Shown here piece after piece: positions 1 to 64,000 of a stretch of DNA of 64,000 bases. The DNA is taken from NCBI GenBank assembly GCA_038373885.1, contig JAWZYV010013030.1:558001-622000 (forward strand), in the 5' to 3' direction. Position 1 is the stretch's first letter, and each line of letters opens with the position of its first letter. The position numbers and the translations under genes are program-made. This DNA comes from Cheiracanthium punctorium (taxonomy: Eukaryota > Arthropoda > Arachnida > Araneae > Cheiracanthiidae). The notes under the pieces are model-generated. The model was not told the DNA's origin. It worked only from the letters and a program-made list of their open reading frames with translations, and did not search any database.

Positions 1-588
1 ATTTTTTTTTAAACTATAAGTTCGTAAGAAGATGGATTTGTGGCGATGGTCCAGTTCAGTGATCGCCATATTTAACCACCTTGGATTTTTTTCATGATGT
101 TGGCTGTTATATTATAAAAAATATTATTTAAAGGATTACGATTACTGTAGAAGAACTCAAGCAGCGAATTACAGCTGCAATTCCTTCCGTAACTCCTTAG
201 ATGCTTTCAAATACTCGGAATAATGAAATGGAATATTGTTTAGATATACGAGCACCAAAGGCTCTCGTGCTGAAATGCATTAATTTTGTTATGCATGCAA
301 ATAGTTAACAGTTACATTTTAATGCTACTGTGCTTAGAATATTTTTAAATTTAATTTTATAGTGTCCAACACTTCTCGGACATCCTGTATGCATGAACTC
401 TTGTCTTTTGTTAAAAAAGCGATTATTCGATGTATCACGCTTTTTCAGTATAAAATAGAACTGTTTTAACATCATTTAAGTCTTTCTAGAACTGTCTATA
501 TTTTTTTATTGCAGCGCATTTTTAATACATTATTTATGAAAAATAAAAAGGAATATGGTATGCGGGTTATACATGCACACACACGTGG
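1..588. other. no gene seen; AT-rich
   Basis: I see no gene, RNA gene or recognisable mobile element here. Short open frames occur but are of chance length for AT-rich sequence. Confidence 0.5.
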
Positions 589-877
589 GAAAAATATTTT
601 ATTTACTGTAACAAATTTTGTTGATTCAATAAAAAATTTTGATGTTTTTCATTATTATTATTTGTATTTAACCAAAATTTTGTCGTATGAAGACAAAGTT
701 TTGTTGCATCTATGAAAACTTTGTGTTGATGTAACAAAATTATCATGTTAAAATTATTTTTAAATTTTAAATTTAGCAAACTCTTTTATTCGTTAAATAT
801 ATTGCTATATATCTTTTTTTTTTTTTTAAGCTGCAGTATACATCTGCCAAAAAGAATAGAAACTGGCAATGTCATAT

Positions 878-914
<37 letters not shown>

Positions 915-1060
915 GGGGGGGGGGGTTATTTACTTCAACAAAATTTTGTTAATTCTATTAAAATTTGTTTGGTAAATATTTTGTATCACAAACCAAATTT
1001 TTGATGTATGAAAAAGTATTCCGTTAAAACTATTAAAATTTTGTTAAATTCATCAAAACA
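589..1060. repeat. degenerate AACAAAATTTTGTT repeat cluster
   Basis: The palindromic core AACAAAATTTTGTT and close variants recur many times, usually followed by RATTC (near 610, 670, 950, 1030). The cluster is split by the microsatellite at 880-925. It looks like an old short-period tandem repeat. The 68-codon open frame over 509-715 is a by-product of the repeat and is not called as a gene. Confidence 0.45.
880..925. repeat. poly-T / (GT)n / poly-G microsatellite
   Basis: About 21 T, then about seven GT units, then a run of G. It sits in the middle of the AACAAAATTTTGTT cluster. Confidence 0.95.
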
Positions 1061-2322
1061 TTTTTTCTGTAAATATAGTATTGGCATATTTATGTGATTC
1101 TTTGTTTAAATGGGATTTACGTGGGGAGAAAAGGCCCACTTGCTCTTTAATCGGCCGTCGTTCAACGTAGATCGAAGTTATACATGCCAAAATAAAGTGT
1201 ACATTATTCGTAAATGATTTGTATGTGTAACTTTGCTATACGACGAAAGATGCCAAATAAAAGGCAAATAGGCCATTTTCCCCTGTTGCTGTACATATAC
1301 AAAAGATGAAAATCGATAATATCATAAAGCTCATTTTCATGCACGTACAGATGGTATAGTCCATCCTGACTAGTATTAAACTGAGAAAAACTGCAAACGG
1401 ATTCATTATCAAAGAACATTCCATCAGTGTAAAAACAACTTTTCTTCAATCCTTTGAAATGATCTCTTAAAGAAGGATAAAGTCCTCAAACTATCGAAGA
1501 TACACATTACACAGAATGAGTCATTTGTTTTTAAAAGTTTTTTTTATAATTAATGTGTTGGGCGTGGGTTTTTCTTCTGTTTTTAGTTAGCGGAATTACC
1601 TACAAAAGAACCGCATGGTGTATGACAAAAAAATTCCTGACCACTTAGTGCAAAGGAAATACTACCTAAAACCACAATCGTAAATTAGATTCGTAACTCC
1701 AAGAATCCGCGGTATTACCCAGGTATTTGAGTGACAAGCAGGAAACGTGCCAGTTTTCTTCAATAAAAACGCAATAACTTGGTTTGGGAATGCAGGGAAT
1801 AAGATAAAATCCAAGAGCTAGTCACTTTATTTCACATTACCGCCGTTAAAGTGACACTGACATCTTTTATTGCTCTTCAAAAAGTATAGCATTAAATTCT
1901 TGCAGAACATTTTTTTTTAATAAAGTTGTTAAATCCGCAATAAATTCGACGTGTCCGAGGAGGGGGTGAGAGGATATTTGAAGCCCAAATGCTGTTAATG
2001 TGTTTTAAACGAATGCTATGAAAGCATTTAATCCTGAAAATAAAGTCTTGACAAAGACTAAAAAAAATTACTGTTAATAACATTTGTATTTTGAGAATAT
2101 CAAACTTGATTTTTTAACGTTTTTTTTTTCTTCACAGAGCATGCAAGATTACGAAAAATATGCTACATTAATATTTTTATTTTATTTGTCTAAATTTTCT
2201 GTCACAGTTAATCCTTTTTATAAAAAAAGCTTTAAATAAAATTTTCGTGTCGAATGCATATTTTAGAAATTCAGTGAGAACCAAGTTTTTATTTTTCTTG
2301 ACATTACCGAATAATTATCTGA
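1061..2322. other. no gene seen
   Basis: Unique-looking sequence. The 60-80-codon minus-strand frames at 1204-1449 and 1892-2083 have no recognisable domain and overlap each other in different frames. No splice-bounded exon was convincing. Confidence 0.4.
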
Positions 2323-2330
2323 ACAATGCA

Positions 2331-2583
2331 CAGTAGCGGATCCAGGGGAGGGGCTAAGGGGCTTCAGCCCCCCCCCCAAAAGAGGTTGCTAAAGAGTAAC
2401 ATTCTGCTTTATTATACACTTTAAATAGCTAAAATGATCAAATTTTAAAACTTAGCCCCTCCCAAAAGCATGCACATTGGTTTAGACTGAAATTTTGATT
2501 TATATTACATTTTAATTGGGTGAGATAAGCTTTATTAAAAATTTAGCCCCTCCCAAAAAAAAAAATTTCTGGATCCGCCACTG
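2331..2583. mobile_element. hAT-type MITE, CAGTAGCGGATCCAG ends
   Basis: The 253-bp insertion has imperfect terminal inverted repeats (CAGTAGCGGATCCAG on the left, CTGGATCCGCCACTG on the right). It is flanked by a perfect 8-bp duplication, ACAATGCA, at 2323-2330 and 2584-2591. An 8-bp duplication with CAG-type ends is the mark of the hAT superfamily. The inside is AT-rich with two AGCCCCTCCCAAAA stretches and no coding capacity, so it must be mobilised in trans. Related left ends lie at 9518 and, more decayed, at 47109. Confidence 0.9.
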
Positions 2584-2591
2584 ACAATGCA

Positions 2592-2953
2592 CCCCAAATA
2601 TGCATAACTATCTAGAATAGACTTAATTCAAAATTTCTTAACATAGTTATCTCGCCATAAGTACATTACTGCGAAATGAAAGTTACATTTTTCTGAGTTG
2701 TACTGACGTTTTTGTTAAATAAAGAACCCTTTCTCGCTGTCGCTGCTAAAAGTATTATATAACTATCGATCATAAGGCTTTATTATACTTATTGGTTATC
2801 CGAGTCATTTAAACAGCATTCAGCTCATAAGTGAAGTTAAATTATCTGAATTGCGATAAAATTGTCCAAAAAATTAATTTCAGTTTTTTCTTTCTCCCGC
2901 TTATTTTAAAATAAATTTTTGAAATGAATTTTTTTCAAAATACTGCAACAAAA

Positions 2954-3004
<51 letters not shown>

Positions 3005-4676
3005 TCAATTGATTTAAAACTGACGTTGATTAATAATTGCGCTTGCCATGTTATTATTATTATTATTATTACTATTATACGCTTTCAGTTTTTCTTCCAT
3101 TTTCTTTCTTTCACATTAACTTTTTTTTTCTCGTGCAATAATGCTTTACTTAATTAAAAAACAGAATAAAACCGTGCAGCAGTAGTTTGCCTTCTGGTCT
3201 CAGCTTATCAGAGCTGTGTATGTACTAGAGATTAACTGAACAACTAATGAGCCATATTAGCTTCGAAAATGAATAGCATTTATTTAACCTCCGCAAATGA
3301 CACGTTCCAGAATCTAGAGCAACATACTTTGACCTCTTCGTGGCAAAGAACAGAACAAATCCCACCATATCTATGCTCATTTTTCCCCTCTCCATTCCCC
3401 AAACAGCGGTTAGCTTGTACTTAATTGCCACCCCGAAATGAAAGGGGGGTGCCAAATAAAGAAAAAAATATCTCTAGTCACGAATCTGGCAACGCGGATG
3501 TGTGTTAACAAAGATCGTGTGTAGATTCCGCGGGTTGTTCTTAATTCTAGACCCGAGTCTGAGAGAAGTTAATGGTCGTACTTTAAGCCCAGAAGACCTG
3601 TAATTTTGCAGATAATTAAGACATACTCCAGGACCCCGAATTCTGGAGTGCTCTCGAGTTTTGAAAATTAGTAAGAATGATAACATTTCTCTCTTTCATC
3701 AAAGGCTCTTATTGAGTTATTTATCATAAACCGTCATTGTCATTACCGTGATTTCCAGATCGCATTTAAGAGATATTGAAACATGTTCAAAACATTTAAG
3801 ATAAGTGGTAGAAAACATATTTAGTATAATGGTTCAATCCGTGATCGCTTGCAAGCGTGCCACTAGCGTTCTGAACAAATCTCATCATCGGCGGGAAAAT
3901 TTAAGTATGCAACAGAAGTGAGTAACCATTATCATATATTTGGATGCGAAGAAGTGCAAATCTATGCTTACTTGCAATTTACATGTTTTTGTATACAGAT
4001 TCGGATCCGTGGTTGTCTTCCAGGCAAAATACTAAGCAAAATTATCTGCGAATATTTCAAGCCGTAAACGCACGACAGAAATTAGGTACAAATATGTAAC
4101 TTATATATGCATGCAAACATCAATAAAACGATTCCATTGATCTTTTTGTGCTTCTTCTTAAATAACAGGGTGTTGATCAGATATGCTCGAGAGAAGTTCT
4201 GCATTTCTTATGCTGCATTTAATAACACATGAGTAAATTCAAATAACAACACTGTTTCTAGTTTTGGTCTTAACAGTAGGATAGCCAGACTGATTACAAA
4301 ATGTTAGCTCAGCCTTCTGTATAAAGAAAAAGAAATTGGTTTCACTGAACAATTAATTTTTATACTTTTAACAATATAATAAATTAGTACATCCAGAATA
4401 AAGTGTTAGGAAAATGTATTTATTACAATAAATTCTACGATCCTTAAAGAACAATGCTCATAATGATAGCTTATAAATGTAATTTCGGGGAGTTCTTTGA
4501 ATTGAAAGAGACTGTTAGATATTAAATCTGTGTGTAAATTTTATGCTCAAATAAATATGTTGATGAATTGAATTAAAGCTTGTTGACACACTAGCACATA
4601 TTAAGGCTTACTCCATTTGGGTTCAAGCAAAAGTAATGTTTTAAATTCTTGTCAAAAAGTAGCAATATAATATATA
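2592..4676. other. no gene seen; poly-A tract inside
   Basis: It contains a run of about 46 A at 2956-3001 and ATT repeats near 3052-3070. Minus-strand frames at 3225-3455 and 3474-3686 are short and match nothing I know. No transposon ends with duplications were found. Confidence 0.4.
2956..3001. repeat. poly-A tract
   Basis: Uninterrupted run of about 46 A. I see no SINE or LINE body upstream, so it is scored only as a homopolymer. Confidence 0.95.
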
Positions 4677-4678
4677 TA

Positions 4679-5381
4679 CAGGGTGTCCAGCCTTAATGTG
4701 ACCCAATAGCTAATTCCCGAACCGTTCGGTTTAGATATGCACTTCCAATTCAAAAAATGTTTTAAAAAGGGTAAAGAATTTTTTTACGTGCTTTTTCGAA
4801 CCAAAAAACCCATTTAGTAAAAAATTACAAAAATTAAATTTTTATACGGTCCCCAGGTCCTATCACTTATATTTAGGAAAAGATGCAGTACACAAAAACA
4901 AAGTAAACACAAAAAGTTTAATTTTATTACGATAAAAACTGACCAAGTTATGGAACTTTGAAAATCATACATTTCATCCATTTTCTCGGCCAATTTCAAG
5001 AAGCTAGTAAGGGACCGTCTCCAAAGTGAAATTAATTGGAACTCTGTCAGGAAACTTTCGCTCTTGCACGTCACTCTTATGTAAATCGTTTTTAAATTTA
5101 AAAGTACACACATTACGTTAATATTACAATAATTGAGTACTTAAGAAACAAAATTTATTCTGTGTACGTGTAAAACATAGATAAAATAAAATATTTTGGA
5201 CGAAGAAAACTTTTCAAAAGCAGTTCCAAAAAAATAGACTTATTTGCCTGCGGCTTCAGACTGATTTGCTGCGATACTGATCATGGCGAACGTTAAAAAT
5301 CTGTTGTGTAGTCGCTTGCAATTACATACAGCCGTATTCTAATATTACGAATTCTAGTATGGGAGAACGAGATGTATACAA
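4679..5381. repeat. left arm of the foldback element
   Basis: Inverted copy of 5756-6457. It begins CAGGGTGTCCAGCC and ends at the ATGTATACAA start-codon region of the internal transposase. Its 99-codon minus-strand frame (4814-5113) mirrors the plus-strand frame at 6024-6323 and is not taken as a gene. Confidence 0.85.
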
Positions 5382-5765
5382 CTGGTCTCCAGGCATTAGC
5401 TCCTGCGCCAGGACTGGACGATAAGGAAATGCACCGTACGTATGTAATATGTTCCACACCGTCGATTTTGAGTAGGAACAAGCCTTGCTAATATGCTGGA
5501 CACTACTTTCAGGATGAGCCAGGGTATATCCTAGAACATCCTCAGCGGGTATCCGCAAGCTTGAAGGTGTGGCACGAGACAAGGGAATACGTCTATGACA
5601 ACTCCCAGTTCTATACAAGCGTTGAACAGCACGGGCAATTGTACAATAAGATAGATGTCTTCGACTGGGAAATTTAATGGTATAAAGTCTTGCCGCCTCT
5701 CTCTTATTTCTATCACACTGCCCATACAACAGTACCATTTCGCAGTGTTCTTCATTTGTATACAT
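5382..5765 (-). pseudogene. truncated transposase, N-terminal DUF4817/HTH region
   Basis: The minus-strand frame runs from the ATG at 5765. Residues 1-59 (MYTNEEHCEM, then LLYGQC, AARLY, FPSRR, RLYRTGS) match what I know of the DUF4817 helix-turn-helix region found at the N-terminus of many arthropod mariner-like transposases. A second HTH-like segment at about 85-113 (SVQHISKACSYSKSTVWNIL) is where the family recognises the first residues before the DDE domain. After Q128 the frame enters the inverted arm and reads 19 meaningless residues to a stop at 5322. The DDE catalytic domain is absent, so no activity is expected. A DNA-binding-only product is conceivable but unsupported. Confidence 0.75.
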
Positions 5766-6457
5766 CTCGTTCTCCCGTACTAGAATTCGTAATATTAGAA
5801 TGCGACTGTATGCAATTGCAAGCGACTACACAACAGATTTTTAACGTTCGCCATAATCAGTACCGCAGCAAATCAGTATGAAGCCGCAGGCAAATAAGTC
5901 TATTTTTTTGGAACTGCTTTTGAAAAGTTTTTTTCGTCCAAAATATTTTATTTCATCTATGTTTTACACGTACACAGAATAAATTTTATTTCTTAAGTAC
6001 TCAATTATTGTAATATTAACGTAATGTATCTACTTTTAAATTTAAAAACGATTTACATAAGAGTGACGTGCAAGAGCGAAAGTTTCCTGGCAGAGTTCCA
6101 ATTAATTTCCCTTTGGAGACGGTCCCTTACTAGCTTCTTGAAATTGGCCGAGAAAATGGATGAAATGTATGATTTTCAAAGTTCCATAACTTGGTCAGTT
6201 TTTATCGTAATAAAAGGAAACTTTTTGTGTTTACTTTGTTTTTGTGTACTGCATGTTTTCCTAAATATAAGTGATAGGACCTGGGGACCGTATAAAAATT
6301 TAATTTTTGTAATTTTTTTCTAAATGGGTTTTTTGGTTCGAAAAGCACGTAAAAACATTCTTTACCTTTTTTAAAACATTTTTCAAATGGGAAGTGCATA
6401 TCTAAACCGAATGGTTCAGGAATTAGCTATTGGGTCACATTAAGGCTGGACACCCTG
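5756..6457. repeat. right arm of the foldback element
   Basis: Inverted copy of 4679-5381. It carries the leader and first four codons of the internal transposase frame, so it represents the original 5' end of the parent transposon. The outer end is GGCTGGACACCCTG followed by TATATATA. Confidence 0.85.
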
Positions 6458-6484
6458 TATATATATATATCAGTGTTTTAAGGT

Positions 6485-7376
6485 CAGAGGCGCAGAGAGC
6501 CATGTCGGGGCCCCGGGGATAAAATCTTTGGGGTTCCTTTGCTATTCAGAAATCCTTTTGATGTCATAGTAGATCAATCATTTATTCCTTATAAAAATTA
6601 TTAATCATTTAAAGAAACTTTAAATTAATAGTCATTGGAAAATAATTAATAGAATTAAAATTATTAATTTAAAAAGATATTATACTATAATAAACATCCA
6701 TGCTCTCTAAAATACCAACATTTTGCTTTGAAGGTTTCGTCACCTCCATAAAGAAACTGTAATTGGAACGTTCACATTTTTGCATGGCATGTATCCGCAG
6801 TATTGAAAAAATGAATATTTTTATTCATACTTTCATGCAAGCAGGCAGCCAAAAAATTTTCAGTAGTCCAAAAAAGTGGAAATTTCAAAATTTTTTTATC
6901 TTTAACATTTTGTTAAGGAAAATTCAAAATTTCGGAGGTGGGTGGACCCATAGTCTCTGCTCTGGCTATACCCTTTCTTCCACAAATTAAGAATGTGTCT
7001 CGGAATAAAAAATGATTTCTTGTTAAATAAATCTTTTATACTTTTAGTCATGGCAAACCGTTGAATAACACCTTCAATGTCTACTTCAGGTCAACAGTTT
7101 TTTGAAGGATGATCTAATATTATGTAGTAGACTCAATCACTAACACTCCTCGTTTTTGTCAAGTGGGTGGTTTATGCTCTAGCTGGCTTTTTTTTTTTTT
7201 TTTTTAGTTTCATTCAAAAATTAATTTGAAACATCCGGGGACATAATCTGAATTTGGACTTTTTTTTTACAAAATTGACAACACACAATATCATATAAAC
7301 AGCAAAAGCGGGGCCCCTTCACGAGCTGAGGTCCAGGGGATTTTTCCCCTGCTCCCCCTCCCTCTCTGCGCCACTG
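6485..7376. mobile_element. hAT-type non-autonomous element, CAGAGGCGCAGAGAG ends
   Basis: The 892-bp insertion has ends CAGAGGCGCAGAGAG and CTCTCTGCGCCACTG and a perfect 8-bp duplication TTTAAGGT at 6477-6484 and 7377-7384. The subterminal regions are C/G-rich, the inside AT-rich. I recognise no transposase: the 75-codon frame at 6763-6990 matches nothing. It starts only 27 bp from the end of the foldback element. Confidence 0.9.
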
Positions 7377-7540
7377 TTTAAGGTAATTTGTTTTAGCTAC
7401 TAAAGCCTGTATGTAATATTTACGGTCACGGCATGTATATAAGCTGCATTTAATTTATTATTTTTTTAAATTATAAACTACTTTTTTTTACTTCTTTTTG
7501 CTATATATTGTAATCGCGAACAATTTTGGTTATCAGATTG

Positions 7541-8050
7541 TGACAGAAATGTTTACTTTGTCGGTCCCTGAATCCATATTGTCAATTTTGAACTTGACGT
7601 CTGTACGTATGTATGTATGCATCAGTGGCGTAGCCAAGGGACGGATGCCCCTCCCCCCTTCTCCATGAGGAATTTTCTGGCATACAAAATATATATTCTA
7701 ACTCTATTATCACTCACACGTACACGTACATGTGAGTTGCGGTAGTCGTAATCCCCCCCCCCAATGGAAAATTTCTTGGCCACACCACTATTATGCATGT
7801 ATGTGTTTCCATGCATGTATGTGTAACCATTTTGATCATCTCTGAATTCATTTTAAGTGGTTTTGGTGGGACGTCTGCACGTAGCATAACACAAAAACCA
7901 ATTGCTGTAGAATGTTGAAATTTTGTACTGCGAACATTTTTAACACATAGCGAACTATTAACTGTCTCTTTTCAATGAACAGTATGCGTAGTTTACTTAC
8001 AAGTTCACCTAACAGATTTCCAATACATTGAAGCCTATGGGCAGTCATTG
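7541..8050. repeat. GTACGTATGTATG-containing dispersed repeat
   Basis: The block has GTAC/GTATG-rich sequence, a TTTTGATCAT(C/T)TCT-type segment and a TGTAGAATGTTGAAATTTTG-like segment. All three recur in the same order, diverged, at 24480-24720. It looks like part of a dispersed retroelement or satellite-type family. It was later split by the hAT MITE at 7623-7790. Confidence 0.5.
7623..7790. mobile_element. hAT-type MITE, CAGTGGCGTAGCCAAG ends
   Basis: The 168-bp insertion begins CAGTGGCGTAGCCAAG and ends CTTGGCCACACCACTA. The flanking 8-mers are GTATGCAT (7615-7622) and TTATGCAT (7791-7798), one mismatch. Internal hallmarks (CCATGAGGAATTTTCTGGC, GTAGTCGTAA before a C run) are shared with 46794-46967 and with the right half of 9518-9790. 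Confidence 0.85.
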
Positions 8051-8138
8051 TTTAAACTGCCTTTTGGAATCGCATATCCAGTTAAAGTAGCGCCTGTGAC
8101 GGGCAACAAACTTGTGCATTTCTCTTAGTAAGAGGGAC

Positions 8139-8728
8139 TAGAGATGAGTTCGGGTTCATTTTTTGAAGCCCGAGCCCGAGAACTTTTAATCCGAGCCCGC
8201 CCGAGCCCGAGCAATATTATTTAAGTCGGAGCCCGAGCCCGAAATTTCAGCTAAAGGTAAAAAAAAATAAAAATTACTTCATTGATAGAATAGAATAAAT
8301 TTTGCTGTTTGTGCAAATTAATGACAAATATAGTTGCAAACTCTCAATACTCTTTCTAATTCTTCATATCCATGTTTATCAAATAATGTCCGATCTGATG
8401 ACTAACTAAACTGTTTACACGTTTAGTTTGTCATCAGATCGGTTAGTCACTGTAACGTTTACACTAACTAAGCAATATAAGCCGCCGTTCTGAAATACTA
8501 AAAGAGCTTCACGCACCTTCTAGGTGCCCGTGCCGCTAATTTTCTTTTTATAAGTACTTTTATTTTCCTCATGAATCACTTTTTAAAATCTGTTTCAAGG
8601 AATATGTTCAATAAATGAAAAATTTTTCCCGAGCCCGAACGCAATTGGACAAAATAGAGCCCGAGCCCGGTTCGGGCCCGGGCTCGGGCTCGGGCTTTCG
8701 GGCTCGGGCTGAGCCCGTCTCATCTCTA
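8139..8728. mobile_element. hAT-type element with GAGCCC-repeat ends
   Basis: The 590-bp insertion has ends TAGAGATGAGTTCGGG and GAGCCCGTCTCATCTCTA and a perfect 8-bp duplication AGAGGGAC at 8131-8138 and 8729-8736. Both subterminal regions are packed with GAGCCC/GGGCTC hexamers, which may serve as multiple transposase-binding sites (inference). A shorter internally deleted relative lies at 9185-9490. This copy also holds a 22-bp-arm hairpin at 8390-8442 that the relative lacks. Confidence 0.9.
8390..8442. repeat. internal hairpin
   Basis: The arms CCGATCTGATGAC...ACTAAAC and GTTTAGT...GTCATCAGATCGG flank a loop of about 9 nt. The hairpin lies in the portion of the GAGCCC element that is missing from the copy at 9185-9490. 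Confidence 0.75.
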
Positions 8729-8736
8729 AGAGGGAC

Positions 8737-9176
8737 CTCGTTCATTTCGTTTGTGTGGCCATGTTTAAAATTTCTTCAGAATGACTGTTAACATTGGTTT
8801 CTATTTTTTCTATATTGACAGTTCATGTAATGCTAATGAAAAAAAGTTGTAATAGATTTAGGTTCTTAGGGCAGTGATTCAGAATAAATATTCTAGTGTG
8901 TTTTTGATTTTAACCTTCTCGGAACCAAGCGCTACAAACGCTGACCCGGAAAAGGAGCGTTTTAAGAGCTACGGTGAGAAGCAACGATGGGTGCAGAAGG
9001 GAGAATCGCTGTCGTAGCCTCCTTGCAACGATGAAAGCGGACAGGTTAAATGCTTCTTCCTTTACTTCAATCTCGTAATGAAAATCTGCATCCCCTTACA
9101 AATATCGACCATGGCAGGTGCCGTACCTATAGAAACGCCACTGTATATTAGATCGCCTTAGCTTCTGCCCTGACAT
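8737..9176. other. no gene seen; transposon-end fragment at the right
   Basis: No gene. The stretch near 9128-9143 ends in ACGCCACTG, like the right end of a CAGTGGCGT-type hAT family, but no left end or duplication was found. Confidence 0.35.
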
Positions 9177-9184
9177 TTGGATAT

Positions 9185-9490
9185 TAGAGATGAATGGGCG
9201 ATTTTATTTAAGTCGGAGCCCGAGCCCGAAGTTTCAGCTAATGGATAGATAAACGTCAATTGTTTCACTGATCGAAAATCATAAATTTTGCAGTTTGTGC
9301 AAATTAAAGACAAATATAACAAATATAAGCAACTTCTTAATGCACTTTCTAATTCTTTATATTCAAGGAGTATGTTCAAAAAAGGAGAAATTTCTCACAA
9401 GCCCGAACACAATCGTGAATTACAGAGCCCGAGTCCGGTTCGTGACCGGGCTCAGGCTTTCGGGCTTGGTCTGAGCCCGTCTCATCTCTA
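9185..9490. mobile_element. short GAGCCC-type hAT element
   Basis: The 306-bp deleted relative of 8139-8728 begins TAGAGATGAATGGGCG and ends CTGAGCCCGTCTCATCTCTA. It has a perfect 8-bp duplication TTGGATAT at 9177-9184 and 9491-9498. It shares the AGTCGGAGCCCGAGCCCGAA block and the GCAGTTTGTGCAAATTAA-like middle with the longer copy. Confidence 0.9.
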
Positions 9491-9517
9491 TTGGATATTA
9501 AAATAATCATCTTATGC

Positions 9518-9790
9518 CAGCAGCGGATCCAGGGCAGGAGCTAGGGGCTTCAGCCCCTATATAGAGACTGCTAAACGGAAACATTTTGCTTTATTATTCA
9601 CTTTAAAAATTAACAAAACAGTTACATTACTTTAGACTAAAATTTTGTTTTATTGAACATTTTATTTCAGTGAAATAAGCGTTTTTCAAAATTTAACATT
9701 AGATAAGGGAGTGAAGAATATAATTTTGTGTGGCAAAAAATTCCTCATGGAGGTTGTGACGCCCTTATTCCTCCCTTGGCTACGCCACTG
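9518..9790. mobile_element. chimera of two hAT-type MITE families
   Basis: The left part starts CAGCAGCGGATCCAGGG and follows the family at 2331-2583. From about 9707 the sequence switches to the family at 7623/46794 (CAAAAAATTCCTCATGG) and ends TTGGCTACGCCACTG. The outer 8-mers TCTTATGC and TGTTCAAA do not match. It is therefore either a recombinant between two neighbouring insertions or two truncated elements side by side. Confidence 0.7.
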
Positions 9791-10805
9791 TGTTCAAATC
9801 ATTTCTGCTTCGAGTTTATTTGCTAAAGTCGCAGACATAATCTTCTTTTTCTCCTCCTGTAACAGTCAAGGTGGGCTCCAAGAGACCAGGTGAAGCATTG
9901 AGTCCAAATTTCTCCTCGTTGATCTTCGGAAATTTTTCCGATAAAGATTTATTCAGCGTCTTTGTTTTCCGGTACTTTAGTTGATGGCATGAAATCCATT
10001 ACAACATTACCTAGTATTCCATACTACCTTACTCGTCATCTAGGAAAATGAACCTTTGAACTGATGGGCAACACATTGTCAGTTTAAAAACGACCACAGT
10101 GCAACAAACTACGATTCTTTTAGTGCACATTATGCGTAACATCAGTGTAAAAGTCATGTGTATATTAGAAGGCTAAAATATTTGAAAACCTATCAGCAAA
10201 AACTCTTTAAAATCAGAAAACAAACTTTGTTCTGTAGCGAGTGATACGATTAAAATAAGCGGCCAGCTTTCACTGCATTGTAACATGGGAGTCTTTCTTA
10301 AGTAATTCATAGTATTCCCACGTGACAACAGCACTTAACAGAGCCGAAATCTCGGTATTCCATATTTCCCGAATATTTCATAATACCCTCCTCTCCACTA
10401 TAATTTAATAGGTGTGCAAGGTCAAATCACGTGATGTTCACATCGGGCGTTTTTAGAAACATCAATGAAAAGTCAAATTGTATAAAAGAAAATGATGAAA
10501 ACATAATTGTAATTTTTTCGTAGGGTATCGCTTTTTTTTTTCAGAATTAAATTTTACATTTTAACTATTACAACACCTCAATCATTTCTTACTTATACTA
10601 TGCTGCGTTTTTGATTACCTCTGTCGTTGGATAATGGGTTTGATATGTCGTTCCCCAGACAAAACTATGAAGAACGGTCAACTACTGAAAGCTTTAAAAA
10701 AATGCCGTAACAGGATAGGGCCGTTCTTTGGAGGTTCAGAATATTAATAACTGAATCGATTGAATTTCGATTGTCATCTTTAGCACTTGGGATTGTCATT
10801 TTTAG
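9791..10805. other. no gene seen; one dispersed repeat inside
   Basis: Outside the repeat at 10184-10345 I see nothing recognisable. Confidence 0.4.
10184..10345. repeat. dispersed repeat shared with 27845-27990
   Basis: Shared landmarks in order: ACAAACTTTGTTCTGTAGCG, ATTAAAATAAGCGG, TTTCACTGCATTGTAAC, CACGTG(A/G)CAACAGCAC, AACAGAGCC. No coding capacity and no terminal repeats seen. Confidence 0.7.
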
Positions 10806-10820
10806 CAAGCTGCTTAAGAA

Positions 10821-11267
10821 GGGCCGTGGTAGCCCAGTGGTTAAGGCGTTGGACTCGTAACCGGAAGGTTATGGGTTCGATACCGGCGTACCACTAAAGA
10901 CTGCGGTGTACGTGCACGCTAAATCCGTGGTTCCGAAAGTCCTCTCGTCGGTCGCTAGCAGTTTCCGAGGGGTGTCAATATTCAGAAATCCCCCACCTTC
11001 TGATGAGGTTCCAAATTGTGTCGGGAAAGGACGTATATGTAGCTCTAAGCAGGGGCGTAGCCGGGGGGGGGGGGATATCGGGATATATACCCCCCCGAAA
11101 TTTTTGGATTAGTGATGAAATTCCGTCTATTTATACACATATAAGTTCATATCCCCCCCCGAAAAATTTTCCAGGCGCATATGCCCCCCCCCCCGAAAAG
11201 TTTTCCTGGATACGCGCCTGGCTCTAAGCGACACATTCAGAGACGCGAGCTGTCCTCTCCTGGCAAA
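10821..11267 (+). mobile_element. tRNA-derived SINE, interrupted by a hAT MITE
   Basis: The head carries pol III-like boxes: A-box-like GTAGCCCAGTGGTTAAGG near 10829-10846 and B-box GGTTCGATACC at 10873-10883. The tRNA-like cloverleaf is imperfect (mispaired anticodon stem), so this is not a working tRNA gene. Direct repeats of CAAGCTGCTTAA(..)GAA at 10806-10820 and 11268-11284 bound the insertion, consistent with LINE-assisted retroposition. Removing the MITE at 11050-11220 and one 8-bp duplication leaves about 268 bp of SINE. Confidence 0.75.
11050..11220. mobile_element. hAT-type MITE nested in a SINE
   Basis: The 171-bp insertion has ends CAGGGGCGTAGCCGGG and CCTGGATACGCGCCTG and a perfect 8-bp duplication GCTCTAAG at 11042-11049 and 11221-11228. 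Inside are CCCCCCCGAAA(A)TTTT motifs repeated three times. It interrupts the body of the SINE at 10821-11267 and is therefore younger than it. Confidence 0.9.
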
Positions 11268-11284
11268 CAAGCTGCTTAAAAGAA

Positions 11285-12672
11285 ACATTGCACATTGCAA
11301 CATAATTGCAACATAACTGACACACATGCTGTTTCTGTAAAATGTATTAGACATGAAAAAAATGTTATTAATCCAAGTTTTACTATGTATAACAAGTTTA
11401 ACTAATATGGCTACTCCATGCTCCAAAATAACTGCCATCGGAAAAATGTAAATCATCTACTTATCCTTCCCTTGTCTGAATATATCGACACTTTCTGCTC
11501 TAAATTACCATTATAAAAAAAGTATCGCTGTATGTGGATAGTACGTATGTTTACAATGTCATATAACATGCTTGAACTACTCTGACAGACAGTTGACGAT
11601 AGATTGCTACTGTCATAATATGAGTGCATTTGTTTCGAAAGTTGTTCAAATAAGCTTCTGCCACTTACTTTAAATAATCGTCGCTTTTTTCTTAACTGTT
11701 TACAATGAACAATGTCATAACTTTTATCAACTCCCTTGGGATGCTCTGACATCATAAGAAAATTATAAGGAGGGAAAATCAAGCAGGAAGTCAGAAAAAT
11801 TTTCAAGTTGTTCAACTACAGCTTTCTTTCACACACAGGGGCTCATTCAACTTTATGCATTGATGGCTAATTCGCAATTTATTATTCCCTTGCTATTCCT
11901 CCCCCCCTTCCCCGTCTTTATTTTTACGGGCAAAGTGGTTGAACGACAGTAAAATAGAAAATTCAGAGTAAACCTTTTGTTTCTTCTTTTTCTTTTTTGA
12001 TTTTTTTTTTTTCTCTCACACCAAAGTTACAAGATATCCAGATGAAAAACGCAAACCACACTCAATTATTTCCACCATTGTTTGACGGAGCTGAAACTAC
12101 TTAATAAGCTAAACTTGGTGCCATGTTGGGACAATAAAAGAATGGATTCATGCTTGTATAAAAAAACAGAATAAAAATAAAATTTAGGGTTGCAGCAGGA
12201 AAAGAGCCAATGAGCGACGTCGAAAGTGAAATTGTTTGATTAGATTGGTTGTTTTTTTAAATAGTTCTTTCGGGGTGTAAAAATTAGATGTTTCTTGGGA
12301 ACTGACCTTGACTCTCCAATTCGTTTCCACTCTGAGGAGGATTCGCAGTGCGAAGACAGATGGACAGGTTACTAATTAGGTGCGAATAATTTAAATATGT
12401 TAGCAATTGTAACTGTCACTGTGATTGGTTTCATTTTTTTTCACCTTCGGTTTTGTGCGTCATAACATGTTAGGAGATCATACCAGCCTAGTTTAATCCT
12501 CTCCCGCTACCCCTCCCTTCTGACAAGATTATTTTATTTTCATGCGTATTTATTTTAATGGCTTGTATCAAACAGGTATATGGAAGGAAACAGACATTGT
12601 AACAAAAGAATGTAGCAAAGGGCCAGGCGCTTGCAGTAATAGAATTGCTAGCGAATTTCTTACAGGCGCAAT
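11285..12672. other. no gene seen
   Basis: Minus-strand frames at 11127-11456 (overlapping the SINE) and 11453-11815 (120 codons) have no domain I recognise. The sequence is otherwise AT-rich, with a T/C-rich patch near 11890-12015. Confidence 0.35.
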
Positions 12673-12676
12673 TTAA

Positions 12677-13115
12677 CCCTCTAACGCGCAGTGTTCGCGC
12701 TCTGGGAACACCCAACTCTGACGTTTTGACTGTTGCCAATCACGAAGAACAGATTTGATTTCTATAAAAATAGTTGCGGGTGACATAGCTCCACGAAAAT
12801 CCTTTACTTTTTAGCACGTCACTTCCCGTCAAAAAATGGCCACGATTACTTTTAACAGCACTGACATCTGCTGAAAAATGGAAGAATGCGAGAACAGCTG
12901 GATAGATTGCCCAATGCTGAAGAAAGGGCAGCCGTTGCCATCGTTCGACTTAACTACCAGCAAGATGGCGGACGATCGAAACGTTCATCACGTGCCACAG
13001 ATCTGGAGACCCTTTTTTGACGCAGCTGACTGTGCCGGCACAGCCAGCACAGTCAGCTGCGTCAGTTAATGAGAGCAGCACAGTTAATGAGTCCAAATTT
13101 TGTTGAAAGAATGTT
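12677..13115 (-). mobile_element. family P MITE, copy 1 (single-arm type)
   Basis: Reversed copy: it starts with the right-hand end (CCCTCTAACGCGCAGTG) after TTAA at 12673-12676. The common segments follow: GGGAACACC, the ATGGAAGAATGCGAGAACAG block, and one copy of the arm (ACTACCAGCAAGATGGCGG). Unlike most copies it has no inverted second arm. It continues into GACGCAGCTGACTGTGC, a short palindrome, and then CTCATTAACTG-type sequence (in complement) shared only with copy 3 at 28182. The far terminal repeat is eroded, so the right boundary is approximate. Confidence 0.75.
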
Positions 13116-13119
13116 GCCA

Positions 13120-13617
13120 AAATCAAGAGGTGAAACACAGGTGTTGCCAGAAATCGAATGTGTAATAGCAGAATTAAGATTATAAAAGTGTTGCCAGAAA
13201 CAGTAGTGTAAAATTATTTGACAGTGTTAAAATACAGGTATATTATTTAAATTAGCATAAGGCTATATTAATCAAATTAAAATTATAATTATTGAATAAT
13301 AATAAATTGATGGTATAGCCAATTAAATATTAATAAAATTATTGTATTTAAAACTCTAATGAATATATGTACTAGCTAATTTCATACATTTAGTTTATTC
13401 AGAAATTTATTCTAATATTGAGAGAGAATATTAAAAAAATAAAATTAGAATTAAAAATGTATAGTCACTGAATAAGAGCTCCCCCCCTTTTTTTTTCTCT
13501 TCCAAATATATTTATGCATGCATATACACATCCAGAGAGTTTTTTTTTTTTTTTTACTCTTTTTATAATAGTAAGAAAAGCTTCCTCCTCCCGACCCAGT
13601 CATCCAGTTACAGCCTT
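13120..13617. other. no gene seen
   Basis: AT-rich, with poly-C and poly-T runs near 13480-13555, leading into the (TA)n tract that received the Tc1 element. Confidence 0.4.
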
Positions 13618-13642
13618 AAATATATATATATATATATATATA
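13618..13642. repeat. (TA)n tract at the Tc1 left flank
   Basis: About 12 TA units. The last TA (13641-13642) is one side of the Tc1 target duplication. Confidence 0.9.
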
Positions 13643-13698
13643 CACTGCTGGCCACCCAAATTGCAACACCAAGAAAAACAAGAGATATCACAACAAAA

Positions 13699-13704
13699 TT
13701 TATT
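13699..13704 (-). terminator. AATAAA poly(A) signal of the Tc1 transposase
   Basis: AATAAA on the minus strand, about 75 bp past the stop codon at 13779 and inside the element, just before the terminal repeat. Confidence 0.55.
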
Positions 13705-13778
13705 GTGTAGATAACATGTTGACCAAGTAACAAATGATTAAATTTACAGCATTCTATGAAGCGTGGTTCCTGCCAAAA

Positions 13779-14819
13779 TCAGTACCCAGAGTAGCCGCCG
13801 TTGTTGGAGATCACAGCTGCCACACGCCTCGGCATTGATTCAAAGAGACTTTGAATGTGTTCTTGGGGTACAGCAGACCAAGCAGCTTCCACACGTTGCC
13901 AAAGTTGATCTGGTGTGACAGCTGGGGATGAACTCTGGGTCAGTCGTTGAGCAACCATGGACCACATGTTTTCTATCGGCGAAAGATCCGGAGAGCGCGC
14001 CGGCCAGGGAAGCAATTCAATCTGGTGATTGACGAAGAACCCTTGGACAATGCGTGCCACGTGTGGCCGTGCATTATCCTGCTGAAATATGGCTGTTGGC
14101 AAGCCCTGAAGGTAAGAAAGGACAACTGGCTCCAACACCTCGGAGATGTAGCGCTGGCTGGTTAAAGTACCGGCAATGCGTACTAGAGGAGTGCGAGAGA
14201 GATATCCGATACCGCCCCATACCATAATACCCGGTGCAGGACCAGTGTGACGGTGCATAATGCAGCTGTTCAGCATCCTCTCTCCACGGTGTCTCCAGAC
14301 TCGAATCCGACCGTCGTGGTGTTGCATACAGAAGCGTGACTCGTCAGTAAAGAGAATTTCATTCCATTCTGTCGTCCACATCCTTCTTTCATCGCACCAT
14401 TGGCGGCGGAGACGTCTGTGGTTCCGCGTCAGAGGTAGACAAAGCAACGGACGTCTTGCGGACAGACCATTCTGCTGTAAACGGCGTCGAATGGTACGCG
14501 CAGACACTGGATGATGCGTTACAGACTGAATCTGCTGTGATATGGTTCGTGATGTGACTGAGCGGTCCGTCACTGCCATGCGTACAATCTGCCTGTCATC
14601 ACGTGACGTGGTGCACTGAGGTCGATGCGGTCGATCACGTCTGTCCGTCGTACCCTCCTGCACCCAACGATCACATATCCGCATCACAGTTGTTTGGTTT
14701 CGTCCAATACGACGACCGATTTCCCTGAAAGATAACCCACAATCTCGGTATGCCACTATCCTTCCTCTGTCAAACTCGGATACTTGATCAAAAGATGATC
14801 GTTGTTTCCTACGAGGCAT
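13779..14819 (-). CDS. Tc1-family DD34E transposase, intact
   Basis: This is a 346-residue transposase, the usual length for Tc1-like enzymes, which cut and paste their own element at TA sites in the nucleus. Residues 8-52 form the first helix-turn-helix (FDRGRIVAYRDCGLSFREIG; TTVMRICDRW). A GRPR-like basic stretch (RDRPHRP, 61-67) is followed by a second HTH at about 75-118 (TSRTISQQI, VSARTIRRRL). The DDE catalytic domain has D159 in LFTDESRF, D248 in FQQDNARPHVA and E283 in SPIENMW. Exactly 34 residues separate the second D and the E. The domain also has the glycine-rich MVWGGIGY at 199-206 and SPDLSPIE. There is no internal stop or frameshift. The start is the first ATG after the leader and begins MPRRKQRSSF, a basic N-terminus typical of the family. 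The frames on the opposite strand here are shadows. Confidence 0.97.
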   Translation of the reverse strand: MPRRKQRSSFDQVSEFDRGRIVAYRDCGLSFREIGRRIGRNQTTVMRICDRWVQEGTTDRRDRPHRPQCTTSRDDRQIVRMAVTDRSVTSRTISQQIQSVTHHPVSARTIRRRLQQNGLSARRPLLCLPLTRNHRRLRRQWCDERRMWTTEWNEILFTDESRFCMQHHDGRIRVWRHRGERMLNSCIMHRHTGPAPGIMVWGGIGYLSRTPLVRIAGTLTSQRYISEVLEPVVLSYLQGLPTAIFQQDNARPHVARIVQGFFVNHQIELLPWPARSPDLSPIENMWSMVAQRLTQSSSPAVTPDQLWQRVEAAWSAVPQEHIQSLFESMPRRVAAVISNNGGYSGY

Positions 14820-14892
14820 AATTTATCGTTTTTTTGAAAAAAAAGCAAGAAAAACACAATTGCTGTACTTGAAACCGTCGAAATCTCCAAGC

Positions 14893-14900
14893 CTTAAATA
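14893..14900 (-). promoter_or_regulatory. TATA-like box upstream of the Tc1 transposase
   Basis: TATTTAAG on the minus strand, about 75 bp upstream of the ATG and within the element's leader. The spacing suits a core promoter driving the transposase. Inference from the motif only. Confidence 0.4.
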
Positions 14901-15065
14901 GCGCTTTGAGGTGGCGCCACAGGCGCGCTTGATGTGCGTCTGCGCTGAAATTCTAATCATTTGCATATCTCACCTCAGCTAATGCATGTTGTAAATTTCA
15001 TATTATTTGCATGCTTCCTTCAGGGTGTTGCATTTACGATGGCCAGCAGTGTATATATATATATA

Positions 15066-15471
15066 TGTCGTGTGTGAGTGGTTTAGGAACAGCACAAACG
15101 GCAACGTCCATCTGGATTGTTTTATTGAGGCATATTTACAAATTATATACAGAGGAGTTAGGAAATCTCTCGAAGTCAGGAAGAGCTGCTCTGCGGTAGA
15201 TGTCTCCTGGTTTTGTTTGTTAAGTTCACAGAGTGTCCACTAGGCGGCAGCTCTGTCTGTCCATCATCTAGTTGGTCTACAAAACCATAACAAAATCCTC
15301 ATTTGCTAAATTAGAAGACATGGGAGGCGCCTGCTGGCGAGACACCCTTATGATTGACAAGTTAGACCCTCCTAGGCAACAAGTATTGCACCATGTTTTG
15401 AAATTACAATTTATAGTCCAGATGCCCCCAAAGTGAAAGATGTTTTTAATTAAATGATCGCTTGTATGACA
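15066..15471 (-). mobile_element. LTR of a retrotransposon (solo-type), minus strand
   Basis: On the minus strand a ~406-bp unit begins TGTCATACAAGC and ends CACTCACACACGACA (TG...CA). It contains an AATAAA poly(A) signal in CTCAATAAAACAATCC, near 15119-15124. Just upstream of its start (15472-15527 on the plus strand) lies the purine-rich TTAAAAAGGGGGGATA, exactly where a polypurine tract sits before a 3' LTR. No gag or pol coding sequence is present. Both flanks are (TA)n, so the target duplication cannot be read securely (TATAT/ATATA). The superfamily is unknown. Confidence 0.65.
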
Positions 15472-15527
15472 TATCCCCCCTTTTTAAGCTTGTATGACAT
15501 ATCCCCCCTTTTTAAGCTTGTATGACA
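15472..15527 (-). repeat. 28-bp tandem repeat of polypurine tract + LTR start
   Basis: Two exact 28-bp units. Each is a purine-rich tract followed by TGTCATACAAGC when read on the minus strand, so the first 12 bases of the LTR occur three times in a row (ending at 15471, 15499 and 15527 on the plus strand). It looks like a template-switch or slippage product at the PPT/LTR junction. Confidence 0.85.
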
Positions 15528-15637
15528 TATATATATATATATCCCAAAACAAGATGAAAAATTACTTTAAACCGGACAACTTCAGGAAGGTACCGGCGTC
15601 CGTGTACTTTTTTTTCCTTCATATTTTTTCATAGTTG

Positions 15638-15639
<2 letters not shown>

Positions 15640-15685
<46 letters not shown>
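15640..15685. repeat. (AT)23 microsatellite
   Basis: About 23 perfect AT units. It forms part of a TA-rich zone that also received the Tc1 element and the LTR. Confidence 0.97.
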
Positions 15686-15687
<2 letters not shown>

Positions 15688-15689
15688 AT

Positions 15690-18573
15690 CCAAAAATAAA
15701 AAGAGCGAAATTCATTTGAAAGTATTATGAAAGGGCTGTGGTGGGGGCTACATATACCTGCCTTATGTGCAGTGCAGATACGCCCCCAATTGTTAGCGTT
15801 ATTTTGTTTCCGCTCCTAAATTCTTGTGGGAGAGATAGTTCTGGCACAGACAAAGGTGTGAAATTCTCACCACGTACAAAGAAAACACGAAGAATGATTT
15901 TTCATCGAAAATTGCTCGGTGGTGCGAAATTTAAAATCACGCCCCAGTTTTTATCCACTCACCCATAACAGGTACTGTCTGCGATTATGAAGCCCCCAGA
16001 ATGTATTTATATGACTAAAATCATTTTGGATTTTCTGGGGCGACTAGAAACGCCCATGGCGACCAAATTCGCCTACACGGCAAAAAGAAAAACAGTGGCT
16101 GATAAATAGCCAAAACTGGCATTGCTACGCCCCCCACAGAGGAAAAGGCTTTCACGGTCATCACCAGGGGTTCTAAAGGTATATGACAAAAAACATAGAT
16201 GAAGCAATATTACTCACTTATCGCACTTTGTGTAAGCTTGTTATACACCCAGGACATAAAGAATAAATAAAAATATGAAATATCAAAAGAATGAAAATTC
16301 ATCCATCGTTGCCTTAAGAGTTAAATAGGTGCTCAAGGCATTTTTACGTAATGAGGCCCAGAACATAGCATGTTTGCTTCACGCAGTGCACTACAATAGA
16401 AGTCTATTTATTCGATATTTAGACCCCCAACAGGTGATAAGTGATTACTGGAGGTTGAAATGCCGTCCTCTTCAGAGAGCAAAAGTCAATGAGACGCGAT
16501 GCATCTAAGTCTTGTTAATTTTTTCATTGTGAAATGAAGAGTTATGTGTGACAGTGTTTCATCTTAATAGCTTCATAGACATTTCATACTAAAAATAATT
16601 TTTCTCTCTCTCGGTGTAGCAAGTTCATACTAATAAGACAGCATTAGTTTGCGAATAGCTGCTTTTTAGTAGACATTATTTTATATGTCAGTGCCGATTT
16701 CTGACTATGGGCTGTTGTGCAGCAACCCCATCTTAGTTCATAAGCCCATAAATCCATGCTACAAGATATTGAATGAAACCAAAATGAATGCCTTTGTTAC
16801 AGGATTTTTGAATACTCAATTTATTGATTACGGTCACAACTTTGAGTCTAAGTTAATTATTTAACTTTTGATGATGCTTCTTCCAATTTGAAGCATTACT
16901 AAATGCGATCTAGAGATGTAATGACCTACTAGACTTCTGCACATTCTTTTATAGACATTGTATGTTCCCTTTTGTACCTACTGTCATTAAGAATTAGAAC
17001 AACCAACCTTTATATTTGGTTATACATGCCATTTGCGTTATTTATAATACATAACATTTGTGATCGTTGTCAAATTTCTACAAACATTCTATAGGAATGT
17101 GTAATCATTTTCGGATCCGTTTAACTGTAACAGAAATCCCCTGCAAGCTGGGTTGCCTCAAGTTTAATAAGAACTTGTATTTAAGTAAACGTATGTTTAT
17201 TGACTAATGGCAAATCTCATGTCTGTCTATATACTGATAGACTATTTTGTGCCTGTTTCAATATTAGACCATTTATTCAATAAGTATCACAAGTTCAGTT
17301 TTGTATGCGCATTGTATGTTCTCTGTATGCTGAAAGCATCGTTTTAAGAACTTTGTGTTAAGAGATCTAGCAAGATTTATCTGCAACAATCGAAAGTCTA
17401 TTCGAATCTTCATCATTTACAAATGGCTCGATCGCTGCTTAAGAGATGGTGACATTGTTATATGTCGCAAGCGGCTCTTATGAGATTACAGAGCTAATTA
17501 CCAACATCGGTATGTGTCTGCATTACATGCATAGAGAGAGAAAAAAGGTGAAAAACTTGATTCCATCCCACGATATCACAAGATACTCGTTTTGCTCATA
17601 ACTCGGTCATCCAATGCCAGCGGCTGGCCTTGGTATCATCTCTCTGAAGGAAAATACGCTTTGCCAGTAATTACTTTATAATGGTGTTACTTTTCTCGCT
17701 TTTCCATCTGATAAGCTAGCCTGTTTGAATGGATCCTTTTTCACTTGGTTACCTGCAGAAAGTATGCATAAGTACAGGGCGAAACCGGTTAGAAGGGGGG
17801 ATGCATTTTTTTTTCTGATTATCTGATTGGATAAAGGGGAGTTTAGGGAAATTTGCTGTCTCTAATTGGAGATATTCTAACATAGAAGATGAGATATCCG
17901 AAATCTGAAGCACACAATTGCTAGCAGTACTTTCATTAAGGGATTAAATGTTGTGTGTCCAGACGTAGATGTCAACGTAAATACTACTTTGTAAACTTTT
18001 ATGTGTCGAAATTTCATTTATGTGCAAATTCTGTTTCCTGTACTTTGGGTTTAACAGGTTTGCCTTATATCGCATCCATCTAATAAGAATCATTTAGTAC
18101 AGTATCTAAGAATCATTTAGTATAGTGTCAGCGCCGATACCTCATTTCTTTTAGGTATTGGTACTTTCACATTTTATAAGTATCGACAAAGTATCTGCTC
18201 CCAATATATCCGCTCGTTTTCTTCCGATACTTAGCTCTTCCCTTAAAACGTGTTTTAAATTTTTGTTAACAAAATTCACAAAAGAACTTAAGATTGGGGA
18301 TGATATCGATTTCAAAACTGAGAGCGGGGTTATTACCCTTGATATCGTTTGATATTTCAGAAGAGGAGAAAGGTTATGAAAAATTCATTTTTCGATAAAC
18401 ATGAATATAAACCCTTACTTAAATTGCTCATGCTTAAAGGCACGGTTACTTGCGCTCAGAGCCGAGCCGAAAAACAATATAGAGTAAGTCCAAACGGTGG
18501 AAAGGGCAGAATTTTTTTCTAAAGGACTTAAATCATTATCATTTTCTTAACAAAAATCGAAATGCCTTTCCAT
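15690..18573. other. no gene seen
   Basis: The first ~500 bp contain C-rich motifs such as GCTACGCCCCCCAC near 16119-16136, reminiscent of hAT MITE ends, but no pair of ends or duplication was found. A 23-bp unit (AAGAATCATTTAGTA...) occurs twice near 18086-18127. Otherwise AT-rich and unremarkable. Confidence 0.35.
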
Positions 18574-18576
18574 AAC

Positions 18577-18714
18577 GCAATCCAAAAGGGCAAGCAAAAT
18601 TTGCATGGCTGTCTTCTTTAAAACACATTATGTATTTTAATACATTTCCCTTAGTTTGGATACTATGACATAAAGTAAACATTTACGTAAATTTTACTTG
18701 CCCTTTTGGATAGC
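18577..18714. repeat. ~138-bp hairpin-forming inverted repeat
   Basis: The arm GCAATCCAAAAGGGCAAG(C)AAAAT at 18577-18600 and its complement ATTTTACTTGCCCTTTTGGAT at 18691-18711 match with a few mismatches. Weaker pairing continues inward. No flanking duplication was recognised. It could be a small foldback element or a transcribed hairpin. Confidence 0.65.
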
Positions 18715-18719
18715 GTGAC

Positions 18720-20934
18720 GCAAAAGATAAATTGTTAAAATAAATTCATTTGAACACATAATATAGGATCAGTGAAAGTGTGATATACTTGATAGTGTAT
18801 TAATTAATTTAAAGCATTGCTTGAATGTGTAAATCTTCTTTAGAAAATAAAACAAAAGTAATTGTAATGAATTTAAAAACAAATCTTATGAAGTCACTCC
18901 AGGGCTTCACTCAAAATTTGGTATCATTATTTTTAAGACCCACATTTAAAATTCATATAATATAAAGTAAAATGTTGCATCACAAACTTTTAACCCGTTA
19001 AGGATTTTTGCATGCGGATATCATTACCTTTTAGGGGTATGATCAGCAGCCTGTGCAACCTACGGGCCGTCCGCCTACAGCGACCAGCTGGTCCGCCACC
19101 GGGCCACTTCGCAACCAGCCTGTGCAACTTACTGCCGCTTTCGGTTTCCAAAGATTCTCCCCCTCCCCTACACACGGGTCGCTTCGCAACTTGCGAATTC
19201 CATCCAACTCCACCGTTACCCATACCACTCAATTGAAGTTCTTTTCAGTATTAATACGCGTGATTTAAATACTCCCATCGTTAAATTTGGATTTTTTTTT
19301 TTAAGCGAGTTTTCATAAATAAACCGCCGACATTACACTCCGATTTTAGCACCGATTAAAACCATATATTAATTTTTAAAAAATCGTTAGAGCGGATTTC
19401 GAGAAAAAGTTGGACACCAAATAATTTCACAAGTTACGGGTATATATATATATACATACACTATATACGGGTACACTATATATATATATAGAGTTCCGAG
19501 GTTTGGTGTAGGCTGCGTCTCTCGTGGAACTGCCGTTCTCCATTATAGTCCGCTTCTGCGAAAAGATAATTAAGTTTCGACCTATAACTTAGAGAACGCA
19601 TTTTTTAATAATGACTATAATTAAATGTCGTCATTAATTTTAAAAATAATTATGTAATAAAGTTAAAAGATTTTTTTTTTATAACTATAAGTAAATGGTG
19701 GTATGAGGATGAACACACTTCTTCATACCTACTCGGTTTTAAATCCTAGAACTTCAAGCTGATCTTGTATAAGAGGGCTTAGTTTTTGGCTGATTATCTA
19801 GATTGTAGGCTCAAATCTAAATTCGTACACAGATTAAATAATTTATAATTCAATATTAATCAATTTTAAATAATTTAATTTAATAATAATTTATAATTCA
19901 AATTTTCAATAGATTAAGGAATTATAAATTAAATGCTTCAATCAGGTATAAAAGTACAAAAATATTTTATATGTATCATAATCGAAAAAAGAAAAATGTA
20001 GATTCTAGTAATCCGTCATACAAGGGTGCTTTTACAGCTAAAAGATTTTTTACGATCTTTGCACATGAAAAAACAATACGGCATAAAAATAATTCTTATT
20101 TGTATTAATGAAGACTATACGCAATACATTTCATTTTTATTTCATGCTTTTGTGTGATTAAAACACATTAAAAACATGAAATCGGGCGAATATGGTTTCT
20201 CTACCAGCGACACTTTGGCATTTCTTGAATTAAAGCTATTCTGGATTTGGATATTCAGGATCTAAAAAATAGAAGAAAAAAACACTAGTTCTCTTAAAAC
20301 TATGGAAATAACTTTATCGGTGATATTTAGTTAAAAGAAATAGTAATTTTTATTTTAGTTGTTAGATCGATAAATGTTCATAACTTAATCTTGGGACTTT
20401 GCTAATTATTTTGCCCTTTAATTAGTTTAACCAGTAGTCCACCTTAAAAAAATCAGTAGGTTTTCACCATAAAATAACATTTATTTATTATCATTATTAT
20501 TTAAATCATAGCAAAGGAAAAAATATTCCAGGTATTTCAAACTGTTTCCTAAAACTTTTGCTGCTTATTTATTAAAATATTCACTTTTTTAAAAAAAAGG
20601 TTTAGCAGAAATCATAATTTAATCCTTTCAGACCTGGCGTCCTTAACTGAGGACACAAAGTTTAAAAGGATATTGTACGTAATTGTAAGTAAATACCAAT
20701 GATTTAAGTTTAAAAGGTTGTGTTCATTTACACGCTTAAATCTACTGAGTAAAATAATAATCAAACGCAGTATATTTTTACTCAATTTTAACTTCAAACA
20801 GCCATTCTCCCGATTGAGTAAAATTTGCTCCATTAATCGACAAAAATCAATGGAGCGAAAAATTCTCAATTTTTGAGCATTATACAACAACTCCATTTAG
20901 GCTAAATAATAATCAAAAAAGAGGAGTGTCTGTC
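18720..20934. other. no gene seen; GC-rich patch at 19019-19230
   Basis: The GC-rich patch contains CAGCCTGTGCAAC twice about 70 bp apart, and CTTCGCAAC three times. It is open in several frames on both strands, so no frame stands out. The rest is AT-rich, with a perfect 8-bp-arm hairpin (GCTCCATT...AATGGAGC) near 20828-20857. Confidence 0.35.
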
Positions 20935-21085
20935 CGTTATTGATTAATATAATTGTACTCAATAATGATTATTATTTAAGCTATAGAATGGGCGTTTTTA
21001 CAAAATCAATCCTTTTTCAATTAATATATCTGTACTCAATTAAGATTATTATTTTAAGCTAGAAAAAGGGTGTTTTATGAAAATT
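20935..21085. repeat. ~75-bp direct repeat, two units
   Basis: Unit landmarks: TTAATATA(A/T)(T/C)TGTACTCAAT, GATTATTATTT(T)AAGCTA, GGG(C/T)GTTTT. The units differ by scattered substitutions, so this is an old tandem duplication. Confidence 0.7.
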
Positions 21086-23507
21086 TGCTGTTTTTTATTG
21101 ATGTGTTGAATTATTCGTTTTCTTCATTTTTTATTATCAGAGCTGTAATTATGATTATAAGCCCGAGAAAATAAATTTTAAATCAAGGCAAATACATTAC
21201 ATATATCTTAATACACTATAAGAAAGTATTTTTTTAATAAATAAAATATAATTTCACTATATTCTCTAGTTATAAAACGAATTCACAGTACAGTCAGAAT
21301 ACAGAAATGCAATCATGGTTAAACCAGCTGAGAGATTTAATTAAAGCAGCAGCCAAATTTATTTACATGAAAAAGGTAAAATAGTAGTTACTCACTTTGA
21401 GTGGAGATACCATAACTTCCTTTGTTTTACTACAGCTTTTTATAATCCAATCGTAAGAAATTATGCCCATTAAAGCAAAATGTTTACCGAAAGCATCCCC
21501 TCCAATATCTAGGTTGAATTTATTTCACAACTCTGAATATGAAAAAGATGCATTTGGTATTCGGATTTAAAATAAAATTATCACCAGCGAATACATCGAG
21601 AAGTAATCACACAGCAAAAGGACTTAGCATTAAATCCAGTATCCTCTTTAGAAACTCTTTTAATTCATATTTTGATAACGACATGTTTGTTCTTCAATGC
21701 CAGCCGCAAGCCACGATTCCGGCGTTGTGAATATGTACCGTTTTCCGTTGAAGAGCTTTGGTCACGTGATAGTAATAGGATATCTTACCAGCCATCGTTT
21801 CGTGGGGAAGTTAGAATACTCAAATAGACAAGATTTAAGTGAAAAATGGAGTTAAGTAGAATCTAGCGAATCTTGAGCATTGAGGCGAATTGAGGAGTTT
21901 ACAAATTATTGTCTTTAATGAGTATATTTCGGAAATTTTTAGCGTAAAAGGATTTAAATAAGCCAATAAGAAATTTAATCAACAAAGGAGTGTTGGTTTT
22001 AATCAATAGATTTAAGCGTGCACGAAAGTTTAATAAACAGGATTTATTTATTCATTTCTCTTTTTCTTTTTACAAATTTAATCTTATATGTATACAAAAA
22101 AATCTATCCGAGTGAAATTATTTAATCATGTCTGAAAGTGTTAAAATACTTTATTTTTATTAAATGTTTTGAGTATTCTATCACGAACATTTTTTGTTTC
22201 AATTTCACCGATACTAACTAAACTGATTCATTACATGTCTGTTGAACATTCAAGCCATTTTCTCCTCGTAATGTCTCCTGTAGAAAAAACGAAAGTTAAA
22301 AAATATAGTGATTAAGAGTGGGGTGAGCACTTTTTAGAAACATGCATCGAGTGTAAAAATCATTCGATTCATTTACCGCGGACATTGAAGAAGGTTCAAA
22401 TTATTTCTAAGCGAAAGTTCTGAATATTAGCATGATGAAACACGTAATTATTTTATGACCTTCCTGTGATTCAGCGACTTAATAACAAAGCTAATGGCTC
22501 AGCGGAAGTGTCTTTGGTCGTTAAGTGAAAAAGCCTAAATGGAAATTAGACATGAAAAGCATATAAGACGCCATTATAAGCTGCAGACATGTGGGCCACC
22601 GTTTATGCTTCATAATATCTCCCAAACACTCCATTAAGAAATACTTTGATTAATACATTTTAGTCTTAATTCGTAAATGATATTCGTGGGCTGGACCATG
22701 CTGATGAATTTAAATACACTGGAATAAAAATAGTGACTAGACCTGTGGTAAGCTGGTCGTCTGTAAATGAAATTCCCTATCACGTTCTGTATAATTCCAT
22801 TCCATTTGCAAGAATTCTTTGAGATAAAAACAGCTACTCTGGGTTTTGATTTTATTATATATGCTTCATTTATTTTTAATAGTTATACCACAACACGTTT
22901 TGTTTTTAATGAGGTTTATCATCATGAATATGCAAAATTAAATGCCACACCTTGGATTTAAGGCGAAATAATGGGAGAAACCATGAATGATTTAGGATTG
23001 TAAAACTCAGATGCTTTTGATTTGCGAACTGTTTCTGTGAAGTGTTTAGTTAAGTTTTAGATTAAATGGTCTCGCTGCGAAAGTTGAGAAGTAATTTTTG
23101 GCCCCAGTCTCATGTAGGTCTTCAAAAGCTAAGTCCACCTAGTCATTCTTCATTTCTGCCACCTATAGTTCGTATTTGAAATTTAGTTATTTTGAATAAA
23201 AAATAACAGTTACAAAAATTCGTTTTTGTTATATGTCGTGCAAAGTATCTAATATTTTAAAAATAATAATTGATTCCCATTTATAGGTAAGAAAAAGTTG
23301 TAGAGTTCAAGCATGACTGCAGGACACTCCATTTATAGATATCTTCTGCGGTTACCATTGCTAAGAAAATTGTTTTCGGAAAATATCTATTTTGGATTTT
23401 CTCTCTGTAGCTCTTGCTCTTTAACCTCTCTGAAGTGAAGTTTAAATAAGTATCGCATTTTAATTCATGAGAGTAGGTATAATAGACTCTCTCTCTCTCT
23501 CTCTCTC

Positions 23508-23553
<46 letters not shown>

Positions 23554-24479
23554 TACCATAAAATTCTGAACCTGGCCATAGACATTTATTATAAATGTCT
23601 GGCAAATGTACAAGAAATAAAATCTTATGTCAGTGTTTTGGGGACACCCTGTACATATGAAAAACCAAAGAAAAAATATTAACATAAAATCTCACATATA
23701 TATTTGTTTTAATTATAAATTTAATATCTGTACTCAACGTTTACATTCGCTTTTCTCTACCACTTTTACACACACACACACCAAAAAAAAAAAATCCAAA
23801 ACTTGAATCTATATAACATCTATATATAGTCGATAAATTTGTTTTCAGGCATTTCAGCATCAAGAGTATGAAGTTAAACTAGAAATGTGTAAACACAAAC
23901 TGTGGTGCCAGAGTCAAATTCGTCTTCTCAGATAATCTTTTACGGTTCAAAACAGTCATTTTTTTCGTGTGAGGTGTCTTTACTTTAAAATTCGAACACA
24001 GATATTTTTGACAAACAGTAATAATATTCTGGATTACATGCAGCACTATTTTGTGTCAAAACCTTTTAAGTTAAATTGAATGAATAACTCAAGCTGAAAT
24101 TCCAAGCAGAAAAGACATTGAAAGAAAAATCTGTTTTTTTTTTTCTTTCTTTTTTAACAGTTTCACAGTCTTCATGCAAAAGTAGCATACTTTTCTAAAA
24201 CTTTTATACTTCAGCATCTCATTATTTTAGCTAACATTTTGAAAACGGAACAAAATAGTTCCAGTTTTCATATTTCTTTGGCTGAGAGTTAAAAATTCCA
24301 TGGCATGACATAAATTACAGAATTTTTTTTGATAGCCTTAACCTTTATAAGTTTTCGATAACACTTAACTCCTATTAGTCTTTTTTTTTTTTAAAAAGAA
24401 TATTAACTTATAACTGTAAACAATCTTAGATGATTTTTACTTATTTGCACATAAGTGCAGTGCATTTCAACCGTGAACT
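21086..24479. other. no gene seen
   Basis: No recognisable gene or transposon outside the compound microsatellite at 23487-23550. The short frame at 21539-21730 has no known domain. Confidence 0.35.
23487..23550. repeat. (CT)12 then (TA)n compound microsatellite
   Basis: Twelve CT units, one G, then about 19 TA units. The frame reading through it is an artefact. Confidence 0.97.
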
Positions 24480-24720
24480 TTTCGGTATTCAGATTTGAAT
24501 GGAAATATATATTTTGATCATTTCTAAATCCATTTTGACAAGTTTCAGCGTTACGTTTGTACGTACTTGTGTATGTACAATCTATTTTAACTAGTTCTTG
24601 TAGTTGTATTGATGTACGTACATAACATACATGTACGTATCACGTTTAACTAAAAAGAGTTGGTGTAGAATATCGATATTTTGTATACAGAACTGTTGTT
24701 GAACATCTCTAGGGGTACTA
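24480..24720. repeat. second copy of the GTACGT-containing repeat
   Basis: It shares TTTTGATCATTTCT, GTACGTA-type tracts and TGTAGAATATCGATATTTTG with 7541-8050 in the same order. More diverged, no ends defined. Confidence 0.45.
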
Positions 24721-25245
24721 GGTACTATCATAGAGGGTGCAAGTTAAGGATCCACCTGCACCTTTCCCACAGCTGAGAACAGTAAATAATTTTATTACAT
24801 ACTGAGCTTTTTTATATAATTTTAATAAAATATTTGATCGTCCGATAGTCCACACCTTCCCTTTACAAATGCAAGGACCTTTCCCTACAATCGCCTGTGT
24901 GACATCTAGTTGAGCATCTCCCTTATTGATTGTAATCGACGGAGTAGTTTATTTACAAGGTCACTCCAAAAATTTTCAATGCATTAAAATCTTCAGTCTG
25001 CGATCGTTTAAACTATACTTCGGGATCATCTTCAAGGAAATCAAGATAAATATTTATTAGTGAAGTTTTGTAAAAGAATACAAATTGTCGAAAATAGTAA
25101 TATGTAATAATCTTTTATACGATCAAACGAAAAAAAAAAAAAAAAAACTCTCGTGGATTTAGGTTCTGAAGTCTTTCAACAATGGAAATTCTCGGCAAAA
25201 AAGCTGGTGTTATAATGTAAAAATAAATAAAAACTTTGTAAAATG
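24721..25245. other. no gene seen
   Basis: AT-rich, with a poly-A run near 25130-25147. Nothing recognisable. Confidence 0.4.
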
Positions 25246-25266
25246 ACACACACACACACACACACA
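25246..25266. repeat. (AC)10 microsatellite
   Basis: About ten AC units followed by A-rich sequence, next to the CTGAAGA/CGAAACG motif at 25280-25325. Confidence 0.95.
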
Positions 25267-25345
25267 AAAAAAAGAAATTATCACAATCGTTTCGGACGAC
25301 ACAAATGGTTCACCCTTCTTCAGATGCAAGGAATTTCCCCATGGA

Positions 25346-25766
25346 CACTGGCAGGAAAGTTAGAATGAAAGTTTCATTTGTACCGCATTCGAACTAATCT
25401 TCATTATAAACTTTTTTTTCAAAGTTTTTAATTAATTTCCTTACTTTAAAGTTAGTGGACATTCATTCGCACCTATGATTAAATTATGGTTCCACCATGA
25501 CCGGGGGGATAAAGCTACTAAACATAGTAGACGGCTGAAGTGCGAAAGGCTGTGGCTCTGGCTTAGAGCGCGGATGTCAATCAAACGGTCTGGAGTTTGG
25601 GTCGGTTTTCTCCAGATATAACGTGAATACACGTAAGAACCTCCTAAATGGCAACCCCTCTGTGGCGATAGGTCTTGCATTTCTGAGTCTTAACCTACAC
25701 AAATAACACAATCCCCAAGTTATTAAAATAACACTCTTAAAATGCGTATACTTCAACAGACGTATA
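25346..25766. other. no gene seen
   Basis: Minus-strand frames at 25441-25680 and 25577-26128 cross into the hAT element and carry no known domain. Not called. Confidence 0.4.
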
Positions 25767-25853
25767 GTATAGGCCAGTGGTTCCCAACCGGCGGGTCGAT
25801 GACTTGTTTGGGGGGTCACCACAGACTGCATTTGTGGGAAATGAATAACAGAG

Positions 25854-25912
25854 GGGCCGCGGTAACCCACTTGGGAGAGGCATCTCTCTCGCAAGTTCGA
25901 TCCTGGGACCAA
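25854..25912 (+). repeat. tRNA-like SINE head inside the hAT element
   Basis: GCGGTAACCCACTTGGGAG resembles an A box and AGTTCGATCCT a B box, about 35 bp apart. I could not define the SINE's ends or duplications. Confidence 0.35.
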
Positions 25913-26399
25913 CCAAAGACCGCCTAGCGATCGGTAGTGCTGCCATCTATCGGCTCCTGAATGAGGTAGAAATGAACTGCTCCGGATTGAAATGAAGCAC
26001 AAGTTGACAGGTACTGCCGCTATCGATCTAATCTGGATTTGGGGCTGGTACAAAATGCTATAAAAGCAGAGGTGCTGCCGAAGCCCCCATAATCCATGAA
26101 AAAATAAGGCAGAACAGAATATTTTCACGTTTCTCTACCTTGAGACCTCCCTTTTTCCTTGAAAAGTAAAAATTTTTATTCTCGTCAGAGCTTGTATCCA
26201 GGCTTTTATGTTAAAACTACAAAATTGGCATTGTAAAGTGAATATAGGAGTGTTTACTGTGTTTGAAAACCTATGCATAAAGACAAAACAATCCAAAAAT
26301 GGAAGTGCAGTTAACTTAATGAAGGAAAACTACATTTAAAGGCCTCGAATCTGAAATTCGAAGATATTTCACGCATCTTTAGATGTCATCGATCTTCCT

Positions 26400-26710
26400 G
26401 ATGAAGCGCAGGATGAAATTTAGAATTTGCAAAATGACACAAGCTGCTCAGCACGCGTGGTTGATACGAAAAAAAAAAATCGTTAACTGAATTTTGGTGT
26501 GCTACACGTCGCTCATTTCCGATAATTTTCAAACTTTCGTCCCAAATGTTAGTGCCTTTGCATCCCCTTACCTGTGAGAAATTAGATGAGAGGGAGGAGT
26601 GAATTTTCTACTCTTTTATAGATCAAGACGAAAGCCAGGAATAAATTAGATGTCCAAGATGGCATACGGCTGGCTTTGACCAGTACTCAGCCATGAATAG
26701 CAAAATTTTT
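26400..26710 (+). pseudogene. decayed hAT transposase C-terminal (dimerisation) region
   Basis: Plus-strand conceptual fragments, broken by stops and frameshifts, follow the C-terminal part of ZBED5/SCAND3-type hAT transposases in order. First LQNDTSC near 26430, then EFWCATRRSFP at 26489-26521. LVPL and TCEKLDE follow to about 26590, then IKTKARNKLDV...IRLALTSTQP from 26622 to about 26697. In the family these correspond to the segment before and within the hATC dimerisation domain (typically LxDFW, LVPFATTYLCE, KTKxRNRLDV, LRLAL). The GFS segment between TCE and KTK is scrambled and an in-frame stop follows TQP. The catalytic domain upstream is missing. Non-functional. Confidence 0.7.
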
Positions 26711-26935
26711 TAGTCAAACTCAATCATCCATACCATTAATGATTAATGCATAGTTAAATAAATATCAATTTTAAATTCCAAAATATATTTTTTCATTTCT
26801 TGATTTTTTTAGTTTTTATTTATTTATTTATTTATTTTTACTAGTCAAACTTGGCGAAGGTTGGATAACGAATATTTTTGAAAAATGTAAAAGGGGTCAC
26901 GATTAAAAAAAAGTTTGGGAACCACTGGTATAGAC

Positions 26936-27703
26936 GTTTAGACGAAGTCATGTGTTGTCCACATCAGATTTTTTAAATAATAATCATGCTACTTAAATAT
27001 TTCATATTTACACATGTTCCTCGACACAACACCACCATAAACAAAATTGACCTAATTATAACTGAACATTAAAAAATGTGAAAAATAAATCAAATTATTT
27101 TTTTAGCACTCTTTTTCGTTGACCTGTGTCTGTAAATACGAAACAGCGAATCAATGTGTCGCTGCAACAAGTAAATAAATAAACAAACTATTAAAAAAAA
27201 AAATCTCAGGGAAGAGAGGGCTCCTGTCCTGCAGCGCCCTCTGTCGGCCAGGTCCTGAAACTGCAAAGACGCTGCAATTGCCAAGGCCGAGCGCGAAAAA
27301 GAGGCTGTCCTTGGACTCATCTCGCAACACCTCTACCTGAGAAAGTTGGTACCTCTTCTCTTGACTTCGCGAGGGGGTACAAGCGGGGATATTATGCCTC
27401 GATCGAGCTTGCTGTTTCCATTTCTGCCCGCGGTGCCTGCCGGGCGTCTCGGAATCAAAAATGGTTGTTGCACCGAGTTCCTTGATCGCAAGAGGCCCAT
27501 CGAAATCTGATGATGGTTTTACTAGGTAGGAGGGGAAAAAATTAATAGCGCCAATCGATATACAAGGATAAAATTGTGTTGATTCCAAACCTGTACTCCT
27601 CACGCTCATAGGCGTCGGCAGCATTGGGCAAAAATGCTGGAGGGGGCACAAAATTCTTTGTTATCCTTTTTCTTATAAATTCATTTGTATTTAACAAATT
27701 TGT
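26936..27703. other. no gene seen; GC-richer block at 27200-27660
   Basis: A minus-strand frame of 166 codons (27151-27651) is open but matches nothing I know. It contains a poly-T/Phe-rich tail and lies against a transposon-end-like block near 27611-27653. Treated as chance or repeat-derived. Confidence 0.35.
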
Positions 27704-27707
27704 TTAA

Positions 27708-27838
27708 CCCTTTGAGGCGCAACCCTTTCCCAATGCTAAAAAAAGGGCAGCCGTTGCCATCGCTCGACTTAACTACCAGCAAGATGGCGGACGATCGAAA
27801 CGTTCATCGCGTGCCACAGATCTAGAGACCCTTTTTTG
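27708..27838 (+). mobile_element. family P MITE, copy 2 (left part only)
   Basis: After TTAA at 27704-27707 come CCCTTTGAGGCGCAACCC, CCAATGCT, GGGCAGCCGTTGCC and the full left arm to the GAGACCCTTTTTTG point. There the copy stops abruptly. The second arm and right end are absent, and a different dispersed repeat follows. It may be a 5' fragment cut at the hairpin. Confidence 0.8.
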
Positions 27839-27844
27839 GGTCTT

Positions 27845-28070
27845 ATCAGCCAAGACTTTTGAAAATCAGGAAACAAACTTTGTTCTGTAGCGAATGGTAC
27901 GATTAAAATAAGCGGTAACTTTCACTGCATTGTAACTTTCTTGAGTACTTCACAGTATTTCCACGTGGCAACAGCACCTAACAGAGCCAAAAACTGTCGG
28001 AGACAACTGCGAATGTATTTGGTAAACCTAATAAAAAATAATGAGTTCCATAACAGTTTTGAATAACTTG
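27845..28070. repeat. dispersed repeat (copies near 10184 and 33474)
   Basis: The first part repeats 10184-10345 (ACAAACTTTGTTCTGTAGCG, AACAGAGCC). The second part (CTGTCGGAGACAACTGCGAA, TAATGAGTTCCATAACAG, TTGAATAACTTGGAATATTT) repeats 33474-33570. Both this copy and the one at 33474 are followed by a family-P element. Confidence 0.75.
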
Positions 28071-28181
28071 GAATATTTCTGATCATTTTTGCATTCCGTT
28101 CATTTTTGCATTTTTCCGATCATTTTTGCATTTTAGCATTTTGCCTGATCATTTTTGCATTTTTGCGTGCACATTTTTGCA
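28071..28181. repeat. GATCATTTTTGCATTTT tandem repeat
   Basis: The core (C/G)ATCATTTTTGCATTTT and its truncations recur about five times, directly abutting the next family-P element. Confidence 0.8.
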
Positions 28182-28633
28182 CCCTTTGAGGCGCAACCCT
28201 TCCTCAACAAAATTTGGACTCATTAACTGTGCTGCTCTCATTAACTGACGCAGCTGACTGTGCTGGCTGTGCCAACACAGTCAGCTTCGTCAAAAAAGGG
28301 TCTCCAGATCTGTGGCACGTGATGAACGTTTCGATCGTCCGCCATCTTGCTGGTAGTTAAGTCGAACGATGGCAACGGCTGCCCTTTCTTCAGCATTGGG
28401 CAATCTATCCAGTTGTTCTCGCATTCTTCCATTTTTCAGCAGATGTTAGTGCTGTTAAAAATAATCGTGACCATTTTTTTACGGGAAAGTAAGTGCTAAA
28501 AAGTAAACGATTCTCGTGGACCTATGTCAATCGTAACTATTTTTATAGAAATCAAATCTATTCTTCGTGACTGGCAACAGTCAGAACGCCAGAGTTTGTT
28601 TTTTCCAGAGTGGGAACACTGCGCGTTAAAGGT
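28182..28633 (+). mobile_element. family P MITE, copy 3 (single-arm type)
   Basis: It begins CCCTTTGAGGCGCAACCC and ends GCGCGTTAAAGG with TTTAA following. Instead of a left arm it has CTCAACAAAATTTGG, two CATTAACTG blocks and a GACGCAGCTGACTGTGC palindrome, then the right arm and the common 3' segment. This matches copy 1 (12677) and defines a subfamily distinct from the two-arm copies. The left TTAA is not preserved (TGCA). Confidence 0.85.
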
Positions 28634-28639
28634 TTAATC

Positions 28640-29678
28640 TTCCATCGTGTAAATTTACTTCGTCTGGGGCGACACATGCCCCTGTGCACGCTCCCCTCTG
28701 GATCCGCCAGTAGCAAAGGGGTAATTGACCCTTGCGAATTTTTTTGTGTCTTTTTTTACCGAATTTTCTGCTTTTTCTCTATATCGTAACCCTGTAATGC
28801 AATAATCTTTGATTAACTCCTGGAAAATATTCTACGGACGCCCATGCGCACAGTGTGTACTGACTGTGTTTCAACTGTCACCCTACATGTCTTATGGAAT
28901 TTTCAGAAAAAATCATAAGGGTAAGAAACAAAATCTAATCTCCGTCACAGTATTGATAACACAAATTAAGCGAAACTAATTGCTCCAGAGACTCGAAAAA
29001 AATCAGGATGATTCTTTATGAGTTGCACTATACTACACTAAAATAAATGTAAAAACGGCGCCTTTCATTACTTTCAGGGAGAACTTAAACACGGAATTGC
29101 ACAGCAAACATTTTCAAAGGATACAAAATTTTCGATTTTTAAAAATATCCTCTAAGAGTTTCTTAACTGGTTCAGGTTTATCGTTTACTTCAGTGTATAG
29201 TATAGCTTGTAGCGACATTCTAAATTTTTTCGAGTCTCCAGCAGATCTAGAATCATTACAAAACCGTACAAAAATTGCATGATTTCTTAAAAGTACAGTC
29301 TTAAGGTCTCGTTGAAGATGGATTTTAAGTTCTTTCTTTCATTGCAGCAAACACTTAACGGCGAAGATTCTCTTCTTGTCCCTGAATGACTCAGCGTTCA
29401 TTCAAAGACGTGATGTTCGGAAGCAACGCAGGGTACGAAAGGAAACCTATTGCACCTTTAAAATGAAGGAGGAGAGCAAATAAGTCTTGTATTCAGAATT
29501 TTTTAACACATAAGATTATTAAGGATGGAGAGGTGGACTTTGGAGGGCAGGGTTTTTAAAAAAGCTCGTTGGAGCTATTTTTTAAGTAATAAAAAAATCG
29601 TATTAGACGTTCTTCATTTCTTATTTTCAGCAGTTAAAATGATTGTTACAAATAGATGCTTATAAAAAATGAATATTA
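28640..29678. other. no gene seen; hAT-end fragment near 28700
   Basis: CTCTGGATCCGCCAGTAG at 28697-28714 resembles the right terminal repeat of the family at 2331 but has no partner end. Otherwise nothing recognisable. Confidence 0.4.
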
Positions 29679-29686
29679 GTATAGAG

Positions 29687-30141
29687 CAGTGTTTCTCAAC
29701 CTTTAATGGCTGACGGCACACTGAAAGTATCTAGAATTATTTCCGGCACGCCTGAACATAAAAATTGCAAAGGTTGTGTGATACAAAAGATTGATAAATA
29801 CAAATAACTTTAAAAAATTGTTTATTTACCAAAAAAAAAAAAAAAAAAAATTATAATAATACATTCAATGAAAGGGCTAAGCCTGTTTTTGCATGGGTCT
29901 TGCTGCAAACAGCTGTTTCAAAAATTGGCAGAACCTTTTTCCATGCTATGAAATAAAAGTTTCGCTCTTCTTGGTGTATAGCTTACTGAAAGTGAACAAG
30001 ATAGGACATGATAAATAGAAAATGTCATATCGCTGATATGACACCACGCAGTTTTAATAATTTTTCAAAAGCCCTGGCGGCACATTAGACTATATCTCAC
30101 GGCACATCAGTGTGCCGCGGCACACAGGTTGAGAAACACTG
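29687..30141. mobile_element. hAT-type MITE, CAGTGTTTCTCAACC ends
   Basis: The 455-bp insertion has ends CAGTGTTTCTCAACCT and AGGTTGAGAAACACTG (16 bp, perfect). The flanking 8-mers are GTATAGAG (29679-29686) and GTATAGAC (30142-30149). The subterminal sequences are GGCACAC and GTGTGCCGCGGCACAC. No transposase. This end type is common in hAT families of many animals. Confidence 0.9.
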
Positions 30142-30149
30142 GTATAGAC

Positions 30150-30974
30150 AGTCTCAAAATGCATTTCGCAAATAGGAATTCTGTCGGCAAAAAATATTAT
30201 CTAGACAAGTTTATCGATATCGACACTAAAGTTATACACTTTTAATTTTTATAACTTTAATTTTTACAACATGCGTCTATTTTCAGCTGAAAAATGTAGG
30301 TGTGCTGCAGTGACAGCAAGCTGGCGATCAGTAAAACAGAATTCTTATATAAACGGCGCTCAAGGGGTTAACTCTCCGTATTTCATTTTTCATCCGCGCA
30401 CTTTTCAACACCATCCAGTAAAAGCGACAGGAACATGTGCCGAGAGGCTTCTTCTTTTGCTCTCCCAATCCCAATCCCAATCATCCACCCTCCTCCTTGC
30501 AGCTTACCTTCTCTCTCTCTCCTCCCGATTACGATTCCTACGTGACTGGGGACAGCAGATTGAGCGATAAAGCACGAGCATAGAACACCCCCCCATTCCT
30601 CCTCCCATATCGTCTGCTGCGGCGTCTAAAAGAGCTTCTCTTTGCCGCGCACACGGTTTCTATTATAGAATGTTTTCAAGTGAAAATCGAATTAAATTTC
30701 TGTGTCATTGTTTCGTTCGACGCGTGCGAAGACATTTGTTTTCGCACGAGATCGGAGGAAACTAAAATGAAAACCCGATAAGGCCGAATGGGACAGGGCG
30801 GGGGGGTAAAACTTATGATACTTAAAAGGATCGCGGAAATCACTTTGTTTTATTCGCAGCTGTTTCACGAAGAAACAGAACATTTCGTGCTTTCCATGAA
30901 CATAACAAAATATGTCTTAGGCTTTATTTTCAAAATGCACTAGCAAAGTTTAATTTTTACTTAGAGGAAATTCT
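30150..30974. other. no gene called; GC/pyrimidine-rich unique block
   Basis: 30250-30700 is less AT-rich than its surroundings. It holds a TATATAA at about 30345, three tandem CCCAAT hexamers near 30467-30486 and a 99-codon plus-strand frame (30271-30570) with no known domain. It could be a promoter or untranslated exon, but nothing here proves it. Confidence 0.3.
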
Positions 30975-31215
30975 TGAAAGTGCGCTAGCGTTTAAAAGGT
31001 ACATTCGATTGAGCTCAAATTGGGTATGCATGTTATAAACTACCATCGTAAGACCGGTATTGATTTTTGATGTGTATATTACTTATAGTTTTCCTACAGG
31101 GCTACGACAAAGATTTCTTTTATATTCTGGCCTATGGGAGGAAATTATTGAAAGTGCGCTATCATTTAAACGGCGCGTTCGATTGAGCTTCAGTTTGCTA
31201 TATATGTTTGAATTA
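30975..31215. repeat. ATTCGATTGAGCTCAAATTGGG dispersed repeat
   Basis: Landmarks: GTGCGCTA(G/T)C, ATTCGATTGAGCT, CATCGTAAGACCGGTATTGA, CTACGACAAAGATTTCTTTT. The unit is about 175 bp, occurs about one and a half times here and again at 34795-35085. Confidence 0.7.
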
Positions 31216-33473
31216 TTCATCGATTAAAATTTATTTAAATGCTTAATGATCTTAATCGTAAGTGTTCTGAAAGTCGAGTGGAGTCACTCCAGATTTTTTT
31301 TTTCTTGCGAACTATGCTGTAAATATTTCAAAACCTTCCTGAGCGGATTTCTTTTCTCACCTCACCCTAACTAACCCCTCTTTGGTTTTGGGACGAAAAA
31401 AAAAATTTTTTTAATCTGAAAATCAATAAATTCCATAAAAATTTACAAATTTACAATTACTACCAGAGTGAAAAAATCCACTGAATAAACATTTTGTACA
31501 AATTTTTTAAAATGGCGTTTTAGTTCGTCAAAGTTTTCAGCGAGTTTGCCAGTCAACAACAGTTGGAAACCGTAACTTCCATGCAAAAGGCGGTTCTTTC
31601 ACGCTTGATTATTCTCCCTGGTCGCTGAAATATAATCATTTGTTCATGTGTATTGTACTATGTTCCTGTACTGGGAATATTATGCAATTCCAATTAATGA
31701 ACAATACAACGTCAGTATCTGTTCATTTACTATGCTGCTCTATCGCTTCTTACTTGTAGAGCCGACAAAGCCAACATTGGGGACATTTGTCATGGGGGGG
31801 GGGGGGGCTCTTTCATATATACTCATTCAGTTTGCAACAGTTAGAAAACCTGGAACTACAAGTTTACTTAAGTTTCAGACTTTCTACTCTTGTGTGTGGG
31901 TGCTTGGAACTTTTTTGCAAAGTGCCAACCTTTGGCACCGTCAAACATGATTATATTCAGCAGATATTCATTATTTTGCTCAAAATGTTTTATAAAACTT
32001 TTTCTTTAGTATAGTTTAATATCTTTTCTTTGAGAATTATTTAAGCAGAGAAAGAGAGAGTAAATTTTTACTAGAAGTAAAACATTTCTACAAAATACAG
32101 TCGGAACGTTCCTTGATTTCGCCTCCCGACCTTTGACTAGGGTCCCAGACCCGGGGCAGCTTCCCCGCCTGACCCTGCCTTAGGCAGGCTTTGCTTACTT
32201 GAGACCCCAAAACCCAAATCCAATAACTCAAAATCTACCCTTTTTTTTAAAAAAAAACTTAAATTACATAGAACAATAATAACAAAAAAAAAGTTTGCTC
32301 TCACAGATAAACACGAAAATCAACTTTAAAATATAAGTTAGGATTTTTTTTTTAAAGAATTGTGCTTATAAGTGCCCATTTACTGGTCGGTTTACCGTAT
32401 ATATCACTCTTTCTTCCTTTTAAAACTTATAGAGAAAGGGATATAGATAGATATAATGAGCAATCATTCAACACATACAAATCCCACAACGTTTATCGGC
32501 AACACGATTTTCTTTAATATCTTTCCAGAAAAAAATCAAGAAGGGGAAAGTGGAAAGAAAAGCAAAAAAGAAAAAAAAAACCTTCTCGAAAAGTTCCAAA
32601 TAATCGGAAAACGCTCCTGCGATGAGTATTATAAGAGAAAACAATAATAATAAAAATAAAAAAAACCGTATAATAAAAGCATTCGAAACGATAAACTCGG
32701 ATAAAAATAAGAATAGCTGGTCACTAAAGTCCGTCAAAGCCACTCGAGCTTCTGCAGATTAATGATCGCCGATCGGAGAGAAAGTCATAGAAAAAAAATT
32801 GCTGCATTACAAACTATTTCACCTTATGAAAAGGTTTGTTAACCCTCAACTCACGTGTGATGAAAAAAAAAAAAAAGATCTTTTTATGCGTTGGGCCGCG
32901 TATTGGAAAAAGGTCCGAATTCCACCCCTTCTGACCCTCGGAAAAAAAGAAAAAAGGGAAAAAAAAAGAAATCGGAAACAAGCAAGAAACCTTGGCTTTG
33001 TCAGCTGCTCTTTCTTCTCTCGCTTTGTGCGAAAGTTGTCGTGTATCAACCCTGTCCCCATTCCGTCATAAGCAAGCCAGAGAACATCTCTTTTTTGCCT
33101 GGAGAGAGTGAAAAGTGGGCTCCTCTTCTTTTCGTCTTATTACGGTAATGTTCCGATAAAGTATCTGCCTCTTTCCACTCTGGCGTTGGAATTTTATCCG
33201 CTTATTTATTTTATTCCATCTTTTCTTTTATCTATTTCTCTCTCTTTCTTTCGATATTTTTCGTGTGTGGATATTTCTTTTTTTTTTATTATTACAAAGT
33301 AAAGAATGGCAACAATATCTGTAAACGCATCGCGAATTTTTTGGCAGGTCTCTATCCGCGTGATCGTGTCTTTTCTATTCTTTTGGCCATTGTATTATTT
33401 TTTTTCTTTCGTTCTTCAAATCTCTGCTTTAGTTTTCCTAGCGGATAATTCGGAAGTATATTTTGATGTAAAG
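31216..33473. other. no gene seen
   Basis: A poly-G run lies at about 31794-31807 and A/G-rich purine stretches at 32540-32990. Several overlapping frames (32468-32743, 32799-33148) arise from the purine/pyrimidine bias and have no domain. Confidence 0.35.
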
Positions 33474-33594
33474 AACTGTCGGAGACAACTGCGAATGTAT
33501 TTGCTGTATTTGGTAAACCTAATTAAAAAATAATGAGTTCCATAACAGTTTTGAATAACTTGGAATATTTGTGATCTTTTTTTGCATTCTTTAA
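33474..33594. repeat. dispersed repeat preceding family-P copy 4
   Basis: CTGTCGGAGACAACTGCGAA through TTGAATAACTTGGAATATTT, as at 27990-28070. It ends at the TTAA target (33591-33594). Confidence 0.8.
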
Positions 33595-34010
33595 GCCTTT
33601 GAGGCGCAACCTTTTCCCAATGCTGAAAAAAGGGCAGCCGTTGCCATCGCTCGACTTAACTACCAGCGAAAAGGAGTCTCAAGATCTGTGGCACGCGATG
33701 AACGTTTCGATCGTCCACCATCTTGCTGGTAGTTAAGTCGAGCGATGGCAACGGCTGCCCTTTTTTTCAGCATTGGGCAATCGATCCAGCTGTTCTCGCA
33801 TTCTTCCATCTTTCAGCAGATGTCAGTGCTGTTAAAAATAATCGTGACCATTTTTTTACGGGAAATGACGTGCTAAAAAGTAAAGGATTCTCGTGGAGCT
33901 ATGTTACCCTAAACTATTTTTATAGAAATCAAATCTATTCTTCGTGACTGGCAACAGTCAAAACGTCACAGTTTGGTGTTCCCAGAGCGGGCACACTGCG
34001 CGTTAAAGGG
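33595..34010 (+). mobile_element. family P MITE, copy 4 (left arm cut short)
   Basis: 416 bp between TTAA (33591-33594) and CTAA (34011-34014). The left arm stops right after ACTACCAGC and jumps to the right arm (GATCTGTGGCACGCGATG...). A short hairpin of AGCCGTTGCCATCGCTCGA-type arms remains. The 3' common segment is complete, ending GTGTTCCCAGAGCGGGCACAC and CGCGTTAAAGGG. Confidence 0.9.
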
Positions 34011-34014
34011 CTAA

Positions 34015-34759
34015 TGTGCAATTCCTTTCTTCTTAAACCTAAAAGATAGAAAAGTATTTTTTGGCTCTTCCTATTTATTTCTTTCTTTGATTCTTCGTAG
34101 AACAAAAACAGCTTGTAATAATCAATTACATAACATCAAATTCTGAAAAATCTTACAGCCTTTTTTGTCTATTGAAAATATTTCAGAATTGTTTAAAATC
34201 AAACATGAAGTCTAAAACCCATCATACATAGGGGAAAGATCTGCTGATATTTTAGGCAGGCTATGTTTAAAATGCCAGTTCTAATTGCAGTACAAATAAT
34301 AACATTTAAGGGCACATATTTTAGTTTCACGAACCATACAGTTTAGCTCAAATCACATTAAAAGAGAGCATCAAACAGAAATAAAAAAATAACCTGTTAG
34401 TTTTTATTCAAATTATAAAAAATTGACGGCATAAGTGAAACGGTATTGTAATTTTATAGGTAATATTATTTTAATAAACAACTAAATCTCTTGATAATAC
34501 TAAGTGTTCTACTACAAAATTGTAAAATTCATTAAATAAAAACTGATTCTAAGAGTTACACTTGCTGGAAAATCATGGCGGAAGATGCGCTCTTACCGAA
34601 GCACCGTTTACAATAAATGAAGCGAATATCATTATTACTTTCCGGACATGTATACCATGTATGGAAAGTATCGTAATCATGAAAAAATTCTACTTCGAGA
34701 TTTTGGTGTATTGACACGTTTTGAAGTCTTCTGAATTCATTCATGCTATTTTCACGAGA
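34015..34759. other. no gene seen
   Basis: AT-rich, nothing recognisable. The minus-strand 62-codon frame at 34556-34744 has no known domain. Confidence 0.4.
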
Positions 34760-35085
34760 CGTATTTATGTATGTATGAGTGTGTGTATCTGAGTGAACAC
34801 GATAGCTCCTAAACGGGGCATTCGATTGAGCTCAAATTGGGTATATATACTATAAACCACCATCGGAAGACCGGTATTGATTTTGATGTTTATAGGACTT
34901 GTAGCTTCTCTACAGATCTACGACAAAGATTTCTTTTACTTTATGGCCTATGGAGGAAATTCTGGAAATTGCGCTAGCGTTTAAACAGTACATTCGATCT
35001 AGCTCCAATTGGGTATATATGTTGTAAACCACCATCGTAAGACCGGTATTTATTTTGATATGTATAGGACTTTGTCTATAGAACT
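34760..35085. repeat. two tandem units of the ATTCGATTGAGCTC repeat
   Basis: A GTATGTATGAGTGTG lead-in is followed by two ~175-bp units. Each has ATTCGAT(T/C)(G/T)AGCTC, AATTGGGTATATAT, ACCACCATCG(G/T)AAGACCGGT and TATAGGACTT. It is the same family as 30975-31215. The layout resembles retroelement-derived repeats of arthropods (inference). Confidence 0.7.
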
Positions 35086-35089
35086 GAAA

Positions 35090-36745
35090 AGAAAGAAAGA
35101 TGTCCAAACTTATTTCAATAATCAAGTCCGAACCCTCATGATAAGCTGAACTTTCATATCATAAATAGGTATTTCTGATTAAGTATTAATCTGTAGCATA
35201 TTTCACATTTTATGTATAGTAAAAACGTACTTCAATGTTTGTTTGTTTGTTTCTGTTGGAACAGTACTCTATAGTTTTACTCCTCCTTTTTTCCTCTCTA
35301 AAATTCAGTTTCCTTGTCAAAGACAATAGCAGCTGTAGAAAAGAAATTCGATGTTTTCGTATAAAAAAATTTATAAATTAAATATTTCAACTTCAAACGT
35401 CAAATGTGATCGTGAATAACAACTGAGAGTTCCAAGGTTTGAATAAAATATTCGTCTGAAACTATTTTTCTGATTTCAATTTATGAAACATGAAATGTGA
35501 CAACAAATAAATATACATTTTCAACAGAAACATTTTCATTTAATCGACAACATTTCCCCCAGAACTTTTGATAATTATATACCATGTTTATTTCTTATTT
35601 ATCTTCAATAACACTAGACATATGTTTTGCTTTATGCACACAACTGCCTCGTTTATGCTCTCATAAAAAGTTAAAATTTCAATGCATTACTCTTATGCGT
35701 ATGTTTGTACTTAATTTTTACATGTCATCAATTTTAATTAATTTTATTCCTTTTTATCAAATGAAATGAGTAGAATTAATTATTTTTTTTCCAAAACGTC
35801 TCCATCTTTCTAGATTTTCAATGATTACCGCCAAAATTCATCTCGTAAACTTTCAGAAGCATTTTTACTCATAAACTAACAAACAAACAATACAAATTAG
35901 CTTTTAATTAGAACTCTGCACCAAATCACATTTCCATCTCCCCCCCCCCCGCCTTCTTTCCACAATAAATTGCATTTTTCTATTCACGAAGAATAAATGT
36001 TAGTCCTAGAACTTTCGTATAACGAAACAAAACAATTGCTCGACCTAATACTCTACGAATGCTCCCGTACTAATTACCGTTGCCATTCCGCTATATGTAA
36101 ATATCTCGAGTGATATATATTTATATTTGCATTTAATTTTTCTTTTATCTGCCATTAGGATATGTTTCTTTAATTATGTCACTTGTATGGGTGGCCGGGG
36201 GAAGGGGGTGAGGGGTAGAGAGTAAGTCTGAATGAAAATTTCGAACAGGGAAAAAAAAAAAAAAAAGATTTATTATTCATTGTTAATGATTTCTGCAATT
36301 TACAAGTGAATGCAGCAGACGATAGTTTATTTGGAAAAGAAAATAATGAAAGAATATTCGCATTGTCGTTCTTTTCTGATAATACACAACTAGTGAAGCC
36401 GCACGAGTAATTGATTATGGTTTTGTTTGCGAGTTTTTCTGTGTTTTGTATCTTTCAGTGAGGACTGTTCATTTGTATAATTTCTCAGGAAGAATAAGAG
36501 GAAATGAGCTTGTTTTAAAAATAACATGGAGAAGACTACTGTCATTTTTTTTCCCATTCTACTTCTCCTTTTACTGATGAAAGGGACAAAAAAAAAGGTG
36601 AGTGGGGGTCTTGCTCCAAGAGTATTTGAAAGAAGTTAAGAATAGAAAAAAAAAAGTTAATGATGAGAAGAAACCAAAGAGCACTCTTTTCTTGTTCTGA
36701 ATTCATGAATATTTAACTACATCATGGGTTCGAAATGTTCAAATT
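35090..36745. other. no gene seen
   Basis: AT-rich with short homopolymers (poly-C near 35940, poly-A near 36250). Nothing recognisable. Confidence 0.4.
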
Positions 36746-37130
36746 AAGCTAGTACTCTAACGTAACCTTTTGAAAAATCTTTTAGTATGAATGATAGTAT
36801 ATTTTTATGTTGACTACAAATGAGAAGTTTTTTAAAATCAAAATTTTATTTTCGTAATAATGTTCAACACAGAGAAAATTGATCAACATTAAAACAGTAA
36901 TTATTATAAGAAATTTATGGATGACAATGTAAGCTAGAACTATAACATAACCTTTTGAAAAATTTTTAATATCAAGGATAGTACTTTTTTATGTTGAATA
37001 CAAATGGGAATTTTTTTAAGCAAAATTTTATTTTTGTAATAATTATTTAGAGTATTTCATTTTATCATTTAGAGAAAATTGATTAAAATTAAAATAATAA
37101 TTATTACTAGAAATTTAATGAGAGCAATGT
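36746..37130. repeat. ~190-bp direct repeat, two units
   Basis: Units start near 36746 and 36931. Landmarks are TAAGCTAG(T/A)AC, CATAACCTTTTGAAAAAT, TTTTTATGTTGA(C/A)TACAAATG, AGAGAAAATTGAT and AATTATTA. Diverged, so an old tandem duplication. It may be part of the degenerate array that follows. Confidence 0.75.
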
Positions 37131-38672
37131 CCCGTTGCATTTTTGTATTATTTGATTTAACTATGATGAACTGAAAACATGTTTTGGTTAATACTGAATT
37201 TAACTATTGTAATTATATGTACAAGGAATTCATATTGAATTCTTCCTTTATTTACAAATAAACGATGTCATCCCTTATGCTATGAGATTTAGACTTTTAA
37301 ACTATGTTTTCATCTGTTTTAATAGACTCTAATTATTTCTTTTAAAACTGTATTTTTTTTTTTTACTCTATCAGCCAGCGACAATTATTTTGAAGTAAAA
37401 CTCTTCAATATTGTATCTAACATCCGACAGATACTTTCAGTAATTCTTACACCAGAAAAAGTTTTTTTAACACATTTTAGTTAAATTATGCAATTATTTA
37501 TTATTATTATTATTATTTAATTTTATTTCAGGTTCATTCTTCAAAAAGGATACACACTCTTTCACATAAAAAAAGGACGTAGAATTTCTTATAATTCATA
37601 AACAGAGCATTTTACTAGTGAGAATCAAGAAAATGTTTTGATTACATTTTTTGAAGTAACTAAATTATCGCATGTTTGGGGCAAATTTTCTTTTGAGATA
37701 ATCACGGTTGATAATGATATTTAAAAGACTTACGAACTGAATAAGAAAAAATGTTTCATTTAGAGCAACGATCTAAATCTTGTGCATTATACTCGGGGAA
37801 AGAAAAAATGATGACGTTTGATTATAAGTTTCATTAGAGCACTGAAAGTAGTAAAGTTATAATAAATAGTTTACAGTCGAAACTGTTAGCATACAATTTA
37901 TACCATGTTCTTAATCGAAGAAAAAAGTATATAAATCCCTTTGTTTGTTTGTTTCTTTGTTTGCTTCATAATTCTAGTAGCTAAATATTTATTACATTAC
38001 AAAATATTTCTTTGCTATTTTTAAATGTGAAAAAAATGTAGAGTAGCTCAGTTCTGAAATTTTTATATTGTTTAAAATTTTTTTTAATGTATGCTTTGGA
38101 GTGCTGTTTTTTACCTAGAAATGTTACTTATTTTTACAGTATCTAAATATTCTACTGAATGATGCTGAGGTGTTGATAAACTTTAACTAACTAACAGAGC
38201 ATTTTAAACTTTATCTAAAACCATACTTAAAAAATTTATGGGCATTGAACAGCTCTTTTTTTTAATTTATTAATATTTTTTAATAAATTTTTAATGACAT
38301 TTAAATTTTTTACGGAATCTTGTTTGCAAGTCAAAATGCTTCTGAGATGGTGCTTTATCAAGTTTTTATAAATAAAAAAATGTTATGTATAAAAATATTT
38401 GTTGAACGAGATTTAAGATAATATGTGAAGTTAAAATTTTCTAAAAGCTGTGGAATTGCACCTTGAAGCTTTTTGATAAAACCATAACATTTTCTTTTGC
38501 GGTTAGTTCTATTTCTTTAGTATGAAATATACAAACAGTTTTTAGTGTATCTTCTTCACTATTTAATTTTTAATTTTTTAAGAATAATTAAAAAATATTT
38601 AAAGCGGAGTTTAAAGAAGCATTTAGAGCAAAAACATGAGGAATTTTAACTGCCACTTTTTCAATATGTTTT
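37131..38672. other. no gene seen
   Basis: Strongly AT-rich. No transposon ends or domains seen. Confidence 0.4.
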
Positions 38673-41600
38673 CCCCTCTAAATGCTGTTTCTTTGTACGG
38701 CTAAAAATTATTATTTATTATTGTTTTTGTAACTCCACTCAATTTTCACAAATTCAGAAGAAAATACTTTTAACATAAAGAAGTATACTTTAAATGGCAT
38801 TAATTTTATTTTTAAAATGTGATAAAACATGGACTATGTATATAAAGCGAGAGAGAGAGAGAGAGAGAGAAATTTTTTTAATCTCTCTCACTCATGGCAT
38901 ATTAAATTTGATTTATTATTAATTTCTCTCTGTTATAGAATTTTTTTTCAATTAAAAAGATGCGAAAATGTTTTTTTAAAGATAGTATTAAATTGTGTCC
39001 TCAAGAAACTGTTTTTGAGCGAACGATACAAACAAAATCAAACACAATTACTCTGCTAAGATTTTTTTCGAACCAGAGCATCTTAATTTTTCCATAAATG
39101 TTGTTTCTTTGTGTTACATCCAATTATTCCTCACCATTCATCGTTGATTAACGCTTATTGATTTACTGATTGTTTTTTTTTCCAATTTGGCTAGTTAGAT
39201 TTAAAGGAGTAAAAATTCACAAAAGAGTGGATAAAAGTCAGGCAGACAGCTAGAGTTTTGTTGAGTCTTTTTAATATTATAAGAAATGCTACTTTTTTTA
39301 TATTTGATAATACCAAAATGAAGTCGAGTAAAACGGATAAGCTTTCTAATGAGTCAAAGAGATTTTCTTTGACTGTAAATGTTGTTTCAGCGCAACGTTT
39401 CAAAAAATATGCATGATAGTCAACTCTCCATTGATGGATTTACAACAAAAAAAAAGGAAGGGGGAGTTTAAAGTGTAAAGATCAATTTAGGTTTTTATCA
39501 TTATTAAAAACTAAAAACATTTTAAATGTACTTAATTTTTTTTTTAATTTTATTAATAAATGAAAGTGTTTCCCTTTGCCTGTAAATATTGCTATTGTGC
39601 AAGGTATTTAACATGTTCGTGATAATTGCCACCTATTTAATGGAATTATAGAAATTGGAAGATTATATTTCAAATGTGGATTTTACTTGCAAAATATCAC
39701 GTAAATTGTATTACAAATTAATCAAACAAAAAATAGAGACCTTTTTATTTTATTTTATTTTAACTTTTACTTTTTTAGTCAGTCAGGGTATTTATTTTTT
39801 CCTGTAAAGGTTGTTTCAATGCATGACATGCAAAATACATATGATAGTTGGGGCTCCAAAAAATATTTAGATAGTCTAAGAATAATTTTTATGCGTGAAA
39901 TAAAAAATTTTAATGTCGCTCATAAGTGTTAAGAGGTCTAAATTTACTATACAGAACTTTTATGTTCTTTTTTTTAATATAAAAACGATATAATTATTAA
40001 TTATTATTATTATTATTATCATCTAAACTGCTCATTAGTGTTTGTACGGCATTGAAAGAGTCTTTTCAATCAGAAGAATACTCTTAAAACGTGTAAGAAT
40101 AATTTCAAAACGAGCTTCAATTGGATCTAAAAGCATTTGTCAATACATTGACTATTTTTTATATAAGTTTCCTGTCCGATTTTATGAAATGTTGCCCGGA
40201 ATTAAAAATGCAGGAATTCCCACTTTGTTAATGTATGCATTTTCAGTAATTCATTATGTATTTTAAAAACATAGTTCGTAAAAATACTTTAGTAAGAAAT
40301 CGGTAAAATTACATTTTGATCCAATCCTCCCCCCCCCCTCCCCCCACCCCGCCACAAAAAAAAAAAAACAGGAAAGTGTTTTCTTCGCCAGTAAAAGCTG
40401 TTTTGCGCACGACATCTGAAATGCTCTTCAGGGGTATCTTTTTTAATGAATTTTTATAAGCTAAAGAAGCAATTTAATGAGCAAAAACAGTTTTTAAATA
40501 TATATCAAAATTAGCTTTTGAAATAACTACGTTTATGCTTTCTTTGCCTGTAAATGTTGTTTCTTTGCATAACACGTGAGATCCTCCTTTATTAATGGAT
40601 TTTTATAATTATAATAAAAGAATATTTTATAATAAGGAAAAACAATTAACTCTTCAAAAATAACATTAAAAAATAAAAGCTTTTAAAATTAAATTGACTT
40701 TTTTTGTCTGTGTTTATTTGTTTATGATTCAAAGTTTTTTTCCCCTTGTAAATGCTTCGCATTTGTATCTTTCGTTTTGTGACTACATTAACGAATTTTT
40801 TTAATCGAAAATTTTTTAAAGGGAAAATTGGTTTATCGTAAACTTACAAAATCCTAGAGGCATAAATGCCATCGACCAGTTTATCTGTGTACCAGAAGAT
40901 TTTTCTTCTGGTGTCTGTACAGGTGTTGATTTTGCATGACTTTTTCCTCGAAATAACACCACACGTGCGGTTTTTTTTTTTTTCTTTTAATTTCGGTACA
41001 GTTACAAACGTAATAATTGTTGTTGTTGTTGTTGTTTTCCTCGTCGAAAAGGTTATAATTGTTCATTTTATATTCATTAGCATATTTTTTGCGTTTCATT
41101 CATAGACTTTGAAAACTCTTCAATATTCATTTAACACAAATTGCAGTTGAAATTTTTTTTAAATTTTTCCATTTCATGAAGTTTGAAATGGATGAAATTT
41201 CGTCGATTATGATGATAATTCCTTAATCAAAAATAACAAAATGATCTGTCCTACGCGGGTTTTTCTCGAGTAACGTATTTGAGAACTAACGCGGACTTTT
41301 GCCCCGCAGCACGAGATTTTTCGCCAAAAGTAAGAAGACTCAACAGAAGTGCGGAGTCTGTGGGGTAAGTATCGCCTTCGTGATTGGCTACTGAAGAAGA
41401 GAGCCAATCAGTGAGCGGTATTCCATCCCTCTTAGCATCCCTGAAGGCGGAAGCGCAAAAACCGTCCCAGTCTAAGCATGCTTTATTGATTACTTTATGT
41501 AAGAAATGGTAGCATATAGTTAGGAAATAGTTTAAAACGGTCTGGGAGGTATTTACAAGTATATTTACAGGGATAGCCCTGGCCTTTTCAAAATTTTCGC

Positions 41601-43028
41601 CAAATTTGATTTTTCCGGACGTCATTAAAAAGTACAATCGTCTATAATTTCACAACGTATTTTCTTTCGCCAAACTAATTTTATTTTCGCATTTTGCGAC
41701 TTTGGCGGTCGACAGCGCGACCCCTGTATATATATACACCCTAATTAACAACACGAAAGTTTCACTTAACGTCCCTCGCGTAAGTCAAGACTCCAGTGTA
41801 CTCATTTTTCTTTCTCGAAATAGAGAAGTTTACTTTTTGTGTTAATATGTATATACATTAATTTAAACTATTGTTAATTTATTGCTAAGCAATCGTTCCT
41901 GTATAATAGCGTGTCTAAAAATGAAAAGAAAAATGTTCCATGGTAATAGTATGGGCATATCCTTCCAAAAAACTATTGATAAATATTATTCAAGCGTATA
42001 ATTTCACTTCCTTTGATTAAAAATGTCAGCTTATTTTTTGATTGATTTTGAGAATTTTATTGAGGCCATAATATTTTGATAATGCAACAATTTTTCTTAT
42101 TTATTCCATTATTTACTTGTAGCATTTGATTTAGTACAAAATTTTAAGAGTTTCATAAAAACTTTTTAATTTGAATCATCGAAAATTTGTACGTACTAAT
42201 TTTCACTATATCAGATTTAAGTAATGACTTATATACGAAAGTTATGAGCAACATAAATTTTATTTAACATAAGCAATATTATTAAAATTTTACAATATAT
42301 TTCATATGCTTCACTGTATTGTAAAATATTTTAAATTTAACATTTATGACTAGAAAGTATGTATAGTACTTGAATGTAAGATGTTATATTTATGACAGTT
42401 TTTATACTTTATAATTCTTATCATAAATTTCGTGCGATAACAAAATTATACAAAAATAAGAAATTTACGTCATTTTGAATTACAAGCTAAAAATTAAATT
42501 GTTATTTATTATTTTTAGGTGTTTTATTCCTTTATTGTATACTATGAGATAATGTGCATTCGGAAATCTTTACATGATACATACAATCTTAAATTTTGTC
42601 GAAATTCGTTATAATGTATACCTTATAATTTGTTTCCTTGTTTTATAGATTTTAATAATGTTATGTTAGAGCAGGGAAAATTATTTAATGCAATCATTTG
42701 TAAAATGTATTTAACCTGTGCTGATATAAAAGAAAAACATTTTGTAAAATGGATATCGTAAAATGTTATTTGCTTATTGATTGTTTCACTACCAAAGAAC
42801 AAAAAAAATTTAATTCTTATACCGTATTTTATATCTTTAGTTACTTACCAAATATACAGAGCCATCTGAATATAGGCGTTATTTGCTGCTAATTAAAATA
42901 TTTCTTTATATTCATCTTATCTTAATTATGCCTTACTATACTGTGCATACGATTTCTAATTCTTCTACGCAGTAGCTTGCAAAGAGGATCAGCTTCCTTG
43001 CCTGTAAATGTCGTTTCTTTGCATAGCT
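38673..43028. repeat. array of degenerate TGTAAATGTTGTTTCTTTGC motifs
   Basis: A ~30-bp motif, consensus-like TTGCCTGTAAATGTTGTTTC followed by TTTGCATAAC, recurs on the plus strand. Occurrences are near 38673, 39090, 39366, 39572, 39797, 40381, 40541, 40741 and 42994. Spacing is irregular, mostly 150-600 bp. Several occurrences are followed within ~50 bp by ATGGATTTTTATAA or similar. The surrounding sequence is only weakly similar between units. An old, partly eroded tandem duplication is the simplest reading. No long frame runs through the motifs. Confidence 0.55.
41207..41740. other. GC-richer island with facing CCAAT boxes
   Basis: A GC-richer island in the array. GATTGGCTACTG and GAGCCAATCAG lie about 20 bp apart (41380-41410) as inverted CCAAT boxes. 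The 128-codon minus-strand frame (41251-41637) has no known domain and is not called. Could be a promoter-like element or a piece of a transposon (TCGCCAAA motifs flank it). Confidence 0.3.
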
Positions 43029-44198
43029 TGTTAAATATTCCGCGGAAAACGTTTTCGCTCTTCAGAAAACTGTGAATAATTCTTTAACACTGTCTTCTCT
43101 TTAGTGAATTCCAGTGGCATTGAGCAGAATTTTTCCAAGAGAAGAGAAGGAATCATCAAATAGTGTACCTTGAATATGCACTGTTTGGAAATTATAGTAG
43201 TATAAGAAAGCAAATTTTTTTCACGTGTTTTCAATGCTTCTAGTATTTTACATTATTTTGAAGTCTAATTTTAGTCAATTGTTATAAGTTGCTTTCAAAA
43301 TAATACATTATATGGTAGCAAAGAAATTTTTGCAAGTTATTTGAATGCTTTCGTTTTTTATTATCATGTGCTTGATATTATTGATAGTTCGTATCTCAAT
43401 TAGTCGTATTTCTTTGAATGATATCTTTTTTTAAAAAATCATGTAGAAGGTTTTACTTTGCATGTCAAATGCTTTAAAATAACCTAACCTAATTTTTTTT
43501 CTGTAAAATTACTGTACAAAATGACAATAATGTAACGAAATAGTTGCATTTTCATTTTACAAGTTTAATTAAAAAAGTGTCATAACGTTTTCTCAAATAA
43601 AAGAAAATCATGAATTAAAAGACGATGGAAACTGAGAACTGTTTTTTTTTATAATGAGTTCTGAAAAACAATCTTACATACAATCATTCATGTTAGGAGC
43701 TTACAAAAGCAATTTAACGAAATATGAGGAGAATTATGCGAATATCAACCTACTTCTCTGTCGCATTTCTTTAAATCGTCCTTTTTTATGCGTGTATGTT
43801 CATTTAACGTTTTGTAACAGAGCTCAGTTTTTCAGTGAAAACTCTAAACAAGTTACGCCTAATTACGAACATGTTGTACATTGCGGTTTCTTTTTTTTTA
43901 ATGAGCTGCATCTAACACCATCTTCTTCGAGCATCACCATCCACTAATTGCTTAAGTTATAAAAAATAGGAAACCGTAATTTTATATATCTTTGTGTGTA
44001 CTTTAGACAACTATGCGTTGCTAAGAAGCGGAAAAACGCTAAAGAGAATCTGAGAAAGAAGAGGGTGTGGTTTTGTATAGAAATGTAAAATCCTTTCTGT
44101 GCTTTGTAGAAAATATGCTTGCATGTAGCATCTGACAATTTTATTTTATTAATAAATTAATTAAATAAAAAATAATGCAATTTCTGTGAAAATATATT
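43029..44198. other. no gene seen
   Basis: The plus-strand 97-codon frame at 43654-43947 and the minus-strand 67-codon frame at 43031-43234 match no family I recognise. Confidence 0.4.
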
Positions 44199-45139
44199 CA
44201 GGGTGTCCCATAACTATTGTTACAGAACTTAACTCTTTGAGACGCAACCCTTTCCCAATGCTGAAAAAAGGGCAGCCGTTGCGATCGCTCGACTTAACTA
44301 CCAGCAAAATGGCGGACGATCGAAACATTCATCGCGTGCCACAGATCTAGAGACAGTTTTTTGACTACAGCTCGCTGTGCGGCACAGCCAGCTGCGTCAA
44401 AAAAGAGTCTCTAGATCTGTGGCACGCGATGAATGTTTCGATCGTCCGCCATTTTGCTGGTATTTAAGTCGATCGATGGCAACGGCTGGACTTTTTTCAC
44501 CATTGGGCAATCTATCCAGCTGTTCTTCCATTTTTCAGCAGATGTCAGTGCTGTTAAAAATAATCGTGACATTTTTTTAGGGGAAATGACGTGCTAAAAA
44601 GTAAAGGATTCTCGTGGAGCTATGTCACCAACTATTTTTATAGAAATCAAATATATTCTTCGGAACTGGCAACAGTCAAAACGTCAGAGTTGGGTGTTCC
44701 CAGAGTGGGAACACTGCGCGTTAAAGGGTTAAGGGGAGGTAGGACACATAATAAGAAATAAGAATCACATAGCAATGTAGGGTCGGAAAGGTAATCTTCA
44801 TGTAACCGTTAATAATCACATTCTAACAAGTTCTGAAATAATAGTGAGCTTTCCGACCATTGTTATTTTAAAACGAATGTATCTTTCACAGAAAACACGT
44901 GACTAAAATTGATTGTTTAAAAATTCTGTCTCATTTCATGGGTGAAATTTTCGGAGACAAGCCCATTCTTTATGGAAATTGATTAAGAAATTAGAACACT
45001 TCAACACTTCTCTCAAAGTGATTATTAACAAGGAAATGAAAACTCCGTTTTTAACCCCACATTTGCTATGTAATTCTGATTCCTTAACATGTGCCCTGTC
45101 TCCCCTGAAATTTTGTATCAATAATTAGTGGACACCCTA
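44199..45139. mobile_element. CAGGGTGTCC-ended element hosting a family-P MITE
   Basis: The left end CAGGGTGTCCCATAACTATTG and the right end CAATAATTAGTGGACACCCTA are near-perfect inverted repeats. The element is split at a TTAA by family-P copy 5 (44233-44728). Without the insert it is about 441 bp. Two further partial relatives lie at 50205-50440 and 63475-63797. The terminal CAGGGTGTCC is shared with the mariner-like foldback at 4679, but the flanks are TT rather than TA. No coding sequence. Confidence 0.75.
44233..44728 (+). mobile_element. family P MITE, copy 5 (two long arms)
   Basis: 496 bp between TTAA at 44229-44232 and 44729-44732. Both long arms are present: CCAATGCTGAAAAAAGGGC inward to about 44378, and its complement outward to about 44516. 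The centre is CAGCTCGCTGTGC/GGCACAGCCAGCTG. The 3' segment ends GTGTTCCCAGAGTGGGAACAC and GCGCGTTAAAGGG. The relative at 50223 preserves the empty site (ACAAACTTTAAGGAGAGG), which proves TTAA duplication. Both arms share substitutions not found in other copies. Confidence 0.95.
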
Positions 45140-46785
45140 TTCATGGAATAATCAATGCAGTAACTGTATGAGAAAGGTAAAAAAAGCATTTTTGAAAACA
45201 TTAAAATTAATTTAATTTAATTAAGTTTGAATGTCTCATTCTAAAGCCAGTCATACAAAATTCAGCATATTTCTACTTTTGTCATGATGTGCATCAAGTC
45301 ATGCATGTGTATTTATTCATTCAAAATGTTGTATAGTATTTCGAATGTAACCATTTTGTGGTAAGTAGTCTGAGTAAAACAGTAATATTGCTAATAAATA
45401 CGCTTTTGATATGAAAAACCTTAAGCTACATAACGTAGGAAGAATTTGAAATTAAATGTATACATTCGTGCTTAGTTTTAGCTACGTAACAATGGTTTTT
45501 ATCTATGATAATTTTCTTTCATTTTCGCATTGTTGTTTCATTTAATAGTAAGTTCTAACGTTTTGTATGTTTTTAAGTTTGTTGTTTGAATAACATGAGT
45601 TCTTAAGACATAGCGTATGCCTGTTCTAAATAGTTACAATCTGAAATAACCATATAATTACAAGGAAAGTAATAATTGAAATTAAAATACTCAAATGTTT
45701 TATTATTCAGAGGGCTTATTATTATTTATGCTAAAGTTCCTGTATTAAATGATGGAATACAAGGTCAAAATAGTTCTGTGGTTAACGATAAGTAATAATG
45801 TGCTACCGTGATCACACACATTTAGCATGCGTCATTTAGGATAAGAAGAAAAAAAGAGAACAAATTACTTAAAAAGTGTTATTACTATAAAATTCATGAA
45901 AACGTATGAGTTTTAAATTCGAGTATGGTAATTTTTACTTGAACGTAGTAAAATGCAGCCTTCTTAAAAGTCTCGTATAATCCTTATTTGCGGTAGTTAG
46001 AAATATAACTGTAAAAATAAAAAAAAAAATAAATAAAATATTTTCTCCGGATATACACATGAAACTAAAACATAGAGGTTATGCATATTTTAGTAAAGTT
46101 AAGTACCCTTTTTATCCGCTGAGGCCATTGTATGATACGCGCGCAATATCTGATTAAAAGTAATCACTCTTGTTAGACTTCCGTAAGTAATCTTTGTCTG
46201 TCATCATTTGAGCTTTTTAATTCCTTTTTGTACTGAATAGATCAGGATTCTTAGAGCAAAAAGCATCATTCAAATCAAAAGCAGTAATTTTTGAATGGAT
46301 TACTTTAACCTTTATCCTCTTAAATCTATTGGTACCTCAACATTAGTTGTTTTTTTAGAAAGCGTAATTTTCAGCCGACTTAGAAGTTCAGTCAAGGCCA
46401 GATTACTGCAAGGGCAAGTAAAGTAGATGCCCAGAGATCCTACTTAGGAAGGTCTTTATACACAATTTGCTATTCTTTTTTTAGCTTTTACCTTAGATGT
46501 TTTACCCCTTTTGTTAAGTTAAGGCTTTGAATTTTTATTGCGTATTCACTTCCTGAGAAAGTTTATTTGTAATTTTTAAGCACCCGTATACGTTTTGTAT
46601 CCGCACGGAGTTTAACGAGTTAAGCTTAAGTAAATTCCACGCAACTTTTAAAAAAGTCTGGGAACTTATTTAATTTTATGTTTCTTCATAAAATATTGGA
46701 CAAAGGCATCCTCATATCCTTACTTACTTAAAAATAACAAACTAAGAATCTATATACCTCCTGGTCTTCCTACAAACAAAGTTTG
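45140..46785. other. no gene seen
   Basis: AT-rich. TCAAGGCCAGATTACTGCAA near 46393 resembles the start of the duplicated block at 60809/61830. Nothing else recognisable. Confidence 0.4.
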
Positions 46786-46793
46786 CCCTAGTA

Positions 46794-46967
46794 CAGGGGT
46801 GTAGCCAAGGGCGGGGTTAGAGGGGTCATAACCCCCCCCCCCACATGAGGAATTTTTTGCCATGCAAAATGTATATTCTTCACTACATTATCACACACAC
46901 GTATACATATATATGAGCTGTAGTAGTCGTAACCCCCCACCATGAAAAATTTCTGGCTACGCCCCTG
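46794..46967. mobile_element. hAT-type MITE, CAGGGGTGTAGCCAAG ends
   Basis: The 174-bp relative of 7623-7790 has ends CAGGGGTGTAGCCAAG and CTGGCTACGCCCCTG. The flanking 8-mers are CCCTAGTA (46786-46793) and CTCTAGTA (46968-46975), one mismatch. It shares CATGAGGAATTTTTTGCCA and GTAGTCGTAACCCCC with its relatives. Confidence 0.9.
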
Positions 46968-47108
46968 CTCTAGTACCTTACTAAATATCATGAAAACAAC
47001 TGATAAATGTTTCTTGCTTCTTTTTGTAATCATACTTATTACGATCTTAATGTATTAAATTCATCACTTTTCATATTACATTTATTTGTAAACAGAAACA
47101 CTATCTAT

Positions 47109-47351
47109 CTGTGTCGGATACAGAATTATTATTTTATTTTTTTTTGGGGGGGGGGAATTGATTCTTTAAAAAAGCTTATGACCTAAACAAAATATGAAAT
47201 CGACCAAACTTTTAAGCCCTTTTTTCTTTGGGGATGTTTAATTTATAAAAAGGACCTATTTGACTAAAACAAAGTAAGATGTTGTCCCTAAGCAAAGTCT
47301 TTGCGTGGGAGGAGGGGAAACCTCCTTGCCCTTTCTCTGGATCCGCCACTA
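47109..47351. mobile_element. decayed CAGTGGCGGATCCAG-type hAT MITE
   Basis: The right end CTCTGGATCCGCCACTA is clear. The left end CTGTGTCGGATACAG is a weak match, and the flanking 8-mers do not agree. Internal AAGCCC-type and T-rich content fits the family at 2331-2583. Confidence 0.5.
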
Positions 47352-47401
47352 TTTCCTTTCATTAGGATAGATTACTCATTAAATGCTTATTAGAACTAAC
47401 T

Positions 47402-47568
47402 CAGTGGCGTAACAGGTCAGGTGAGGTCCAAGAGATGGGTTTCCTAGACACGCCTTCGCAACCATGGACTGGAGTCCCGAACCATATACCCCAAAAAGAC
47501 GGTCAGTTTGACACGCAGCTATCGGTGTTTGGTTCAAAGAGCATAGTGTGCTAATCATTACGCCACTG
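47402..47568. mobile_element. CAGTGGCGTA-ended small element
   Basis: The 10-bp terminal repeats CAGTGGCGTA / TACGCCACTG enclose 167 bp that includes CTTCGCAACCATGGACTGG. A near relative of that segment is at 61049-61070. The flanking 8-mers (AACTAACT, GAATTACA) do not match, so hAT membership is likely from the ends only. Confidence 0.5.
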
Positions 47569-47770
47569 GAATTACAAATACGTAGCCCAACTTCAACATG
47601 GAAACCAGAAAATAAAAAAAAAACACTTCAAAGTGGCAGTAACAAATTCAGGAGAAGGGCTAGAGCACATTAGACCTCCTTCTCCCCCAAAAATACTACT
47701 TTATGGTAAACAAAAGTATTTTTTGCCTTATTGTACAGATCATTTTTTTAACTATCCCTCAAAAAAGCCC

Positions 47771-47960
47771 CACCAGTGGCTGAGAGGTTCTGCTCTCGAA
47801 ACTGGAAGGGAGGAGGTGCCAGGTTCAAACCCCGTTCGTACCTGTCGACTTAGCTGTTAGGAGTTTTCCGTGGTTTTCGCCGAAACCTAGCGTAAATACG
47901 GGATAGGATATCTTAGGAAGTCCCCCACGGAGGGCATTCCCTCTTTAGGCTTAGGACCCT
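47771..47960 (+). mobile_element. tRNA-derived SINE
   Basis: The A-box-like AGTGGCTGAGAGGTTCTG and B-box-like AGGTTCAAACCCC are followed by a body with GTTTTCCGTGGTTTTCGCC, similar in style to the body of the SINE at 10821. No flanking duplication recognised. The right side abuts the AAGCTT element. Confidence 0.55.
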
Positions 47961-48904
47961 CCCAGACAGCACAGCAAACTTGCTGCAAACTTGATTTATC
48001 AAGTCAATAAACTTGAATAAGCTAGAAAATTTCAAGCGTGTAAGCTTAATGCAAGCTTGAATCAAGTGTCTAGTTTACACTTGCCCAGCTTGCATTAAGC
48101 TTGACATAGCAAGCTTAATTTCAAGCTTAAAAAAAATTCCTAAAAAAAAAAACTTCCTAAATACACGCGGCGCCCGTCGGCGAACTCGCCCCACATATTT
48201 TATTTTTCCACGCATTTTCCCCCTCTACGCTGAAATTTCAAGTTATTTTAATCTGTTACCATCAAGCGTCCGCGGCTGGGATCGAACTCGGTATCTAAGA
48301 GTTGGGAAGCCAGCGTCCTAGCCACTCTGCCAACCTGAGTTTGCGGTGATATGAATAAAGTTTGAAGTGACTGTTATGGTTATCCCGCCGTTTTCCGGCG
48401 AGATCGATCAGTGGCCGATGTGTTGATCTGTTTCTTTTATTTTTCATGGGATGAATCAAAATTTAAATAATGTTATGTGTGATTTAGAGACTCTACTAAT
48501 AGGGAAATAAGCATAATATAAACTTAAAAGCAGCACACGTTTTAAAACTTTCAATATCGCGACACTCATGTTGGGCAATACTGGCCAAAATCGAGACAAA
48601 CGACTGATTTTGAAATCAATTTCGCAGTATAATTGTATTTTATTTTGAAGAATTTCAATATTTGGAAATATAGAATCTTTTTTTTAATTCTATGGTCAAG
48701 TACATTTATGACTGATGATAAATTATTTGTTATGTGGATGTGGCTTTCCAAATCAAGTAGTCATCAAGTTATATTCAAGCTTGACCGTTCAAATGACTTC
48801 TCCAAGCTTGCTGCAAGCTTAAAATGAATTGAACTGTCAAGCTTGTATTAATACCTCAAATTAAAGAAATGTCAAGCTTGATTTAAGCTTATGTGCTGTC
48901 TGGG
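47961..48904. mobile_element. 944-bp element with AAGCTT-studded ends
   Basis: It has perfect 13-bp terminal inverted repeats, CCCAGACAGCACA and TGTGCTGTCTGGG. The first ~170 bp carry five AAGCTT sites and the last ~135 bp six, mostly as CAAGCTTG or AAGCTTAA, with further AACTTG variants. They look like repeated subterminal transposase-binding motifs (inference). No target duplication is clear (CT on both sides at most). No transposase coding. A SINE in reverse lies inside. Confidence 0.75.
48125..48345 (-). mobile_element. tRNA-derived SINE, nested, reverse
   Basis: On the minus strand GGCAGAGTGGCTAGGACGC (A-box-like) precedes GAGTTCGATCCCAGCC (B-box-like) by a tRNA-like distance. The body runs leftward to an A-rich tail near 48128-48150 (in complement). 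It is nested in the AAGCTT element. Confidence 0.6.
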
Positions 48905-50204
48905 CTAGTGCAGTCAATCGGCCTTTATCTATAAACAAGCAAACCCTAAAAAAAAAAAAAAAAAAAAGAAAGAAAGAAAGAAAGAAAGATATTAACAATA
49001 AAAAGTTTTTATCTGACATTGCAAAGATATGTTTCAAGCTCGTAGAGGCACATGATTTATTATGAGTACCCATTAAATGTGCTTACATCTTATGCCGCAT
49101 AAGAAGAACGGGAAGGACGTGAATATTTTCATATTCCTGGACAAAGTATTGCACAAAACAAGCAACCTACCCTATTCTTGTTTACGTAAAAAAAATAACA
49201 ATAAACTGCACATTTATATACACTTCCTCGGGTCATTGCATTCACCCGGACGGGCACAGGCGGAAGATAACTTGGAGGACGCTGTTGACATGCTGGGAAA
49301 AGAAAAGAGAGATGCCATTTTTTTTTTCTCCTTACTTTTTCTCCAAGTCTTCTCGCTCAACTGATAGATCCATTTCTGAGACCGATTTTTCTCTCTCAAA
49401 CGAAGCGTGGTCGTTCTTTTTTTACGGTCAGTCGGGGATGTTTCTGCATCGTCTGCACATCCCTTTTGTTCCTGCCCCCCTCCCTCAAGTGCCAGGGAGA
49501 GATCCGAATCAAACAAGGGGAGAGTCGAGTTGAGTTGAGTTGCCTCGTTCGATACCCCCGCGCGAATTTCCTGGACACACTTTGATGACGCCTAAGGGAC
49601 AGATGGCTATCTGGGACACAATGTAAGAAAATATGTATTTTCGAGCGCCTTTTGCGAATGGAGATATGTAAAGTGGTTGTTCGCTGTTATTGATCGAGGC
49701 TCCCGATAATAGCGACGAATAACAGCTTTTTTTTTCCGGGGGTAACTGTTATTGCGAGACGTCTCGGGCTTGAGTCGCAGGTTGTAATTTCGTTTGTAGT
49801 ATGGGGCTGTTGCTATTGCCGTTGTATTAGTTTCCATGAAAAAGTGAGCAATTAAATTATGTTAATGTATTTAATGTATGTGCTCGGCTGGGTGAGCATG
49901 AAAACTTGCAGCATTTATCATAAAAGATTTAGCTTTAATATTCATGGCACATAAATTATATATTTTGTAAAAAAGTGTTTTACTATAATACTTCGTTGTG
50001 TTATAATATAATATATTTTTTATGATTGGCTCTTTAACAGCTTATACTAAGTATTTTACTGCTGTTTGGTACAATTAAAACAATAGTATACTTGATCAAC
50101 AACAAACTAGCCGATCATAGCGGAGGTTATAAAACTAAAACCTAAACCAGAGATAATACAAATAACGGACTTCGATAGCAGCACTTGTGATATCATACAA
50201 GGTG
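48905..50204. other. no gene called; GC-richer block 49210-49830
   Basis: After the A/AAAG microsatellite the sequence is unique. The GC-richer block carries several overlapping frames on both strands (49214-49516, 49285-49533, 49396-49578, 49607-49837), none with a known domain. GAGTC/GAGTT runs lie at about 49521-49541. Confidence 0.35.
48948..48988. repeat. poly-A and (GAAA)n microsatellite
   Basis: About 20 A followed by about five GAAA units. Confidence 0.95.
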
Positions 50205-50440
50205 TCCTATGATGATTGGGACAAACTTTAAGGAGAGGCAGGGCACATAATAAGGAGGATCACATAGCAATGTGGGGTCGAAAACGCCGTTTTCATTTAA
50301 CTGTTCACTAACAATGATCACTTTGGGGATCATGTTGAAGTGTTCGTCTGATTTCTTAACCAAGTTCCACAACCAATGGGCTTATCTACAAAAATTTCAC
50401 CCATGAAACGAGACCTCCTCTCGTTGAAAGCACCGGTATC
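50205..50440. repeat. empty-site relative of the 44199 element
   Basis: From AAGGTGTCCTATGATGATTG through CACATAGCAATGTGGGGTCG, then a jump to AAAATTTCACCCATGAAACG. It preserves the uninterrupted ACAAACTTTAAGGAGAGG where the relative at 44199 carries family-P copy 5. Confidence 0.8.
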
Positions 50441-50712
50441 AAATAAATTGTCTACCGGAAAGAGAGAGAGGTTGATTTACAAAAATAACCGTTGACTGGC
50501 ACAGTGAAATAAATAAATATCTTGAATATTAAAAAAATCATGAGTTATCAAATAATTTATGATTTTTTTATAATTACAAAGAACGTTAAAATATGAATTG
50601 TTCATATTAAAAATAATGAATTCTGTGACATATAAATATGCATTTTCTAAAATATCAACATGTCAGATGAAGTCTGTCGTATTTTGCCACTGGCTTATGT
50701 TTAATAAATAGG

Positions 50713-50716
<4 letters not shown>

Positions 50717-50749
<33 letters not shown>
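50717..50749. repeat. (ATT)n microsatellite
   Basis: About eleven ATT units, just before family-P copy 6. Confidence 0.95.
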
Positions 50750-50765
50750 CAACCAGCTATTTTAA

Positions 50766-51230
50766 CCCTTTAAGGCGCAGTGATCTCGCTTTGGGAACAC
50801 CAAACTCTGACGTTTTGACTGCTGCCAGTCACGAAGAATAGATTTGATTTCTATAAAAATAGTTGCGGGTGATACAGCTCCATAAGAATCCTTTACTTTT
50901 TAGCACGTCATTACCCGTAAAAAAATGGTCACGATTATTTTTAACAGAACTGACATCTGCTGAAAAATGGAAGAATGCGAAGAACAGCTGGAGAGATTTC
51001 CCAATGCTGAAAAAAGGGCAGCCGTTGCCTACCAGCAAGATAGCGGACGATCGAAACGTTCATCGCGTGCCACAGATCGAGAGACCCTTTTTTTTTGACG
51101 GCAGCTGGCTGTGCCGATCTGTGGCACGCAATGAACGTTTCGATCGTCCGCCATCTTACTGGTAGTTAAGTCGAGCGATGGCAATGGCTGCCCTTTTTTC
51201 AGCATTGGGAAAGGGTTGCGCCTCAAAGGG
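50766..51230 (-). mobile_element. family P MITE, copy 6
   Basis: 465 bp, reversed, between TTAA at 50762-50765 and 51231-51234. Right end (CCCTTTAAGGCGCAGTG) on the left, left end (GGTTGCGCCTCAAAGGG) on the right. Two arms with two separate losses: one arm lacks the CATCGCTCGACTTAACTA portion, and the sequence between GCTGGCTGTGCC and GATCTGTGGC is missing at the centre. Confidence 0.93.
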
Positions 51231-51234
51231 TTAA

Positions 51235-52049
51235 AGGAGCTTATAATCGAGCAAAATGGTCAAAAGAAAAAGAAAATATATCTTTATATATACATAAAGC
51301 CATGGTTATCTTGCTCGAAAGATACACCTCACGTACCACTTATAAATATTATTCCTCACAAAGTAAATTTTTAGATGATGTGATTACGTTAATCTTCTCA
51401 CCCAGCCACTTCATTTTTCCAAAGCGTTGGGCCTCCGCACCGGAAACCTTAACCCTCCAACAATTCCCTGGGTGCTGTAACTCAAGAAATTCTCCATTCT
51501 CATTTGATCTGGGGATTTAAAGGATGTGTTCAAGGAGCGTAACACATCTGAATGGTAAGGAACCCCCTTAATAGGTACCTTTTATAAAAGTAAGTCCCCC
51601 TCCGATGAAAAATAAAAGATGAAATACGGAGAGAGAGCGAAAAAAAAATTTTTTTTTTTTGCTTCACAAGAGTGCGCTAGTGGTCCGTGACAAAATGTTT
51701 TGGCCGTGTTAAAAGATTGAAAAGGAATTGGAAATGGGATCCGCGAACATTTCTTAGACCCGTGGTGGAAATTTGTGGCGAGAATAATGGAGTTCGAGGA
51801 CTGGCTGACTTGTTGTTGTGGCAAGAGAGTGAATGGATAGCAGATGAATGGAGTGAATCGGACTGGTACATTAAAAAAAATAATAATAAAAAGTCTAGGT
51901 TTTTTTTTGTAGAAATAGTAATAATAAATGTCATTCGTTAAAAGAGAAAAAATAGAGAGTCTCTTTCTCACGAACATGATAAAAGAGTTGTAAAAATGTC
52001 TCGACTAACAAGTTGTGGAGGCTCTTTGACAAACATTACACAGGTTTAC
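51235..52049. other. no gene seen
   Basis: Unique-looking, with an A/T homopolymer patch at 51639-51660. The 131-codon minus-strand frame (51582-51977) runs through homopolymers and has no domain. Confidence 0.4.
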
Positions 52050-52053
52050 TTAA

Positions 52054-52411
52054 CCCTTTGAGGCGCAACCCTTTCCCAATGCTGAAAAAAGAGCAGCCGT
52101 TTGCCATCTCTCGACTTAACTACCAACAAGATGGCGAACGATCGAAACGTTCATCGCGTGCCACAGATCTAGAGAACCTTTTTTGACGACAGCTGGCTGC
52201 GCCCTTCCATTTTTCAGCAGATGCCAGTGCTGTTAAAAATAATCGTGACAATTTTTTTACGGGAAATGACGTGCTACAAAGTAAAGGATTCTCGTGGAGC
52301 TATGTCACCCGTAACTATTTTTATAGAAATCAAATCTGTTCGTCGTGACCGGCAACAGTCAAAACGTCAGAGTTTGGTGTTCCCAGAGCGGGAACACTGC
52401 GCGTTAAAGGA
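52054..52411 (+). mobile_element. family P MITE, copy 7 (right arm lost)
   Basis: 358 bp between TTAA at 52050-52053 and 52412-52415. The left arm is complete to GACGACAGCTGGCTG. It then joins directly to CTTCCATTTTTCAGCAGATG of the 3' segment, so the whole right arm is deleted. Confidence 0.93.
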
Positions 52412-52415
52412 TTAA

Positions 52416-55239
52416 ACGAAACCGGAAGGTAGTTATACAGAATTAAGTACGAATATTTTTTGCAGTTTATTACGTAAATAATGAGTATAAAAACATCGTC
52501 AACACTATATCATATCTAACAATAAAAGGTTAGAGAAAATAGCTGCTTATTCTTGCATTATGCAGAAACAAGCCAGAAAGAAATAGAACACTTCTCTAAT
52601 CTTTTAATCAATATTTCCACACTTATACATTTGTTTTTCGACTACAGTTTTTCGAATATTTTAGCATTACGCTGATACAGAAAAACGTCAAAAATGCGTA
52701 TTTTTATTAACATGAAAAAGTACAGTCTTACTTTCACCACCTGAAACACAGTCATTTTTTATACACTCGGTTGTTTGACATAGAGACAGTGATGCCTACT
52801 AAGCCTCTTAAGAAATTGAACATCAGAGACAGAAATCTCTGATGACATTCATTTTAAATAAAAATAAATAAATAAATAAAAACTGGATGTCTTTGAAATA
52901 ATCCGCAATGTAAAGCAAGTATTTTACAAATATCAACATTTCAATTCTGACGCAAAAGTTCGAAATTACAATGTTTTTCTGCTAGAATACATGTGTTCGT
53001 AAAAAGTTTAAAGTCGAAGCTACTTTGAACTTTAAAAGGTAAGGAGAATAATCAAGAATAACATTTTTGCGTGCAGAACAATTTTCAGAGTTTTCTAACC
53101 GATACACTTTGAATTCGTTTAAAAATACAAGACTATATTAGCAAACATTTATTTTCCCTAAACATCTAACCTAAATACACACAAAATAAGCATTTCGGAT
53201 TTGAAAATGTATGCATTTTTAAAGGATTACTAAAACAGAGTATTTCCAGTAGAATTCGATCGTCTAACATTTCTCTTGCAGAGTCATAAAAATTAATCTT
53301 CATACAAAACCCCCTTTTGAGATCTCTCACAATATTTGTTCTTTTACTAATACGAAAATTGCAGTTCATTACAAGACATGTTCTATTAGAAACACACGAA
53401 TCTTCAGGCGGATTTTTCTCCACCATAGAGACACTTAAAGCTCGTGATTTTTTGACAGAAGCAACTTGGGGCTTAATCCCTCTCTTTTGGATGCTCCCTT
53501 TTTATCCAAATCCGAACTTTTCGAATTTTTTTTTTTCATCAACAAAACCAACAGTCTGTCACTAGTGTGACTCATCCAGTTCGAACTTTAGAAGAAGAAA
53601 AAAAAATAAAGTTAAAAAATAAAAGAAAATCTGTGAGTTTATGGCATATAGCACTCCAGCCTGGGGCACTGGCAAAATCGTCTTTCCTCCCTGTGGAAGG
53701 AAATAAAACCTGGAGAACAAAGTAAATATTTGGCTTGGTCGTTGAAATTCAAGTACCGAGGCCCGCCTCTAATGGTTTTCAAAGCGCTGGGGTTGCCAAC
53801 TGTCAAGGGACCCTTTGCGCCAACGTTGGCAAAAATTATAATTGCCCACATTTATGCTGTATCGTGTATCAATCAGGCAGTGGCGTACATATGGCAGTAT
53901 AGGGGTAATTACGTCTTTTGGAAGCTATTAAGAGAGAGAGAGGAGGAAAAACAAATTTGTTTCTCAATCTTACAATCTTCATAAAAAGGCAAATTTCTTA
54001 AAAGTTTCAAATAACTCCAATTCATGCCTTTTAAATGGCTTATTTTTATTTTATTTATAAAACTGAGATAAGTGGGAAATGAGAATATTTTAGAGATCTC
54101 GTTCTCTTATATCTTTTATTTTAATATCTCTAGTTGTGGGAATCAACATTGCACAATAAAATCTGCGAGTTTCAAAACCTTTTATCATAAAAACTTTCTT
54201 GATCAAATAGAAACATGAAATATACTGTCTTAACATGCATTTTTAAACTTTCAGTAATATTAGTTCCGTTGCTCTCTATCTTATTTTATTGAATTTATTG
54301 AGAATGAAATATTACAGATATTAATCTATTCGGTATGTTTATACAATTATTAGGTGTTATACAATGTAAATAACTCTGTTTAAAAATTTATGAACAGAAA
54401 TATAAATTATGCGTATTCAAACAAAGCTACATATTTTTAATTTGTAATTAACGCCAGCTTTTTTAAGTATTTTTAGTGCATTTATACTATTTTTCGTAAT
54501 CATTATACCTAACTTCCGCCTTAAGATTTTAAGTTTTGGCAATATGGCTAATTGGTATGTTAAATTGAATTGAATTTTTAATTTATGTAATCACTAATAA
54601 ATTTGGTAATTCTTAAAATCAGCTGAATTAATTAATCATCGAATAAAATTATGTGCTTATTTCATTAATTAATATTTTATGCAAAGTTTTAGAATTTTAT
54701 TTTATGCAAAGTTTAATCGTGATTAGAGGCAGAATGGATTAGAGGAATAGATTAGACGAATGGAATATTTTGCAAACGCACTAAGCTGTTTAAAAAGCGA
54801 ATTTTCATAAAACACAAAGTATTTTATTACTTTCTATACTACAGTACTTCCAGTTTATATTTTAACTTCTTTAACTAAGGTTTAAGACTATATGTCAGCA
54901 TATGCTTTAAACGTTTCATGTTTTCACATTAAATTTGAAAAGATTTTTTATATATCACTCCACATTCTGTTAATCACCTGTTGAAAAATGTTTGCAATTC
55001 TTTTTATATTTGTCCTTCAATATATATTCGTGTTTAGCTAAATATTGAAATATAACTTAATATCTTTTAAATATTTTTTAAAATATCAAGAGACATAAAA
55101 ATTTTGTGTAAAAATGAAATTCAGATGCATTTTTCTGCTTTCTATTGTACAACAAACAAAGCACAAAAAATAATAAAAAGAAGAGAAATGTTAAGGTTTG
55201 GCTGATGATAAATATCACTGTGGTATTCACTAAACACCA
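52416..55239. other. no gene seen
   Basis: AT-rich. A CAGTGGCGTACATATGG at 53878-53894 resembles a hAT left end without a partner. The frames at 53166-53426, 53317-53565 and 53730-53984 have no known domain. Confidence 0.35.
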
Positions 55240-55298
55240 CTGTCAGGCAATCTGAAAATGGTGTCAGGTTACACTGTCAGGTAACCTGACAGCTGTCA
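55240..55298. promoter_or_regulatory. cluster of TGACAG/CTGTCA sites, two overlapping palindromes
   Basis: Four TGACAG/CTGTCA hexamers lie within 59 bp. They form a perfect 19-bp palindrome CTGTCAGGTAACCTGACAG (55274-55292) overlapping a perfect 12-bp palindrome TGACAGCTGTCA (55287-55298). TGACAG is the known core of TALE homeodomain factors (Meis/TGIF type), and TGACAGnTGTCA is their paired form. Whether it acts as an enhancer is inference. Confidence 0.4.
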
Positions 55299-55299
55299 G

Positions 55300-55708
55300 T
55301 CAATCCAGCCAGTTAGGTAACCAGACTTGCCGGCTATGGTGAGTACCGTTTTCCCCTCGAACTTTTGAAGTAATACTCTCTTTTGAACTAACACTTTGAA
55401 GTTAACTCATGGGTTGAATGTTTGGTGAATGCGGCCATTAAAGTCTTGGCGTAAAAGAAATAAACGTATTAACGTAAATGCTGGATGTGGTAAAATATTA
55501 TATCTCGCTAAAATTCATGCGTAATATACAAACCACATAAGCATAGAAAATCCACGACTTCACGAGATACATGAAGAAATTGTGTTAAATATAATTTATC
55601 TTTATGACCGTATGTTTAATATGTAAAAATTACTTAATCCTTACTATTAGTGTAATATGGTCTAGAAGTGTTCTTTTGCTTATTACAGTAGCGCTATTTA
55701 TACTGCTA
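55300..55708. other. no gene seen
   Basis: AT-rich sequence between the TGACAG cluster and the candidate exon. Nothing recognisable. Confidence 0.4.
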
Positions 55709-55914
55709 TTAAGATAAAGTTTTTTCAATCTTTTTAACAAGCTTACAGCTACGTAGAACAATTCCACACAAAGGATTTTCAAAGAACTCGATGAAGCTCG
55801 CCATCTTGAGTCGAAACTCAGTGGCTAACTCGCCAAAAACTGCCATACCCGTGCCGTACCCGACTTGAATCTGAATAGTCCCAAGACAGGCCACACACTC
55901 TTGACTCTCGTATA
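55709..55914 (-). CDS. candidate terminal exon, function unknown
   Basis: On the minus strand a pyrimidine-rich TTCTTTCTATTTACACAG splice acceptor (AG at 55915-55916) precedes an open segment of 67 codons ending in TAA at 55709-55711. The peptide contains YESQECVACLGT, then GYGTGMAVFGELATEF, then a basic tail (KLVKKIEKTLS). Codon use is less AT-biased than the surroundings. I recognise no family. The open frame also extends upstream without a break to 56128, so the splice site is only a suggestion. No upstream exon was found in the window. It may equally be a fragment of a repeat or retrocopy. Confidence 0.2.
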
Positions 55915-55916
55915 CT

Positions 55917-57923
55917 GTGTAAATAGAAAGAACACCAACACTCTTCAAAAAAACAATTCCGAAGAGAGAGAGATCTCGGGCATCTCGACTACTTGTAACC
56001 CCCCACCACCACACTTCACGCTTGCTGACTTGCCCCCCCCCACACACACACACACACGGCGCGTCGACCGCACACATATTTATAAACAGCGATTCTTCGA
56101 GGATATGAGTTAAGCAGTTGGACACCACGATATAGCGTTTCCGTTTTGACTCTTGGAACGGAACACGGAACCTGTGTTCTCAAAAACCTCACTTCCAAAC
56201 TTCGATGAGTAAAAAAAAATGAAGACTGCCGCCACTGTAAAACAGAGAGAGAGAAGTAACTGTGAGAAAATTTTAAGATAAGAAGGGGGAAAGCCTCCTT
56301 ATTATATCAAGAACAGTGAGTACCCAAAAACCCATGGCGCCTTAGAATTACCCGAAATTGGCCCTTTCCAAGAGCTTCAAAATGGATTTTCACTGTCCTT
56401 GCGTGCTAAGTTAAATGTTCCATTTTTATTATTATTTTCTTTTAACTTAGCATACGTTCTTAAATAACGGTCTTATGTAAAGAAACCTTTTTCTTCCAAA
56501 AATATTACTACGTTACCATTTAATATTACTACTTTAGAAACCTAACTGGATAAACTCATATTTCTTCTACAGTAATTTCTTCCACAGTAGACAAAAACAT
56601 GGCGTTATAAATTAAAAATTGGGTGAGATTCATAAACTCTGGCACAAATTTACGTCATATATAGAACTAAATTCGTAGTTTGTGCGATTCTAAATAGCTC
56701 CTCGGGATTACAAAGCTTGCTACTTTTCATGAGATTAAAATTCTTAGTTCGAGGTCAGAAAAGTCGATTGTCAAAAATTATAAATCCGCTTTACTTTGAT
56801 ATTAATTGACTTTTATTTGTTGTAAATTCTGATGTTTATAGTTATTCACAAATATTGCGTATTAAATAATAACTATATTCTGTATCACACATAAATTAAT
56901 AGCTGTATTTTATAAACCCACAAATCCAAGTTCTTTCCAAATAGAATCATATTTATAAACTTAAGAGAGAAAAAACTAGTAATGTGAAAGCATATAAAAT
57001 TAAATATTATGCATTAAAATGCATTTCTTGTCTTTTAGTAGAATCAGCGGTTTTTGAATAAGTAAATTTGCATGAAAAGATCATCCATTTAGTACCATAC
57101 TGCACCAAAAAAAAAAAAAAAAAAAATTCATTGCCGTAAAAGCAATCCAGCTTAAATTTTACTGACACAGACTTACTGCTTGAATGCCAGTTCCTGCGGA
57201 TAACTAACACTGGAACTAGCAACTGGCAAACTGTCTATGGATAGCTAACAATTCTAAGGGCACGTGCCCGAAATTCCAACTGAGTTCAACCATTTTCTTT
57301 CCTAGTGAAGAAATGATCTCTTCTCCATGATATTCGAATCCCTGTCTTTTCGTTTCTGCTGACCTTCGAGCATCATTTGCAACCCCAAAATTTTTAGGGG
57401 GAAATTTCTTTTCCTTTTTTAAACTGGCATCAAAGAATCTTTTCAGTGTTCCAAGGCGGTTTCAGGTCGCAAAAGACAACTTAGTCACTGTGGAGGAATT
57501 GTCAAAAGTTCCTGAGACGCGGGAGACTTGGGTTTTGTCAAGAGAAACGATTCGAGTTGAGTCAATTAGAGCCATCTGGATTCTGTGGACACGTTACATT
57601 TTCCCATAACACAAAGCAGCGCATCGAGCAGTTTATTTAACTTGAATGAGGTCTTGACAGTAGTAATGGAATTATAAGGACCGAAAAAATTCTCACAGAA
57701 TCATATTTCTGAAAACAAATACCTAAATATTTCGAATTTTTTTTAGTTTTAAACCAACTTAGACATTATGGACAGATAGGACATAGATATAAATACATAT
57801 CTGAATGCGTGTGTAGAAAACAAGTTATTTATACCATAATTGGTACCTTGTCTTATAAGAAGAATTGCTGCCACCAGACTTTTTAAGTTGGGGTAAAGTC
57901 CACGGGGCATATATTGTATCGAT
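55917..57923. other. no gene seen
   Basis: Contains a C-run/(CA)n microsatellite at about 56033-56058 and a poly-A near 57106-57126. No recognisable gene or paired transposon ends. Confidence 0.4.
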
Positions 57924-58110
57924 TCTACTAATATTAAAAATTCGAAAGTTTGCATGTTTGTCACTCCTTCACGTTGAAACGGGTGGACGGATTTGGAAGA
58001 ATGCAGCTTATACCCTGATTTAACGCACACGCCACTTTTTATCCCGAAAAAAAAAGATGATTGTTCCCGTGATGGTCGTAGATTTCTAAATTTTGTAGCA
58101 TATTCCAAAG
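57924..58110 (+). mobile_element. Helitron-like 5' region
   Basis: It starts TCTACTAATATTAAAAATTC, then GAAAGTTTGCATGTTTG, TCACTCCTTCACG, GGACGGATTTGG, GCTTATACCCTGATTTAAC, CACTTTTTATCCCG and TGTTCCCGTGATGG. This order (TC start, ACTAATATTA, GAAAGTTTG, CCGATTTGG-type, TATACCCTG, TTTTTATCCCG, GTTCCCG) is what I recall from widespread non-autonomous Helitron-like repeats of arthropods. The 3' end (hairpin plus CTRR) was not located, so the length is unknown. Confidence 0.55.
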
Positions 58111-59206
58111 CAGGACGTCAAATCGAATATCATGCTGGCAGAGTCCAAAAATAAATACGTAATTTTACTGTGATTGATTTAATGTGATTCAGTAATTAAT
58201 CAAACGTAAATTTAAAATGCCTAAACACAGCCTTATAAACAAATTTATATACATTTATGCGAAGCAAAACACATCAATTTATCAGTGATTGACATCAGTT
58301 GACAATTATGGCAGCTAGGTTGGCAGCTAAGTATATAGAACGTGGAATATATAAGGAATTGAAGATAAGATATCCGTAGAAATGATGTTGATATCACGAA
58401 TTCAGGGTTAATAACTGGCGAAAAATTAAATCACGCATTTATTGCCTAAAATCTCCAAAAAAAATTAAATTTATACAACTCAGCGAATCCTCATATCCCA
58501 TGACGGTATAGCAGCTGGTACCGTGACGTCACATTCGATGCCTACAGTTCCATTTGAGTGACAAGGTATGAAAACATAAACCTACAAAGTACGAATCACT
58601 TGCTAAGCGATGTTTGCACGAAGCCAAAGTGAAAAAGTATGCTAATAAGACAAATTTAGTTTTTTTTTTTTTTTTAAATATTTTTTGGTCACATCGGCGT
58701 AAAAGCATCCCATTCATTGCTCTGTGACCTCACGCGATAGTGCTTCCTTCGCCGTGGTGTCATACACGTTGCCAGTAATTTCTGAACGCGATTTATGCGT
58801 TGGCAAGCCATGCCTGACATTGGAAAATACCATATTAGGAACACGACTTGGACGCCGGAAGAGGTACCATGCTTCGCCACATCGCTAATGGAAGTGTTAA
58901 GAAGAGGTGAAAAACAATGTTAAAATATTAGAATGGGAGGAAAAAAAGGGGAGGGGTTAATGAGTATAATCTTCTACTATTTTAGAATTTTGATCTCTTG
59001 AAAGGAAGTAAAAGAAAACAGAGCTGGGTATTCTACGGTTGGTAATTCGCAAATAAAATTAAGATGCTGTAATAAATGGGTTTATTGATCTAAGAAGAGG
59101 GAAAAAAGGGAATGACAAGAGTTGGGCTCGTGTACAGTCCATTTTTAGCTTAATAAAGCGTGAATGTCATTATCACTTCACATCCATTTTTAACCTTCTG
59201 AGCGTC
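58111..59206. other. no gene seen; perfect CRE at 58523-58532
   Basis: GTGACGTCAC at 58523-58532 is a perfect CRE-type palindrome. Minus-strand frames at 58529-58717 and 58689-58880 have no known domain. The segment may still belong to the Helitron-like repeat. Confidence 0.35.
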
Positions 59207-59210
59207 TTAA

Positions 59211-59700
59211 CCCTTTGAGGCGCAACCCTTTCTCAATGCTGAAAAAAAGGGGCAGCCGTTGCCATCGCTCGACTTAACTACCAGCAAGATGGCGGACGAT
59301 CGAAACGTTCATCGCGTGCCACAGATATAGAGACCCTTTTTCGACGACAGCTGGCTGTGCCCGATGAACGTTTCGATCGTCCGTCATCTTGCTGGTAGCT
59401 AAGTCGAGCGATGACAAAGGCTGGCCCTTTTTTCAGCATTGGGCAATCTATCCAGCTGTTCTTTTATTCTTCCATTTTTCAGCAGATGTCAGTGCTGTTA
59501 AAAATAATCGTGACAATTTTTTTTTACGGGAAATGACGTGCTAAAAAGTAAAGGATTCTCGTGGAGCTATGTCACCCGCAACTATTTTTATAGAAATCAA
59601 ATCTATTATATTAATCTATTACATTCTATCTTCGTGACTGGTAACAGTCAAAACGTCAAAGTTTGGTGTTCACAGAGCGGGAACACTGCGCGTTAAAGGG
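59211..59700 (+). mobile_element. family P MITE, copy 8
   Basis: 490 bp between TTAA at 59207-59210 and 59701-59704. The left arm is complete. The right arm has lost its inner part, resuming at CCGATGAACGTTTCGATCG directly after GCTGGCTGTGC. The 3' segment is complete, with a small TTATATTAATCTATTAC-type insertion near 59608. Confidence 0.94.
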
Positions 59701-59704
59701 TTAA

Positions 59705-60074
59705 AACTTATAACATTGTTATTCAACTTTGTTATTCACCTTCAGCGATATCTTCACCTGCATCTAAATTTTATTTGATTAACTACAGATATATTAACAT
59801 TATATTTAAGGAAAATTTTACAAAATTTTCACATCTAATCAATATCTAATAAAAATTGAGAATAAAAAAATTGACGCCCGTTTATTTAAGTTCAGCAGCC
59901 AACTATCATATTACGAAATGTCGTTTAACTAACTCCAGACACCTTAACTCTCCTTCCTCACAAAAAGAGAAAGAAAGAAAAAGAAACCCATATCTTTTAA
60001 TTAAAAGTTATTGAGGTTTTTGAAAAGAAAATGATGATGGTGTTTAATTGAGTCACTAGACTATCTAACATGAT
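59705..60074. other. no gene seen
   Basis: AT-rich, nothing recognisable. Confidence 0.45.
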
Positions 60075-60422
60075 ACCCAAATTTCATTACATTCCTTTGA
60101 GCTGTTATTGAGCAATGTGAGAAAAATGAATTTACACAATTTTAACAAAATTTCAAAATCCATGAAATTTTTCGAAAAATTTTGATGACTGTAAGCAAAT
60201 TGATTACCTACCTTCATATCAAATTTGACTCCATTCGCTTTAGACATTCTTACGTGTTGCACGAATAAAAATTTACCTATTTTTGTATAGGTATTAAAAA
60301 ATTTCATAATTTTATTCAAAATTTCGAAACAAAATCTGCCTTTATATTTAGGTTTGAGTGACAGCAAATCATGTTACCCAACTTTCCTTTCATTTGCTTC
60401 GATCATTTTTACGTGTTACGCG
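60075..60422. repeat. degenerate tandem repeat, ~180-bp period
   Basis: On the minus strand the block (G/T)(C/G)(C/A)ACACGTAA(G/A)AATG...GC(G/A)AATG occurs at about 60420-60380 and again near 60262-60220. Each is followed by a TTTGCT(T/G)ACAGTCA- or TTTGCTGTCACTC-like segment and AAATTTTT/GAAATTTTG runs. The 100-codon minus-strand frame (60065-60367) is produced by the repeat. Confidence 0.5.
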
Positions 60423-60448
60423 AAAAAAAAAAAAAAAAAAAAAAAAAA
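60423..60448. repeat. poly-A tract
   Basis: About 26 A at the edge of the tandem repeat. Confidence 0.95.
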
Positions 60449-60808
60449 CAGTCACAGACGGAATGACAGTCTTTTTCTTTTACTTTTGAAGGATCGATGA
60501 GAGACTAGAAAATACAAAGATTTGCAGCTTTAATACGAGACAAGACAAACATTCTTATCATTACTATATAAGAAATTTACGAGACGATACAAAGCTTTGC
60601 AACTGTACTGCAAGACGAGACAGGTCTAGTTTTCGTCTTTCGTCTACTCCTTAGTCGTTTATGGTTTTCAGTTGTTTGAAACAGGTAGAAATCGCAAAAC
60701 TTTTGAATTACAAATATCGTACAGGCAAAAGTTGTATTTTATTCATGTTGGATGGTGATTCAGGAACAATTATGCAGCGATAGATTTTAAAAAATTAAAA
60801 ATAGACAC
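60449..60808. other. no gene seen
   Basis: Two GACGATACAAA/GACAAGACAAAC-like stretches. No feature defined. Confidence 0.4.
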
Positions 60809-61785
60809 GCAAGGCCATATTACCGGCATGACAAACTGGGCAACTGCAGATTTTAGAGCCCCATAAATCTTATATTTTACACTTTTATAATTTTAGAATA
60901 AAATAACACAGAAAATAAATCTGAAAAGCTATACTATTTTCCATTTATACAGAGTATTAATAATGAAAATAATTCAAATTTCAAAAACAAAGTCAAAGAT
61001 TGGCGCAACAGCCTCTCTGCGGGGCACAACCTGTGCTGCCCAACCGCGCCTTCGCGACCATGGGCTCTGGGGTGCGGATGCATATGACTCTGCCAGGTGG
61101 TCAGCTTGAAGCAAAACCCCCAGTGTTTGACCCCAAGCCTTTTGAACAAATTTTGAATTAGTTGTGCTACTAGAGTATCAGCAATAGGAATTAGTGGAAA
61201 TCTGATGATGATACATATTTTGGTAAACTTTCATGACTTAAATGTCATTAAATATTTTAAAAGCATTTAATCAGAGAGATCGTAAATACGATATGAAATG
61301 CTTAAATTGACAGAATGCTTTTTTTAATATTGAATATAGATATTATAGAAACGATTAATATTTTCTTTTGTTACAGTTTGATGCTCCGAAAATGGTTCCC
61401 CTTTCCTTAAAATTCAAATCAAATAAAATTGAAAATTTATATTGCTGACAAACAATGATTTTAGATCGGTGAAATAAAATAATAAGCTTTATAAATTTTC
61501 AGCTTAAGAAAGATAGTAAAATATATTAAAATCATTTTATAAATTAAATTTTATAGCATACAAAAGTTATTTAAATTCTGCGGTACTAATATAATTGCGC
61601 GTTATCAATTCCCTTCATACGATTCAAGTCTCTTCAAAAATAAAATAAAATATGAAATTACGACTGTATATTGCTTGTACTTATTTATAATATTTTAAAA
61701 ATAATTTAGTTAAAATAAGTCTTTTGAACTAAATCAAGTGAGAAAGGAATCTACATTTTAAAAATAATATTTGCCGTCTAATGGA
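60809..61785. repeat. duplicated block, copy 1 (interrupted)
   Basis: Same order of sequence as 61830-62305: CAAGGCCATATTACCGGC, GCCCCATAAATCTTATATTT, ATGATTTTAGAT(C)GGTGAAAT, ATTGCGCGTTATCAATTCCC, TTGCCGTCTAATGG. Here about 516 bp (60928-61443) intervene, containing CTTCGCGACCATGGGCTCTGG as at 47402-47568. It is an insertion in copy 1 or a loss in copy 2. Confidence 0.85.
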
Positions 61786-61829
61786 TATAATAGGAAATAA
61801 TAATGTATATAATAGAAAAGACACTATCA

Positions 61830-62305
61830 GCAAGGCCATATTACCGGCGTGGCAAACTGGGCAACTGCTCATGGCCCGCAGATTTTAGGGCCCCATAAAT
61901 CTTATATTTTACACTTTTATAATTTTAGAATGAAATAACAAAGAAAATAAATCTTATGCTAACAAAGAATGATTTTAGATAGGTGAAATAAAATGATAAG
62001 CTTTATAAATTTTCAGCTTAAGAAAGATAGTAACATATATTAAAATCATTATATAAATTAAATTTTATAGCATACAAAAGTTACTTAATTCTGCGGTACT
62101 AATATAATTGCGCGTTATCAATTCCCTTCATACGATTTAAGTCTCTTCAAAAATAAAATAAAATATGAAATTACGCCTGTATGTTGCTTGTACTTATTTA
62201 TAATATTTTAAAAATAATTTAGTTAAAAGAGAGAAAGAAGTCTTTTGAAATAAATCAAGTGAGAAAGGAATCTACATTTAAAAAATAATATTTGCCGTCT
62301 AATGG
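61830..62305. repeat. duplicated block, copy 2 (uninterrupted)
   Basis: 476 bp in direct orientation and nearly adjacent to copy 1, with a few small indels (extra CATGGCCCG near 61870, extra GAGAGAAAGA near 62230). The left end CAAGGCC..GGCAAACTGGGCAACTGC has the look of a DNA-transposon end. A related start lies near 46393. Confidence 0.85.
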
Positions 62306-63048
62306 AAAACAGCAAATATATGTTCGTGTGGTGATGCTAAATTAGATTCATAATAATACAAACATTCAAACACAATTCAAACAGAGCAAAGAAAAATCTA
62401 AATAAGGATAATCACAAGAGTTTTTAAGTAAATACACTAATATGAATAAGAATTTTTAGATTCGGTTAAATTGACCATTGTACAAGCAGAAAATTGGCAT
62501 TGTGTGGGTATTTTGAAGGAAGCGTTTCTCATCCCTCTGTTGCATACAATGGTCACAGTTTACACCTAACTAAATTAGTTGAGTAAACATCTACTCTTTC
62601 ACAAACTGCTCTCACAGGTTTTTTGTTTTCAATTTTCATTTTTTCCCGAAGATTTCCAACAGCAATATGTATAAAATGACCCTTAAACACACTGCTTTAA
62701 ACAGTAAATATGCAGAGAGTTAAAAATTTTTGAAAAATTATAGCTATTATGTGACCGGCAGATGGCGTGCATATTCCAACTGACCGATTTGAAAAAAAAA
62801 CAAAATGATAATAAAATTCATTTTGCAGTCCCACGATGCAATTCAACGAAACTTGTTTTAAGAAAATAATAAGTTTTTAGATATCAAGCCTGTTGTATGC
62901 CTTGTCACCCTTGCCATTCGGAATTTGCTATATTCAGGCTAATTTGAAAAAGAAAAAAGGAAAATCATTCAGGATGATCAAAAATGTCTTGGGAAGTTTT
63001 AGTGTTTGTTCGTTTGTGTTATGGCAAGCCTACATGAAGGGCATCGAC
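62306..63048. other. no gene seen
   Basis: AT-rich. No recognisable feature. Confidence 0.45.
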
Positions 63049-63052
63049 TTAA

Positions 63053-63474
63053 CCCTTTGAGGCGCAACCCTTTCCCAATGCTAAAAAAAGGGCAGTCGTT
63101 GCCATCGCTCGACTTAACTACCAGCTGCGTCAAAAAAGGGTCTCTAGAACTGTGGCACGCGATGAACATTTCGATTGTCCGCCATCTTGCTGGTAATTAA
63201 GTCGAGCGATGGCAACGGCTGCCCTTTCTTCGACACTGGGCAATCTGTCCAGCTATTCTCGCATTCTTCCATTCTACAGCAGATGTCAGTACCGTTAAAA
63301 AATAATCGTGACCATTTTTTGACGGGAAATGACGTTCTCAAAAGTAAAGGATTATCGTGGAGCTATGTCACCCTCAACTATTTTTATAGAAATCAAATCT
63401 ATTCTTGGTGACTGATAACAGTCAAAAATTCAGAGTTTGGTGTGCCCAGAGCGGGAACACTGCGCGTTAAAGGG
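63053..63474 (+). mobile_element. family P MITE, copy 9 (left arm cut short)
   Basis: 422 bp between TTAA at 63049-63052 and 63475-63478. The left arm stops after ACTACCAGC and continues TGCGTCAAAAAAGGGTCTCT of the right arm. A loop-side deletion with AGC(TG) microhomology explains this. The 3' segment is complete. Confidence 0.94.
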
Positions 63475-63797
63475 TTAATAATCACTTTGGGAGAAGTGTT
63501 GAAGTAATAGTGAATTTTCCAACCACGGGTTGCCAAAAACTAACGCATCTGTCACAGAAAGCACTTGGCTAAAAGGAAATGTTTACAAATTCTATTCCGT
63601 TTCATTGATGATTTACCATGGTTTTGAAAAGTCGGTTATGAAGTTAGAGAAACTCGTCAGCATTTCTTTCAAAGTGTTTATTAACAGGTATATGATGACG
63701 ACGTGTGCAACCTTTAATTACTACTCTCTTCTGAATAGTCTAGGTTCCCTCTATCACCCTTTACATTTCGGTCATATAGTTCCAAATTACCCTGTAT
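63475..63797. repeat. relative of the 44199 element, right part
   Basis: It starts TTAATAATCACTTTGGGAG and continues GTAATAGTGAATTTTCCAAC, CACAGAAAGCACTTGGCTAAA, CAAAGTGTTTATTAACA, ending near ACCCTGTA. The order matches 44793-45139. Family-P copy 9 sits at a TTAA of this family that differs from the site used at 44229. Confidence 0.7.
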
Positions 63798-64000
63798 ACA
63801 TATTACACATGTATATACGAACGAAATAGTAAGAATGCCACTTGTGGTGAATATATTATCAACAAACCAGATGACCAAATCGATCTCCAGCTAAAATGGT
63901 CTATAGACACTTTTGATGATCAATTTAAAGTAATAAAAAGAAATTATAGAAAGATAAAGTGCAACAGCTATGCCACTATGTTCAGACGCTACAGCATAAA

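Follow-up and report, generated by a model that had tools for sequence, protein, structure and literature searches.

Nine repeats in the window, the whole 64,000-nucleotide stretch of Cheiracanthium punctorium DNA analyzed here, very probably constitute a single non-autonomous MITE family of the piggyBac type. We favor this assignment because the elements have CCCTTT ends, a TTAA target and, in the right end, a 21-bp palindrome centered on bp 25. The original prediction had already pointed to a piggyBac-type transposase acting in trans, and that reading is now supported by the genome-wide association with TTAA, by element-free versions of two target sites, by transposase frames in the genome and by a shared end palindrome at bp 25. 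The elements are short and non-coding, carry terminal repeats and are present in high copy number, with tens of thousands of left ends in this large genome.

Copies in the window and insertion at TTAA

All nine repeats belong to the family as predicted, although only seven of them are two-ended (358-496 bp) and two are truncated (Table 1): the family sequence at 12677, which lacks a left end, stops at 13106, and a mere fragment remains at 27708. Two of the nine (12677 and 50766) lie on the reverse strand, so that the end previously called left in these copies is the right one. Readable copies had been thought to sit on duplicated TTAA; this is the case, with exact TTAA at both ends, for five of the nine (44233, 50766, 52054, 59211 and 63053), but not for those at 33595 and 28182. 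The truncated copies at 12677 and 27708 have TTAA at their sole surviving end. Among the eight window copies having a right module, pairwise divergence of this module is 4.2-14.5% (mean 9.5%), and the copies are therefore old and separate.

Table 1. Family copies and related features in the window (positions of the window; Str., strand).
Position	Str.	Feature	Flanking or internal details
12677..13106	-	right-ended copy, left end missing, variant left interior	TTAA 12673-12676; end palindrome 12691-12711
27708..27838	+	131-bp left-end fragment: terminal repeat and much of left palindrome arm	TTAA 27704-27707
28182..28633	+	two-ended copy, variant left interior in full common only to 12677	TGCA left; TTAA 28634-28637 right
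33595..34010	+	two-ended copy, palindrome shortened	TTAA left; CTAA right
44233..44728	+	two-ended copy, palindrome nearly full (element bp 22-275)	TTAA 44229-44232, 44729-44732
44834..45088	+	copy of another repeat with element-free TTAA site matching L036 insertion	single TTAA 45025-45028
50766..51230	-	palindromic copy	TTAA 50762-50765, 51231-51234
52054..52411	+	copy without right palindrome arm	TTAA 52050-52053, 52412-52415
59211..59700	+	palindromic copy with insertion inside right module	TTAA 59207-59210, 59701-59704
63053..63474	+	copy with partial palindrome	TTAA 63049-63052, 63475-63478
63440..63460	+	21-bp subterminal palindrome, example copy, one arm mismatch	bp 15-35 of right end
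44694-44714, 59666-59686, 52377-52397, 33976-33996, 50780-50800		equivalent right-end palindromes	other copies

The terminal repeats are 14 bp long and imperfect (left, CCCTTTGAGGCGCA; right, read inward, CCCTTTAACGCGCA), and both begin with CCC. They agree with the piggyBac definition of 12-19 bp starting with CC(C/T)T given in PMC2872659, and the TTAA target is duplicated upon insertion. CCCTTT is itself reported as a beetle piggyBac end motif (PMC12732532), and CCCTTTAACGCCC (AmiPB2) and CCCTTTAAGCCCTA (CMITE II) are published coral ends of the piggyBac type (PMC2872659).

A lack of TTAA duplication in genome-wide copies had been named beforehand as grounds for rejecting the family. The piggyBac reading withstands this test, as TTAA directly precedes 28,320 of the 31,545 exact left ends in the genome (89.8%). 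The 28,320 exact matches to TTAA plus 18 bases were found in 2.53 Gb, and reversed-pattern controls gave 0 both in this search and in the one yielding 31,545. At up to two mismatches, TTAA stands before 75 of 84 ends in loci L001-L028 and before 36 of 40 ends in loci L029-L048; three of these loci (L001, L029 and L030) are taken from the window's own DNA. Outside copies (n = 36), picked mostly for their likeness to the copy at 63053, which served as the genome search query, are 267-609 bp long; TTAA flanks 30 of them on both sides and all 36 on at least one. In addition, when 49 joined flanks were compared, two target sites proved to have element-free relatives. The joined flanks of the copy at 44233 match such relatives in L042 and L012, and the insertion site in L036 is matched by a copy of another repeat within the window (74% over 264 aligned positions).

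The high copy density noted earlier for the window was borne out, with five exact matches to TTAA plus 18 bases against ~0.7 expected from the genome mean, an estimate that rests on pattern counts. It is not unique: copies are unevenly spread, and one contig (C15) has 28 listed places between 30 and 490 kb.

The right end and its predicted transposase

The palindrome of the right end, whose center falls at bp 25.0 from the tip, is a putative binding site for the cysteine-rich domain (CRD) of a piggyBac transposase. In T. ni piggyBac, bp 17-33 are occupied by the CRD dimer (PMC7351741). The end palindrome is degraded in the copy at 28182. The absence of a palindrome at bp 25 of the left end counts against the assignment, as does the missing left TTAA of the copy at 28182. 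We propose that a partner element would supply the transposase, which would contact the terminal bases of the right end and, as a CRD dimer, its palindrome, pair this end with the left one, excise the element and insert it into another TTAA.

Transposase genes of the required type are present in the genome: 116 places with piggyBac-type frames (PF13843) were scored of 3,515 candidates, most of them without an internal stop. None of 26 tiles, each covering ~450 bases upstream of one of 26 among these 116 places, contained the family's ends; 13 of the tiles had no TTAACC(C/T) site, so that ends may fall outside such upstream-only samples. The tiles did show other TTAACC ends, with 14 TTAACC(C/T) sites in the remaining 13. 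A palindrome (score of at least 5) centered at bp 24-26 accompanied 9 of these 14 sites, versus 39 of 1,066 60-mers of the window. Two of the nine were individually unremarkable, their scores being reached by 60 and 62 of 300 shuffles, as was one more of them (28 of 300). Different piggyBac families within one genome keep palindromes of differing sequence centered ~25 bp from the tip, as the known CRD-dimer site predicts, and the present family offers a genome-internal test of end architecture.

Within the family, the end palindrome shows weak covariation: paired cells number 319 of 352 versus a shuffle mean of 315.1 (reached by 83 of 2,000), and there are three double changes versus 0.87 in shuffles (reached by 71 of 2,000). 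Selective conservation of this palindrome was unsupported (0.949 versus 0.952-0.964 for the rest of the right module).

Two pattern searches for family ends around another interior gave 100 and 113 matches, many of the latter being one place matched on both strands, and no recurrent candidate for the partner. By calculation, the first pattern would accept ~18% and the second ~32% of random interiors, so that the partner may have been missed.

It is very improbable that the family is a MITE of the Kolobok type or of another TTAA-targeting group moved by the corresponding transposase. Sola3, for example, is a TTAA user. The ends start with CCC rather than with the AG or AGGRR expected beside TTAA in Kolobok (PMC6004289), and the bp-25 palindrome has the same geometry as those at piggyBac ends elsewhere in this genome. 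TTAA duplication is a feature that Kolobok has in common with the family (PMC6004289).

Spread by segmental or tandem duplication instead of transposition is hardly credible and, at the level of the whole family, already contradicted. The uneven distribution of copies might suggest it, as might the left interior shared by 12677 and 28182, 15 kb apart and found in full nowhere else among the 40 of 60 candidates scored. However, flanks differ, TTAA is present at most sites and two sites have element-free relatives. The copy at 28182 is 93.2% identical to that at 12677 over 429 bp, and several other copies resemble 12677 at least as closely (up to 94.5%), though in shorter alignments.

The internal palindrome and shorter derivatives

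A long internal palindrome is present in most copies, often partly deleted. The ~125-bp sequence and inverted copy that had been described for most copies were recovered extensively in four, namely 33595, 44233, 50766 and 59211 (142, 253, 196 and 195 aligned positions, respectively). In 63053 the pair is incomplete, with two arms of 39, and in 52054 it has lost its right arm; 12677 and 28182 have a different left interior carrying a 47-bp palindrome. Other places match this variant only from query position 65, in the part common with the palindrome center of ordinary copies. It was also considered as the genuine 3' region of the partner, an idea set aside because the variant occurs in full at those two places only (40 of 60 candidates scored).

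A single origin of the internal palindrome, in a founder element, is most likely: an interior stretch would have been copied in inverted orientation beside a ~21-bp stub of the left end, one possible route being template switching while a transposition gap was repaired. The palindrome would then have been amplified and repeatedly shortened by deletions. The alternative, that the palindrome is a captured exon of a host gene or transposase, kept for a function such as double-stranded RNA rather than left by faulty repair, appears improbable. The arm does hold a 44-amino-acid frame, open in several copies, and the copies are predicted to fold into long hairpins. However, the peptide had no protein relative at E<=10 among 10 candidates of restricted length, even when X-padding to a length of 351 letters brought longer proteins into consideration, and the best 150 genomic matches to it lie in frames of no more than 110 amino acids. 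Without relatives or long frames, the arm frame was set aside as a transposase or host exon. Moreover, the arms are missing from many copies, and among the 100 left ends of the first pattern search, filtered for not entering the arm, the commonest continuations occurred four times each.

Much smaller sequences of 49 bp consist of the right terminal repeat, the 21-bp palindrome and the right terminal repeat again. The 57-base form, from TTAA to TTAA, occurs at 14 places on 14 different contigs with up to three mismatches, four of them exact. Of the 10 whose sequence was read, eight have TTAA on both sides and nine are right-right or nearly so, whereas the parent is left-right. The exact 33-base core occurs at 29 places, of which eight are also among the 14, while the other 21 depart from the 57-base form. 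Two altered loops recur at two of these 29 places each: TTTCT at C7372:799236 and C8481:249610, and GCTCA at C7460:681148 and C10665:15225. From such patterns it is conceivable, if doubtful, that a 49-bp element derived from the family has become mobile in its own right; each of these sequences may instead be what a deletion left, at that very site, of a rare right-right parent. A mobile derivative would represent cut-and-paste transposition at a very small size, with one transposase-dimer site shared by both ends. It would need either two copies paired in trans or a transposase able to handle DNA far below its persistence length, and would lower the minimum size for such transposition.

Comparison with known systems

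As far as the papers searched show, the family is new within a familiar class of elements: three of its end sequences had no match in that literature. With it, a large chelicerate-like genome gains a piggyBac-type MITE family of very high copy number. A Tc1 frame and a DUF4817 frame from this genome have their nearest named relatives mainly in spiders and, for Tc1, also in a pseudoscorpion; since such lists are dominated by TE proteins from a single annotated spider, this affinity is a lead only. The copies, whose orientation is known, preserve many deletion derivatives of a single long palindrome and could be used to study palindrome loss in an animal genome.

The Xenopus T2-MITE and Kolobok elements, as treated in PMC6004289, resemble it as MITEs with a TTAA target and differ in their AG/AGGRR ends. 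The T. ni piggyBac and piggyBat elements share the TTAA target and asymmetric ends (PMC7351741, PMC11707139), and in T. ni one end likewise contains a palindrome recognized by the CRD dimer. Both are autonomous, in contrast to the present family, and their palindrome sequence is unlike the one found here. The other T. ni end contains the same 19-bp repeat at another spacing (PMC7351741), whereas none was seen on the left end here.

Close counterparts are also the CMITE families I-VI of Acropora corals, which, in the parts of PMC2872659 drawn on here, have a TTAA target, CCCTTT ends in most families and terminal repeats of 13-14 bp, and are non-coding and linked to piggyBac elements; the left end of AmiPB2 is close to the right end of the present family. 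The coral elements differ in being ~100 bp long, in the absence of any long internal palindrome from those parts of the description and in belonging to another host phylum, and their copies in A. millepora were estimated at ~1,600, versus the 28,320 TTAA-preceded exact left ends counted here.

Family P copies and their TTAA targets

Sequence comparison within the window confirmed that all nine places assigned to family P in the original prediction are genuine copies of one repeat family, although details of orientation, completeness and flanks had to be revised. Contrary to that account, two of the nine copies are reversed; one lacks its left end and another is just a 131-bp fragment. The predicted TTAA flanks are exact on both sides in five copies, while one has no left TTAA. 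Genome-wide the TTAA target held: a pattern search of the genome found TTAA ahead of 28,320 of 31,545 exact 18-base left ends (89.8%), and reversed control patterns gave 0 matches in the same searches. Among the genomic loci, TTAA preceded 75 of 84 ends in L001-L028 and 36 of 40 in L029-L048, counts that include three loci (L001, L029 and L030) duplicating parts of the window's own stretch. Outside the window, 30 of 36 copies carried TTAA on both sides.

For empty sites, a script joined the flanks of 49 end pairs whose duplications are exact. Two joined flanks, those of the L036 and 44233 copies, had junction-spanning matches; the other 47 had none within the few hundred kilobases of this genome compared. 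The L036 copy sits within a repeat whose element-free relatives (window 44834-45088, L042 and L012) show a single TTAA at the junction in the window and TTAC in the two loci. The 44233 copy lies at a repeat's edge, and its element-free relatives (L042:2050-2284 and L012:8392-8630, where the alignment takes in about 40 bp of the left flank) both read TTTAAG; a further L012 relative reads GATAAG. Since these relatives are 72-79% identical, they represent diverged target copies and not alleles. A dispersed repeat at window 44729-45136 and 50201-50414, also present in L012, L042 and L036, has two family P copies inserted in or beside it.

Counting exact left ends (31,545) gives a lower bound on copy number. 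Because only five of the nine window copies match the exact 22-base pattern, the total may be about 50,000, as a rough guess. A genome search with the interior peptide returned 132,802 first-look candidates, a figure not usable as a copy count because a full palindrome can yield two. The spread among the places listed is uneven, with 28 in about 460 kb of contig C15 and 29 in about 2.9 Mb of contig C1.

The full variant left interior turned up at just two places, the copies at 12677-13106 and 28182-28633. These lie 15 kb apart in opposite orientation and are 93% identical, possibly reflecting an old local hop. A second repeat of about 110 bp (27989-28096 and 33470-33589; copies 88% identical) lies upstream of copies 28182 and 33595, which are unlike in type; it may make up a composite unit with them or may stand there by chance. 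The window also encodes a Tc1-type frame whose product shares 99% identity with a protein on a short contig; the nearest named relatives of the frame are mainly from spiders, with a pseudoscorpion as well.

Features located in the window and examples of 49-bp sequences elsewhere in the assembly
Feature	Location	Strand	Remarks
Tc1-type transposase frame, uninterrupted, 347 aa	window 13779-14822	-	protein comparison
Inverted repeat, 720 bp, 96% identical, ~370 bp between arms	window 4665-6470
DUF4817 helix-turn-helix frame	window 5322-5825		overlapped by the 4665-6470 inverted repeat
49-bp sequence between TTAA sites	C1182:125721-125777
49-bp sequence between TTAA sites	C2584:704362-704418
49-bp sequence between TTAA sites	C7283:877438-877494
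49-bp sequence between TTAA sites	C8898:68698-68754

Element anatomy and the internal palindrome

The terminal repeats are 14 bp long and imperfectly matched between left and right. With the right end placed rightmost, the left repeat is CCCTTTGAGGCGCA, followed by about 7 more left-specific bases, and the internal palindrome extends from element position 22 to about 275-335 in the fullest copies. Going inward from the right tip, the right module (~215 bp) opens with the right repeat; bp 15-35 from the tip then read GTGTTCCC-GCTCT-GGGAACAC. Some right ends (L003, L009 and others) bear a left-type terminal repeat (TGCGCCTCAAAGGG), which suggests exchange between both ends.

In L041-L048, the surroundings of the first exact left ends listed on C1, the right end is present in seven of eight loci and elements measure 348 to 510 bp. 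Their palindromes are trimmed to varying extents, nearly full in L042; shortening is therefore common and not peculiar to the window. The short form typified by 63053 is widespread in the genome: that copy is 87-91% identical to 39 other full-length places (40 candidates scored, in a search biased toward the 63053 form).

The left arm, which starts immediately after a left-end stub some 21 bp long, repeats in inverted form a sequence likewise present next to the right module. A single founding event, such as template switching during transposition-gap repair, could have produced the palindrome, and would explain why the same arm continues most left ends. A six-base arm-excluding pattern, computed to pass about 18% of arbitrary other continuations, gave 100 matches against the 28,320 TTAA-preceded left ends. 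The commonest continuations among these 100 were seen four times each. Many resemble deletions or small indels private to one copy, since for 63 of the 100 the last 7 bases recur in the family copies compared (versus 33% for random 7-mers).

The right end and piggyBac transposase genes

Genes with the piggyBac-type transposase domain (PF13843) are numerous: scoring covered 116 places among 3,515 candidates, mostly without an internal stop, with open frames of about 450-690 aa. From these, 26 places spanning a range of frame lengths were sampled, each through a single upstream tile about 450 b long (L049-L074). Fourteen TTAACC(C/T) sites occurred in 13 of the 26 tiles; L052 contains two, one of which is probably not a transposon end. 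At 9 of the 14 sites the best palindrome (score 5 or more) was centred 24-26 bp from the tip, as against 39 of 1,066 consecutive window 60-mers, a binomial chance of about 2e-10 for a position spotted in the same data before counting. As L059 and L070 look related, the nine amount to about eight independent cases, and for three of the nine, between 28 and 62 of the 300 shuffles matched or exceeded the score. The palindromes vary in sequence between ends.

A centre near bp 25 is expected independently from the published piggyBac site for the cysteine-rich domain (CRD) of the transposase, placed at bp 17-33, centre 25 (PMC7351741). The family P right end has a palindrome centred at bp 25.0; the left end has none around bp 25 and no recognisable second palindrome. 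The family P right end is thus the counterpart of that end of piggyBac whose CRD-dimer site lies close to the tip. Several results speak against the piggyBac reading: the end palindrome shows no extra conservation over the remaining right module, paired changes inside it exceed shuffles just slightly, the left end has no second palindrome of its own that can be recognised, and no partner transposon was found among the 26 tiles, none of which contained family P ends.

Paired right ends and relation to known elements

Screening what follows the right end for different interiors brought up a class of short palindromes, 49 bp long, consisting of right repeat, end palindrome and right repeat. Its 57-base TTAA-to-TTAA form occurs at 14 genomic places with up to three mismatches, four of them exact; TTAA stands on both sides in 8 of the 10 places with letters displayed. 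The exact 33-base core occurs at 29 places, eight shared with the 14; the other 21 must differ in their outer parts, as they do not match the 57-base form. The class is absent from the genomic loci examined. End pairs in L001-L028 are left-right or left-left (right-right in 0 of 38), and the one right-right pair in L029-L048, at L039, is probably a nested arrangement. As ordinary copies are not right-right, simple deletion does not directly yield the 49-bp sequences, which may be re-inserted fold-back products or may be rare in-place deletions.

Family P is numerous, and its end architecture is informative. That it is an ordinary kind of element is well supported; as a family it is new as far as could be checked, the three end sequences tried having no match in the literature searched, which includes no repeat database. 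Kolobok ends are unlike those of family P (PMC6004289), CCCTTT ends have also been described for beetle piggyBac (PMC12732532), and the coral CMITEs (PMC2872659) are the nearest described analogues met, by end sequence and target.
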